Source: Labilithrix sp.
Lineage (GTDB): Bacteria > Myxococcota_A > Polyangia > Polyangiales > Polyangiaceae
NCBI GenBank assembly: GCA_019637105.1
Contig: JAHBWF010000064.1
Span: forward strand, 1 to 41,077
Direction: 5' to 3'
DNA: 41,077 nt
Shown: piece by piece, positions 1 to 41,077 of the stretch
Numbering within the stretch: position 1 is the first letter of the stretch
Layout of the letters: every line of letters starts with the position of its first letter
Translations under genes and position numbers: made by a program
Notes under the pieces: generated by a model
Databases searched by the model: none
Told to the model about the DNA's origin: nothing
The model's input: only the letters and a program-made list of their open reading frames with translations

Positions 1-2
1 GG

Positions 3-1265
3 TCCCCGGCGGGGCGTGTCGGGCTGCCGTCGACGACCGCGCCGGCCGCGAGGGCGGACGCGCCGCCCAGCCTGGTCGCGGAGGGGAGCAACTACGTCCG
101 CCCGATCCGGCGCGGCCTCGCCTGGTGGGGCTTCGTCCAGGCGCAGTACCAGCGCAACGACCTCTCGGAGGACCAGCTCGCGCCCGGCGGCGAGCCGCTG
201 AACCAGGACGAGTTCGCGCTCCGGCGCGCGCGCCTGCGCATCGATCACGGGTGGGAGAACGCCGCCGCGACCCTCGAGATGGACGCGTCGACCCTGAACG
301 GCGTCCGCGTCGGGCCGCGCCGCGCGGAGGCGTCGCTCCTCTACCGCGGCGCCGACGACGACACGATCACGCCGCGGCTGGTGCTCACCGCGGGCATCAC
401 GGATCTCCCGTTCGGCGCGGAGATCGGCGAGTCGCAGCGCGATCGCGTGTTCATGGAGCGGAGCATCGGCTCGACGGCGCTCTTCCCGAGCGAGGCGGAC
501 ATCGGCGTCAAGCTCTGGGGCGCGTACCGCTTCCTCAACTACGCGGTCGCCGTCGTGAACGGTCAGCCGCTCGTCGACGCGGCGTTCCCGCGCGATCCGG
601 TCGCCGCCAAGGACGTCGTCGGCCGCGTCGGCGCGCGCGCGCCGGTCGACCCGTCCTTCGTCGTCGAGGGCGGCGTCTCGTTCTGGAACGGCACCGGCTT
701 CAGCCCGGGGCGCGACGCGACGAAGGCGTCGGTCACGTGGATCGACGACAACAACAACGGCTTCGCCGAGCCCCACGAGCTGCAGGGCGTGACCGGCTCG
801 GCGGCGGTCCCGTCGCAGACCTTCCGTCGGTGGGCGCTCGGGCTCGACCTCGGCGTGTCCAAGCGGACCGCGCTCGGCGTCTCGCGCCTCTCCGGCGAGG
901 TGACCGCCGCGTCGAACCTCGATCGCGCGCTCCTGGTCTCGGATCCGATCCTCTCGGGAGCGGACGTGCGGCAGCTCGTGCTCAGCGTGTCGGCCGTCCA
1001 GCAGATCACCGACTACGGCCTCGTCGGCTTCCGCGCGGCCTACTACGATCCGAACAGCGACGTCTTCGAGCAGCGCGCCGGCGTCTTCCACATCAAGGAC
1101 GAGTCGTTCTGGGTCCTGTCGCCCACGATCGGCCTCACGCTGTCGCACGGCCGGCTCGTCGCTCAGTACGACGTCGTCGCCGATCACCTCGCGCGGGACG
1201 ACCGAGGCGTCCCCACCAACGCGAAGAACAACCAGCTCACGCTCCGCCTGCAGGTGGACCTGTGA
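3..1265 (+). CDS. OprO/P-like outer-membrane porin, 5' truncated by window edge
   Basis: The frame is open from the first complete codon at position 3, so the true start and signal peptide lie upstream of the window. The visible part reads as a 16-stranded-type porin: an N-terminal stretch LNQDEFALRRARLRID, then a segment on a membrane-facing face, then TDLPFGAEIGESQRDRVFMERS, a pattern typical of the phosphate-selective porin O/P family (strand, short turn, LPFG/TPFG, ERS). It ends in hydrophobic QVDL. The protein is a clear paralogue of the porin at 14163-15659 (shared blocks LNQDEFALRRARLR versus LNEDRFLLRRARLR and NLDRALLVSDPI versus NLDRGLFVSDPI). It leads the visible part of a + strand operon and its TGA overlaps the next gene's GTG. 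Expected role: passive outer-membrane channel, perhaps for phosphate or another anion. Family assignment is confident; substrate is inference. Confidence 0.8.
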   Translation, partial: SPAGRVGLPSTTAPAARADAPPSLVAEGSNYVRPIRRGLAWWGFVQAQYQRNDLSEDQLAPGGEPLNQDEFALRRARLRIDHGWENAAATLEMDASTLNGVRVGPRRAEASLLYRGADDDTITPRLVLTAGITDLPFGAEIGESQRDRVFMERSIGSTALFPSEADIGVKLWGAYRFLNYAVAVVNGQPLVDAAFPRDPVAAKDVVGRVGARAPVDPSFVVEGGVSFWNGTGFSPGRDATKASVTWIDDNNNGFAEPHELQGVTGSAAVPSQTFRRWALGLDLGVSKRTALGVSRLSGEVTAASNLDRALLVSDPILSGADVRQLVLSVSAVQQITDYGLVGFRAAYYDPNSDVFEQRAGVFHIKDESFWVLSPTIGLTLSHGRLVAQYDVVADHLARDDRGVPTNAKNNQLTLRLQVDL

Positions 1266-2248
1266 GGCGGATCGTTCGAGCGTCGTCCGCGTGCCTCGCG
1301 TGCCTCGTCTCCGGCGGGTGCGGCGGGACGCGCGTCACCGAGGGGCTCGAGGAGCCGTTCGCGGTCCACGACGCGCAGTTCCTCGAGGGGGAGCTCCCGG
1401 GCGCGCCCCCCGACCAGGGGACCGCGCCTCCGCGCCCGACCGCCGCGACGACGGAGACCACGGTGCTCCGCCCGGGGCTCCCCGGCGTCGCGTTCTTCGG
1501 CTGGGCGACGCTCGACGCGGTCTCCGTCGCGGCGAAGATCGAGGGGCAGGGGAGCGGCTACTGGGTGGTGCCGGCGGGGCCGCCCGATCCGCAGGTGCAG
1601 GGCGAGCCGGTCCGCGTCTGGCGCTTCGTCGCCGATCTCCACCGCTCGCTCGCGCCGGGGCGTCATCGGCTGCTCGTCTCCGCGCTGGACGACGCGGGGC
1701 GCGCCGGCAACCAGGTCGCGACGTCGCTCTGCGTCCACCGCCGCGTGCCGGACAACGGCAACGCGTGCGACGCCGCGAAGGCGCCGCCGGAGCTCGCGGT
1801 CAGCCTCGAGTGGGATCGGCCGGTCGACCTCGACCTCGTCGTCGTCACGCCGAGCGGCGAGGCGATCGCCGCGCGCAGCCCCGCGAAGGGCCTCGGCGCG
1901 GAGGAGAAGATCAGCCGGAGCTCGCCGGACACGAACCCGCCGGGCGCCGGATACCTCGACTTCGACTCGAACAACGGCTGTCGCGTCGACGCCCGGCAGC
2001 TCGAGAACGTCGTGATCCAGGAGCGCCCGGCCCCGGGCTCGTACCTCGTCTACGCGAACCTGTACGCCGCGTGCGGCGAGCCCTCCGCCCGGTACACGGT
2101 CACGCGCTGGTCGAGGGGCGTCGTGGATCCCTCGGCGGGCACCTACGAGGTCGTCGAGGCGGAGCGGTGGAGCGGGACGGCCCTGGCGATTCAGGCCAAC
2201 GGAGGCACGCGCCTCGGGACCTTCGTGGCCGAGTTCTTCGTGCCCTAG
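1262..2248 (+). CDS. Secreted DUF2135/YfaP-like lipoprotein
   Basis: Starts with GTG inside the stop codon of the porin (GTGA overlap), so it is translationally coupled. The N-terminus is basic then hydrophobic (ACLACLVSGGC), an imperfect lipobox that suggests a lipidated or exported protein. The C-terminal half contains the block WDRPVDLDLVVVTPSGEA followed by YLDFDSNNGC and a late PGSYLVYANLYAACGEP, a beta-sandwich pattern like DUF2135/YfaP or pre-peptidase C-terminal domains, where the DLDL acidic loop usually binds metal. The paralogue at 13267-14163 has the same order (NEADLDLHVVLPSG, FLDRDSNAMC, PGRYVVRVDTFSLCGAP), including the two conserved cysteines, so the pair is genuine. Length 328 residues. 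Role unknown; constant partnership with the porin and receptor suggests a surface or periplasmic accessory of that complex. Confidence 0.75.
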   Translation: MRRIVRASSACLACLVSGGCGGTRVTEGLEEPFAVHDAQFLEGELPGAPPDQGTAPPRPTAATTETTVLRPGLPGVAFFGWATLDAVSVAAKIEGQGSGYWVVPAGPPDPQVQGEPVRVWRFVADLHRSLAPGRHRLLVSALDDAGRAGNQVATSLCVHRRVPDNGNACDAAKAPPELAVSLEWDRPVDLDLVVVTPSGEAIAARSPAKGLGAEEKISRSSPDTNPPGAGYLDFDSNNGCRVDARQLENVVIQERPAPGSYLVYANLYAACGEPSARYTVTRWSRGVVDPSAGTYEVVEAERWSGTALAIQANGGTRLGTFVAEFFVP

Positions 2249-2261
2249 GAGGCATCAAGCG

Positions 2262-3017
2262 ATGTTGATCGAACGTCTGACGAAGCTGGCGCTCCTCGGG
2301 AGCTCGTGGGTCCTCTATCTGTTGCTCGTCCTGTCGGTGATCTCGATCGCCACGATGGTCGAGCGCTGGATCTACTTCGCGCGCCGGAGCGGCGACCTCG
2401 AGGAGCAGCGACCGCGGCTCGTCGCCCGCCTCGACGCGGCGGACCTCGACGGCCTCGAGAAGCTCCTCGCCGCGGATCGCTCGCTGCAAGGCCGCATCGC
2501 GCGCGAGGCGCTCCGGTGGCTGCACGGCGGACCCGAGGCGATGGCCGACGCCGTGGACGCCGAGCTGTCGCGCATCCGCGCGGAGCTCGAGCGGGGCGTG
2601 AACCTCCTCGGCACCCTCGGGAACAACGCGCCGTTCATCGGCCTGTTCGGCACGGTGCTCGGCGTCATCATCGCGTTCCACTCGCTCGGCGAGTCGGGGG
2701 GCAACGCCGGCGCGATGGGCGGCGTGATGGGCGGCATCGCGGAGGCGCTCGTCGCGACGGGCGTAGGCCTCTTCGTCGCGTTGCCCGCGGTCGTCGCGTA
2801 CAACCTCATCCAGCGGAGGATCGGCCAGATCGAAGCGGACGCCGCGGCGCTGGTGAAGCTCATCAGCGCGTACGCCAAGTCGGATCCGCGCATCCTCGAG
2901 CGCGCGCGCGCGCGGAGCGTGAAGGGGGCGCGTCAGCAGCAGCGCGCGCGGATCGACGACGGCTCGGCCCGCGACGAGGGCTCCGCCGTCGCCGTCGCCA
3001 GCGAGGCGAAGGGCTGA
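2262..3017 (+). CDS. exbB: ExbB/TolQ-family proton channel subunit
   Basis: MotA/TolQ/ExbB family protein of 251 residues. The first membrane helix is at about residues 13-35, then a cytoplasmic stretch rich in charged residues, then the diagnostic segment GNNAPFIGLFGTVLGVIIAF (about 122-141) and a third helix GIAEALVATGVGLFVALPAV. These are the helices that form the proton path with ExbD. A Shine-Dalgarno TAGGAGG lies 9 nt before the ATG. With the next two genes it forms a dedicated TonB motor inside the porin/receptor operon: ExbB-ExbD use proton motive force in the inner membrane to energise TonB. The stop overlaps the ATG of exbD (TGATG). The C-terminal tail from about residue 215 is charged and low complexity. 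Only this operon carries a motor; the paralogous operon at 9818-17305 has none and may borrow this one. Confidence 0.92.
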   Translation: MLIERLTKLALLGSSWVLYLLLVLSVISIATMVERWIYFARRSGDLEEQRPRLVARLDAADLDGLEKLLAADRSLQGRIAREALRWLHGGPEAMADAVDAELSRIRAELERGVNLLGTLGNNAPFIGLFGTVLGVIIAFHSLGESGGNAGAMGGVMGGIAEALVATGVGLFVALPAVVAYNLIQRRIGQIEADAAALVKLISAYAKSDPRILERARARSVKGARQQQRARIDDGSARDEGSAVAVASEAKG

Positions 3018-3433
3018 TGGCCTCCGTGCAGGCGGCCCGCGGCCCGGGGAACCGCGGAGGCATCGTCGGGATCAACGTCACGCCGTTCGTCGACATCGCG
3101 CTCGTGCTGCTCATCATCATGATGGTCTCGTCGACGTACATCGTCTCGCAGGCGCTCAAGGTCGAGCTGCCGAAGACGGCCACCTCGGACGGCAAGGTGA
3201 CGAAGACCTACGTGGTCACGATCGACAAGGGGGGCGAGCTCCTCTTCAACGACGCGCCCGCGACGCTGAAGGGCCTCGAGGCGCAGCTCAGGGCGGCGCG
3301 CGCGTCCGAGGACGTCAGCCTCGTCATCAGCGCGGATCAGGCGGCCCTGCACGGCCGCGTGGTGGAGATCATCGACACGGCGAAGCTCGCGGGCGTCACG
3401 AAGTTCGCGATCAACGTCGAGCGCTCGAAGTAG
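3017..3433 (+). CDS. exbD: ExbD/TolR-family biopolymer transport protein
   Basis: 138-residue protein with the ExbD plan: short cytoplasmic N-terminus, one membrane helix beginning INVTPFVDIALVLLIIMMV, and a periplasmic domain. Asp26 in TPFVDIA aligns with the essential protonatable aspartate of ExbD/TolR. The periplasmic part contains LVISADQAALHGRVVEIIDTAK, the usual 'D..A....v...mD' helix of the family, and ends KFAINVE. The start ATG overlaps the exbB stop, showing translational coupling in a fixed ratio. Works with ExbB as the proton-driven stator for the TonB protein encoded 6 nt downstream. Confidence 0.92.
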   Translation: MASVQAARGPGNRGGIVGINVTPFVDIALVLLIIMMVSSTYIVSQALKVELPKTATSDGKVTKTYVVTIDKGGELLFNDAPATLKGLEAQLRAARASEDVSLVISADQAALHGRVVEIIDTAKLAGVTKFAINVERSK

Positions 3434-3439
3434 CGAGCC

Positions 3440-4078
3440 ATGTCGCTGCGTGGTGTCCTCATCGGCGGAAGCCTCCTGGCGCACGGCGGGCTCGTCGTCG
3501 CGCTCGGAGCGCTCCGCGCGCCGGCGTCGGCGTCGGCGTCGGCGATCGAGGTGACCGAGACGGTGAAGCCCGAGCCGGCGCCCGCGCCGCCGTCGCCGCC
3601 GCCCGAGCCGGCGGAGGTCCAGGAGGCGCCGCCTCGCGCGCGGAGCGCTCGCGGCGCCTGCTTGACTTCGGGTCAGCTCAGCGGAGGGAGCGGCCCCGGC
3701 GGCTTCGCGCTGCCCGCGGCCGCGCCGCCGCCGCGCGCGGTCGAGGTGGTCGCGAAGACGCTGGAGAAGGCGCCCGCGCCGAAGCGCGCGCTCGACGCCT
3801 GCGACGAGCCGCCCGCGAAGCCGAAGCTCCTCGGCCTCCCTCAGCCGGCGTACACCGAGGCCGCGCGCGCGGCGGGCGTCGAGGGGAAGGTCCGCCTGGA
3901 GATCACCGTCGACGAGGCGGGCAAGGTCGTCGACGTCCGCGCGCTCACGAGCCTCGGCCACGGCCTCGACGAGGCGGCGATCGCGGCGGCGCGCCTGGCC
4001 ACCTTCGAGCCGGCCGTGCGCTGCGGACGGCCCAGCCGCTCGACGTTCACCGTCGCCGTGCGCTTCTCCGCGTCGTGA
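3440..4078 (+). CDS. tonB: TonB energy transducer
   Basis: 212 residues with the classic TonB arrangement: one N-terminal signal-anchor helix (residues about 5-26), a Pro/Ala/Glu-rich periplasmic spacer (EPAPAPPSPPPEPAEV), and a C-terminal TonB domain of about 80 residues with LPQPAYTEAARAAGVEGKV, VDEAGKVVDVRALTSLG, and LDEAAIAAARLATFEPA. Four cysteines flank the domain, including DACDEP and AVRCGRP, which could form disulfides. It spans the periplasm and transmits ExbB-ExbD energy to outer-membrane receptors, most simply the receptor encoded next, whose GTG start overlaps this stop. It is distinct from the TonB-like domain carried by the receptor itself. Confidence 0.88.
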   Translation: MSLRGVLIGGSLLAHGGLVVALGALRAPASASASAIEVTETVKPEPAPAPPSPPPEPAEVQEAPPRARSARGACLTSGQLSGGSGPGGFALPAAAPPPRAVEVVAKTLEKAPAPKRALDACDEPPAKPKLLGLPQPAYTEAARAAGVEGKVRLEITVDEAGKVVDVRALTSLGHGLDEAAIAAARLATFEPAVRCGRPSRSTFTVAVRFSAS

Positions 4079-6747
4079 GTCCGATGCTCGGAGCTCGCCT
4101 TCGCCGCGCGTTCGCCCTCGCCGTCGCGACGACGCTCGTCCCGAGCGGCGCGCGCGCCCAGCCCGCGCCCGCGCGGGGGGAGGCGCCGAAGCCGCGCCTG
4201 ACGAAGCCGCCGGAGCTCGTCGACTTCGTCGAGGCCGTCTACCCCGAGGACGAGCTCCGCGAGGGCCGCGCCGCGACCGTCGTCCTCGAGCTCGCGATCT
4301 CCGCGGCCGGCGCCGTGGAGGCGGCCGTCGTCGTGAAGGGGGCGGGGGCGGCCTTCGACGCGGCCGCGGTGGACGCCGCGCGCCGCTTCACGTTCCGCCC
4401 GGCGGAGGTGGACCACAAGCCCGCGCCGGTCAAGATCACCTACCGCTACGTGTTCACGCCGAAGGCGGCGGTCGAGACCACGGGCAAGCTCCGCGGCGTC
4501 GTCCTCGACAAGGCGTCCGGCCGACCGCTCGCGGGCGTGGCCGTCGAGGTCGACGGCGTCGGTCGCGTGGTCACGAACGCGGAGGGCGAGTTCGCGTTCG
4601 ACGACGTCCCGGTCGGGGAGGCGAAGGTCACGCTCTCCCGATCGGACCTCACGCCGCTCCGGACGCAGGAGACCGTCGAGGCGGGGCGGACCCTCGAGGC
4701 CCGCTACTCCGTCGAGCTCCCCGCGCCGGAGGGCGCCGCCGACGACGAGGACAAGGACGACTTCGAGGTCGTCGTGCTCGCGCCGAAGCTCGTCAAGCAG
4801 ACCGTCAGCACCGAGGTCGGCGCGGAGGAGGCGCGGCGCGTCCCGGGCACGCAGGGAGACGTGCTCAAGGTGGTCGAGAACCTCCCGGGCGTCGCGCGCG
4901 CGAGCGCGGGCTCGGGGCAGCTCGTCGTATGGGGGGCGGCGCCTCAGGACACGCGCACGTACGTCGGCGCCGTTCGCGTGCCGATGCTCTATCACTTCGG
5001 CGGCCTCCGATCGGTCGTCCACAACGACCGCGTCGCGTCGGTGGAGCTCGTCCCCGGCGGGTACGGCGCCGCGTACGGGCGCGGGCTCGGCGGGCTCGTC
5101 CGCGTCACGACGCGCGAGCCGGCGCGCGATCGCCTCCACGGCAGCGCGCAGCTCGACCTCCTCGACGCGTCGGCCGCCGTGACGGCGCCGATCGGCGAGC
5201 GCCTCTCGTTCGCGATCTCCGCGCGGAGGAGCCACGTCGCGGACGCCGCGCGCCTGCTCGAGGATCAGAGCTTCCAGGCGTTCTTCACCTTGCCCGAGTA
5301 CCACGACGGGCAGGCGCGCCTCCGCTACCAGCTCGCGCCGAACGAGTGGGTCGAGGTCGGCGGCATGCTCTCGGGCGATCGCCAGTCGCGGACGCAGCCG
5401 AGCAACGATCCCGCGAACCGCGTCTCCGAGACGCGGACGCTCCGCTTCGAGCGCTACGACGTCGCGTACCACAAGCAGCTCGCCGACGGCGCGGAGGTGG
5501 ACGTCGCGCCGTGGTACGGCCACGACGTCGGAGGCCGCGCCGGCGACTTCGGCGGAGTGCCGACGAGCGTCGAGACGGAGTCCCACCTCGTCGGGCTCCG
5601 CGCCGAGTGGCGCGGCCGGCTGGCCGAGGCGTGGACGGCGCGCGCGGGCCTCGATCTCGAGCTCGTCCAGAGCGAGTCGAACCGGAGCGGCTCGATCACG
5701 TCGCCGCCCCGCGAGGGCGACGCCTACGTGTTCGGCCGGGCGCCCGCCGATCAGGTGAGCGCCGACGTCTGGAAGTCGGTCATCGCGAGCGCGGCGCCCT
5801 ACGCCGAGACGTCGTGGGGCCTCTTCCGCGATCGCGTCGTCCTCACGCCCGGCGTCCGGCTCGAGCCGTACTTCATCAGCGTCGACCGGCGAAAGCCGCA
5901 CGACCCGAACGCGCCGGATCTCGGAGCGTACCTCTCCGACGTCGCGATCCAGCCGCGCTTCGCCGCGCGCTGGGCGTCGAGCGAGCGGCTCACCTACAAG
6001 GCGGCCGTCGGCCTGTATCGGCAGCCGCCGCTCCCCGACGATCTGTCCGCGATCTTCGGCAACCCCGCGCTCGGGATCTCCACGGGGACGCACTACGTCG
6101 GCGGCGCGGAGCTCCGCGCCACGTCCGACCTCGCGATGGAGACGAACGTCTTCCACACCACGTCCGACGAGCTCGTCGCGCGCAACCCCTCGAGCAGCCC
6201 GCGGGTCGGGGAGGCGCTCCTCCAGCAGGGCGAGGGACGCTCGGTGGGCGCGCAGTTCCTCCTGCGACGCGAGAAGGGCGCCGGCAGGTTCTTCGGCTGG
6301 ATCGCGTACACGATCCTCCGGAGCGAGCGGAAGGACTCGCCCGGCGCGCGCTGGCGGCTCTTCGACTACGACCAGACCCACGTGCTGACGGCGCTCGCGT
6401 CGTACGACCTCGGCGCCGGCTTCGAGGTCGGCGCGCGCGCGCGCGTCGCCTCGGGGTATCCGCGGACGCCGCTCCAGTACATCTACTTCGACGCGCGCAG
6501 CAATCGCTACGAGCCGACGCTCGGCGTCTACAACACCGATCGGATCCCGGTCTTCCTCCAGCTCGACGTCCGTGTCGCCAAGCGCGTCAAGCTGAGCGGC
6601 TCGGAGCTCGAGGTCTACCTCGACGTGCAGAACGTGACGAACCGCGGGAACCCGGAGGAGATCGCGTACGCGCCGGACTACTCGCACCGGCGGTACATCC
6701 TGGGCCTGCCCATCCTCCCGATCCTCGGCGCGCGCTGGAGCTTCTGA
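4075..6747 (+). CDS. TonB-dependent receptor with N-terminal TonB-C-like and carboxypeptidase-regulatory-like domains
   Basis: 890-residue outer-membrane receptor. Order seen: signal peptide (1-29, ends ARAQ), a TonB C-terminal-type domain at about 42-128 (AVYPEDELREG, FDAAAVDAARRFTFRPAEVD), a carboxypeptidase-regulatory-like beta domain at 138-215 (GVVLDKASGRPLAGVAVEV, TNAEGEFAFDDVPVGE), an acidic linker, a plug from about 235 (VPGTQGDVLKVVENLPGV, then VELVPGGYGAAYGRGLGGLV), and a barrel ending LGARWSF with terminal Phe. Plug and barrel are typical of TonB-dependent transporters. Having a TonB-type domain on the receptor is odd, because that domain normally sits on the inner-membrane transducer. 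GTG start overlaps tonB (alternative ATG at 4084). The paralogue at 10738-13260 shares the TonB-like domain but not the regulatory-like domain. Substrate unknown. Confidence 0.88.
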   Translation: MSPMLGARLRRAFALAVATTLVPSGARAQPAPARGEAPKPRLTKPPELVDFVEAVYPEDELREGRAATVVLELAISAAGAVEAAVVVKGAGAAFDAAAVDAARRFTFRPAEVDHKPAPVKITYRYVFTPKAAVETTGKLRGVVLDKASGRPLAGVAVEVDGVGRVVTNAEGEFAFDDVPVGEAKVTLSRSDLTPLRTQETVEAGRTLEARYSVELPAPEGAADDEDKDDFEVVVLAPKLVKQTVSTEVGAEEARRVPGTQGDVLKVVENLPGVARASAGSGQLVVWGAAPQDTRTYVGAVRVPMLYHFGGLRSVVHNDRVASVELVPGGYGAAYGRGLGGLVRVTTREPARDRLHGSAQLDLLDASAAVTAPIGERLSFAISARRSHVADAARLLEDQSFQAFFTLPEYHDGQARLRYQLAPNEWVEVGGMLSGDRQSRTQPSNDPANRVSETRTLRFERYDVAYHKQLADGAEVDVAPWYGHDVGGRAGDFGGVPTSVETESHLVGLRAEWRGRLAEAWTARAGLDLELVQSESNRSGSITSPPREGDAYVFGRAPADQVSADVWKSVIASAAPYAETSWGLFRDRVVLTPGVRLEPYFISVDRRKPHDPNAPDLGAYLSDVAIQPRFAARWASSERLTYKAAVGLYRQPPLPDDLSAIFGNPALGISTGTHYVGGAELRATSDLAMETNVFHTTSDELVARNPSSSPRVGEALLQQGEGRSVGAQFLLRREKGAGRFFGWIAYTILRSERKDSPGARWRLFDYDQTHVLTALASYDLGAGFEVGARARVASGYPRTPLQYIYFDARSNRYEPTLGVYNTDRIPVFLQLDVRVAKRVKLSGSELEVYLDVQNVTNRGNPEEIAYAPDYSHRRYILGLPILPILGARWSF

Positions 6748-6748
6748 G

Positions 6749-7801
6749 ATGAAGAGGCCTCTGTCCCTCTCGTTCGCCGCCGCCGCGTGCGCCCTCGCGT
6801 GCGTGCCGAAGCTCGCCGACGACCAGGCGCGGATCGCGGCGCCGCGCGTGCTGGCGGTCCGCGCCAGCCCCGCCGAGGCGAAGCCGGGGCTGCCCGTGAC
6901 GTTGACGGCGCTGATCGCGGCGCCGGCCGGGGCGTCGGCGACCGGCGACGGGCTCGAGTGGGCGATGTGCCTCGCGCGCAAGCCGCTCACGGAGCTCGGC
7001 CCCGTCGCCCAGGAGTGCGTCGATCGCTTCGGAGAAGGCGGCGAGGACTTCCTCCGCCTCGGGCGAGGCGCGAGCGTCACGGGCACCGTCCCGGCCGACG
7101 CGTGCCGGCGCTTCGGTCCGCTCGCGCCGCCGGCGACGGCGGGCGGCGTCGCCGGGCGCCCCGTCGATCCCGATCTCTCGGGCGGATACCACCAGCCGAT
7201 CGTGCTCGGCAGCGAGGCCGGCGCCGCGCTCGCGTCCGTGCGCCTCGCGTGCGGGGTCATCGGCGTCCCGAACGCCGAGTCGGTCCGCTACGGTCAGGGC
7301 TACCGCCCGAACGAGAACCCGGAGATCGATCGCGTGGAGATCGTCTCGGGCGAAGCGCGGGTGATCGAGCCGGGCGTCGAAGCCCCGGGGGCGTCGGTGG
7401 CGCCGGGCTCCCGCGTGGAGCTGCGCGCGTCGTGGGCGGCGTGCCCCCGCGAGCCGGTGTGCGGCGACGGCCTCTGCACGGCGGGAGAGAACCAGAGCAG
7501 CTGCGCCGACGACTGCCGGGACGAGCCGCGCGGCTGCACGGGCGCGGAGACCTACCTCTGGGCGAACCCCGAGACGCGGACGGTCCAGGAGCGACGCGAG
7601 GGCGTGCGCGTCGCCTGGTTCTCGACCGGCGGCGTCTTCGCCGAGGACCAGACCGGCCGCTCCGAGCAAGACGCCGACGGGACCGACACGTCGAACGTCT
7701 GGACCGCGCCGAGCGAGCGGGGCCCGGTGCGCTTGTGGACCGTCATCCGCGACGACCGCGGGGGCGTCGGCTGGCGCGAGCTCGCCGTCGCGGTCGAGTG
7801 A
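6749..7801 (+). CDS. Operon-terminal lipoprotein with Cys-rich insertion
   Basis: 350 residues, start ATG one base after the receptor's TGA. Signal sequence ends in lipobox ALAC, so it is probably an outer-membrane lipoprotein. It shares with the lipoprotein at 9818-10738 the opening VLAVRASPAEAKPG, the middle SGGYHQPIVL and the ending RVAWFSTGG..FAEDQTGRSE..A, TSNVWTAP, RDDRGGVGW; both therefore belong to one unnamed family tied to this receptor type. Residues about 237-255 (CGDGLCTAGENQSSCADDC) form a six-cysteine module common in secreted myxobacterial proteins and absent from the paralogue, so it looks like an inserted domain. Function unknown; position suggests a surface partner of the receptor, but no homologue of known function was recognised. 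Confidence 0.7.
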   Translation: MKRPLSLSFAAAACALACVPKLADDQARIAAPRVLAVRASPAEAKPGLPVTLTALIAAPAGASATGDGLEWAMCLARKPLTELGPVAQECVDRFGEGGEDFLRLGRGASVTGTVPADACRRFGPLAPPATAGGVAGRPVDPDLSGGYHQPIVLGSEAGAALASVRLACGVIGVPNAESVRYGQGYRPNENPEIDRVEIVSGEARVIEPGVEAPGASVAPGSRVELRASWAACPREPVCGDGLCTAGENQSSCADDCRDEPRGCTGAETYLWANPETRTVQERREGVRVAWFSTGGVFAEDQTGRSEQDADGTDTSNVWTAPSERGPVRLWTVIRDDRGGVGWRELAVAVE

Positions 7802-7840
7802 GCCGCGGCGGGGCCCGATCCGGCCCGCGCGGAGAGCATC

Positions 7841-7869
7841 TTGTTTAATGGATGGTTGTTCGTTATAGT
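7841..7869 (+). promoter_or_regulatory. Candidate sigma-70-type promoter for the sigma-54 activator
   Basis: TTGTTT at 7841-7846 and TATAGT at 7864-7869 are separated by exactly 17 bp, in an AT-rich patch that stands out from its surroundings. The -10 box matches 5 of 6 consensus bases, the -35 box 3 of 6. Six bases separate the -10 box from the ATG at 7876, so transcription would begin at or next to the start codon. Confidence 0.5.
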
Positions 7870-7875
7870 GGATTC

Positions 7876-8964
7876 ATGGTTGCTGTCAGCTCTCACCCCC
7901 TCTCGGTCCCTCCGGAGGCGCGATCGATCGAGCCGGTGTCGGGGACCTTGGAAGACGGCGCGAGCGTCCAGCGGGACGACGTCGTCGTCGGCGCGGCGGC
8001 GGGCCTCGCCGCCGTCGTCGAGCGCATCGAGCAGGTGGCCCCGACCGACGCCCCGGTGCTCCTCGAGGGCGAGACGGGCTCGGGCAAGGAGCTCCTGGCG
8101 CGGCTGATCCACGCCCGATCGCAGCGCGCCGAGGGGCCGATGATCCGCGTCAACTGCGGCGCGATCCCCGCGGAGCTCATCGACTCCGAGCTGTTCGGTC
8201 ACGAGCGCGGAAGCTTCACCGGCGCCACCGGGACGCGGCAGGGGTGGTTCGAGCGCGCCGACGGCGGGACGCTCTTCCTCGACGAGGTCGCCGAGCTGCC
8301 GCTGGCCGCGCAGGTCCGCCTCCTGCGCGTCTTGCAGGAGGGGACGTTCACGCGCGTCGGCGGGACGAAGGACCTCCGCGTGTCGGTGCGCGTGGTGACC
8401 GCGACGCACCGCGACCTCCGCGCGATGTGCGAGGAGGGGACGTTCCGCTCGGACCTCTGGTACCGGATCGGCGTCTTCACGGTGCGGATCCCGCCGCTGC
8501 GCGATCGTCCCGAGGACGTCGCGCCGCTCGCGACGCACTTCGCGCACAAGTCCGGCATCGCGCTGACGGGCGTGCCGCTCGTGCCGACCCCGAGCGAGCT
8601 CGAGACGCTCCGCGGCTACTCCTGGCCAGGCAACGTGCGCGAGCTCGCGGCCGTGGTCGAGCGCGCGGCGATCCTCGGCGGCGGGCGGCGACTCGAGATC
8701 GCGGCGGCGCTCGGAGACGCACGGCCGCGGTCGTCGCCTCCTCCCGCGGCGCCGCTGTCGTCGCAGCCCGCCGTCGCGGCCCCCGCCGGACGGCTGGCGA
8801 CGCTCGACGACGCGATGCGCGCGCACATCGCCCGCGCGCTCGTCCTCGCGCGCGGCCGCATCGAGGGCCGCGGCGGCGCGGCGGATCTGCTCGGCGTGAA
8901 CCCGCACACGCTCCGCGGGAAGATGCGCCGCCTCCGGATCGACTGGAGCGTCTACCGGACCTGA
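7876..8964 (+). CDS. Sigma-54-dependent activator (AAA+ plus Fis-type HTH, no sensor domain)
   Basis: Enhancer-binding protein of 362 residues from ATG 7876. Walker A GETGSGKE at 66-73, sigma-54 contact loop GSFTGA at 112-117 (usual form GAFTGA), Walker B GTLFLDEV at 131-138, arginine-finger region and WPGNVREL follow, then a Pro/Ala linker and a C-terminal Fis-type helix-turn-helix ([18 protein letters not shown]). Only about 35 residues precede the AAA+ domain, so there is no receiver, GAF, PAS or FHA domain; control must come from a partner protein or expression level, as in PspF. An in-frame ATG at 7852 would add eight residues but lies inside the promoter and lacks a Shine-Dalgarno sequence. 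It sits between the two paralogous porin/receptor operons and may regulate them, which is inference from position. Confidence 0.88.
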
Positions 8965-8977
8965 TCGCGCGCCTATC

Positions 8978-8997
8978 TCGACGGTGCCTGCCGTCGA
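8978..8997. terminator. Hairpin after the sigma-54 activator
   Basis: TCGACGG and CCGTCGA form a 7-bp stem with a 6-nt loop, extended outward by CTA/TAG with a bulge (8973-9000). It begins 9-14 nt after the activator's stop and has no T-run, so it is either a weak terminator or an mRNA-protecting hairpin. Confidence 0.35.
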
Positions 8998-9030
8998 TAG
9001 CGCTTCCACGCGGCCGCCGTTTGGACCACG

Positions 9031-9753
9031 ATGGCGGCCGTCATGACGAGGGAGCCCGACGACGCGAGGGGCGGCGCGCGCGGATCGAGCGCGTTCGCGC
9101 CGAGAGGCGGCGCGACGCCGCCGCCCGCCGTCGTGGAGCTCCGTCGCGCGGCGCCCGCCGGCGATCCGGAGCCGGGCGAGCTCGGGTTTCCGCCGGAGGC
9201 CGACACGCTGACGACCCACGACGCGCCGGTCCTGCCGCGCCGCGACACGACGCCGGCGCCGCCCGTCGACGCGGCCCCGGAGGCCGCGCCGTCCTCCGAC
9301 GTCCTGGGCGACGACGACATCCTCGAGGATCCGCGCGACCCCGACGACGACACGCAGACCCAGATCGAGCCCCGCGAGGCGCCGGACGAGCCCACGAGCC
9401 CGACGCTCTCGCTCGCGAACCGGAGCGACGCGACGCGCGAGGTCTATCGCCTCTTCCTCGCGAGCGACTACGCGCCGGCCCTCGAGCTCGCCGACGAGCT
9501 CATCGCGCGCGGCGAGCTCGATCCGATGCTCGTGACGATCGCGCGCGAGTGCCGCTCGAGCATCGCCGCGCTCTCGTCGGCGCCGCCCGGCCTCGCCGCC
9601 GCCGCGCGCCCCGTGGTCACGGCGGGGATGTTCGACGCGACGATGACGATCGAGGACGTCGCCGCGATGACCGGCGCCCCGGTCGAGCAGGTCCTCGGGC
9701 TGCTCGAGCGCTTCGTCGCGATGGGCGTGCTCTCGCCCCGCGTCGAGCGCTGA
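9031..9753 (+). CDS. Unknown protein with acidic linker and winged-helix-like C-terminus
   Basis: 240 residues (or 236 from ATG 9043). Residues 1-125 are disordered, rich in Ala, Pro, Asp and Glu (LGDDDILEDPRDPDDDTQTQ). The folded part starts near residue 130 with NRSDATREVYRLFLASDYAPALELADELIARGE, a TPR-like helix pair, and ends with TIEDVAAMTGAPVEQVLGLLERFVAMGVL, which reads as a small winged-helix or helix-turn-helix. No catalytic motif is visible. Follows the sigma-54 activator by 66 nt with a hairpin between, so co-transcription is uncertain. Could be a regulatory adaptor for the activator; I do not recognise the family. Confidence 0.6.
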   Translation: MAAVMTREPDDARGGARGSSAFAPRGGATPPPAVVELRRAAPAGDPEPGELGFPPEADTLTTHDAPVLPRRDTTPAPPVDAAPEAAPSSDVLGDDDILEDPRDPDDDTQTQIEPREAPDEPTSPTLSLANRSDATREVYRLFLASDYAPALELADELIARGELDPMLVTIARECRSSIAALSSAPPGLAAAARPVVTAGMFDATMTIEDVAAMTGAPVEQVLGLLERFVAMGVLSPRVER

Positions 9754-9780
9754 GCGCGCGTCGAGCGCGGCCCTCTCCGG

Positions 9781-9796
9781 GAGCGCGGCCGCGCTC
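9781..9796. terminator. 16-bp perfect palindrome between convergent genes
   Basis: GAGCGCGG followed directly by its reverse complement CCGCGCTC. It lies in the 64-bp gap between two convergent genes (stops at 9753 and 9818) and could form a hairpin on both transcripts. No T-run; a shared terminator is possible but high GC makes chance palindromes more common. Confidence 0.35.
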
Positions 9797-9817
9797 CGCC
9801 CTCGAGCCGAGCGCGCC

Positions 9818-10738
9818 TCACCTCGTCACGAGCGCGTGCGTCGCGAACGCGACGCCGCCGCGGATGTCGCGGAGGACGACGAAGAGGTGGGTCGTGCCGG
9901 CCGCGCGGGGCGCCGTCCAGGCGTTCGTCGTCGCGGTCTCGAGCTCGTCCTCCGAGCGCCCGGTGCGATCGCTCTCGAAGCTCCCGTCCGTCGCGAACCA
10001 CGAGACGCGCATCGCCTCGCGGCGCTCGACGAGGGCGCGGCTCGCGAGGTCGTAGACCACGTAGCGCTCCGCCGCCTCGGCCGGCCAGCTCACGCGGAGC
10101 GAGAGCGTCGCGCCGCTCGGGATCGCGTCGAGCGCGACGGGGGCGCCGTCGAGCGTGGCCTCGAGGGGGCCGAGCTCGGGGTTCGCGTTGGCGACGTAGC
10201 GCCGGCCGTAGTCCGTCGTCACGTCGGCGGCGGCGTTGGCGAGCGCGCAGCCCACGCGCTCTAGGCCGAAGGCCACGGCCGTCTCGGCGCCGTCCGTGAC
10301 GGTGACGCGCACCGGCTGGTAGTAGCCGCCGGTGACGTCGGGATCGCGCGGGCGGAGGTCGGCCGACGTGACCTCGGGGCCGAAGAGCGCGCACGCGTCC
10401 GGCGGGAGCGCGGCGGCGGCCGTGGGGACGCCCTCGGCGATCGGCCGGACGCCGCCCTGGAGGCAGGCCGCGCCCGCGGCGCCGTTCTCCGTCAAAAGCT
10501 TCGGCGTCGCGCACAGCGCCCAGCTCGCCCTCGGCTCGGAGATCGGTCCCTCGGGGCTCGCGACGAGGAGCGACCACGAGACGGTCTCGCCGGGCTTCGC
10601 CTCCGGCGGCTCGCCGCGCACCGCGAGCACCTGGGTCCGCGTGATCCGCGACTCGCGATCCCCGAGATCGGGGCGGCAGGCGAACGGCGCGCTCGCGACC
10701 GCCGCGCCGAAAACGAGCGCGTGGAGCCGGCGGCGCAT
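9818..10738 (-). CDS. Operon-terminal lipoprotein (paralogue of 6749-7801)
   Basis: 306 residues; ATG overlaps the TGA of the upstream receptor gene (TGATG). Signal sequence HALVFGAAVASAPFAC gives a lipobox-like APFAC. Shares with 6749-7801 the blocks QVLAVRGEPPEAKPGE, VTGGYYQPVRV, RVSWFATDGSFESDRTGRSE and TTNAWTAP followed by RDIRGGVAF, so the two are one family. It lacks the CGDGxC cysteine module found in the other copy. Last gene of the - strand operon that begins at 17305. Probably anchored in the outer membrane next to the receptor; biochemical function unknown. Confidence 0.7.
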   Translation of the reverse strand: MRRRLHALVFGAAVASAPFACRPDLGDRESRITRTQVLAVRGEPPEAKPGETVSWSLLVASPEGPISEPRASWALCATPKLLTENGAAGAACLQGGVRPIAEGVPTAAAALPPDACALFGPEVTSADLRPRDPDVTGGYYQPVRVTVTDGAETAVAFGLERVGCALANAAADVTTDYGRRYVANANPELGPLEATLDGAPVALDAIPSGATLSLRVSWPAEAAERYVVYDLASRALVERREAMRVSWFATDGSFESDRTGRSEDELETATTNAWTAPRAAGTTHLFVVLRDIRGGVAFATHALVTR

Positions 10739-13260
10739 CAGAGCTCGAGCCTCCCGCCGACGACGGCGATGAACGGCAGGCCGGTGATGATCCCGCGCCG
10801 CCGGAAGTCGGCCGAGTAGGCGATCTCCTCGGCGTTCTCCCGGTTCGTCACGTTCTGGAGATCCGCGAACACGAGCGCGCGGACGTCCCTCCCGAGCTCG
10901 AAGGTGCGGTCGACGCGGAGATCGAGCTGCCAGAACGCCGGGACGCGCGTCGTGCCCTGCGGGCCGAACACCGGATCGAACCGATCGGAGCGCGCGTCGT
11001 AGACGCTGCCGACGACGGGCGTGCGCGGGTTCCCGCTCGCGTAGCGGAAGCGCGCGCCGACGCTCCAGCGGCCGATCTCCTGGCTCGCGACGAGCGACAG
11101 GACGTGCGGCTGGTCGAAGTCGAACGGCCGCCAGGCCTCGTCGCCCTCGAAGCGGCGCTCGCTCTTGGTGACGGCGTACGACGCCCAGCCGAAGAACCCG
11201 CGCCACAGCTCCTGGCGGAGGAGGAGCTGGACGCCGTAGCTGCGCCCCTCGCCGTTCTGCGTGAGCGCGCGCGCGCGGAGCGGGTTCGGCAGGCGGCTCC
11301 GCACGACGAGGTCCCTCATGCGCTTGTCGAACGCGACGACGTCGATCGTCAGCGAGTCGGTGACGCGGAGCGACTCGCCCGCCGTGACGTGCAGAGCGCG
11401 CGAGAGCCCGAGCTCCGGGGTCCCGAACACCGCGGAGAGGTCCTCCGGCTCGGGCGGCTGGTGGTAGCTGCCGTAAGCGGCGGTGAACGCGAGCCGACGC
11501 GTCACGTCCCACCGCGCCGACGCGCGCGGCGCGACCGTCGTCTCCATGCGCGAGAAGCCGATCGGCGGGACGTTTCCGGCCGGGGGCAGCCGCTTGCTGC
11601 CCTCGATGACGAAGGCGTCGACGCGGACGCCCGGCGTCAAGGTCACGGGGCCGACGCGGACGTCGGCGTAGACGTGCGGGCCGACGTCGAGGACGTGCGT
11701 CTTCCAGCGATCGAGCGCGTACTCGTCGCCGGGAGGCTGCCCGAAGACGGCGACGTCGCCTTCGCGCGGCGGGAGCGTGAGCGAGCCCTCGCGCTCGACG
11801 CTCGACGCCGTCCCGAGGGCGTCCATCCCGGTGACGAGCACGACGCGCGAGCCGAGCTTCGAGCGGAGCGACGCCCGGACCCCGTAGCGATCGGAGGCGA
11901 CGTCGAGGCGCGTCGGGTTCGCGCCGAAGCGCTGCGCGAGCGAGCTCGTGTCTCGACCGAAGAACGGCGTGACGGTCGCGGTGTCGCCGTCGTCGGAGAC
12001 GTTCGTGTACCGCGCGTACGCGCGCCAGAACCCCGATCGCGTGGCCTCGACGCGGCGCTTCGCCGGATCGGGCGAGGGGACCGTGCGGTCGAGCTCGTCG
12101 GACGAGAGGAGGACGACCGTGTCGACGCTCTCGCGCCTGCGCAGATCGACGGTGGCCTTGAGCTGCGCGTCGCGGTAGCGCGGGATCGGGAAGAGGTCGC
12201 CGACGTCGGGCGCGCTCGTGGCGGCGAAGACGCGGTCGAGCCAGCCGTACCGGAGCGCGCTCCCGATCCGGACGCGCTCGCCGATCTCGGTCGACACGAA
12301 CGCCGAGCCGTCGAGGGTGTCCGCGCCGACGTAGCCGTGCGTCCCGCGCGGCAAGCTCCGCGTCTCGACGCGGACCAGCCCCCCGAGCCCGCGCCCGTAC
12401 TCCGCGCCGAACGCGCCCGGGACGAGATCGATGCTCGCGACGAGGTCGGAGTTGATCGTCCCGCGGAGGCCGCTGCCGTGGTAGAGCGCTGGGAGATCGA
12501 CCCCGTCGACGTAGACGCGCGTGTCCTTGGGCGCCGAGCCCCAGACGACGATCTGCCCCGACGCGACGGGCGGGCGCGAGACGCCGGGGAGGTTCTGCAC
12601 CACCTTCAAGACGTCGCCCTGCGTGCCGGCGACCTTCTTCGCCTGCTCGGCGCGCACGGCGTAGTCGACGACCTCGCGCCGCGCGCGCGGGCCGCCGCGG
12701 ATCGCCACCTCGTCGACGACGTCGTTCCCGCCCGTCCGCGCGCCGGCGGCCGTCGCGTCGCCGGGCGTCGCCCCGGCCTCGCCGGCCGGCGGCGGGGCGA
12801 CGGGCGCCGCGGTCTCGGGCGCCGAGGGCGGCCGGGCCGGAGGGGGAGGCGGCTCCTGCGCGATGACGAAGTCGTAGCGGTAGGTGATCTTCGCCGGCGC
12901 GGGTTTGTCGTCGACCTCGGCGGGCTCGAACTCGAAGCCCGCGGCGGCGGCGACGGCGGCCGCGTCGAAGTCCGCCCCGGCGCTCTCGGCGACGGAGACG
13001 TTCGTGACCTTCCCCGTGGCGCCGATCTCGATCGTCAGGACGACCGACGCCGAGACGCCGGCGCGCTTCTTCGCCGCGGGGTACTCGGCCTCGACGAACC
13101 GCACGAGGCGGGGCATCTTCGTGAGCTTCCGCTTGGTGGGCTGCCCGCCGACGTCCGAGCCGCGCTGCTGCGCGAGCGCGGGGGCCGGCGCGCCCGTGAC
13201 GAGCGCGAGGCTCGCGAGCAGCGCCGGGGAGAGGAACGCGACGTTGCGGCGGCCGCGCAT
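10738..13260 (-). CDS. TonB-dependent receptor with N-terminal TonB-C-like domain
   Basis: 840 residues. Signal peptide (1-30, ALAQ), TonB C-terminal-type domain at about 51-131 (EAEYPAAKKRAGVSASVV, FDAAAVAAAAGFEFEPAEVD), a Pro/Ala-rich linker at about 135-180 in place of the carboxypeptidase-regulatory-like domain of its paralogue, then the plug (VAGTQGDVLKVVQNLPGV, VYVDGVDLPALYHGSGLRG, IDLVPGAFGAEYGRGLGGLV) and a barrel ending VGGRLEL. The barrel C-terminus ends in Leu rather than Phe. The ATG follows the lipoprotein gene by 6 nt and the stop overlaps the next gene. Presumed to import a substrate across the outer membrane with TonB-ExbB-ExbD energy, but this operon encodes no motor. Confidence 0.88.
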   Translation of the reverse strand: MRGRRNVAFLSPALLASLALVTGAPAPALAQQRGSDVGGQPTKRKLTKMPRLVRFVEAEYPAAKKRAGVSASVVLTIEIGATGKVTNVSVAESAGADFDAAAVAAAAGFEFEPAEVDDKPAPAKITYRYDFVIAQEPPPPPARPPSAPETAAPVAPPPAGEAGATPGDATAAGARTGGNDVVDEVAIRGGPRARREVVDYAVRAEQAKKVAGTQGDVLKVVQNLPGVSRPPVASGQIVVWGSAPKDTRVYVDGVDLPALYHGSGLRGTINSDLVASIDLVPGAFGAEYGRGLGGLVRVETRSLPRGTHGYVGADTLDGSAFVSTEIGERVRIGSALRYGWLDRVFAATSAPDVGDLFPIPRYRDAQLKATVDLRRRESVDTVVLLSSDELDRTVPSPDPAKRRVEATRSGFWRAYARYTNVSDDGDTATVTPFFGRDTSSLAQRFGANPTRLDVASDRYGVRASLRSKLGSRVVLVTGMDALGTASSVEREGSLTLPPREGDVAVFGQPPGDEYALDRWKTHVLDVGPHVYADVRVGPVTLTPGVRVDAFVIEGSKRLPPAGNVPPIGFSRMETTVAPRASARWDVTRRLAFTAAYGSYHQPPEPEDLSAVFGTPELGLSRALHVTAGESLRVTDSLTIDVVAFDKRMRDLVVRSRLPNPLRARALTQNGEGRSYGVQLLLRQELWRGFFGWASYAVTKSERRFEGDEAWRPFDFDQPHVLSLVASQEIGRWSVGARFRYASGNPRTPVVGSVYDARSDRFDPVFGPQGTTRVPAFWQLDLRVDRTFELGRDVRALVFADLQNVTNRENAEEIAYSADFRRRGIITGLPFIAVVGGRLEL

Positions 13261-13266
13261 CGAGCC

Positions 13267-14163
13267 TCAGGGCACGTCGAGCTCGAGGGCGAGCACGCCC
13301 CCGCCCCGGTTGTGCTCGAAGCGCGCGTCGATCTCGGTGCTCGTGCCCTCCGCCGCGCCGATGCGCGTCCCGTCGAGCACCGCCTCGACGCGCCACGGAG
13401 CGCTCGGCGCTCCGCACAGCGAGAACGTGTCGACGCGCACGACGTAGCGACCGGGCGGCGGAGGCTCGGTCCACACGACGTTCTCCGCGCGCGCGCCGTC
13501 CTGGACGCACATCGCGTTGGAGTCGCGATCGAGGAAGCCGCCGTCCGTCGGGGCGTTCGGATCGACGGGCCCCGCGCTCGGCGGCGGCCGCTGGTACTCG
13601 GTGCGGTTGCGCTTGAAGATCTCGAGGCCGCTCGGGAGCACGACGTGGAGATCGAGGTCGGCCTCGTTCTGCCACGAGAGCGAGATCACGAAGCGCCCGG
13701 CCGGGCGGGCGGCGGGGACGACCTCGAGCGGCCGCGTCGTGGCGGGCCCGAACCTCCCCGTCGCGTCGACCGCCCGGAGGACCACGTCGTACCTGCCGGG
13801 GCGCGCGCTGCCGGAGAGCCCGAGCACGGCGTCGAAGGTGGGCGACGAGGGGGCGGAGGCGAGCGGGATCCCGGCGGGCAGGACCCAGTAGCCGACGTCC
13901 GACGAGAGGCCGATCGCGATGGCGGTCGCCGCGCGCTCGAGCTCGCCGGCGCAGGCGCGCTCGACGACGCCCGCGCGCGCCCGCGAGACGACGGTCGCCG
14001 AGAGCACCGCGGGGCCGTCGTCCTCCTCCGGCATCGCCCTCCGGAAGAACTGCGCCCCGTCGACCCGCAGCGTCGCGTCGCGTCCCTCGTCGGCGCGCGT
14101 GCCCTCGCAGGCCGCGAGCGCGATCCACGCCGGGGCGACGAGCGCGACCGCGAGGCGGCGCAT
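13267..14163 (-). CDS. DUF2135/YfaP-like lipoprotein (paralogue of 1262-2248)
   Basis: 298 residues, lipobox ALAAC after a clear hydrophobic signal, so lipidation is more certain than in the paralogue. C-terminal beta-sandwich with NEADLDLHVVLPSGLEIF, FLDRDSNAMC and PPGRYVVRVDTFSLCGAP, matching the DLDL acidic loop and two conserved cysteines of 1262-2248. An N-terminal domain contains VGYWVLPAGIPL, which parallels SGYWVVPAGPPD in the other copy. Start ATG overlaps the porin's stop (TGATG). Conserved position between porin and receptor in both operons implies a structural or substrate-handling role in the same complex. Confidence 0.78.
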   Translation of the reverse strand: MRRLAVALVAPAWIALAACEGTRADEGRDATLRVDGAQFFRRAMPEEDDGPAVLSATVVSRARAGVVERACAGELERAATAIAIGLSSDVGYWVLPAGIPLASAPSSPTFDAVLGLSGSARPGRYDVVLRAVDATGRFGPATTRPLEVVPAARPAGRFVISLSWQNEADLDLHVVLPSGLEIFKRNRTEYQRPPPSAGPVDPNAPTDGGFLDRDSNAMCVQDGARAENVVWTEPPPPGRYVVRVDTFSLCGAPSAPWRVEAVLDGTRIGAAEGTSTEIDARFEHNRGGGVLALELDVP

Positions 14164-15659
14164 CAGAAGCGCACCTCGGCGCGCAGCGTGAACGAGTCGT
14201 CGGCGAGCGTCGTCGGGCGCCCGGACGCGTCGCGCCCGAGCGCGTTCTTTCGATGGTCGTACTGGGCGACGAGCCGCGCGACGCGCGTACGCCCCGTCGC
14301 GCTGAAGGACCAAGTGGACATCGACACGTCGCGCGGCACGAGCGCGAAGGGCTCCTGCTCGCGGGCGTCCGCGTCCGGATCGTAGCGGTCGTAGCGCACG
14401 CCGACGAGCGCCCAGCGCGTGATCTCCTGGGCCGCGCCGACGTAGTAGCCGAGCTGGCGGAGGTCGCGCGTCGCCGCGATCGGATCCGAGACGAAGAGGC
14501 CGCGATCGAGGTTGTTCCCCCGGACGACCTCGGCGCGCAGGTGGAGGTCGCCGAGCGCCGGGAGCGCGATCGTCGCGCGCAGATCGGCGCCCACCGCGAA
14601 GCGCTTGAAATTGGCCGAGGGCGTCGCCGGCGAGCCCGGGATGATCTGGAGCTCGGTCGTGTTGTCGACGATCCCGTCGGCGTTCGAGTCCTGCCACTGG
14701 ACCAGGTCCTTGGTGGCGGCCGCGCCGCGGTGGAAGCCGCGCCCGCTCACGCCCGAGAGCCCGCCGTCGACGCGCACGGCGTCGGTCACCGCGGTCGCTC
14801 CGCCGACGCGGAAGACGAGGTCCTTGCTCTCGTTGGGATCGCGCCCCGGGAACGTGCGCTGGCCGATCGGCTCGCCGTTCATGATCGCGAAGGCGTAGCG
14901 GAGGAAGCGGTAGCCGCCGAGGACGCGCAGGCCGAGATCGAACGACTGCGGGAACAGCGCGGCCGACATGGTCGAGCGCTCGAGCCAGGGCCGCTCGCGC
15001 TCGGACTCCGGCACCTCGAAGCCGAACGGCGTGCGGAAGAGCCCCGCGGTCACCATGAACCAGGGCGCGTCGCGCTCGCGGGCGGCCGGCGCGGGCGCGT
15101 CCTTCGACCACGCGCGCCGCGGGGCCGTCTCGTACGCCCACGGCGTGTGGGGATAGGCGCGGCTCGCGGGCCACTTGAACGAGGCCTCGGCGTTGATCGG
15201 GCGGAGCTGCGGGCCGTCGATCGTGTTCGCGTCGATCTCGAACGCGCCGTGGAACAGGCCGTCGTCGCGCTCGGCGCGGAGGCGCGCGCGGCGCAGGAGG
15301 AAGCGGTCCTCGTTCAGCGGCTCGCCGTCCTGCGTGAGCTCGTCCTGCGACGACTGGCGGAGGACCACCCAGTCCATGTGGACGTAGCCGGAGACCGCGA
15401 CCGGCGGGGCCGCCTCGCGCCGCGCGGCCGCCTCCTCTTCGAGGCGCGCCACCCGCGCCGCGAGGTCCTCGGTCGCGCTCGAGGCCGCGCTCTGCGGCGA
15501 GGCGCCCGGCGCCGAGGCGCTCTGCGGTGAGGCGCTCGGCGGCGAGGCGCCCGGCGCCGGCTCGCGTGGAGCGCTCGTCTCTGCCCGCGCGCCGGCGCTC
15601 GACAGCGCGCAGACCAGAAGGACCGCGCGGCTCGCTCTCCTCACGATCGCGGGCTGCAC
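14163..15659 (-). CDS. OprO/P-like outer-membrane porin
   Basis: 498 residues. Signal peptide ends GARAE; a short coiled coil (DLAARVARLEEEAAARRE, about residues 48-65) precedes the barrel, as in many porins that trimerise or bind the cell wall. Barrel motifs: LNEDRFLLRRARLRAERDDG, FEIDANTIDG, TAGLFRTPFGFEVPESERERP and LERSTMSAALFP, then terminal AEVRF with Phe. These match the phosphate-selective porin O/P family. The GTG start at 15659 has AGGGA four to five bases upstream and a TATAGG box 6 nt upstream; a second in-frame GTG lies 5 codons in. Third gene of the operon headed by the phosphate-binding-like protein, which fits anion uptake, though substrate is not shown by sequence. Confidence 0.82.
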   Translation of the reverse strand: MQPAIVRRASRAVLLVCALSSAGARAETSAPREPAPGASPPSASPQSASAPGASPQSAASSATEDLAARVARLEEEAAARREAAPPVAVSGYVHMDWVVLRQSSQDELTQDGEPLNEDRFLLRRARLRAERDDGLFHGAFEIDANTIDGPQLRPINAEASFKWPASRAYPHTPWAYETAPRRAWSKDAPAPAARERDAPWFMVTAGLFRTPFGFEVPESERERPWLERSTMSAALFPQSFDLGLRVLGGYRFLRYAFAIMNGEPIGQRTFPGRDPNESKDLVFRVGGATAVTDAVRVDGGLSGVSGRGFHRGAAATKDLVQWQDSNADGIVDNTTELQIIPGSPATPSANFKRFAVGADLRATIALPALGDLHLRAEVVRGNNLDRGLFVSDPIAATRDLRQLGYYVGAAQEITRWALVGVRYDRYDPDADAREQEPFALVPRDVSMSTWSFSATGRTRVARLVAQYDHRKNALGRDASGRPTTLADDSFTLRAEVRF

Positions 15660-15665
15660 TCTGTC

Positions 15666-15694
15666 CCTATACCTCCGTTGCGTTCCGTTGCGTG
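15666..15694 (-). promoter_or_regulatory. Candidate internal promoter and tandem repeat upstream of the porin
   Basis: On the - strand a TATAGG box (15671-15666) ends 6 nt before the porin's GTG. Just upstream is a 10-bp near-perfect tandem repeat, CCGTTGCGTT then CCGTTGCGTG on the + strand (15675-15694). No convincing -35 box. Tandem 10-11-bp repeats in this position are reminiscent of response-regulator sites such as Pho boxes, but the sequence does not match the enterobacterial Pho consensus in gene orientation. Confidence 0.3.
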
Positions 15695-15716
15695 CGCGGC
15701 GCGACCGCGCCGGCGC

Positions 15717-16040
15717 TCAGTCGAGCGGCGGGAGCCCGCCGTCGGGCAGGAGCTTCGACAGGGTCGGGTTCTTCTCGATCCGCGTCGCGTTCGTGCACGC
15801 GTTGATGATCTCGAAGTGGGTCTTGGGGTCGTCGAAGCAGTCCTTCGGCGCGCCGTCCGGCAGGGTGCCCGCGTCGAAGCCGCCGCCGCCGTCCGCGGCG
15901 CCGTCGGCGCCCGTGCCGGGGCCCGCGTCCGGCGACGCCTCCTTCACCGCGGACGAGCTGTCGTCGCACGCGACGACGGCGACGGCGGAGGCGACGGCGA
16001 GCGCGCAGCCGAGGAGGCCTGCGTGGATCTTCTTCTTCAT
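15717..16040 (-). CDS. Small lipoprotein with conserved THFEIINACT tail
   Basis: 107 residues, ATG 2 nt after the stop of the phosphate-binding-like gene. Signal peptide ends in lipobox VVAC; then an Asp/Gly/Ala-rich linker (GPGTGADGAADGGGGFDAG), typical of myxobacterial lipoproteins, and a compact C-terminal motif CFDDPKTHFEIINACTNATRI followed by NPTLSKLLPDGGLPPLD. Two cysteines flank the motif and may pair. I recognise no named domain. Tight coupling to the gene upstream suggests it is a tether or cofactor of that periplasmic protein, perhaps docking it at the outer membrane near the porin. Confidence 0.72.
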   Translation of the reverse strand: MKKKIHAGLLGCALAVASAVAVVACDDSSSAVKEASPDAGPGTGADGAADGGGGFDAGTLPDGAPKDCFDDPKTHFEIINACTNATRIEKNPTLSKLLPDGGLPPLD

Positions 16041-16042
16041 GA

Positions 16043-17305
16043 CTACCTCGCCTCGCAGAAGCCGAAGCGGCACTTGCCGCCGTTGCAGGGAGCGTCGTTC
16101 CCGACCGTGCACGCGGTGCAGGTCGTCGTCCCTTGCGGGACGTTCTTCTCGAAGTAGCAGCCGCACGGCGCCGGATCCTCGTAGAGCGAGAGGTCCGCGC
16201 CGTCGCCCGTGCGGGTCACCTTCATCGCGCACTCCGGGACGAGGCCGCTCTGCACGACCTGGAGGAGCCCGTCGACGTCGTCGCCCGTGCGCGTGCCCAT
16301 CACGAGCTCGTAGAAGCGCCGCGCGTTCGCGTCCGTGATCGTCTTCGTGCCCGGCGTCACGGTCGCGATGTACGGCGTCGGAGACCAGGGGAGGTAGTGG
16401 CCGTCGCGAACGTTCTGCTTGTCGAAGCGCGTGCTGGTCGAGTCGGGGAAGTAGGCGAACCGCTGGCCGAACGTCTTGAACGCCAGCAGCTTGATGTCCG
16501 CGCGGCGCTGATCGAACAGCTCGGTGCCGAGGATGCCGAGCGTCGCCTCGGGGGTCGGGCTGTTCATCACCGACGCGATGAGGTCCTCCGACGTCCCCGA
16601 GCTCGCCGCGGCCTGCATCTGGGTCGGGAGCAGCCGGATCGCCGAGGCCATCGTGAGGGTCGTGCTCGCGGTGTTGCCGCGCTTGAACCGCAGGTTCTGC
16701 ACGGTCCACGGGGCGGCCTCGCCGCCGCCCTCGGTGAAGCCGTACGCGAGGTAGCCCTCCTCCGCGGTGATGGCGACCTGGCTGCTGCTCTTGTTCGTGA
16801 TGAACGCGTACGCCTGCACGGGGCCCTCGAAGACGCCGATATCGTTCGGCTGCGCGGGGGTCTGCGTGCAGCTCGAGAGGTACGTCGCGCCGATGCCGAG
16901 CGCGATCGGCTCGGCGGGCGGTCCGTCGGGGACGGTGCACGTCGGGGCCGGCCCCGACGGATCGAAAGCCGCGCTGGAGGGGATGTACCGCACCGGTCGG
17001 GGCGTCGCCCCGTCGGCCACGGTGGTCATGAGCGCGTGGCTGAAGAGGTCGTCTCGGATGTTGCAGGTCGGGCGGTTGCGGTAGAAGACGCGGAGCTTCG
17101 ACGACGACTGCATCAGGAGCTTGCCGATCTTCTTGACGATCGGCTCCTGGGTGTCTCCGTTCTCGATGTAGAGCGCGGGGACGTTGTTGTCTTCGTCCGA
17201 CAGGCTCGCGCAGGGATCGCCGTCCGCCGCGACGGCGCGCCCGGAGACGGCGACGAGTGAGACGGCGAGCGCACAACCGAGCGCTCGCGAGGGCTCGCTT
17301 CGCAT
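16043..17305 (-). CDS. Periplasmic phosphate-binding-like (type 2 PBP) protein with Cys-rich tail
   Basis: 420 residues with cleavable signal peptide (about 1-27, VAA-DG). The body resembles PstS-like substrate-binding proteins of myxobacteria: ALYIENGDTQEPIVKKIGKLL at the start, TYLSSCTQTP and VFEGPVQAYAFITNKSS followed by ITAEEGYLAYGF, FKRGNTASTTLTMASAI, and FAYFPDSTSTRFDKQNVRDG. Residues about 381-420 form a tail with seven cysteines (PCGCYFE, CTACTVG, CNGGKCRFGFCEAR). A strong Shine-Dalgarno GGGAGGAA precedes the ATG. It heads the operon that continues with a small lipoprotein, porin and TonB-type receptor. No PstCAB-type inner-membrane permease is encoded nearby, so it may act as a scavenging or surface-associated binder. 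Ligand identity is inference. Confidence 0.72.
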   Translation of the reverse strand: MRSEPSRALGCALAVSLVAVSGRAVAADGDPCASLSDEDNNVPALYIENGDTQEPIVKKIGKLLMQSSSKLRVFYRNRPTCNIRDDLFSHALMTTVADGATPRPVRYIPSSAAFDPSGPAPTCTVPDGPPAEPIALGIGATYLSSCTQTPAQPNDIGVFEGPVQAYAFITNKSSSQVAITAEEGYLAYGFTEGGGEAAPWTVQNLRFKRGNTASTTLTMASAIRLLPTQMQAAASSGTSEDLIASVMNSPTPEATLGILGTELFDQRRADIKLLAFKTFGQRFAYFPDSTSTRFDKQNVRDGHYLPWSPTPYIATVTPGTKTITDANARRFYELVMGTRTGDDVDGLLQVVQSGLVPECAMKVTRTGDGADLSLYEDPAPCGCYFEKNVPQGTTTCTACTVGNDAPCNGGKCRFGFCEAR

Positions 17306-17369
17306 GGTTCCTCCCGTGAATCGACGTGGAGCTGGAGGGTGTCACGCGGCGGCGGGCGGGGGGCGCGCC

Positions 17370-17398
17370 ATTTGGCGGGCGCGGCGAGATGTAACCAA
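17370..17398 (-). promoter_or_regulatory. Candidate promoter of the phosphate-binding-like operon
   Basis: On the - strand TTGGTT (17398-17393) and CCAAAT (17375-17370) are 17 bp apart, each matching 3 of 6 consensus bases. The predicted leader would be about 58 nt and contains the good Shine-Dalgarno. The -35 box directly abuts the palindrome at 17399-17416. Confidence 0.28.
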
Positions 17399-17416
17399 GG
17401 TCACACCCGTGTGACC
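17399..17416. promoter_or_regulatory. Perfect palindrome GGTCACAC-CC-GTGTGACC, candidate operator
   Basis: Eight-base arms with a 2-base centre, 94 bp upstream of the first gene of the - strand operon and directly adjacent to a possible -35 box. The size and symmetry fit a dimeric regulator site in an activator position. A half-site-like GTGTCAC occurs at about 17339-17345. Confidence 0.5.
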
Positions 17417-17589
17417 TCGACGGCGATTTTCGCGTCCGGCGCGCTCGGGCGGGTGACGCGCGCAGGCCGCAGATCGCGCCCGCCGGGCGCTCGATCGCGG
17501 CCTGGTCGACTCGGCGCGCCTGATGGCCGCCGTCCGCAATCGGCGGCGGCGCGCGCCCGCGCGGACGATTCGGCGCGCAGCGGCGACAT

Positions 17590-17607
17590 AAAAACGATAG
17601 TGTTTTT
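17590..17607. promoter_or_regulatory. AT-rich inverted repeat AAAAAC-N6-GTTTTT
   Basis: Six-base arms around GATAGT, in an unusually AT-rich patch (17588-17610) within very GC-rich DNA, 90 bp upstream of the small gene at 17698. Could be an operator or the upstream part of its promoter. The rest of 17417-17697 shows no gene or other clear signal. Confidence 0.35.
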
Positions 17608-17697
17608 GAAAAGCCCGCCCGCGCGACGCGGCGGGCACGACGCCTGCACCGCCGGGAGCCTCGCCCGCGGTCGCCCTGGCCTCGAGGAAGGAACCCG

Positions 17698-18048
17698 ATG
17701 CAGCTCCGTCACGACACGATCGACACGAAGACCCTCGCGTGCGTCGTCGAGGTCGCCTTGCCGATGCCCGTCAGCCACGCGTGGGTCGCTTACGCCTGCC
17801 GCGCCGCCGGCGTCGCGAAGCCGCGGTGGAGCTCCGCCTCGCGCGTCTGGACCACGAGCGCGAAGGGAGAGGGCGGCCACGCGGAGACGATCTCGATCAC
17901 GAACGGTCGCGGTCCGAACAGCGTCCGCGTGCGGGCGGAGTGGATCGCGCCGGCGACGGACGCCCCGGAGACGGCGACGACCCGCCGCCTCGTGACCGCG
18001 TTCGTCACGGGCATGCAGTGGGCGGTCCGCCGCCGGGCGACGGCGTGA
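17698..18048 (+). CDS. Small unknown protein
   Basis: 116 residues with an excellent Shine-Dalgarno (AGGAAGGA, 5-6 nt before ATG), which is the main reason for calling it. No signal peptide or membrane helix. Sequence contains two cysteines (LACVVEV, AYACRAAG), an aromatic-rich centre (ASRVWTTSAKGEGG) and a basic C-terminus (WAVRRRATA). I recognise no domain. It stands alone between the divergent phosphate-binding-like operon and hemE, with an AT-rich inverted repeat upstream and a GC-rich hairpin 29 nt after its stop. Confidence 0.62.
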   Translation: MQLRHDTIDTKTLACVVEVALPMPVSHAWVAYACRAAGVAKPRWSSASRVWTTSAKGEGGHAETISITNGRGPNSVRVRAEWIAPATDAPETATTRRLVTAFVTGMQWAVRRRATA

Positions 18049-18076
18049 TCGACCGCGTCGCCGGACAGCCCGCGAA

Positions 18077-18097
18077 GCGCCGGCGAAGCTCCGGCGC
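18077..18097. terminator. GC-rich hairpin after the small gene
   Basis: GCGCCGG and CCGGCGC form a perfect 7-bp stem with a 7-nt loop, followed by CTT. It starts 29 nt after the stop at 18048. No long T-run, so a terminator function is tentative. The remainder of the gap to hemE shows nothing else definite. Confidence 0.35.
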
Positions 18098-18243
18098 CTT
18101 CGCCGCGAGCGCGACCTCGGAGGGCGCCGGCCGGGCGGCTGGAGCTCTCGCGAGCGCCGTCGCGCGCTGCCCGGTCCCGGCGTGAGCGCGCCGGGCGATC
18201 GCGCCGCCACCGCTCGGACACGCGTGGTGATACCCTCGCCGGC

Positions 18244-19266
18244 ATGAACGATCGCTTCCTCCGCGCGTGCCGCCGCGAGCCCGTGGACTGCACGCCCGTC
18301 TGGATGATGCGGCAGGCGGGGCGCTACATGGCCGAGTACCGCGCGCTGCGCGAGAAGTACACGCTCCTCGAGCTCTGCAAGACGCCCGAGCTCGCGATGA
18401 AGGTGACGCTCCAGCCGATGAAGCTGAACGTCGACGCGGCGATCCTCTTCGCCGACATCCTCCTGCCGCTCGAGCCGATGGGCGCGCCCTTCGAGTTCGC
18501 CAAGGGAGAGGGGCCCGTCATCCACGCGCCCATCACGTCGCGCGCCGGCGTCGACGCGCTCCGCGTGATCGAGCCCGAGGACGGCCTCGGCTACGTCATG
18601 GAGGCGATCAAGCTCCTGAAGAAGGAGCTGCCCGTGCCCCTCATCGGCTTCGCCGGCGCGCCGTTCACGCTCGCCAGCTACCTCGTCGAGGGCGGCAAGA
18701 GCCGCGACTTCCTCAAGACGAAGCGGCTCATGTACACCGAGCCCGAGACCTGGAACCTCCTCATGCAGAAGCTCGCGGAGGTCGTCCGGAGGTATCTCCA
18801 CGCGCAGATCGACGCGGGCGCGGACGCCGTCCAGCTCTTCGACTCGTGGGTCGGGCAGCTCGGTCCCGCCGACTACGTCGAGTACGTCCAACCGCACGTC
18901 GCCCACATCCTGAAGGACGTCGAGACGCGCGGCGTCCCGGTGATCCACTTCGGCGTCGGGACGCAGTCGCTCCTCCCGGCGATGCGCGACGCCGGCGGCA
19001 CCGTGCTCGGCCTCGACTGGCGCACGCCGATCGCCGAGACCTGGGCGAAGCTCGGCCACGATCGCGCCGTGCAGGGCAACCTCGACTCGACCGTCCTGTT
19101 CGCGCCGCGCGCCGTCGCGTTGAAGCACGCGCAGCGCGTGCTCGACGACGCCGGCGGACGGCTGGGGCACGTCTTCAACCTCGGCCACGGCATCCTGCCG
19201 GAGACGCCGGTCGAGACGGTGCAGGCGGTGGTCGACTACGTGCACGAGGCTTCGGCGAAGAGGTGA
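18244..19266 (+). CDS. hemE: Uroporphyrinogen decarboxylase
   Basis: 340 residues, the usual length. Decarboxylates the four acetate side chains of uroporphyrinogen III to give coproporphyrinogen III in the cytoplasm. Both family signatures are present: PVWMMRQAGRYMAEYR near residues 19-34 (substrate-binding Arg and Gln) and IGFAGAPFTLASYLVEGG near 139. The catalytic-site Asp in FADILLPLEPMG and the conserved VQGNLDS and FNLGHGILPETP near the end are also seen. No Shine-Dalgarno; a TACCCT hexamer lies 7 nt before the ATG, so the mRNA may be leaderless. First gene of a haem operon with hemH 70 nt downstream. Confidence 0.97.
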   Translation: MNDRFLRACRREPVDCTPVWMMRQAGRYMAEYRALREKYTLLELCKTPELAMKVTLQPMKLNVDAAILFADILLPLEPMGAPFEFAKGEGPVIHAPITSRAGVDALRVIEPEDGLGYVMEAIKLLKKELPVPLIGFAGAPFTLASYLVEGGKSRDFLKTKRLMYTEPETWNLLMQKLAEVVRRYLHAQIDAGADAVQLFDSWVGQLGPADYVEYVQPHVAHILKDVETRGVPVIHFGVGTQSLLPAMRDAGGTVLGLDWRTPIAETWAKLGHDRAVQGNLDSTVLFAPRAVALKHAQRVLDDAGGRLGHVFNLGHGILPETPVETVQAVVDYVHEASAKR

Positions 19267-19336
19267 CGACGCGGACCGAGCGCGGAGCTCGACCGAGACG
19301 CGCGCCGCGGGCGCGGCGGCTCGCGGGAGAGCCGAC

Positions 19337-20323
19337 GTGACGCCCGCCGGTCGCGACACGGCGGTCGTGCTCGTCGCGCACGGGACGGTCGAGTCGCTCG
19401 ACGACCTCCCGGAGTTCCTCGCCAACATCCGGCGCGGGCAGGCCGCGCCCCCCGAGCTCGTCGCGGAGGTTCGCCGTCGCTACGAGGCGATCGGCGGGCG
19501 GTCGCCGCTCCTCGACGTCACGCGCGAGGTCGCGGCGAAGCTCGAGGCGAAGCTCGGGCTCCCCACGCGCGTGGCGATGCGCCTCTTTCACCCGTACCCG
19601 AAGGACGTCCTCGCCGAGCTCGCGGCCGAGGGGATCCGTCGTGTCGTGACCGTCCCGCTCGCGCAGCACTCCGCCGGCGTCTACGGCAGCGCGGTGCAGG
19701 CGGCGGCGAACGCGGTCGATCCGACGCTCGAGGTCCTCGCGGCGCCCAACTGGGGCCGCACGCCCGAGCTCACGCGCGCGTTCGCCGCGAGCGTCGTCGG
19801 CGCCTTGGCCCGCGTCCCGCGCGGAGAGGCCGCGCGGACCGCGCTCGTCCTGACGGCGCACAGCCTCCCGATCTCCGTCGTCCGGGCGGGAGATCCCTAC
19901 GCGGACGAGTTTCGCGCCAGCGTCGAGGACATCGTCGCGGAGGTGCGCGCGCGCGCCGGCGGGGCGTTCGCCGAGCACGTGGTCGCGTTCCAGAGCCAAG
20001 GCATCGGCACGGGCGTGGAGTGGCTCGGCCCCGACCTCCGCGCGACGCTCGAGGCGCTCTCTGCGCGCGGCGTCGCGCACGTCGTCGTCGCGCCGGTCGG
20101 CTTTCTGGCCGATCACGTGGAGATCCTCTATGACCTCGATATCGAGGCGAAGGCCTGGTGCGAAGGGGAGCTCGGGATCGTGCTTTATCGAAGCGCTTCG
20201 TTGAACGCAGGAGACGGCATCGTCGACGCCCTCGCGGCGGTGACGCGTGACGTCCTCGCGCGGAGCGCGCGCGCCGGCGGGGGCTCCTCCGGCTCGAAGA
20301 AGGGCCACGAGCGGGCCGGATGA
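19337..20323 (+). CDS. hemH: Ferrochelatase
   Basis: 328 residues from GTG. Inserts ferrous iron into protoporphyrin IX. The catalytic His175 lies in LTAHSLPISV and the acidic Glu262 in GFLADHVEILYDLDIE, both hallmarks of the family; the N-terminus has the usual LVAHGT motif and an RRYEAIGGRSPLLDVT segment. There is no C-terminal cysteine cluster, so it should lack the [2Fe-2S] centre of some ferrochelatases. The last about 25 residues are Gly/Ser/Lys-rich and probably disordered. Its TGA overlaps the ATG of the oxidase gene (ATGA), so the two final steps of haem synthesis are coupled. Confidence 0.94.
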   Translation: MTPAGRDTAVVLVAHGTVESLDDLPEFLANIRRGQAAPPELVAEVRRRYEAIGGRSPLLDVTREVAAKLEAKLGLPTRVAMRLFHPYPKDVLAELAAEGIRRVVTVPLAQHSAGVYGSAVQAAANAVDPTLEVLAAPNWGRTPELTRAFAASVVGALARVPRGEAARTALVLTAHSLPISVVRAGDPYADEFRASVEDIVAEVRARAGGAFAEHVVAFQSQGIGTGVEWLGPDLRATLEALSARGVAHVVVAPVGFLADHVEILYDLDIEAKAWCEGELGIVLYRSASLNAGDGIVDALAAVTRDVLARSARAGGGSSGSKKGHERAG

Positions 20324-21729
20324 AGCGCGTCGTCATCGTCGGCGGAGGCATCACGGGGCTCGCGGCCGCGCACGCGCTCGAGAAGGGGCGGGAGCGCTGC
20401 GAGGTCCAGCTCGTGGAGGCCGGCCCGCAGCTCGGCGGCAACCTCCGGACGCTCCGGCACAACGGCTTCATCATCGACGCGGGGCCCGACTCGTGGATCG
20501 CCGCGAAGCCGCACGCCACCCGCCTGGCGCGGGCGGTCGGCCTCGGCGACGAGCTCATCGGCACCCGCCCCGACACGCGCCGCGTCTACATCGTCTGGCA
20601 GCGCAAGCTCTACCCGATGCCGGCGGGCCTCATCCTCGGCGTCCCGACCGAGGTGAAGCCGCTCCTCGACAGCGAGCTGCTCGGCTGGGACGCGAAGATG
20701 CGGGCCGGGCTCGACCTCGTCGTCCCGCCGCGGCGCTGGAAGGACGACGACGACGAGAGCATCGGCTCGTTCGTCGCGCGCCGCCTCGGGAGCGACGTCG
20801 CCGAGCGCATCGCCGGGCCGCTCCTCGGCGGCATCTTCGCCGGCGATCCCGGCTCGCTCTCCGTCCGCGCGTGCGTCCCGCAGCTCGTCGACGCCGAGCG
20901 CGACCACGGCTCGCTCGTCGTCGCGATGCGGGCGATGAAGGAGAAGCGCCGCGCCAAGGCGGGCGAGGGCGAGTCGTCCGCGTTCCTCTCGCTGAAGCGA
21001 GGCGTCGGCGATCTCGTGGTCAACGTCGCGCACAAGCTCCGCGACGCCGAGGTGTCGACCTCGCGCGCGGCGTCGAGCGTCGACCGGCTGCCCGAGGGCG
21101 ATCCGCGCGGCCGCTGGGTCGTCGAGACGAGCGCCGGCCCGCTCCACGCCGACGAGGTCGTGCTCGCCGTCCCCGCCAACGTCGTGGCGCCGCTCGTCCG
21201 CGGCCTCGATCCCGAGCTCTCCGCGATGTGCGCCGAGGTCGACTACGCGTCGGCGGCCACCGTCTTCCTCGCGTACCGCAAGTTCGACGTCCGCCACCCG
21301 CTCGACGCGGTCGGCTTCCTCGTGCCGCGCGCCGAGAACCGGCCCATCCTCGCCTGCACCTTCGTCTCGAGCAAGTGGGACCACCGCGCCCCCGCCGGGC
21401 AGGTGCTCCTCCGCGTCTTCTTCGGCGGCGCGGGCAACGAGCACATGGTCGCGCGCGACGACGCCGATCTCGTGCGCCTCGCGCGCTCGCAGGTGCTCGA
21501 TCTGCTCGACATCGACCGGCCGCCGTCGTTCGCGAAGGTCTTCCGCTTCGAGCGCTCGAGCCCGCAGCCGCACGTCGGCCACCTCCCGCGCATGCGCCGG
21601 CTGCTCGCGCGGGCGGCGACCCACCCCGGGCTCCACGTCGGCGGCAACGGCTACATCGGCACGGGCATCCCGGACGCCGTCCGCCAGGGGGAGGAGATCG
21701 CCGCGCGGATCACGCCGCTCGATCCCTGA
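20320..21729 (+). CDS. hemG: HemY-type protoporphyrinogen oxidase (FAD)
   Basis: 469 residues of the flavin amine-oxidase superfamily. FAD-binding GGGITGLAAAHAL at residues 5-17, then a typical second motif region with GGNLRTLRHNGFIIDAGPDSW; the C-terminal FAD contact GGNGYIGTGIPDAVRQGEE is near residues 445-463. Middle section LKRGVGDLVVNVAHKL matches the substrate domain of oxygen-dependent protoporphyrinogen oxidases. It is of the HemY/PPO type, which in several databases carries the symbol hemG; it is unrelated to the flavodoxin-like HemG of E. coli. Oxidises protoporphyrinogen IX to protoporphyrin IX, substrate for the overlapping upstream hemH. Its stop is 14 bp from a convergent gene. 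Confidence 0.93.
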   Translation: MKRVVIVGGGITGLAAAHALEKGRERCEVQLVEAGPQLGGNLRTLRHNGFIIDAGPDSWIAAKPHATRLARAVGLGDELIGTRPDTRRVYIVWQRKLYPMPAGLILGVPTEVKPLLDSELLGWDAKMRAGLDLVVPPRRWKDDDDESIGSFVARRLGSDVAERIAGPLLGGIFAGDPGSLSVRACVPQLVDAERDHGSLVVAMRAMKEKRRAKAGEGESSAFLSLKRGVGDLVVNVAHKLRDAEVSTSRAASSVDRLPEGDPRGRWVVETSAGPLHADEVVLAVPANVVAPLVRGLDPELSAMCAEVDYASAATVFLAYRKFDVRHPLDAVGFLVPRAENRPILACTFVSSKWDHRAPAGQVLLRVFFGGAGNEHMVARDDADLVRLARSQVLDLLDIDRPPSFAKVFRFERSSPQPHVGHLPRMRRLLARAATHPGLHVGGNGYIGTGIPDAVRQGEEIAARITPLDP

Positions 21730-21743
21730 CGCCGGCGCCGGAT

Positions 21744-22141
21744 TCAGAGCCGGCCGAACGCGGCCTTGGTCTCGGGCTTCATCCAGTAGATGAGGAGCGG
21801 GATGGCGAAGACCGCGGTGCAGCTCGAGAGGCCGAGGCAGATCGCGACGAGCCCGACGATCCAGCCCCACGGCTTGTAAGGCACGAACGCGCCCAGCGCG
21901 AACAGGCCGCCGAAGACGAAGACGAGGAGCCCGAGCGCGGCGGTCGTCACGTCCCCGGCGAGGGTGGGCTGGCGGTGAGCCTCGTCCGGCCCCGCGGGCG
22001 CGAGGAACTGCCAGAGCGCGAAGAAGCCGACGTACAGCGCGAGCGTCGTCGCGGCGTAGACGCGAAACCACGTGATCACCGCGGGGCGGCCGCGCGTGAA
22101 CCCGGGCGGGGCGTACCCGTAGCCGAACGGCTGACCCTGCA

Positions 22142-22142
<1 letters not shown>
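21744..22142 (-). CDS. Small membrane protein, unknown
   Basis: 132 residues with three clear hydrophobic helices (about 21-43, 61-84, 91-117) and a Gly/Tyr/Pro-rich N-terminus (GQPFGYGYAPPGF), a form common in small prokaryotic membrane proteins with a cytoplasmic low-complexity tail. No catalytic motif. ATG overlaps the stop of the acyl-CoA mutase gene (TGATG), so it is translated with it, but no functional link is known. Confidence 0.65.
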
Positions 22143-23878
<1,736 letters not shown>

Positions 23879-24031
23879 GGTCGAACTCTAGTCCCGACCC
23901 GCTCCACCTGCCAGCGCGGCTGACGTCGCCGCGCGTTCTACGACGCGCCGCGCCGCAGCCGGCTCCTCCCGCGCGCGCACGGCGCCCCGCCGCGCCCTCG
24001 GCGTCGGTCGCGCCGGAGCCCTCGCCGGCGC

Positions 24032-24694
24032 TCAGGCCGCTTCGGCCTTCTCGTCGCTCTTGTCGGCCTTCTCGCCCCGGGCCCGCCACCACTCGACGAT
24101 CATCGGCATGACCGACAGGAGCACGATGCCGATGACGATGAGCTCGAAGCGCTCTTTCACGAACGGGATCTGGCCGAGCAGCCAGCCCGAGCCGAGCATC
24201 AACAGGACCCACGCGACGGCGCCGACGACGTTGTAGGCGATGAACCGCTTGTAGTTCATCGCGCCCGCGCCCGCGACGAACGGCGCGAACGTGCGGACGA
24301 TGGGCACGAAGCGGGCGAGGATGATCGTCTTTCCGCCGTACTTCTCGAAGAACTTGTGCGTCTTGTCGAGGTGCTTCTTGTTGAAGAGGCGCGACTTCTC
24401 GCCCTTCATCACGCGCGGGCCGATCGCCTTGCCGACGTGGTAGTTCAACGTGTCGCCGAGGATCGCCGCGACGATGAGCCCGGCCGCGAGGAGCGCCGGG
24501 TTCAAGTAGCCGCGCGAGGCGACCGCCCCGGCCGCGAAGAGCAGCGAGTCGCCCGGCAAGAACGGCATGATCACGAGCCCCGTCTCGACGAACACGATCG
24601 CGAACAGGATCGCGTACGTCGTGTTGCCGTGATCGATCGTGAACTGATCGAGGTTCTTCGTGAGGCTGCGGAAGATCTCCAGAAGCTCGTGCAT
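24032..24694 (-). CDS. DedA-family membrane protein
   Basis: 220 residues with several membrane helices. DedA hallmarks: ETGLVIMPFLPGDSLLFAAGA (acidic residue and PGDS re-entrant loop), LGDTLNYHVGKAIGPRV (the GDxxxYxxGxxxG motif), ILARFVPIVRTFAPFVAGAGAM (FxRFxPxxRxxxPxxAG) and YNVVGAVAWVLLMLGSGWLLG. DedA proteins are half-transporter-like; members are implicated in undecaprenyl-phosphate or phospholipid recycling and envelope proton homeostasis. The C-terminus is a charged tail (GEKADKSDEKAEAA). Separated by about 150 nt from both neighbours, so probably transcribed on its own; those two gaps hold nothing I can name. Confidence 0.9.
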   Translation of the reverse strand: MHELLEIFRSLTKNLDQFTIDHGNTTYAILFAIVFVETGLVIMPFLPGDSLLFAAGAVASRGYLNPALLAAGLIVAAILGDTLNYHVGKAIGPRVMKGEKSRLFNKKHLDKTHKFFEKYGGKTIILARFVPIVRTFAPFVAGAGAMNYKRFIAYNVVGAVAWVLLMLGSGWLLGQIPFVKERFELIVIGIVLLSVMPMIVEWWRARGEKADKSDEKAEAA

Positions 24695-24849
24695 CGGCGC
24701 CGGAACGTGTAGACCGCCTCCCCCCGGCCGTCGAGCGGAAGATGCGCCGGCGCGCGGAAGAGCTCGAGCGCCGCGTCCGCGCGCCGCCGTCCCCCCGGAC
24801 GTGGAGCCCGGCGAAACGAGGCCGACCGGACGCCCGGAGAGCGTGGGGA

Positions 24850-25734
24850 TTACGGCTTGTTGCGGGGAGCCGGGCCGGGCGAGGTCGTCTCGTCGGCCGG
24901 CTCCGTCGCGGCGTCGTCCCGGACCGACTTGAGGCGCGCGGCCGGGATCTCCTCCGTCGGCGCCTCGAGCTGCTCCTCGATCTTGATGAGCACGGCCGTG
25001 ACGTTGTCCTCGCCGCCGTGCTCGTTCGCGCGGGCGATGAGCTTGGCGCAGGCGTCGCGGATGTCCGCGTTCTGCACGACGATCTTCTGGATCTCCTCGT
25101 CCGTCACCATGCCGGAGAGGCCGTCGGAGCAGAGGACGTAGACGTCGCCCGGCGTGGGCTCGTCGTGCTGGAGATCGACGACGACCTGATCCTGCATCCC
25201 GAGGGCGCGCGTGATGACGTTCTTCGGGAGCTCGCTGCGCTGCTCTTCCGTGAGGTCGGGCATCGCGAGGAGGTAGTCGTTGATGAGCGAGTGGTCGCGC
25301 GTGAGCAGCTGGATCTGGCCCGCGCGGACGCGGTAGCAGCGCGAGTCGCCGACGTGGCCGATGTACATGCGCCCCTTGCGGGGGCTGAACATGGCGCCGA
25401 CGACGGTGGTGCCCATGCCGTGGTACTCGCGCGACCGCGTGCTCCGCTCGAAGATCTGGCGGTTGGCCACGCGGATGCCCGTCAGGAGGCGGTTCTCCTC
25501 CTCCGACAGGTTCGTGTCGAAGTGGAACGGCCAGGTGACGTCGTCGTTGGCCGTGGATTTGAAGAACTCGCTGATCGTCTCGGTCGCCAGCTTCGAGGCG
25601 ACGTCACCTGCGCGGTGACCGCCCATGCCGTCGGCGACGACGAACAGATCGTACTCCTTGAGGACGACGTAGGAGTCCTCGTTGTGCTCCCGTTGGAGCC
25701 CTACGTCGCTTGCTCCCGCTGCGATAGCCCGCAT
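24850..25734 (-). CDS. PP2C-family protein serine/threonine phosphatase
   Basis: 294 residues, one PP2C domain spanning about 5-250. Metal-binding and active-site motifs are all present: DVGLQREHNEDSYVV, FVVADGMGGHRAGDVAS, IGHVGDSRCYRVRAG, YVLCSDGLSGMVTDEE and GGEDNVTAVLIKI. Catalyses Mn/Mg-dependent dephosphorylation of Ser/Thr, usually counteracting Hanks-type kinases, which are abundant in myxobacteria; no kinase is encoded nearby. The C-terminal 40 residues are acidic and Pro-rich. A TTG three bases upstream could also start it; ATG 25734 chosen. It follows frr by 61 nt and may share its promoter. Confidence 0.92.
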   Translation of the reverse strand: MRAIAAGASDVGLQREHNEDSYVVLKEYDLFVVADGMGGHRAGDVASKLATETISEFFKSTANDDVTWPFHFDTNLSEEENRLLTGIRVANRQIFERSTRSREYHGMGTTVVGAMFSPRKGRMYIGHVGDSRCYRVRAGQIQLLTRDHSLINDYLLAMPDLTEEQRSELPKNVITRALGMQDQVVVDLQHDEPTPGDVYVLCSDGLSGMVTDEEIQKIVVQNADIRDACAKLIARANEHGGEDNVTAVLIKIEEQLEAPTEEIPAARLKSVRDDAATEPADETTSPGPAPRNKP

Positions 25735-25795
25735 CAAGTAGACGACTCCGCTGGTGATCTCAGGCTCGCCGGTAAGCTCGTGGGTGTCAAGGAGG

Positions 25796-26353
25796 TCATA
25801 CCTCCATGATGTCCTTTTCTTTTTGACCGATGATCTGGTCGACGGTCTTGACCGAGTCCGCCACGGTCTCCTCCACCTTGCGCTTCGCGCGGTCGACGTC
25901 GTCCGCGCTGGCCTCCCCGCCCTCGTCGAGCTCGGTGAGCATGTCCATGGCCTCGTGGCGGGCCTTGCGGATGGTGACCTTGCACTCCTCGCCGTACTTT
26001 CGCGCGATCTTCACGAACTCCTTGCGCCGCTCCTCGGTGAGGGGGGGCAGGGGGATGCGGATGACGTCGCCGTCGGTCTGCGGGTTCAGGTTGAGGTCGC
26101 TCTCGCGGAGCGCCTTCTCGACGGCCTTCACGACGGTCTTGTCCCACGGCTTGACCGTGAGGAGGCGCGGCTCCGGCACGTTGACGTGCGCCATCTGCGA
26201 GAGCGGCGTCAGCGCGCCGTAGTAGTCGACCTTGATCCCGTCGAGCAGGTTCGGGTTGGCCCGACCGGCGCGCAGCTTTCCGAGGTCGCGCTTGAGGGCC
26301 TCGTGGGCCTTGGCGATCGAGGCGACCAACTCTTTGTGGATGTCGTCGAGCAT
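25796..26353 (-). CDS. frr: Ribosome recycling factor
   Basis: 185 residues, exactly the family length. Splits the post-termination ribosome with EF-G. Begins MLDDIHKELVASIAKAHEALKRDLGKLRAGRANPNLLDGI, containing the invariant LRAGRAxPxLLD, then LSQMAHVNVPEPRLLTVKPWD, IRIPLPPLTEERRKEFVK and a helical C-terminus VDQIIGQKEKDIMEV. A longer reading from 26452 is unlikely, because ATG 26353 has AAGGAAG at a good distance and matches the family N-terminus. The usual neighbours pyrH and tsf are not here; instead a PP2C phosphatase follows. Confidence 0.97.
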   Translation of the reverse strand: MLDDIHKELVASIAKAHEALKRDLGKLRAGRANPNLLDGIKVDYYGALTPLSQMAHVNVPEPRLLTVKPWDKTVVKAVEKALRESDLNLNPQTDGDVIRIPLPPLTEERRKEFVKIARKYGEECKVTIRKARHEAMDMLTELDEGGEASADDVDRAKRKVEETVADSVKTVDQIIGQKEKDIMEV

Positions 26354-26616
26354 CGGACGGGCTTCCTTGGGGTGTCGAGCGGTGGCTCCCCAACCGGAGC
26401 GGGGTGGCACCTTAGCCCGAGGACCGGCCGGACAGGAAGAGGCGGCTGCCACGAATCGAAGGCTCCGCGGCGTCGCCCGCGCTCGCCGCGTCCGGGCCGT
26501 GCTCGCGTTTTCGCGCTCGGCGGCGATGTCCGCGCCCGCCCCGCCGGACGCGTCCGGTGACCGGCCGCCCGCCGGGGGAGGGCGCCGCGCCGCTCGGATG
26601 ATGCTAGATAGCCCGC

Positions 26617-28122
26617 GTGAAGTGGCAGAGGTGGCACGCCGTCGCGGCGGCCGCGGCGCTGGTCGCGGCGGGGGTAGCGTCGTTCGCGAACTGGGGCGGC
26701 TCCGCGCCGTCGGCCGACGCCGGCGCCGTGGTCGAGCCGCCGGTCCCAGCGCCGGACGGCCTCCTGGCGGACATCTACGTCACCTCGCCGAACGCGTCGT
26801 GGACCCGGCTCCAGCGGGGCGTCGGCGGCGCGGTGGGGATCCTCCCCGGGACGCTCCCGGGCGTCTTCGTCGCGCTGGCCGATCTCGACGTCGTGTTCGT
26901 GGACGAGATCGACGGCGCGTCGCCGATGTTCGGCGTGCTCGCCGGCGATCCCGCGAGCCCGGGCGCGGCGTTCGCGATGAAGCTGGTCGACGCGCGCCGC
27001 GCGCGCCTCCTCCTCGCCGACGGCGACACCTCGCGCTTCGGCGCGAAGGAGGCGGACGGGATGACGCGGCTCGTCCCGAAGAACCAGGACGCGCGGGACC
27101 GCCGGTTCGAGCTCGCGATCACGCAGAACGGCTACCTGCTCGTCGCGCGCGCCGCCGCCGACCTCGAGCGCCTCGGGCCCTACGCGACGCGCACGCTGCC
27201 GTCGCGGCCCTTGCCGACCGAGGCCGCCGTCTCCGTCGACATCCCGAAGAGCGCGCTCCAGGCGGTGATCAAGCCGAGGCTCGAGTCGCTCTGGGACGAC
27301 GGCAAGTCGTTCCTCCTCACGCAGGACGAGCGGATGCGCGCCGAGCGCGGGCGCGCCCCCGACTTCGGCGATCCGATCGCCATCGTCGCGGCGCTCGACG
27401 CCGCGCTCGGTCGTCGCGTGGCGATCCTCGGCGACCTCGAGAAGCTGCGCCTCTCGCTCGAGATCACGGAGGACGCGGCCGTCCTCACCGCCGCGCTCAC
27501 GCCGCTCGGCGCGGACGGGCCGGCGCGCCGGTGGGTCGACGGGATGAAGCTCGGCGACGCCGCCCCGGTGCTGGCGCTGCCCTCCGTCTCGGCCCTCGCG
27601 CTCTCGCTCCGGGACGGCGAGGTCGATCGCGACGAGCAGGGCGAGGAGCTCGAGAAGGCGATCACGACGTCGCTCGGGCCGCGCCTGAAGGATCCGGGCA
27701 AGCTCCACGCGGTCATCCAGGCGATGACGAAGGCGCGCGGCGAGTCGGTCGCGCTGGCGCTCGGCCTGGACGATCCGACGGGGCTCTTCGTGCGCGCCCC
27801 CGTCCGCGATCCGGCGTCCGCGGACGAGGCGATCCGCGGCGCGTTCGATCTGACCAAGGCGGAGCCCTTCAAGGAGCTCCTCGGCGTCCGCGAGGTGATC
27901 GCGTCGAGCGACGAGCTGCCCGACCTCGGCAAGATCGCCGTCGCGACGGTCGCTCGTGTCCCCGACCACGCGAAGCGCGCCGCGGACACGGCGGCGCGCG
28001 CGCGGGCGGCGCCGACGAAGTGGCCCGCTGCCGCGCGGGCGGCGTCGGGCATGAGGCGGGCGCGGCCTGGGTCGTGGATCGGGCAGATCGCCTCGCTCTG
28101 GCGCCGGGCACGCCGCTCGTGA
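26617..28122 (+). CDS. Unknown anchored/secreted protein, 3' end frameshifted
   Basis: Opens with GTG and a hydrophobic signal-anchor (WHAVAAAAALVAAGVASF) followed by an Ala/Gly/Asp/Pro linker. The body (about residues 50-445) is regular, with GVFVALADLDVVFVDEID, FELAITQNGYLLVARAA and SVDIPKSALQAVIKPRLESLWDDG; I recognise no domain, though it loosely resembles DUF3352-type proteins. From about residue 455 the reading becomes Arg/Ala-rich and ends at a TGA at 28122. In the +1 frame the same DNA gives EAGAAWVVDRADRLALAPGT, a more plausible continuation. So a frameshift near 27990-28030 has cut off the natural C-terminus, an intact version of which survives at 30455-30760. TAGATA lies 6 nt before the GTG, with no Shine-Dalgarno. 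The gap 26354-26616 to divergent frr holds only promoters, none certain. Confidence 0.6.
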   Translation: MKWQRWHAVAAAAALVAAGVASFANWGGSAPSADAGAVVEPPVPAPDGLLADIYVTSPNASWTRLQRGVGGAVGILPGTLPGVFVALADLDVVFVDEIDGASPMFGVLAGDPASPGAAFAMKLVDARRARLLLADGDTSRFGAKEADGMTRLVPKNQDARDRRFELAITQNGYLLVARAAADLERLGPYATRTLPSRPLPTEAAVSVDIPKSALQAVIKPRLESLWDDGKSFLLTQDERMRAERGRAPDFGDPIAIVAALDAALGRRVAILGDLEKLRLSLEITEDAAVLTAALTPLGADGPARRWVDGMKLGDAAPVLALPSVSALALSLRDGEVDRDEQGEELEKAITTSLGPRLKDPGKLHAVIQAMTKARGESVALALGLDDPTGLFVRAPVRDPASADEAIRGAFDLTKAEPFKELLGVREVIASSDELPDLGKIAVATVARVPDHAKRAADTAARARAAPTKWPAAARAASGMRRARPGSWIGQIASLWRRARRS

Positions 28123-28367
28123 CGCTGAAATATCAGGCACGACCGGTCGCACGCTGCCGACGAGCCGTCGCTTCGCCGGTTCACCGCCGCCGTCGCGAGC
28201 GACGCAGCAACGGTCGTCGCCCAGCCGCCCGCCTCGACCCCAAGCGTGCCAACCTGCCGGCGGCGCCGCCGCGATCGCGGTCGGCCGCTGGCCGCGACGC
28301 CTGTGCGCGTCGACATCGCCGACGGATCCCATGCGCGATGGCCGCGCGCTGGCAGATGGGGTTCTGA
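28113..28367 (+). repeat. Left copy of a diverged direct repeat (pairs with 30498-30760)
   Basis: Starts CTCGTGACGCTGAA and ends CTGGCAGATGGGGTTCTGA; the right copy starts CTCGTGACGTTGAA and has the same end. By eye roughly three quarters of bases agree. The two copies bound about 2.1 kb of decayed sequence. Confidence 0.7.
28123..28367 (+). pseudogene. Decayed 3' end of the preceding gene (copy 1)
   Basis: This stretch aligns base by base, with many substitutions and several 1-2-base gaps, to 30508-30760. Recognisable blocks include GCCGACGAGCCGTCGCT, CGGTTCACCGCCGC, the codons for RANLP, and the final CTGGCAGATGGGGTTCTGA, which is identical in both. No single frame reads through it. The mutation pattern (substitutions plus indels) is that of long neutral decay, not sequencing error alone. 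Confidence 0.7.
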
Positions 28368-28374
28368 AGGCCGC

Positions 28375-30470
28375 TCAGCCCGGCGGGCGCGGCGAGCGGC
28401 GTCGCCGGATCGGCCGCCCAGAGCTCGACCGCGCCGTCGCGCCATGCGGTGGACGAGCCCTCGCGACGAGCGGCCCGTCGGGTCGAGCTCGCGGTGACCT
28501 GCACGCCGGCCTGGCGCGCGGCGTCGGCGGCGGGCGCGCGCTCCGCGGAGGAGGTCCCGCGTGATCGGTCGCGCGCACGCGGCAAAAGCTCGGCGAGGGC
28601 GGCCCGGGCAGCGAGCGCCGGGCCGAGCGGCGCCGCGATCGAGCGGCCTTCGATCCAGAAGTCCAAGACGCGCCCTCGCGCAGGCGCACGACGCCTCCTT
28701 CGGAGCGCGGCCCTCGGGGACGAAGAGGAGGGAGCGCGCTACCGCGCCGAACGCCACCGTCGCGAGGACGGCCCGGTCGACGGCGGCCTTCGGCTGGGCG
28801 CGGAGGTGAGGACGTCCGGCCTGACGAGCGCGAGCCTGAGGCGCTCGCGAGCGACGCCAGCTCGCGGATGCGCGACGCGGACGCCGCCGGAGCGAGCGGC
28901 GCGCGTGGCGACGCGCGCCCACGCGGTGGCGAGGGCGAACGCGTCTGGTCGACCGGCCGCGCTGGCGGGGCGCGGTGTGTCCGACGCCGGCGGCGGAGGC
29001 CCGCCGCCGAGGTCGACGCGATGAGCAGCGACGATCCTGCCGGGCGATCGCCCGCGCGCCGCGACGAACGACGCGGCGTCGAGCGCGGGGCGGACGGTGA
29101 CGACGAGGCCGCGTCGCGCACGCTCGTGAGCTCGGAGGCGCGCGCAATACGCGAGCGTCGGCGAGGTAGCGCCCGCCGCGCCGGCGCGTGAGGAGCGGGC
29201 GGCGCTGCGTGACGCGCCCGCGGCGCCGCGCAAGACGTCGTGGTGAGCCGACGCCGTCGCGAGCGCCCGATGCGCGGAGCGCGTTCCAGTCGAGCGCGCC
29301 TGCCCGCGCGCTCACGTCGCGTCCTCCTCGACGAGGAAGGCAGACGCGTGAACCGGTCGATATCGCGTCGACGAACCGCTGGACGTCGCGCGTCGAAGCT
29401 CCCTGAGCGGCCCCGCGAGCGAGGACGGCACCTCGGCGGTGCGCCGCGTCGCCTCGGCGGCGATCTCGGGGACCGCCCGCGCGCCGTCCATCGCAAGGAC
29501 CACCGCGAGCTCCGCGACCAGGGAACGCGGAACGATCGGTGCAGCGCGTTCGTCACCACGCCGGACGGCGCGCCGCGCTCGACTGCGGCCCCGGCGCGGA
29601 CATGGACATGCGCGGCGACGCACGGTCGCTCGCGAGGCGTCGTCGCACAGCCAGGCCGCTCCGCGACGAAGCGTGAGCACGCCCTCGCAGGCGGCGGCGA
29701 GGAGCCGCCGCGTGAGCCCCGGCGCGTCGTCGTCGTCCGCGAGATTGCGCACGGCGACGAAGCCGGGCGCGTGATCGCGTCGCCCGCGCGAGCCCGGTCT
29801 CCCCACGGACGCATGAGCGCGCCGGTCGTCCGGAAGCTGCCGCCTGGTGCGGCGTGAGGTCTGCCCAGAGGTCGAGCTCCGCCGCCGCGTTAGCGTCGGG
29901 CGCGGCGGCGAGCTTCGCCGTCGTCGCGCTGCACGAGCACCTGGAGGAACGGCGCTCCGGTGCGCGAGGTCCGTCGCGAGTCCGCTGTCGAAGGCGCCCG
30001 CGCGCGACGGGGAAGAGCGGCGCTCGCAGACGATCCGAGGCCTCGCGTGCGAGGTCCTCGCCGAGCTCCAGACGGAGAACGGCTCGTTCACGTCGGCGAG
30101 CAGGTCGCGGAACACGTAGCGTGCGAACGGAGCCCGGGCGGCGTCGCCTGCGCGACGTGCGCGACGTACTTCAGCGCCGCGGCCGCGAGCGCCCCGAACC
30201 CGCTCGCCCCTCGCCGGCGCGCGCGAGCCTTTCTGATGATCCGGCGCCTCGGCCACGCGCGCCGCCGGATCCGAGATCGTAAGGTCGCGTTGCCGCGCGC
30301 GAGCGCCGCGGAGCGCGCGGCGGAGCTCCCAGCCGGGAGGGCGTTGACGCTGACGAACCCGATGCCGCCCGGCCTGAGCGCGTCGCGCACGGCGAACAGG
30401 TCCGGCGCGCACGTCGCGAGGCACCCACGAAAGCGATCTCGCGCCACGACGTAGTCGAACCCGCCGGGCG
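28375..30470 (-). pseudogene. Decayed island: SAM-methyltransferase (MethyTransf_Reg-type) remnant
   Basis: No long intact gene, but conserved methyltransferase segments survive in different - strand frames: GGFDYVVARDRF and DALRPGGIGFVSVNALPAG (about 30467-30330), YVFRDLLADVNEPFSVW (about 30120-30065) in another frame, ELDLWADL (about 29890-29865) in a third, and LTRRLLAAACEGVLTL (about 29735-29690). This order matches methyltransferases with the PF10119 regulatory domain (typically FDYV..H, YVSYN..PG, HEHL..VNEPVYF). The motif I/SAM-binding N-terminus is missing, so the gene is truncated at the right junction as well as frameshifted. The part 28375-29300 is also non-coding-looking and I cannot assign it. 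Codon periodicity is lost throughout. A relic, not a functional gene. Confidence 0.6.
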
Positions 30471-30760
30471 CGCTCTCGCTCGGCGCGGGGCGGGAGCCGC
30501 TCGTGACGTTGAAGACGGGCGCGCGCCCGGACCGCAAGCTCGCCGACGAGCCGTCGCTCGCGCGGTTCACCGCCGCGGTGGGGAGCGACGCGTCGACGGT
30601 GATCGTCGCGCAGCCGCTCCGCCTCGACCCCAGGCGCGCGAACCTGCCGACCGCGCCGCTCGGGATCGCCGTCGGGAGGCGGGGCCGCGACGCGTTCGTG
30701 CGCGTCGACGTCTCCGACGCGCTCCTCCGCGAGGCCGCTCGCTGGCAGATGGGGTTCTGA
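30455..30760 (+). pseudogene. Intact orphan C-terminus of the gene at 26617 (copy 2)
   Basis: Frame open from the stop at 30452 to TGA 30760. Reads LVTLKTGARPDRKLADEPSL, STVIVAQPLRLDPRRANLP, DAFVRVDVSDALLREAARWQMGF: regular codon usage and no frameshift, unlike copy 1. Without an upstream start or signal it is unlikely to be a gene by itself; GTG at 30503 would give an 85-residue peptide without a Shine-Dalgarno. It reads as the true end of the protein begun at 26617, displaced by the island. Confidence 0.65.
30498..30760 (+). repeat. Right copy of the diverged direct repeat
   Basis: Pairs with 28113-28367. This copy keeps its reading frame; the left one does not. The final 21 bases including the stop are the same in both. 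Confidence 0.7.
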
Positions 30761-30817
30761 GCCGAGGTCGCGACGAGGCGAGGCGCCGTCGCGGGGCGCG
30801 TCGTCGCGGTCGTCGCG

Positions 30818-31636
30818 CTACGCGCGCCGCAGGCGGCGCGCCGAGATGGCGGCCGCGAAGAGCAGCGCGAGCATGAGGACGATCGCCGCGCCCTCGGGCC
30901 ACTCGAGCCGGTGCGCCGCGAAGAAGCCGAGGAAGACGCCCACGACGCCCGAGAGCATGGCCCACCCGGCGACCCCGGCGAGCGTGCGCCCGAGGACGCG
31001 CCCGCCCGCGGCGGGGATCACGAGGAACGCGCTCACGAGGACGACGCCGGCCAGCCGGATCGCGGCGACGACCACCGCCGCGAGGAGCGCGAGCAGGGCG
31101 CTCTCGAGCCAGCCGACCTCGATCCCGCTGAGGCGCGCGAGCTCTTCGTCGAAGGTCGCGTAGGCGAGTCGGGTCCAGGCGAGGGCCATGAAGCCGACGG
31201 TGACGGCCGCGATGGCGAGGACGACCCACAGATCGTTCGAGCCGACCATGAGGATGTTCCCGAACAGGAGCTGCTCGGGATCGAACGTGCTCTCCGTGCG
31301 CTTGGCCTTCTTGAGGAGGACGACCCCGACCGCGAAGCAGACGGCGAAGAGGATCGCCATCGCCACGTCCGAGCGCAGCCCGCCCCGCCTCCGCAACGCG
31401 CCGATCGCCGTCGCGGCGAGGGCGGTGAACGGGATGGCGACGAGCAGCGGCGCGTGCAGCCCCAGGAACATCCCGAGCGCGATCCCGCCGAACGCGGCGT
31501 GAGACAACCCGTCGCCGAGGTAGGCGAGGCCCCGCGCGGTCACGAGGACGCCCAGGAGCGCGAGCAGGGCGGCGAGCACCGAGCCCGCGAGCAGGGCCCG
31601 CTGGAAGATCGGGATGGCGAGGTAGCCGAGATCCAA
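30818..31636 (-). CDS. ZnuB-like ABC-3 family metal permease
   Basis: 272 residues with about eight or nine membrane helices. ABC-3 features: RALLAGSVLAALLALLGVLVT, RGLAYLGDGLSHAAFGGIALG (conserved GDGLSHAAFGG), FGNILMVGSNDLWVV, LSGIEVGWLESALLALLAAV and LVSAFLVIPAAGGRVLGR. Such permeases form the channel of Zn2+ or Mn2+ importers with a ZnuC ATPase and a ZnuA binding protein, neither of which is in the window. TTG start at 31636 gives the usual N-terminal length; no Shine-Dalgarno, and no in-frame ATG near. Divergent from a Cys-rich lipoprotein 60 bp away. Confidence 0.88.
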   Translation of the reverse strand: MDLGYLAIPIFQRALLAGSVLAALLALLGVLVTARGLAYLGDGLSHAAFGGIALGMFLGLHAPLLVAIPFTALAATAIGALRRRGGLRSDVAMAILFAVCFAVGVVLLKKAKRTESTFDPEQLLFGNILMVGSNDLWVVLAIAAVTVGFMALAWTRLAYATFDEELARLSGIEVGWLESALLALLAAVVVAAIRLAGVVLVSAFLVIPAAGGRVLGRTLAGVAGWAMLSGVVGVFLGFFAAHRLEWPEGAAIVLMLALLFAAAISARRLRRA

Positions 31637-31696
31637 GGCGGAACGAGGCTACCGGTGCTTTGCCCGACGCGCTACGCTCCGGCCCGAGGTATCCGG

Positions 31697-33676
31697 ATGC
31701 GCGCTTTCTGGCTTGGAGGGTCCGCCGCGACCCGGCTCACTCCCCGTCGGATGGTCCGCGTCGTCCTGTTCGCGTGCCTCGGCCTCCTCCTCTTCGTGCT
31801 CGTGGCGCCGGGGTGCGGTCGTTCGAGCCTGGAGCCGGAGTCGCTCGACCTCGGCGGCTCCTCCTCGTGTGGTCCCGCGACCTGCCCCAACGGGTGCTGC
31901 GACGCCGGCGGCGTCTGTCGCACGGGCAGCGACCTCCGCGCGTGCGGGTCGGTCGGCGGGCGATGCTCGGACTGCGTCGCCAACGGCTTCAGCGTCTGCA
32001 CGAGCTCGCGCGTCTGCGGGCGCGACGATCCCTCGTGCAGCTCGCGCACGTGCCTCGGCTGCTGCGCCGTCGACGATGGCCGTCTCCGCTGCCTGAGCGG
32101 GACGGAGCCCGCCGCCTGCGGACGCTCCGGCGCCGAGTGCGCGAACTGCGCCGTCGAGGGGCGGACCTGCGACGGCGCCTCGCGCTCGTGCGGCTCGACG
32201 CGATGCGACGCGACGAACTGCGACGGCTGCTGCGTCGGCGCCACGTGCCTGCCGGGCGACGTCTCGTCGGCCTGCGGGGTCAAGGGCCAGCAGTGCATCT
32301 CGTGCGGGGCCGGTCAGGTCTGCCGCGTGCTCCCCGGCGCGGGCGGCACGTGCGAGGGCGACGTCGCCTGCGGCCCGCAGAACTGCGGAGGCTGCTGCAA
32401 CGCCGCCGGTCAGTGCGTGACCGGCAACGACACCACCGCCTGCGGGAAGCAGGGCGAGCAGTGCAAGGCGTGCGGCCTCGGCGAGGTCTGCGCGCAGGAC
32501 GGCCAGCCGAACGCGCGCACCTGCCAGCCTCTCCCGACGTGCGGCCCCGCGAACTGCCCGGGCTGCTGCGTGGGCAACCAGTGCGTCGTCTCGACGACGC
32601 CGCTCGCGTGCGGGGCGAACGGCCAGGCGTGCAAGACGTGCGGGCCCAGCCAGGCCTGCGACCCGCTCGGCAACTGCGTCGGCGGCAGCGAGTGCAACGC
32701 CGCGACCTGCCCGACCGGCTGCTGCGTCGGCGACATCTGCGCGGTCGGGACCCAGCAGAACGCCTGCGGGGCGGGCGGGGCGCTCTGCCAGAACTGCTCG
32801 AACCTGAGCCCGCCGCGCGTCTGCCAGTCGGGCTCGTGTCAGCTCCCGGCGTGCGGCCCGGCGACGTGCCCCAACGGCTGCTGCTCGGGCAACACGTGCG
32901 TCGCCGGCACCCAGGACAACGCCTGCGGCGCGACGGGCGGCGGCGCGTGCACCGACTGCTCGGCCTCGAACCAGGTGTGCCAGGGCCGCCAGTGCGTCAC
33001 GCCGTGCGGTCCGGCGAACTGCGCCGGCTGCTGCCGCGCGGACAACACGTGCGACGTCCTCGGCAACAGCGCGAGCTCCTGCGGCCAGGGCGGCGTCGCC
33101 TGCGCGAACTGCAGCGCGTCGAGCTCGTTCTGCAACGGGCTCGTCAGCCCGCGTCGCTGCAACAACCAGCAGTCGACGTGCCCGGCGCCCTACGGCACGT
33201 GCGCGGCGGGCGTCACGACGCCGATCACGACGCAGCTCCAGAACGTCTGCACGGACGCCGCGCTCGACGGGCTCGTCGGCCCGTGCGCCAGCGGTCCGGA
33301 CGGCGCGACGTGCGCGGCGGCGGTCGCCGCCCTCCCGGCCGCGTGCCGGTCGTGCCTCGGTCCGTTCAACCACCCGTTCTCGCAGCGCACGGGCCTCTAC
33401 GCCTGCGCGGCGCCGTCGCTCTCGACCCAGTGCCGTCGCGCCACCGGCTGCGCGACCAACTGCGCCCAGACGAGCTGCGACCAGTGCACCTCGACCTCGG
33501 AGAACCAGTGCTATGCGCTCGTGAACGGCGCCGGCGGTCAATGCGCCGGCTTCGCGGCGCTCGCGAGCTGCGCCAACGCCGAGCTCGCGAGCGGGTTGTG
33601 CAGCCAGTTCTCGTACGCGAACTTCGGCGCCTGGCTCCGCGCCGTCGGCGATCAGTTCTGCGGCAACGGTCCCTGA
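31697..33676 (+). CDS. Cys-rich lipoprotein with eight tandem CGPxxCxxGCC repeats
   Basis: 659 residues. The start has GAGGT 6-7 nt upstream; an in-frame ATG at 31751 would leave a shorter signal. Signal helix VVLFACLGLLLFVLVAPGC ends in a lipobox-like APGC. From residue about 57 to 490 run eight repeats of roughly 40-60 residues, each opening C-x3-C-x1-2-GCC (CGPATCPNGCC, CSSRTCLGCC, CDATNCDGCC, CGPQNCGGCC, CGPANCPGCC, CNAATCPTGCC, CGPATCPNGCC, CGPANCAGCC) and continuing with C..G....ACG..G..C..C. After residue 495 comes a different Cys-rich domain (CPAPYGTCAAG to QFCGNGP). All cysteines likely form disulfides in a surface-exposed stalk. Possible roles: adhesion or metal handling beside the divergent permease; unproven. 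Confidence 0.85.
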   Translation: MRAFWLGGSAATRLTPRRMVRVVLFACLGLLLFVLVAPGCGRSSLEPESLDLGGSSSCGPATCPNGCCDAGGVCRTGSDLRACGSVGGRCSDCVANGFSVCTSSRVCGRDDPSCSSRTCLGCCAVDDGRLRCLSGTEPAACGRSGAECANCAVEGRTCDGASRSCGSTRCDATNCDGCCVGATCLPGDVSSACGVKGQQCISCGAGQVCRVLPGAGGTCEGDVACGPQNCGGCCNAAGQCVTGNDTTACGKQGEQCKACGLGEVCAQDGQPNARTCQPLPTCGPANCPGCCVGNQCVVSTTPLACGANGQACKTCGPSQACDPLGNCVGGSECNAATCPTGCCVGDICAVGTQQNACGAGGALCQNCSNLSPPRVCQSGSCQLPACGPATCPNGCCSGNTCVAGTQDNACGATGGGACTDCSASNQVCQGRQCVTPCGPANCAGCCRADNTCDVLGNSASSCGQGGVACANCSASSSFCNGLVSPRRCNNQQSTCPAPYGTCAAGVTTPITTQLQNVCTDAALDGLVGPCASGPDGATCAAAVAALPAACRSCLGPFNHPFSQRTGLYACAAPSLSTQCRRATGCATNCAQTSCDQCTSTSENQCYALVNGAGGQCAGFAALASCANAELASGLCSQFSYANFGAWLRAVGDQFCGNGP

Positions 33677-33711
33677 AGGACCCGCCGCCGATCGGAGGGT
33701 GGTGAGCGCGT

Positions 33712-34836
33712 ATGCCTCGAGCGGGTTTCGACGAGGTCGTCCTCCTCACGGGGTTCCCGTCGTTCGCGGCGCGGAAGATGTGCGAGGAGCTGGTCCGCGG
33801 ACCGGAGCGCGCGCTCGTGTACGCGGTCGTGCGTTCGAAGTCGCTCGCGGAGGCGGAGGGCGCGCTCGACGTGCTCCCGCTCGAGCAGCGACGTCGCGTC
33901 GTCCTCGTCGAGGGGGACGCCGCGGCGATGGACTTCGGACTCTCGGGCGCGGAGCTCCGCGCGCTCGCGCCGGAGATCGACGTCATCCATCACATGGCGC
34001 AGGTCTCGTACCTCGGCGCGGACCGGGAGCTGGCCGCGCAGGTCAACGTCGCCGGCGCGCGCGAGGTGCTGGAGGTGGCGGCGGAGTGCCCCGCGCTCAA
34101 GAACCTCGTCTACCACTCCACCGCGCAGGTCTCGGGCGACCGTACCGGGCTCGTCCTCGAGGACGAGCTCGACAAGGGCCAGTCGTTCCGCAACGCGGTC
34201 GAGGAGACGCTCGCGCACGGCGAGCGGATCGTCCGCGGGCGCATGGGCAAGCTGCCGATCTCGATCGTCCGGCCGACCATCGTCGTCGGGGACTCGCAGA
34301 CCGGCGAGGTCGATCGCTTCGACGGCCCGTACTTCCTCATCCTGCTCATCGTCACGAGCCCGCCCGACTTCCCGCTCCCGCTGCCCGGGCGGGGCGACGC
34401 GCTCCTCCACCTCGTCCCGGTCGACTACGTGGTGCGCGCCGCCAAGGCGATCGGCCGCGATCCGCGCGCGCCGGGGCGGACCTTCCACATCGGGGATCCG
34501 GCGCCGCTCACGGCGCGGCGCGTGTTCGAGCTCGTCGCGACGGCGGGCGGCAGGCGGAGCCCGCGCGGCTTCATCCCGGCCAACTTGACGAAGGCGCTCC
34601 TGCGGACGCCGGGGCTCGACCGGTTGGCGAAGAGCCCGCGCGCGTTCCTCGACGCCCTCGCCACGCCGGTCTCGTACAGCTTCGCGAACACCACCGAGCT
34701 GCTCGCCGACACCGACCTGCGCTGCCCGCCGATCGAGAGCTACGTCGACGGCCTCGTCGAGTACGTCCAGCACCGGCTGCGCGAGAAGCGCGAGCGCGAT
34801 CGCGAGAGCGCCGAGGTCGAGGACCCGCTGGTGTAG
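33712..34836 (+). CDS. SDR-fold protein lacking catalytic Tyr and Lys
   Basis: 374 residues with the extended-SDR / thioester-reductase-like (NAD_binding_4) fold. Rossmann strand and turn VVLLTGFPSFAARKMCEEL replaces the canonical TGxxGxxG by TGFPSFAA. Later landmarks fit the family: IDVIHHMAQVSY, QVNVAGAREVLEVA, LVYHSTAQVSGDR, PISIVRPTIVVGDSQTGE, and HLVPVDYVVRAA. The segment FRNAVEETLAHGERIV aligns with the usual NPYxxTKxxAE, so the catalytic Tyr is Val163 and the Lys is Leu167. It is therefore probably a non-catalytic or altered NAD(P)-binding protein. A Shine-Dalgarno-like GGAGG lies 15 nt upstream. It begins 36 bp after the Cys-rich lipoprotein, but no functional tie is evident. The C-terminus is a charged helix. 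Confidence 0.82.
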   Translation: MPRAGFDEVVLLTGFPSFAARKMCEELVRGPERALVYAVVRSKSLAEAEGALDVLPLEQRRRVVLVEGDAAAMDFGLSGAELRALAPEIDVIHHMAQVSYLGADRELAAQVNVAGAREVLEVAAECPALKNLVYHSTAQVSGDRTGLVLEDELDKGQSFRNAVEETLAHGERIVRGRMGKLPISIVRPTIVVGDSQTGEVDRFDGPYFLILLIVTSPPDFPLPLPGRGDALLHLVPVDYVVRAAKAIGRDPRAPGRTFHIGDPAPLTARRVFELVATAGGRRSPRGFIPANLTKALLRTPGLDRLAKSPRAFLDALATPVSYSFANTTELLADTDLRCPPIESYVDGLVEYVQHRLREKRERDRESAEVEDPLV

Positions 34837-34948
34837 GCGGCGCGACGCGACGTCACGCGGGGCGGGAGCCGTCCCGGACGGCCCCGAGCGCCGGCCCGGC
34901 GCGCCCCGGGGACGCCGTCGGGCGTCGGGCGTCGTCGGGGCCGGCGCC

Positions 34949-35374
34949 TCACTCGTCCCAGCCGTCGTCGAGGTCCTCGGCCGGGAGCACGTCGGTGGCG
35001 CCGGCGGCGAGCGTCTGCACCTCGGCCTGCTCGCGGAGGAGCTTGCGCTGCAGGGCGCTCTCGACGGTCTGTTCGAGGATCTCCTGGAACGCCGCTTCGT
35101 CGGCGTGGGGATCGACCTGGACGAGCAGCGCGCCGACGGCGAGCGCGCGATCGGCGAGGGCGTCGCGCTCGGCCTCGCTGGCGAACGGGACGAGGACGAG
35201 GACGACGTGGGGCATCTCCACGGCGATCCGGTCGCAGCCGCTCGCGACGTCGTCGCAGCGGACCGCGTTGATCCGCCGTCGCTCGAACGCCGTCACGACG
35301 CGGAGGACGTTGATCCCGGTGGCGCCGATGATCAAGGCCGAGAGGGGGCGAGAGCGGATGAGCGTCGCGTCCAA
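34949..35374 (-). CDS. Receiver-like protein of unknown function
   Basis: 141 residues from a TTG start. Alternating strands and helices (ALIIGATGINVLRVVTAFE, INAVRCDDVASGCDRIAVEMP, VVLVLVPFAS, GALLVQVDP) suggest a CheY-like or Rossmann fold, but the phosphoacceptor Asp and acidic pocket of true receivers are not evident, so it is not a standard response regulator. The C-terminus is a long helix (EILEQTVESALQRKLLREQAEV) with an acidic tail. Seven bases before the start codon sits a 6-bp hairpin (35378-35394), which would cover the ribosome-binding region. The start is uncertain. The preceding 112 bp (34837-34948) show nothing. Confidence 0.6.
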   Translation of the reverse strand: MDATLIRSRPLSALIIGATGINVLRVVTAFERRRINAVRCDDVASGCDRIAVEMPHVVLVLVPFASEAERDALADRALAVGALLVQVDPHADEAAFQEILEQTVESALQRKLLREQAEVQTLAAGATDVLPAEDLDDGWDE

Positions 35375-35377
35375 CGC

Positions 35378-35394
35378 GCCCAGTCTAGCTGGGC
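35378..35394. promoter_or_regulatory. Hairpin just upstream of the receiver-like gene
   Basis: GCCCAG and CTGGGC form a perfect 6-bp stem with the loop TCTAG, only 3 nt from the TTG start on the - strand. It could hide the translation start or be part of a promoter. Confidence 0.3.
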
Positions 35395-35412
35395 CCCGCC
35401 GGGCTTGTCCGC

Positions 35413-35442
35413 AAGTACGGCCCCGGGAAGTACGGCCCCGGG
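35413..35442. repeat. 15-bp perfect tandem repeat
   Basis: AAGTACGGCCCCGGG occurs twice in direct succession (35413-35427, 35428-35442) in the divergent gap between the receiver-like gene and the DUF4911-like gene. Could be a duplicated regulator site or replication slippage. Confidence 0.75.
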
Positions 35443-35482
35443 ACGGGACGGCTCAGCTCTCCGTCTCCTTACGAGCCCCGAG

Positions 35483-35520
35483 CCCGTGACCGCCGAGCCC
35501 ATTCCGGCCACGGTCACGGG
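35483..35520. promoter_or_regulatory. 10-bp inverted repeat CCCGTGACCG / CGGTCACGGG
   Basis: Arms at 35483-35492 and 35511-35520 are perfect reverse complements, 18 bp apart, and lie 53 bp before the DUF4911-like gene's ATG. The GTGACC/GGTCAC core also occurs in the palindrome at 17399-17416, though the spacing differs. Confidence 0.4.
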
Positions 35521-35572
35521 ACGGGAGGATTCCCCGATCGCGCGCCCCTGCGTCGTTGTACTAAGAGGGGCG

Positions 35573-35824
35573 ATGTCAGGAGCGGAGCGCGCCATCGCCG
35601 GGGTCGGCGCGGGGATGATCGCCCGCCGCCTCGTCGTGCGCGCGAAGGACGTCGTCTTCGTGAAGGGCGTCGTCGAGGCGCACGACGGCCTCGCGCACGT
35701 CTTCGCCGAGCGCGGCGGCGACCTCACGATCGCCGCCGCCGCCGGCCGCGAGGCCGAGCTCGACGAGCTCGTGAACGATCTCGCGCGCGAGCTCGGCGGG
35801 ATCGCGAGCCCGGAGGGGGCGTGA
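35573..35824 (+). CDS. DUF4911-like small protein
   Basis: 83 residues; ATG preceded by AGAGGGG. Pattern RRLVVRAKDVVFVKGVVEAHDGLAHVF, followed by LTIAAAAGREAELDELVNDLARELG, fits the DUF4911 profile (strand, 'DI.Y.K.i.E.y.Gla', strand, helix), a family of small bacterial proteins of unknown function. Alternatives with other starts are possible further upstream, but the good ribosome-binding site and family fit support this one. Followed by a FAD oxidoreductase gene 39 bp downstream, so the two may be an operon. Confidence 0.65.
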   Translation: MSGAERAIAGVGAGMIARRLVVRAKDVVFVKGVVEAHDGLAHVFAERGGDLTIAAAAGREAELDELVNDLARELGGIASPEGA

Positions 35825-35863
35825 CGGGCGCTCCGGCGGGCGCGGCGCGCGCGGGCGGCCGCG

Positions 35864-37066
35864 ATGCGTGACGTCGCCGAGTACGACGTCGCGATCGTCG
35901 GCGGCGGTCCGGCCGGGTCGAGCACGGCGCTCCACCTCGTGCGCCGCGAGGGGATCCGGCCCGCGCGCGTCGTCGTCCTCGACAAGGCGCGGTTCCCTCG
36001 CGACAAGCCGTGCGCCGGCGCCGTGAGCCAGCTCGGGCTCGACGTGCTCTCCGCGCTCGGGGTCGCCGTCACCGTCCCGTCGGTGGCGATGAAGGGCGCC
36101 CGCGTGCTCCAGGGCGACGCCGTCGGCGAGACGGTCGGGCCCATGGGCGTCGTGATCCGGCGGACGGAGTTCGACGCGGAGCTGCTCGAGACGGCGCGGC
36201 GCGACGGCGTCGACGTGCGCGACGGCGAGGGCCTCCGGGCGATCCGGCGGAGCGACGGGGCGCGCGCCGGCTTCACGCTCGAGACCACGCTCGGCAGGGC
36301 GATCCGCGCGCGCTTCGTCGCCGCGGCCGACGGCGCCGGGAGCACGACGCGCAAGCTCCTCGGGATCCGCGAGCCCGATCGCAAGGGCCACCTCTACGTG
36401 CTCGACACGGCGCGCCTCGACACCGACGCGGGGATCGCTCGCGGGCTCGTCGATTTCGATCTGAGCGTCGTCGAGGACGGCCTGGAGGGGTACTACTGGG
36501 ACTTCCCGACGATGCTCGACGGCGGCGTCCAGGTGAGCCGCGGCATCTATCACGCGAACCTCACGCGCCCGGACGCGCCCTCCGGCGACAGCGTCAAGGA
36601 CGTGCTCGGGCGCGCCCTCGCGCGCCGCGGGATCGACATCGCCGAGGTGAAGCTCCGGCCGTTCAGCACGCGGCCGTTCGTCCCGCGCTCGACCGGCTGG
36701 GTGAAGGGCGTCGTCCTCGTGGGCGAGGCGTACGGCATCGACCAGACGACGGGCGAGGGGATCGCGCAGGCGATCGAGATGGGGCGCATGGCGGCGACCC
36801 ACCTCGCGCGCGCCCTCTCCTCCGGCAGCCCGCGCTTCGAGGCGTACGAGCGCGACGTGCGCGCGTCGACGACCGGGCGCCACCTCTTGCAGAGCGCGTG
36901 GATGGCCCGGCGCGTCTACGGGCCGATCGGTCGCCCGGCGCGCCGCTTCCTCCTCCGGTCGGAGCTCGCGCGGTCCGCCGCCATCCGCTGGTACCGGGGG
37001 GAGAGCCTCTCGACGGCGACGCAGCTCCGCCTCGGCCTCGGCCTCGCCGCGTCGCTGTTCGCGTGA
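35864..37066 (+). CDS. Geranylgeranyl-reductase-family FAD oxidoreductase
   Basis: 400 residues. N-terminal FAD-binding YDVAIVGGGPAGSSTALHL, then LDKARFPRDKPCAGAVS, which is the characteristic geranylgeranyl reductase/digeranylgeranylglycerophospholipid reductase signature with its Cys, then the GD-type motif VVLVGEAYGIDQTTGEGIAQAIEMGRMAA. Members reduce double bonds of isoprenoid chains, including those of menaquinone or carotenoid-like lipids, or act in polyketide halogenation; the substrate here cannot be read from sequence. The end of the protein is Arg-rich with a short hydrophobic helix. Its stop lies 6 bp from the convergent fused RNA-modification gene. Confidence 0.86.
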   Translation: MRDVAEYDVAIVGGGPAGSSTALHLVRREGIRPARVVVLDKARFPRDKPCAGAVSQLGLDVLSALGVAVTVPSVAMKGARVLQGDAVGETVGPMGVVIRRTEFDAELLETARRDGVDVRDGEGLRAIRRSDGARAGFTLETTLGRAIRARFVAAADGAGSTTRKLLGIREPDRKGHLYVLDTARLDTDAGIARGLVDFDLSVVEDGLEGYYWDFPTMLDGGVQVSRGIYHANLTRPDAPSGDSVKDVLGRALARRGIDIAEVKLRPFSTRPFVPRSTGWVKGVVLVGEAYGIDQTTGEGIAQAIEMGRMAATHLARALSSGSPRFEAYERDVRASTTGRHLLQSAWMARRVYGPIGRPARRFLLRSELARSAAIRWYRGESLSTATQLRLGLGLAASLFA

Positions 37067-37072
37067 CCGGCG

Positions 37073-39160
37073 CTACGCGTCGTCGTCGCTCACCATCTCG
37101 GGGCGGATCGTCGCCGAGCTCGAGTCGATGTCGAGGACGCTGCCGGTGTCGTGATGCGAGTCGGGCGGCGGGGGCAGGCTCGAGACGCCGCTCTGGCCGA
37201 GGGCGTTCTTGTGGTCGAGGAACCGGAGCGTGCCGGGCCCGCTGGTCCGCTCGAGGACCGCGCGGAGATCGCCCGGCATCGGCGCCTCGATGATCAGCCG
37301 CTGCTGGGTGCGCGGGTGCGTGAACTCGAGCCGCACGCAGTGCAAGAACGTCCGGTCGAGCGCGTTCTTCTCCTCGAAGAACCGGTTCGTGGGCGCGTGG
37401 CCGTAGCGGTCGTCGCCGAGGACCGGGTGGCCGATCGCCGCGAGGTGACGGCGGATCTGGTGGGTGCGGCCGTGCTCGGGGACGACGCGGAGCACCGAGT
37501 GGCCGCTCGCCACCGCGAGGCGGCGGTAGCGCGTCCGCGCAGGATACATCTTGCCGTCCTCGCGGAGGTCGCGCGTGATCGCGCCCTTGCTCGGCGTGAC
37601 GCCGCGCGCGCCGGCGACGTAGATCTTGCGCGCGCCCTCCGAGGTCAGCACGGCCTGCCATTTGGCGGCGACGTCGGCGCGCTTGGCCAGCATGACGAGG
37701 CCGCTCGTGCCGACGTCGATCCGGTGGACCGGGACCGCCTCGCTCGCGCCCGGCAGGCGGCGCGCGCGGGTGACGAGCGACGACGCGTACTCGCCCTGCT
37801 GCGTCGTCGGCTCGTGGGCGCCCTTGTCGACGACGAGGATCTCCTCGTCCTCCCACATCACCTTGGGCGTGGACGGCCCGCTCCGGCGGAGCAGCGCGAT
37901 CGTCTCGACCTCGTCGGTGAGCGGGATCATGTCGAGCGGCCGGAGCGTCGTGACGCCGTAGCCGAGGCGCGTGAAGTGATCGAGATCGCGCGCGAGGGTG
38001 TCGGGATCGCAGGAGACGTAGGTGACGATCGGGAGGTCGAGGCGGACGAGCAGCTCGCGGGCGAGCGGGCTCATCCCGCGGCGCGGCGGGTTGACGACGG
38101 CCGCGTCGAACTCGGCGTTCTGCTCGGCGAAGCGGCGGAGCGCCGAGGCCACGTCCGCCGCCTCGGCGCGGACCGGGAGCTTCGCCTTGCGCGCCGCCTC
38201 CTCGACGTGCGCCACCGCCGGCGCGAACGACTCGACGAGGTGCACGTCCGCGCCGGCCTGCGCGAGCGCCAGCGCGATCGCCCCCGAGCCGCCGTAGAGA
38301 TCGAGCACCCTCGGCCGCTCGGGCCTGCCGTGCCGGGAGCGCCCGAGGCCGAGGAGATCGATCACCGTCGTGTGGACGCGCTCCGCCTGCCCGCGGTGGG
38401 CCTGGACGAAGGAGCCGTACGTCGCCTCGTGCGTCGCGAGCCCGATGCGGTCGGGCGCCGAGGCCACGCCGTGCACGACGACGGTCTCGCCGCCGAGGAT
38501 CTGCGGCGACTCGCCCTCGTGGAAGTTGAGCGCGACGCCGGCGACGCGCGGCTCGTCCGCGACGAGCGCGCGCGCGGCCTCCTCGAGCGGCGCGCGGTCG
38601 GTCGCGCGATCGCGCTGGACGACGAGGGTGACGAGGACGCGAGCCTCCGCGCCGTCTCCGGGGCGCACCTCGCGGAGGTCCACGGCGCGGAGGGAGCCGG
38701 CGCCGCTCGGATCGAACGGCGCGAGCGGACCGCCCTCGGCCTCGTCGCGGACGATCCGCGCGCGGAGCCCGGCGGCGACGGCGGCGACGATCGGCGAGAC
38801 GACCTGGCAGCGCGGGATGTCGACGACCTGATGCCCGCCGCCCTTCGCGTAGAGCCCGAGCTTCCCCCCCGGCGCCACGATCAGCTTGGCGCGGGTGCGG
38901 TACTCGCGGATCGGCTCGGCGGGGTGGACGGGCTCGGTGTAGACGAGCTCGAGCGCCGGATAGCGCGAGACCGACTGCACGACGCGCCCGCGCTTCAACC
39001 CGAGCTGCTCGCCGTACGGGAGCGCGATCACCGGACAGCCGCCGCAGCGGTCGGCGTGCTCGCACGACACGCGCTGGGTGTCCTCCTCGCGCAAGCCGAG
39101 CCCGGTCAAGAGATCGCTCTCTCCTCGTCCAGATCCGGAGCGGGGCGGGGGCGGGTGCAT
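37073..39160 (-). CDS. Fused RNA m5U methyltransferase (RlmD/TrmA type) and RluA-family pseudouridine synthase
   Basis: 695 residues, two enzymes in one chain. Residues 1-430: TrmA/RlmC/RlmD-like methyltransferase with Fe-S ligands C33, C39, C42 (CEHADRCGGC) and C118, AdoMet site VLDLYGGSGAIALAL (285-299), VVNPPRRGM, catalytic Cys384 in VTYVSCDPDTL and base Glu419 in TDEVETIALL. No N-terminal TRAM domain. Residues about 433-655: RluA-type synthase with EEILVVDKGAHEP, VHRIDVGTSGLVML (catalytic Asp482) and RTHQIRRHLAAIGHPVLGD. The last about 40 residues are Ser/Asp-rich. Expected to make 5-methyluridine and pseudouridine in rRNA or tRNA. ATG 39160 chosen; a longer reading from 39223 lacks support. 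No Shine-Dalgarno. Confidence 0.9.
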   Translation of the reverse strand: MHPPPPRSGSGRGESDLLTGLGLREEDTQRVSCEHADRCGGCPVIALPYGEQLGLKRGRVVQSVSRYPALELVYTEPVHPAEPIREYRTRAKLIVAPGGKLGLYAKGGGHQVVDIPRCQVVSPIVAAVAAGLRARIVRDEAEGGPLAPFDPSGAGSLRAVDLREVRPGDGAEARVLVTLVVQRDRATDRAPLEEAARALVADEPRVAGVALNFHEGESPQILGGETVVVHGVASAPDRIGLATHEATYGSFVQAHRGQAERVHTTVIDLLGLGRSRHGRPERPRVLDLYGGSGAIALALAQAGADVHLVESFAPAVAHVEEAARKAKLPVRAEAADVASALRRFAEQNAEFDAAVVNPPRRGMSPLARELLVRLDLPIVTYVSCDPDTLARDLDHFTRLGYGVTTLRPLDMIPLTDEVETIALLRRSGPSTPKVMWEDEEILVVDKGAHEPTTQQGEYASSLVTRARRLPGASEAVPVHRIDVGTSGLVMLAKRADVAAKWQAVLTSEGARKIYVAGARGVTPSKGAITRDLREDGKMYPARTRYRRLAVASGHSVLRVVPEHGRTHQIRRHLAAIGHPVLGDDRYGHAPTNRFFEEKNALDRTFLHCVRLEFTHPRTQQRLIIEAPMPGDLRAVLERTSGPGTLRFLDHKNALGQSGVSSLPPPPDSHHDTGSVLDIDSSSATIRPEMVSDDDA

Positions 39161-39275
39161 CGAGGTCGCCCAGGATAGCTCACACGCACGCCCGCGTGAG
39201 CCACCGTCGTGCAGGCCGGGCAAGCGTCGCCTCGTCGTCCTCGACCGCGTGGTTTGGCGCAGCGCGCGGAGGTCC

Positions 39276-39923
39276 TTAGAACTCGACGCGCGCCGCGAGG
39301 AGCGTGCTCCAGAGCATCGTCTGCGGGACGCCCGGGTTCGGACCTTCGCGGATGAGCGAGGTCACGGCTGCCTCGGCCGCGACCTGCCAGCGACGCGTGA
39401 GCCGCAGCTCGAAGCCGGTGCCGAGCTGACCCGCGATCTCGATCGTTCGAGGCGTGAGCGGCAGGTAGTTCCTGTCGACGCGCCACTGACCGACGCCCAT
39501 CTGGAAGAACGGCGTGAAGCGCGCTTCGCTGAGGCGCGCGCGGCCGACGACCATCCGCGTCGAGGCCGACAGGCGCATCTCTTCCACCAGGCTGAGGCGA
39601 TCGCCCGCGAGGCGCGTCGAGCTCGCCCAGTCGCGCGCGACGAGCGTGACCGTCGGCGCCACACCGAACCAGGCGTTGCCCATGCTCTGCGGGTTCGGAT
39701 CGTCGACCGCGGCCGGGCGGCTCGCGTATCCCGACGTCGAGGCGTGAGCGGGGCGCTCACCGTCGCCGCGGGCGAGACGGTCGAGCTCGACAAGCCCGCG
39801 GATCCAGTCGACGCCCCGTGGCTCGTCGGCGCGAGCCGCGCCGGCGAAGAGCGTCGACGCGACCGTCACGAGCACGGCCACGGGCAACTTCAGGCCCATC
39901 CTTCTTCGAAACGTATCGTTCAT
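39276..39923 (-). CDS. Small outer-membrane beta-barrel-like protein
   Basis: 215 residues with a cleavable signal peptide (LVTVASTLFAGAARA, cut before DEP). After an Asp/Gly-rich region the sequence has alternating strands (GVAPTVTLVARDWA, RLSLVEEMRLSASTRMVVG, FTPFFQMGVGQWRVD, IAGQLGTGFELRLTRRWQVA) and ends AARVEF, with the C-terminal Phe used by the Bam machinery. Looks like an 8- to 10-strand barrel with acyloxyacyl-hydrolase/OmpW-like geometry, but no specific family is recognised. ATG 39898 is an alternative start with AAGAAGG before it, too close to be ideal. Divergent from the sigma factor gene; the palindrome at 40091-40109 lies between, so they may be co-regulated. Confidence 0.66.
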   Translation of the reverse strand: MNDTFRRRMGLKLPVAVLVTVASTLFAGAARADEPRGVDWIRGLVELDRLARGDGERPAHASTSGYASRPAAVDDPNPQSMGNAWFGVAPTVTLVARDWASSTRLAGDRLSLVEEMRLSASTRMVVGRARLSEARFTPFFQMGVGQWRVDRNYLPLTPRTIEIAGQLGTGFELRLTRRWQVAAEAAVTSLIREGPNPGVPQTMLWSTLLAARVEF

Positions 39924-40090
39924 CGAGGGGGAGCGTCGAGCGCCTCGCGGCGCGCGGCTCTCGTCGAGCAAGCGACATGCCGCATGCGCCGGGGTCGGCG
40001 TGTCCCAGCGTTGGCGAGGGGACGCTCGAACGGCGTCGAAGGGAATCGCCCCGGAGAACACCTACATCGACGTCCTCGGACGTGGAGGGG

Positions 40091-40109
40091 GGTCCTCACG
40101 GTGAGGACC
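40091..40109. promoter_or_regulatory. Perfect palindrome GGTCCTCA-CGG-TGAGGACC in the divergent gap
   Basis: Eight-base arms and a 3-base centre, about 170 bp upstream of the outer-membrane-like gene and 200 bp upstream of the sigma factor start. Candidate operator or hairpin. The rest of the gap 39924-40308 shows no gene; the coding signal 40240-40308 before the chosen sigma factor start is weak. Confidence 0.5.
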
Positions 40110-40308
40110 GGGCGCATCACGTGGCGCGTCGAGGGACCACATCCGTGGCGCCTCCGGGAGCGCCGCCGGGCCTGTACGTGGACATCGCACCTCGCGAGCT
40201 CCGAAACCGGAGCGCGCCCGGCGCGTAGCCTCGATCACGATGCTCGCGACCATCGCTCTCGCCGGAGACGCGCCGACCGTCGTCGCGAACCCTGGTACAA
40301 CGCGGGCC

Positions 40309-40980
40309 GTGAGCGACGAGCGGCGCGCGCGGGACGACACGTCGCTCGACTCGGCGATGGACCGCTACGCCCGCGGGGACGACGGCGCGTTCGCCGAGGT
40401 CTACGACCGGCTGGCGCCGCGGCTCTACGCGTTCCTCGTCCGTCAAACGCGCGACGGCGCGCGCGCCGAGGACGTCGTCCAGCAGACCATGCTGCGGATC
40501 CACCGCGCGCGCGGCCGCTTCACGCCGGGCGCCGAGGTCGTGCCCTGGGCGTTCGCCATCGCGCGCCGGCTGCTCATCGACCAGCATCGTCGCGGGGTGC
40601 GCGAGGTGCTCGCGCCGACCGACGAGGGCGCCGGCGAGCTCCTCGTCTCGCTCGACGCCTCGGCCGACGAGGTCGCGATCGCGAACGAGGTGCTCGCAGA
40701 GCTCGATCGCGAGCTCCGGCGCCTGCCGGAGAACCAGCGTGTGGCGTTCGAGCTGATCAAGCAAGACGGCCTCAGCGTGGCGGAGGCCGCGCAGGTCCTC
40801 GGGACGACGGTCGCGGCCGTGAAGCTCCGCGCGCACCGCGCCTACGAGGCGCTCCGCGGCGTCCTCCGCTCGACCGATCCGGCGACGCCGGCGACGCGCG
40901 CGCCCGGATCGATCTCGACCGCGCCCGCCGGAGCCGAGCGGAGCGTCGAACGGAAGCGCCCCGGCGGAGGCGAGCCGTGA
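40309..40980 (+). CDS. ECF-type sigma factor
   Basis: 223 residues from GTG (an upstream ATG at 40240 would add 23, with weaker codon bias). Region 2: FAEVYDRLAPRLYAFLVRQ, then ARAEDVVQQTMLRIHRARGRF and EVVPWAFAIARRLLIDQHRR, the standard sigma-2 helices. Region 4: VLAELDRELRRLPENQRVAFELIKQDGLSVAEAAQVLGTTVAAVKLRAHRAYEALR, a helix-turn-helix that recognises the -35 element. The tail is Pro/Ala-rich. It should direct RNA polymerase to a small regulon and is often held inactive by an anti-sigma factor. Stop overlaps the GTG of the next gene (GTGA), fitting an anti-sigma pair. A TACAAC hexamer lies 7 nt before GTG 40309. Confidence 0.9.
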   Translation: MSDERRARDDTSLDSAMDRYARGDDGAFAEVYDRLAPRLYAFLVRQTRDGARAEDVVQQTMLRIHRARGRFTPGAEVVPWAFAIARRLLIDQHRRGVREVLAPTDEGAGELLVSLDASADEVAIANEVLAELDRELRRLPENQRVAFELIKQDGLSVAEAAQVLGTTVAAVKLRAHRAYEALRGVLRSTDPATPATRAPGSISTAPAGAERSVERKRPGGGEP

Positions 40981-41077
40981 GCGCGAGCGAGCGGCGCTCT
41001 CTCCCGGCGGACCTCCGCGCGCGCGTCCTCGCCGAGGCGGCGCGCACGCCCGCGCCGACGCGCCGGCAGCACCGCGC
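40977..41077 (+). CDS. Gene coupled to the sigma factor, truncated by window end (possible anti-sigma factor)
   Basis: GTG overlaps the sigma factor's stop. Only 33 codons are visible: basic and Arg/Ala-rich (SLPADLRARVLAEAARTPAP), resembling the cytoplasmic start of NrsF/DUF1109-type or other anti-sigma factors. The membrane part would lie beyond the window, so the call rests on coupling and the short N-terminus. Confidence 0.4.
   Translation, partial: MSASERRSLPADLRARVLAEAARTPAPTRRQHR

What the first reader, a model, noticed from the sequence alone, without database searches (positions are those of the whole stretch)
3..17305. A four-gene envelope module occurs twice, facing a sensor-less sigma-54 activator
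The order porin, DUF2135-like lipoprotein, TonB-domain receptor and terminal lipoprotein is seen at 3-7801 (+) and 15659-9818 (-). Each partner pair shares distinctive sequence blocks, so the whole module was duplicated. One copy gained ExbB-ExbD-TonB between lipoprotein and receptor; the other has a phosphate-binding-like protein and small lipoprotein in front. Combining a passive porin with a TonB receptor in one coupled operon is unusual. I propose one outer-membrane uptake or secretion complex built from porin, receptor and two lipoproteins. Function and substrate are inference.
Basis: partly seen in the sequence, partly recalled or inferred. Interest (0 to 1): 0.8.

Follow-up and report, generated by a model that had tools for sequence, protein, structure and literature searches.

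The report
Paired myxobacterial nutrient-uptake outer-membrane operons
Two distantly related copies of an outer-membrane gene cluster sit side by side in a myxobacterium; relatives of the cluster suggest that it scavenges phosphate in some lineages and sulfur (probably sulfate) in others, using an unusual mix of a porin, a binding protein and a TonB-powered receptor.

Summary
The four-gene module is real and occurs twice (paralogues 35-44% identical), but is part of a larger conserved operon: PstS-like protein, small lipoprotein, porin, lipoprotein A, [ExbB-ExbD-TonB], TonB_C-fused receptor, lipoprotein B. Of 140 genomes of the phylum, 15 carry this porin strongly; all 15 carry the PstS-like gene and 14 the whole four-gene core. 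Copy 1 seems to lack its front genes only because the contig starts there. A local duplication is rejected (p-AU 1.3e-14). The sigma-54 activator follows copy 1 on the same strand. Of 23 close homologues, 14 sit beside sulfate ABC operons, and 11 of those operons have -24/-12 sites. Of 38 PstS-like proteins, 15 keep the phosphate pocket (Asp, SGT), 14 have it replaced (class S), 9 differ otherwise. All 9 with a -24/-12 site and all 7 with sulfur-gene neighbours are class S, though with few independent evolutionary changes. Copy 1 is class S; copy 2 is of the third kind. Reading: a TonB-coupled oxyanion scavenging system, copy 1 for sulfur. Complex and substrate untested.

The parts
3..1265 (+). 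porin 1, 5' end cut by the contig end
   Evidence: ORF and coding bias; Porin_O_P E 0.011 below cut-off; family search
1262..2248 (+). lipoprotein A1 (GTG start 1262; lipobox judged by eye)
2262..3017 (+). ExbB
   Evidence: PF01618 E 2.3e-31
3017..3433 (+). ExbD
   Evidence: PF02472 E 9.5e-27
3440..4078 (+). TonB
   Evidence: PF03544 E 1.2e-17
4075..6747 (+). receptor 1: N-terminal TonB_C domain, CarboxypepD_reg, plug (below cut-off, E 7.4e-4), barrel by homology to receptor 2
6749..7801 (+). lipoprotein B1, with an inserted Cys-rich stretch
7852..8964 (+). sigma-54 activator without recognised sensor domain, 50 bp after lipoprotein B1
   Evidence: PF00158 E 3.2e-68; family context
9031..9753 (+). 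conserved hypothetical gene between the modules; membership unsure
   Evidence: no Pfam match; homologue at 61.5% in L130
9818..10738 (-). lipoprotein B2
   Evidence: AlphaFold2 model pLDDT 88, pTM 0.85
10738..13260 (-). receptor 2: N-terminal TonB_C domain, plug, barrel
13267..14163 (-). lipoprotein A2
14163..15659 (-). porin 2
15717..16040 (-). small lipoprotein, 107 aa
   Evidence: homologues 77.6% and 85.0% in L130 and L132
16043..17305 (-). PstS-like protein with Cys-rich C-terminus; pocket Asp and SGT absent
   Evidence: family profile matches PstS1 4exl at E 0.0018; motif table
17400..17415 (.). perfect 16-bp palindrome GTCACACGGGTGTGAC upstream of module 2, candidate operator
   Evidence: conserved in L130 and L132; only occurrence in the held genome with up to 1 mismatch

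Best explanation
Each module is (or was) one operon for scavenging a scarce tetrahedral oxyanion, or compounds bearing it, across the outer membrane. Proposed working: the porin lets the anion in; the PstS-like protein captures it in the periplasm; the receptor, with lipoprotein B as a SusD-like partner, imports a bulkier or rarer form using ExbB-ExbD-TonB; lipoprotein A assists the porin. The family includes a phosphate form (PstS-like pocket kept; some loci have PhoB-like regulators) and a sulfur form in which the pocket lacks the phosphate-recognising Asp and, in several lineages, the genes carry promoters of a sigma-54 sulfur regulon. Module 1 of the window is the sulfur form, probably for sulfate, with its sensor-less sigma-54 activator at its end. 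Module 2 is a third, anciently diverged form without its own ExbB-ExbD-TonB and with a private candidate operator; its substrate is open. Shown: gene content, synteny, phylogeny, pocket motifs, promoter-like sites and neighbours. Inferred: transport direction, energising, substrate, regulation, and any contact between the proteins.
For: Synteny: core module in 14 of 140 genomes; the porin strong in 15, always with the PstS-like gene. Activator co-occurs with the module in 9 genomes (expected 2.1; hypergeometric p 8.7e-6) and sits beside sulfate ABC operons in 14 of 23 places. -24/-12 sites (score 20.5 or more) at 11 of 14 of those operons and at 9 of 38 PstS-like genes, all 9 in pocket class S; 3.2% of 718 control genes reach that score. 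Scores at PstS-like genes are higher in genomes with the activator (11 genes) than without (8), p 0.013. Sbp lies within 5 kb of a module in 3 of 10 strong places. Copy 1's sister loci L111 and L116 both carry Sbp and sulfate permease genes. The Asp is the residue said to discriminate phosphate from other tetrahedral oxyanions in E. coli PstS (passages of PMC5439949).
Against: The window genome (draft, 91.5% complete) has no Sbp match, no marker-set sulfur gene near the modules, and neither module has a -24/-12 site at threshold (17.5 and 20.0). G087 and G104 have the activator, yet the modules L040 and L042 lack the site (16.0, 14.5). Pocket class and promoter each change only 3 times on the tree; the independent-pairs test cannot reach significance. 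Sulfur genes near modules: 8 of 38 against 1 of 26 control loci, p 0.07, with seeds picked from these same loci and shorter control stretches. PhoB/PhoR-like genes flank 7 of 38 modules, one of them class S (L110). The PstS-like protein and lipoprotein B are Cys-rich (3.2% and 2.5%), the reverse of sulfur thrift, though module receptors are Met-poor (0.52% against 0.87% in other receptors). No ABC permease is in the operon.
Confidence: 0.5

Rival explanations
1. All forms, including both in the window, take up phosphate or phosphorus compounds; the sulfur neighbours are coincidental to a few lineages.
For: PstS-like protein; PstS pocket kept in 15 of 38; PhoB/PhoR-like genes near 7 of 38 modules, six regulators and two kinases of five of these loci scanned with NCBIfam and closest to PhoB and PnpS/PhoR.
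Against: Pocket Asp and SGT replaced in 14 class S proteins and at least one of the two altered in the other 9 (one of these, L134, keeps the Asp), including both of the window; the sulfur links found all fall in class S. The PhoB-like matches are below the curated cut-off.
Confidence: 0.22
2. A secretion or export device, comparable to Oar-dependent release of protease PopC in Myxococcus.
For: A TonB-dependent transporter is reported to be required for secretion of PopC in Myxococcus (abstract start and passages of PMC6434023).
Against: A binding protein and a porin fit uptake better. I did not search for a recurring cargo gene; none was obvious by eye in the gene tables seen (24 and 47 were cut).
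Confidence: 0.08
3. Two jobs in one operon: the TonB receptor and lipoprotein B import an organic compound (organosulfur, organophosphate or a chelate), while porin and PstS-like protein handle the inorganic anion; no joint complex.
For: Receptor plus lipoprotein pairs occur in other loci without porin and PstS-like genes; the TonB_C region resembles MxcH, a siderophore receptor.
Against: Near-complete linkage of all parts across families.
Confidence: 0.2

Closest known systems
SfnR sigma-54 activators of Pseudomonas sulfur-starvation genes
   Same: Sigma-54 activator linked to sulfur acquisition genes and -24/-12 sites; in the window without sensor domain. SfnR as a sigma-54-dependent regulator of dimethyl sulfone use is taken from passages of PMC8234197; that it lacks a sensor domain is recalled.
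   Different: Different phylum; many homologues here have about 500 aa with an N-terminal extension, in one of those scanned GAF-like; neighbours are sulfate ABC operons and an outer-membrane module. Orthology to SfnR not tested.
PstS phosphate-binding proteins
   Same: Remote sequence match to PstS1; class P keeps Asp and SGT.
   Different: No Pst permease in the operon, Cys-rich C-terminus, and in 23 of 38 the Asp and SGT signature is replaced or altered.
Phosphate-selective porins O and P
   Same: Porin 1 is marginally similar; a clear family member (E 9.8e-12) heads the sulfate operon of G038.
   Different: Neither window porin reaches the family cut-off.
TonB_C-fused receptors such as the myxochelin receptor MxcH
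   Same: N-terminal TonB_C domain in 17 of 17 module receptors; the MxcH model matches the start of both window receptors.
   Different: Far below the MxcH cut-off; different operon. The N-terminal domains named in passages of PMC6434023 do not include TonB_C.
SusC-SusD type receptor and lipoprotein pairs
   Same: A receptor gene followed by a lipoprotein gene, repeatedly.

Membership tests
PstS phosphate-binding proteins (PBP_like_2) | Sequence or profile match | tested here: inconclusive
   Profile A6 hits PstS1 4exl at E 0.0018; Pfam PBP_like_2 in 1 of 12 members at E 0.0033, not in the window protein
PstS phosphate-binding proteins (PBP_like_2) | Phosphate-recognising Asp and SGT loop | tested here: not met
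   Absent in both copies of the window genome; both present in 15 of 38 homologues
Porin_O_P | Match over the curated cut-off | tested here: not met
   15.5 bits against 20.9 for porin 1, none for porin 2
DUF2135 | Pfam match | tested here: not met
   Only 1 of 13 lipoprotein A homologues at E 0.25
TonB-dependent receptors | Plug and barrel | tested here: met
   At E 0.001: plug in 17 of 17, barrel in 14 of 17 module receptors
MxcH siderophore receptors | NCBIfam equivalog cut-off 925 bits | tested here: not met
   74 and 96 bits
ExbB-ExbD-TonB | Pfam domains over cut-off | tested here: met
SfnR-type activators | Sigma-54 domain without sensor domain | tested here: met
SfnR-type activators | Orthology to Pseudomonas SfnR | not tested
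   no SfnR sequence was fetched
SfnR-type activators | Controls sulfur genes from -24/-12 promoters | tested here: inconclusive
   Sites at 11 of 14 neighbouring sulfate operons in relatives; not seen at the modules of the window genome; control itself not testable here

The most novel reading that the evidence does not exclude
A TonB-energised outer-membrane uptake system for inorganic oxyanions, built from porin, binding protein, receptor and lipoproteins, in which evolution switched one operon family from phosphate to sulfate by replacing the binding-pocket Asp and moving the genes into a sigma-54 sulfur regulon.
Probability: 0.3. Interest if true: 0.8.

Novelty: new variant of a known kind. 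Interest (0 to 1): 0.6.

Why it matters
Phosphate and sulfate are generally held to cross outer membranes by diffusion through porins (recalled). An operon that couples a porin and a PstS-like protein to a TonB receptor would mean that some myxobacteria spend energy on it, or import larger P or S compounds this way. The pocket classes within one operon family give a natural experiment on phosphate versus sulfate recognition, and the activator family points to a sigma-54 sulfur regulon in this phylum (sulfate ABC operons, family 2A encapsulin with cysteine desulfurase, YeeE genes). In my searches of the held library no listed title or abstract start described this module or that regulon; the main text of a survey of sigma-54 regulons, PMC12316311, does not contain the word sulfate (find). 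Only open-licence papers were searched.

Tried and rejected
Local duplication of the module: rejected by tree and AU test. Gain of ExbB-ExbD-TonB by copy 1: not supported as a local event. tRNA-Pro reported by ARAGORN at 5390-5463: lies inside receptor 1, and no Rfam family reached its threshold in 1-18300, so treated as spurious. Sulfur thrift in amino-acid make-up: mixed result. The palindrome as a marker of a wider regulon: single copy in the held genome. The L090 activator was first taken for the same family; it has a receiver domain and was dropped. A D-cysteine desulfhydrase-like gene near G006's module was not counted as a sulfur neighbour because it is below all cut-offs. The promoter threshold of 20.5 was set after seeing the scores, stretches of 300-330 bp were scanned, gene starts are called by my own script, and the control set itself holds some sulfur genes, so the contrast is rough. 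In 5 of the 14 sulfate operons two candidate first genes were scored.
Full report
Observation. The window is one whole contig, G000:C296. Paralogue identities are 43% (porin), 35% (lipoprotein A), 44% (receptor) and 40% (lipoprotein B). Both receptors start with a TonB_C domain, found in 17 of 17 module receptors scanned. The copies are not equal: copy 1 has ExbB, ExbD and TonB, copy 2 does not. The activator at 7852-8964 is on the same strand as copy 1, 50 bp after it, and has no recognised sensor domain.

The operon is larger. The lipoprotein B alignment matched 78 of 140 genomes drawn from the phylum, most of them weakly. The porin, PstS-like and lipoprotein A alignments matched 36, 17 and 48 of 140 at E 0.001, with a clear gap between strong and weak hits. 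Strong porin (over 300 bits) was in 15 genomes. All 15 also had the PstS-like gene, and 14 had strong lipoprotein A, with receptor and lipoprotein B beside them. The exception, G051, has PstS-like protein, a small lipoprotein (by eye) and porin. In those 14 genomes there are 15 modules, two of them in the window genome. Thirteen have all four core genes on one contig (porin 1 of the window cut at its start); in G006 the last gene is cut by a contig end, and G038's module is split between two contig ends. PstS-like genes without the rest in view occur in G032 and G076, and a second one in G104 at a contig end. The usual order is PstS-like, small lipoprotein, porin, lipoprotein A, ExbB, ExbD, TonB, receptor, lipoprotein B. 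The second PstS-like gene of the window genome is at C168:338-1612, followed by a small lipoprotein gene that ends at base 9 of that contig, which fits the cut porin at the start of the window.

History. L132 (Labilithrix) shows the window's layout as far as the locus reaches, with an activator 92% identical. In a tree of five concatenated proteins (33 rows), copy 2 sits with L130 and L132 in a clade of 11 of which 9 lack ExbB-ExbD-TonB between lipoprotein A and receptor, and copy 1 is sister to L111 and L116. Forcing the two copies and their Labilithrix kin together lowers the log-likelihood by 840, p-AU 1.3e-14. So the pair is an old divergence brought or kept side by side, not a recent duplication. 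Absence of ExbB-ExbD-TonB needs 2 changes on this tree; L125 and L131, in the same clade, have the genes in the usual place.

The activator. Homologues at my threshold of E 1e-105 are in 21 of 140 genomes, 23 places. Fourteen places lie beside a sulfate-binding protein and sulfate permease genes: G070, G045, G133, G122, G019, G091, G132, G100, G104, two in G087, and G024, G038, G078. Four more lie within about 8 kb of other sulfur genes: SsuA-like transport in G067, encapsulin 2A, cysteine desulfurase and YeeE genes in G049 and G059, cystathionine gamma-synthase-like in G025. Two lie by the module only (G000, G020); three by neither (G034, G108, G104:C308). Seeds for these labels were checked with NCBIfam and Pfam: sulfate-binding protein, CysW, CysK, encapsulin 2A and cysteine desulfurase pass their cut-offs; SsuA, cystathionine gamma-synthase, CysA and the Sulf_transp match of YeeE fall below theirs (one YeeE half passes DUF6691). 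Activator and module co-occur in 9 genomes, expected 2.1.

Promoters. With a simple -24/-12 score (maximum 23), 3.2% of 718 control genes reach 20.5. Eleven of the 14 sulfate operons beside the activator do (not G122, G019, G078), as do YeeE of G049, encapsulin of G020 and the SsuA-like gene of G067; six sulfate-binding genes with no activator in the held stretch score 19.0 or less. Nine of 38 PstS-like genes reach it: L043, L050, L044, L093, L118, L113, L090, L045, L107. The two of the window genome do not (17.5 and 20.0). In front of copy 2 there is instead a perfect palindrome at 17400-17415, conserved in L130 and L132 and unique in the held genome.

Pocket. The family profile matches PstS1 4exl (E 0.0018); the alignment sets the PstS stretch GNSDVFA and its RAAGSGS loop against the family's columns. 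Of 38 PstS-like proteins aligned, 15 keep an Asp there and SGT (class P); 14 have MG (13) or MQ (1, L113) at that place and SAA, SFV, SYV or SAV in place of SGT (class S); 9 are other, including copy 2 and L134, which keeps the Asp. In E. coli PstS the Asp discriminates phosphate from other tetrahedral oxyanions (passages of PMC5439949). All 7 modules with marker-set sulfur genes nearby and a PstS-like gene in view, and all 9 with a promoter-like site, are class S; 0 of the other 24 (Fisher p 2.7e-4 and 1.2e-5). An eighth sulfur-linked locus, L111, has no PstS-like gene in view. These p values ignore kinship: class and promoter each change 3 times on the tree, and the pairs test found 2 pairs on supported branches, too few for significance. 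G104 carries both kinds: a class P protein (L042) without and a class S protein (L090) with the site. Copy 1 reads FAHMGN and NSFVHQ, nearly as L116 (FAHMGN, GSFVHQ), whose module is divergent from a sulfate operon with cysteine synthase.

Against. PhoB/PhoR-like genes flank 7 of 38 module loci (L110, L112, L114, L117, L124, L126, G085) and 1 of 26 controls at 130 BLAST bits. Of these, five loci were scanned with NCBIfam: the five full-length regulators match PhoB best at 231-253 bits, cut-off 296, and the two kinases PnpS and PhoR. L110 is class S, which does not fit. Marker-set sulfur genes are near 8 of 38 module loci and 1 of 26 controls, p 0.07. The window genome has no sulfate-binding protein match. 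G087 and G104 have the activator but no promoter-like site at L040 and L042. Cys content is high in the PstS-like protein and lipoprotein B.

Verdict. The module is a conserved functional unit. Uptake of phosphorus or sulfur oxyanions, or compounds bearing them, is the best reading; copy 1 most likely serves sulfur, copy 2 is undecided. The predicted fold of lipoprotein B is confident (pLDDT 88) and mostly beta, but could not be compared with known folds. No complex, binding or expression was measured.

Noticed in passing
G000 contigs C5, C290, C135, C57, C289, C81, C89, C43 (L059-L066): Seven of eight other receptor homologues examined in the window genome are followed by a gene for a probable lipoprotein (lipobox judged by eye), like a SusC-SusD pair; the eighth, on C43, is not.
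   Followed up: partly
L167, L166, L093: Family 2A encapsulin and cysteine desulfurase genes, with a YeeE pair in L167 and at least one YeeE gene in L166, lie near the same sigma-54 activator family or the module; -24/-12 sites in front of YeeE in G049 and encapsulin in G020.
   Followed up: partly
window 5390-5463: ARAGORN tRNA-Pro call inside receptor 1 without Rfam support; probably spurious.
   Followed up: yes
window 17400-17415: Unique, conserved 16-bp palindrome in the divergent intergenic region before module 2.
   Followed up: partly
window 9031-9753: Conserved hypothetical gene between the modules, kept in L130, where no activator was labelled in the held stretch.
   Followed up: no
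L043 7328-9962; L049 6927-7885: Receptor gene of G024 and lipoprotein B gene of G020 are each read in two overlapping frames, perhaps frameshifts in the assemblies.
   Followed up: no
L115 2319-7430: A 1703-aa gene sits between small lipoprotein and porin in one module.
   Followed up: no
L095: G059 has a distant porin next to what looks like an ordinary PstS gene (by eye), a simpler arrangement of porin and binding protein.
   Followed up: no
L134 5357-6426: An ExbB-ExbD pair lies about 2 kb upstream of a module that lacks these genes in the usual place.
   Followed up: no
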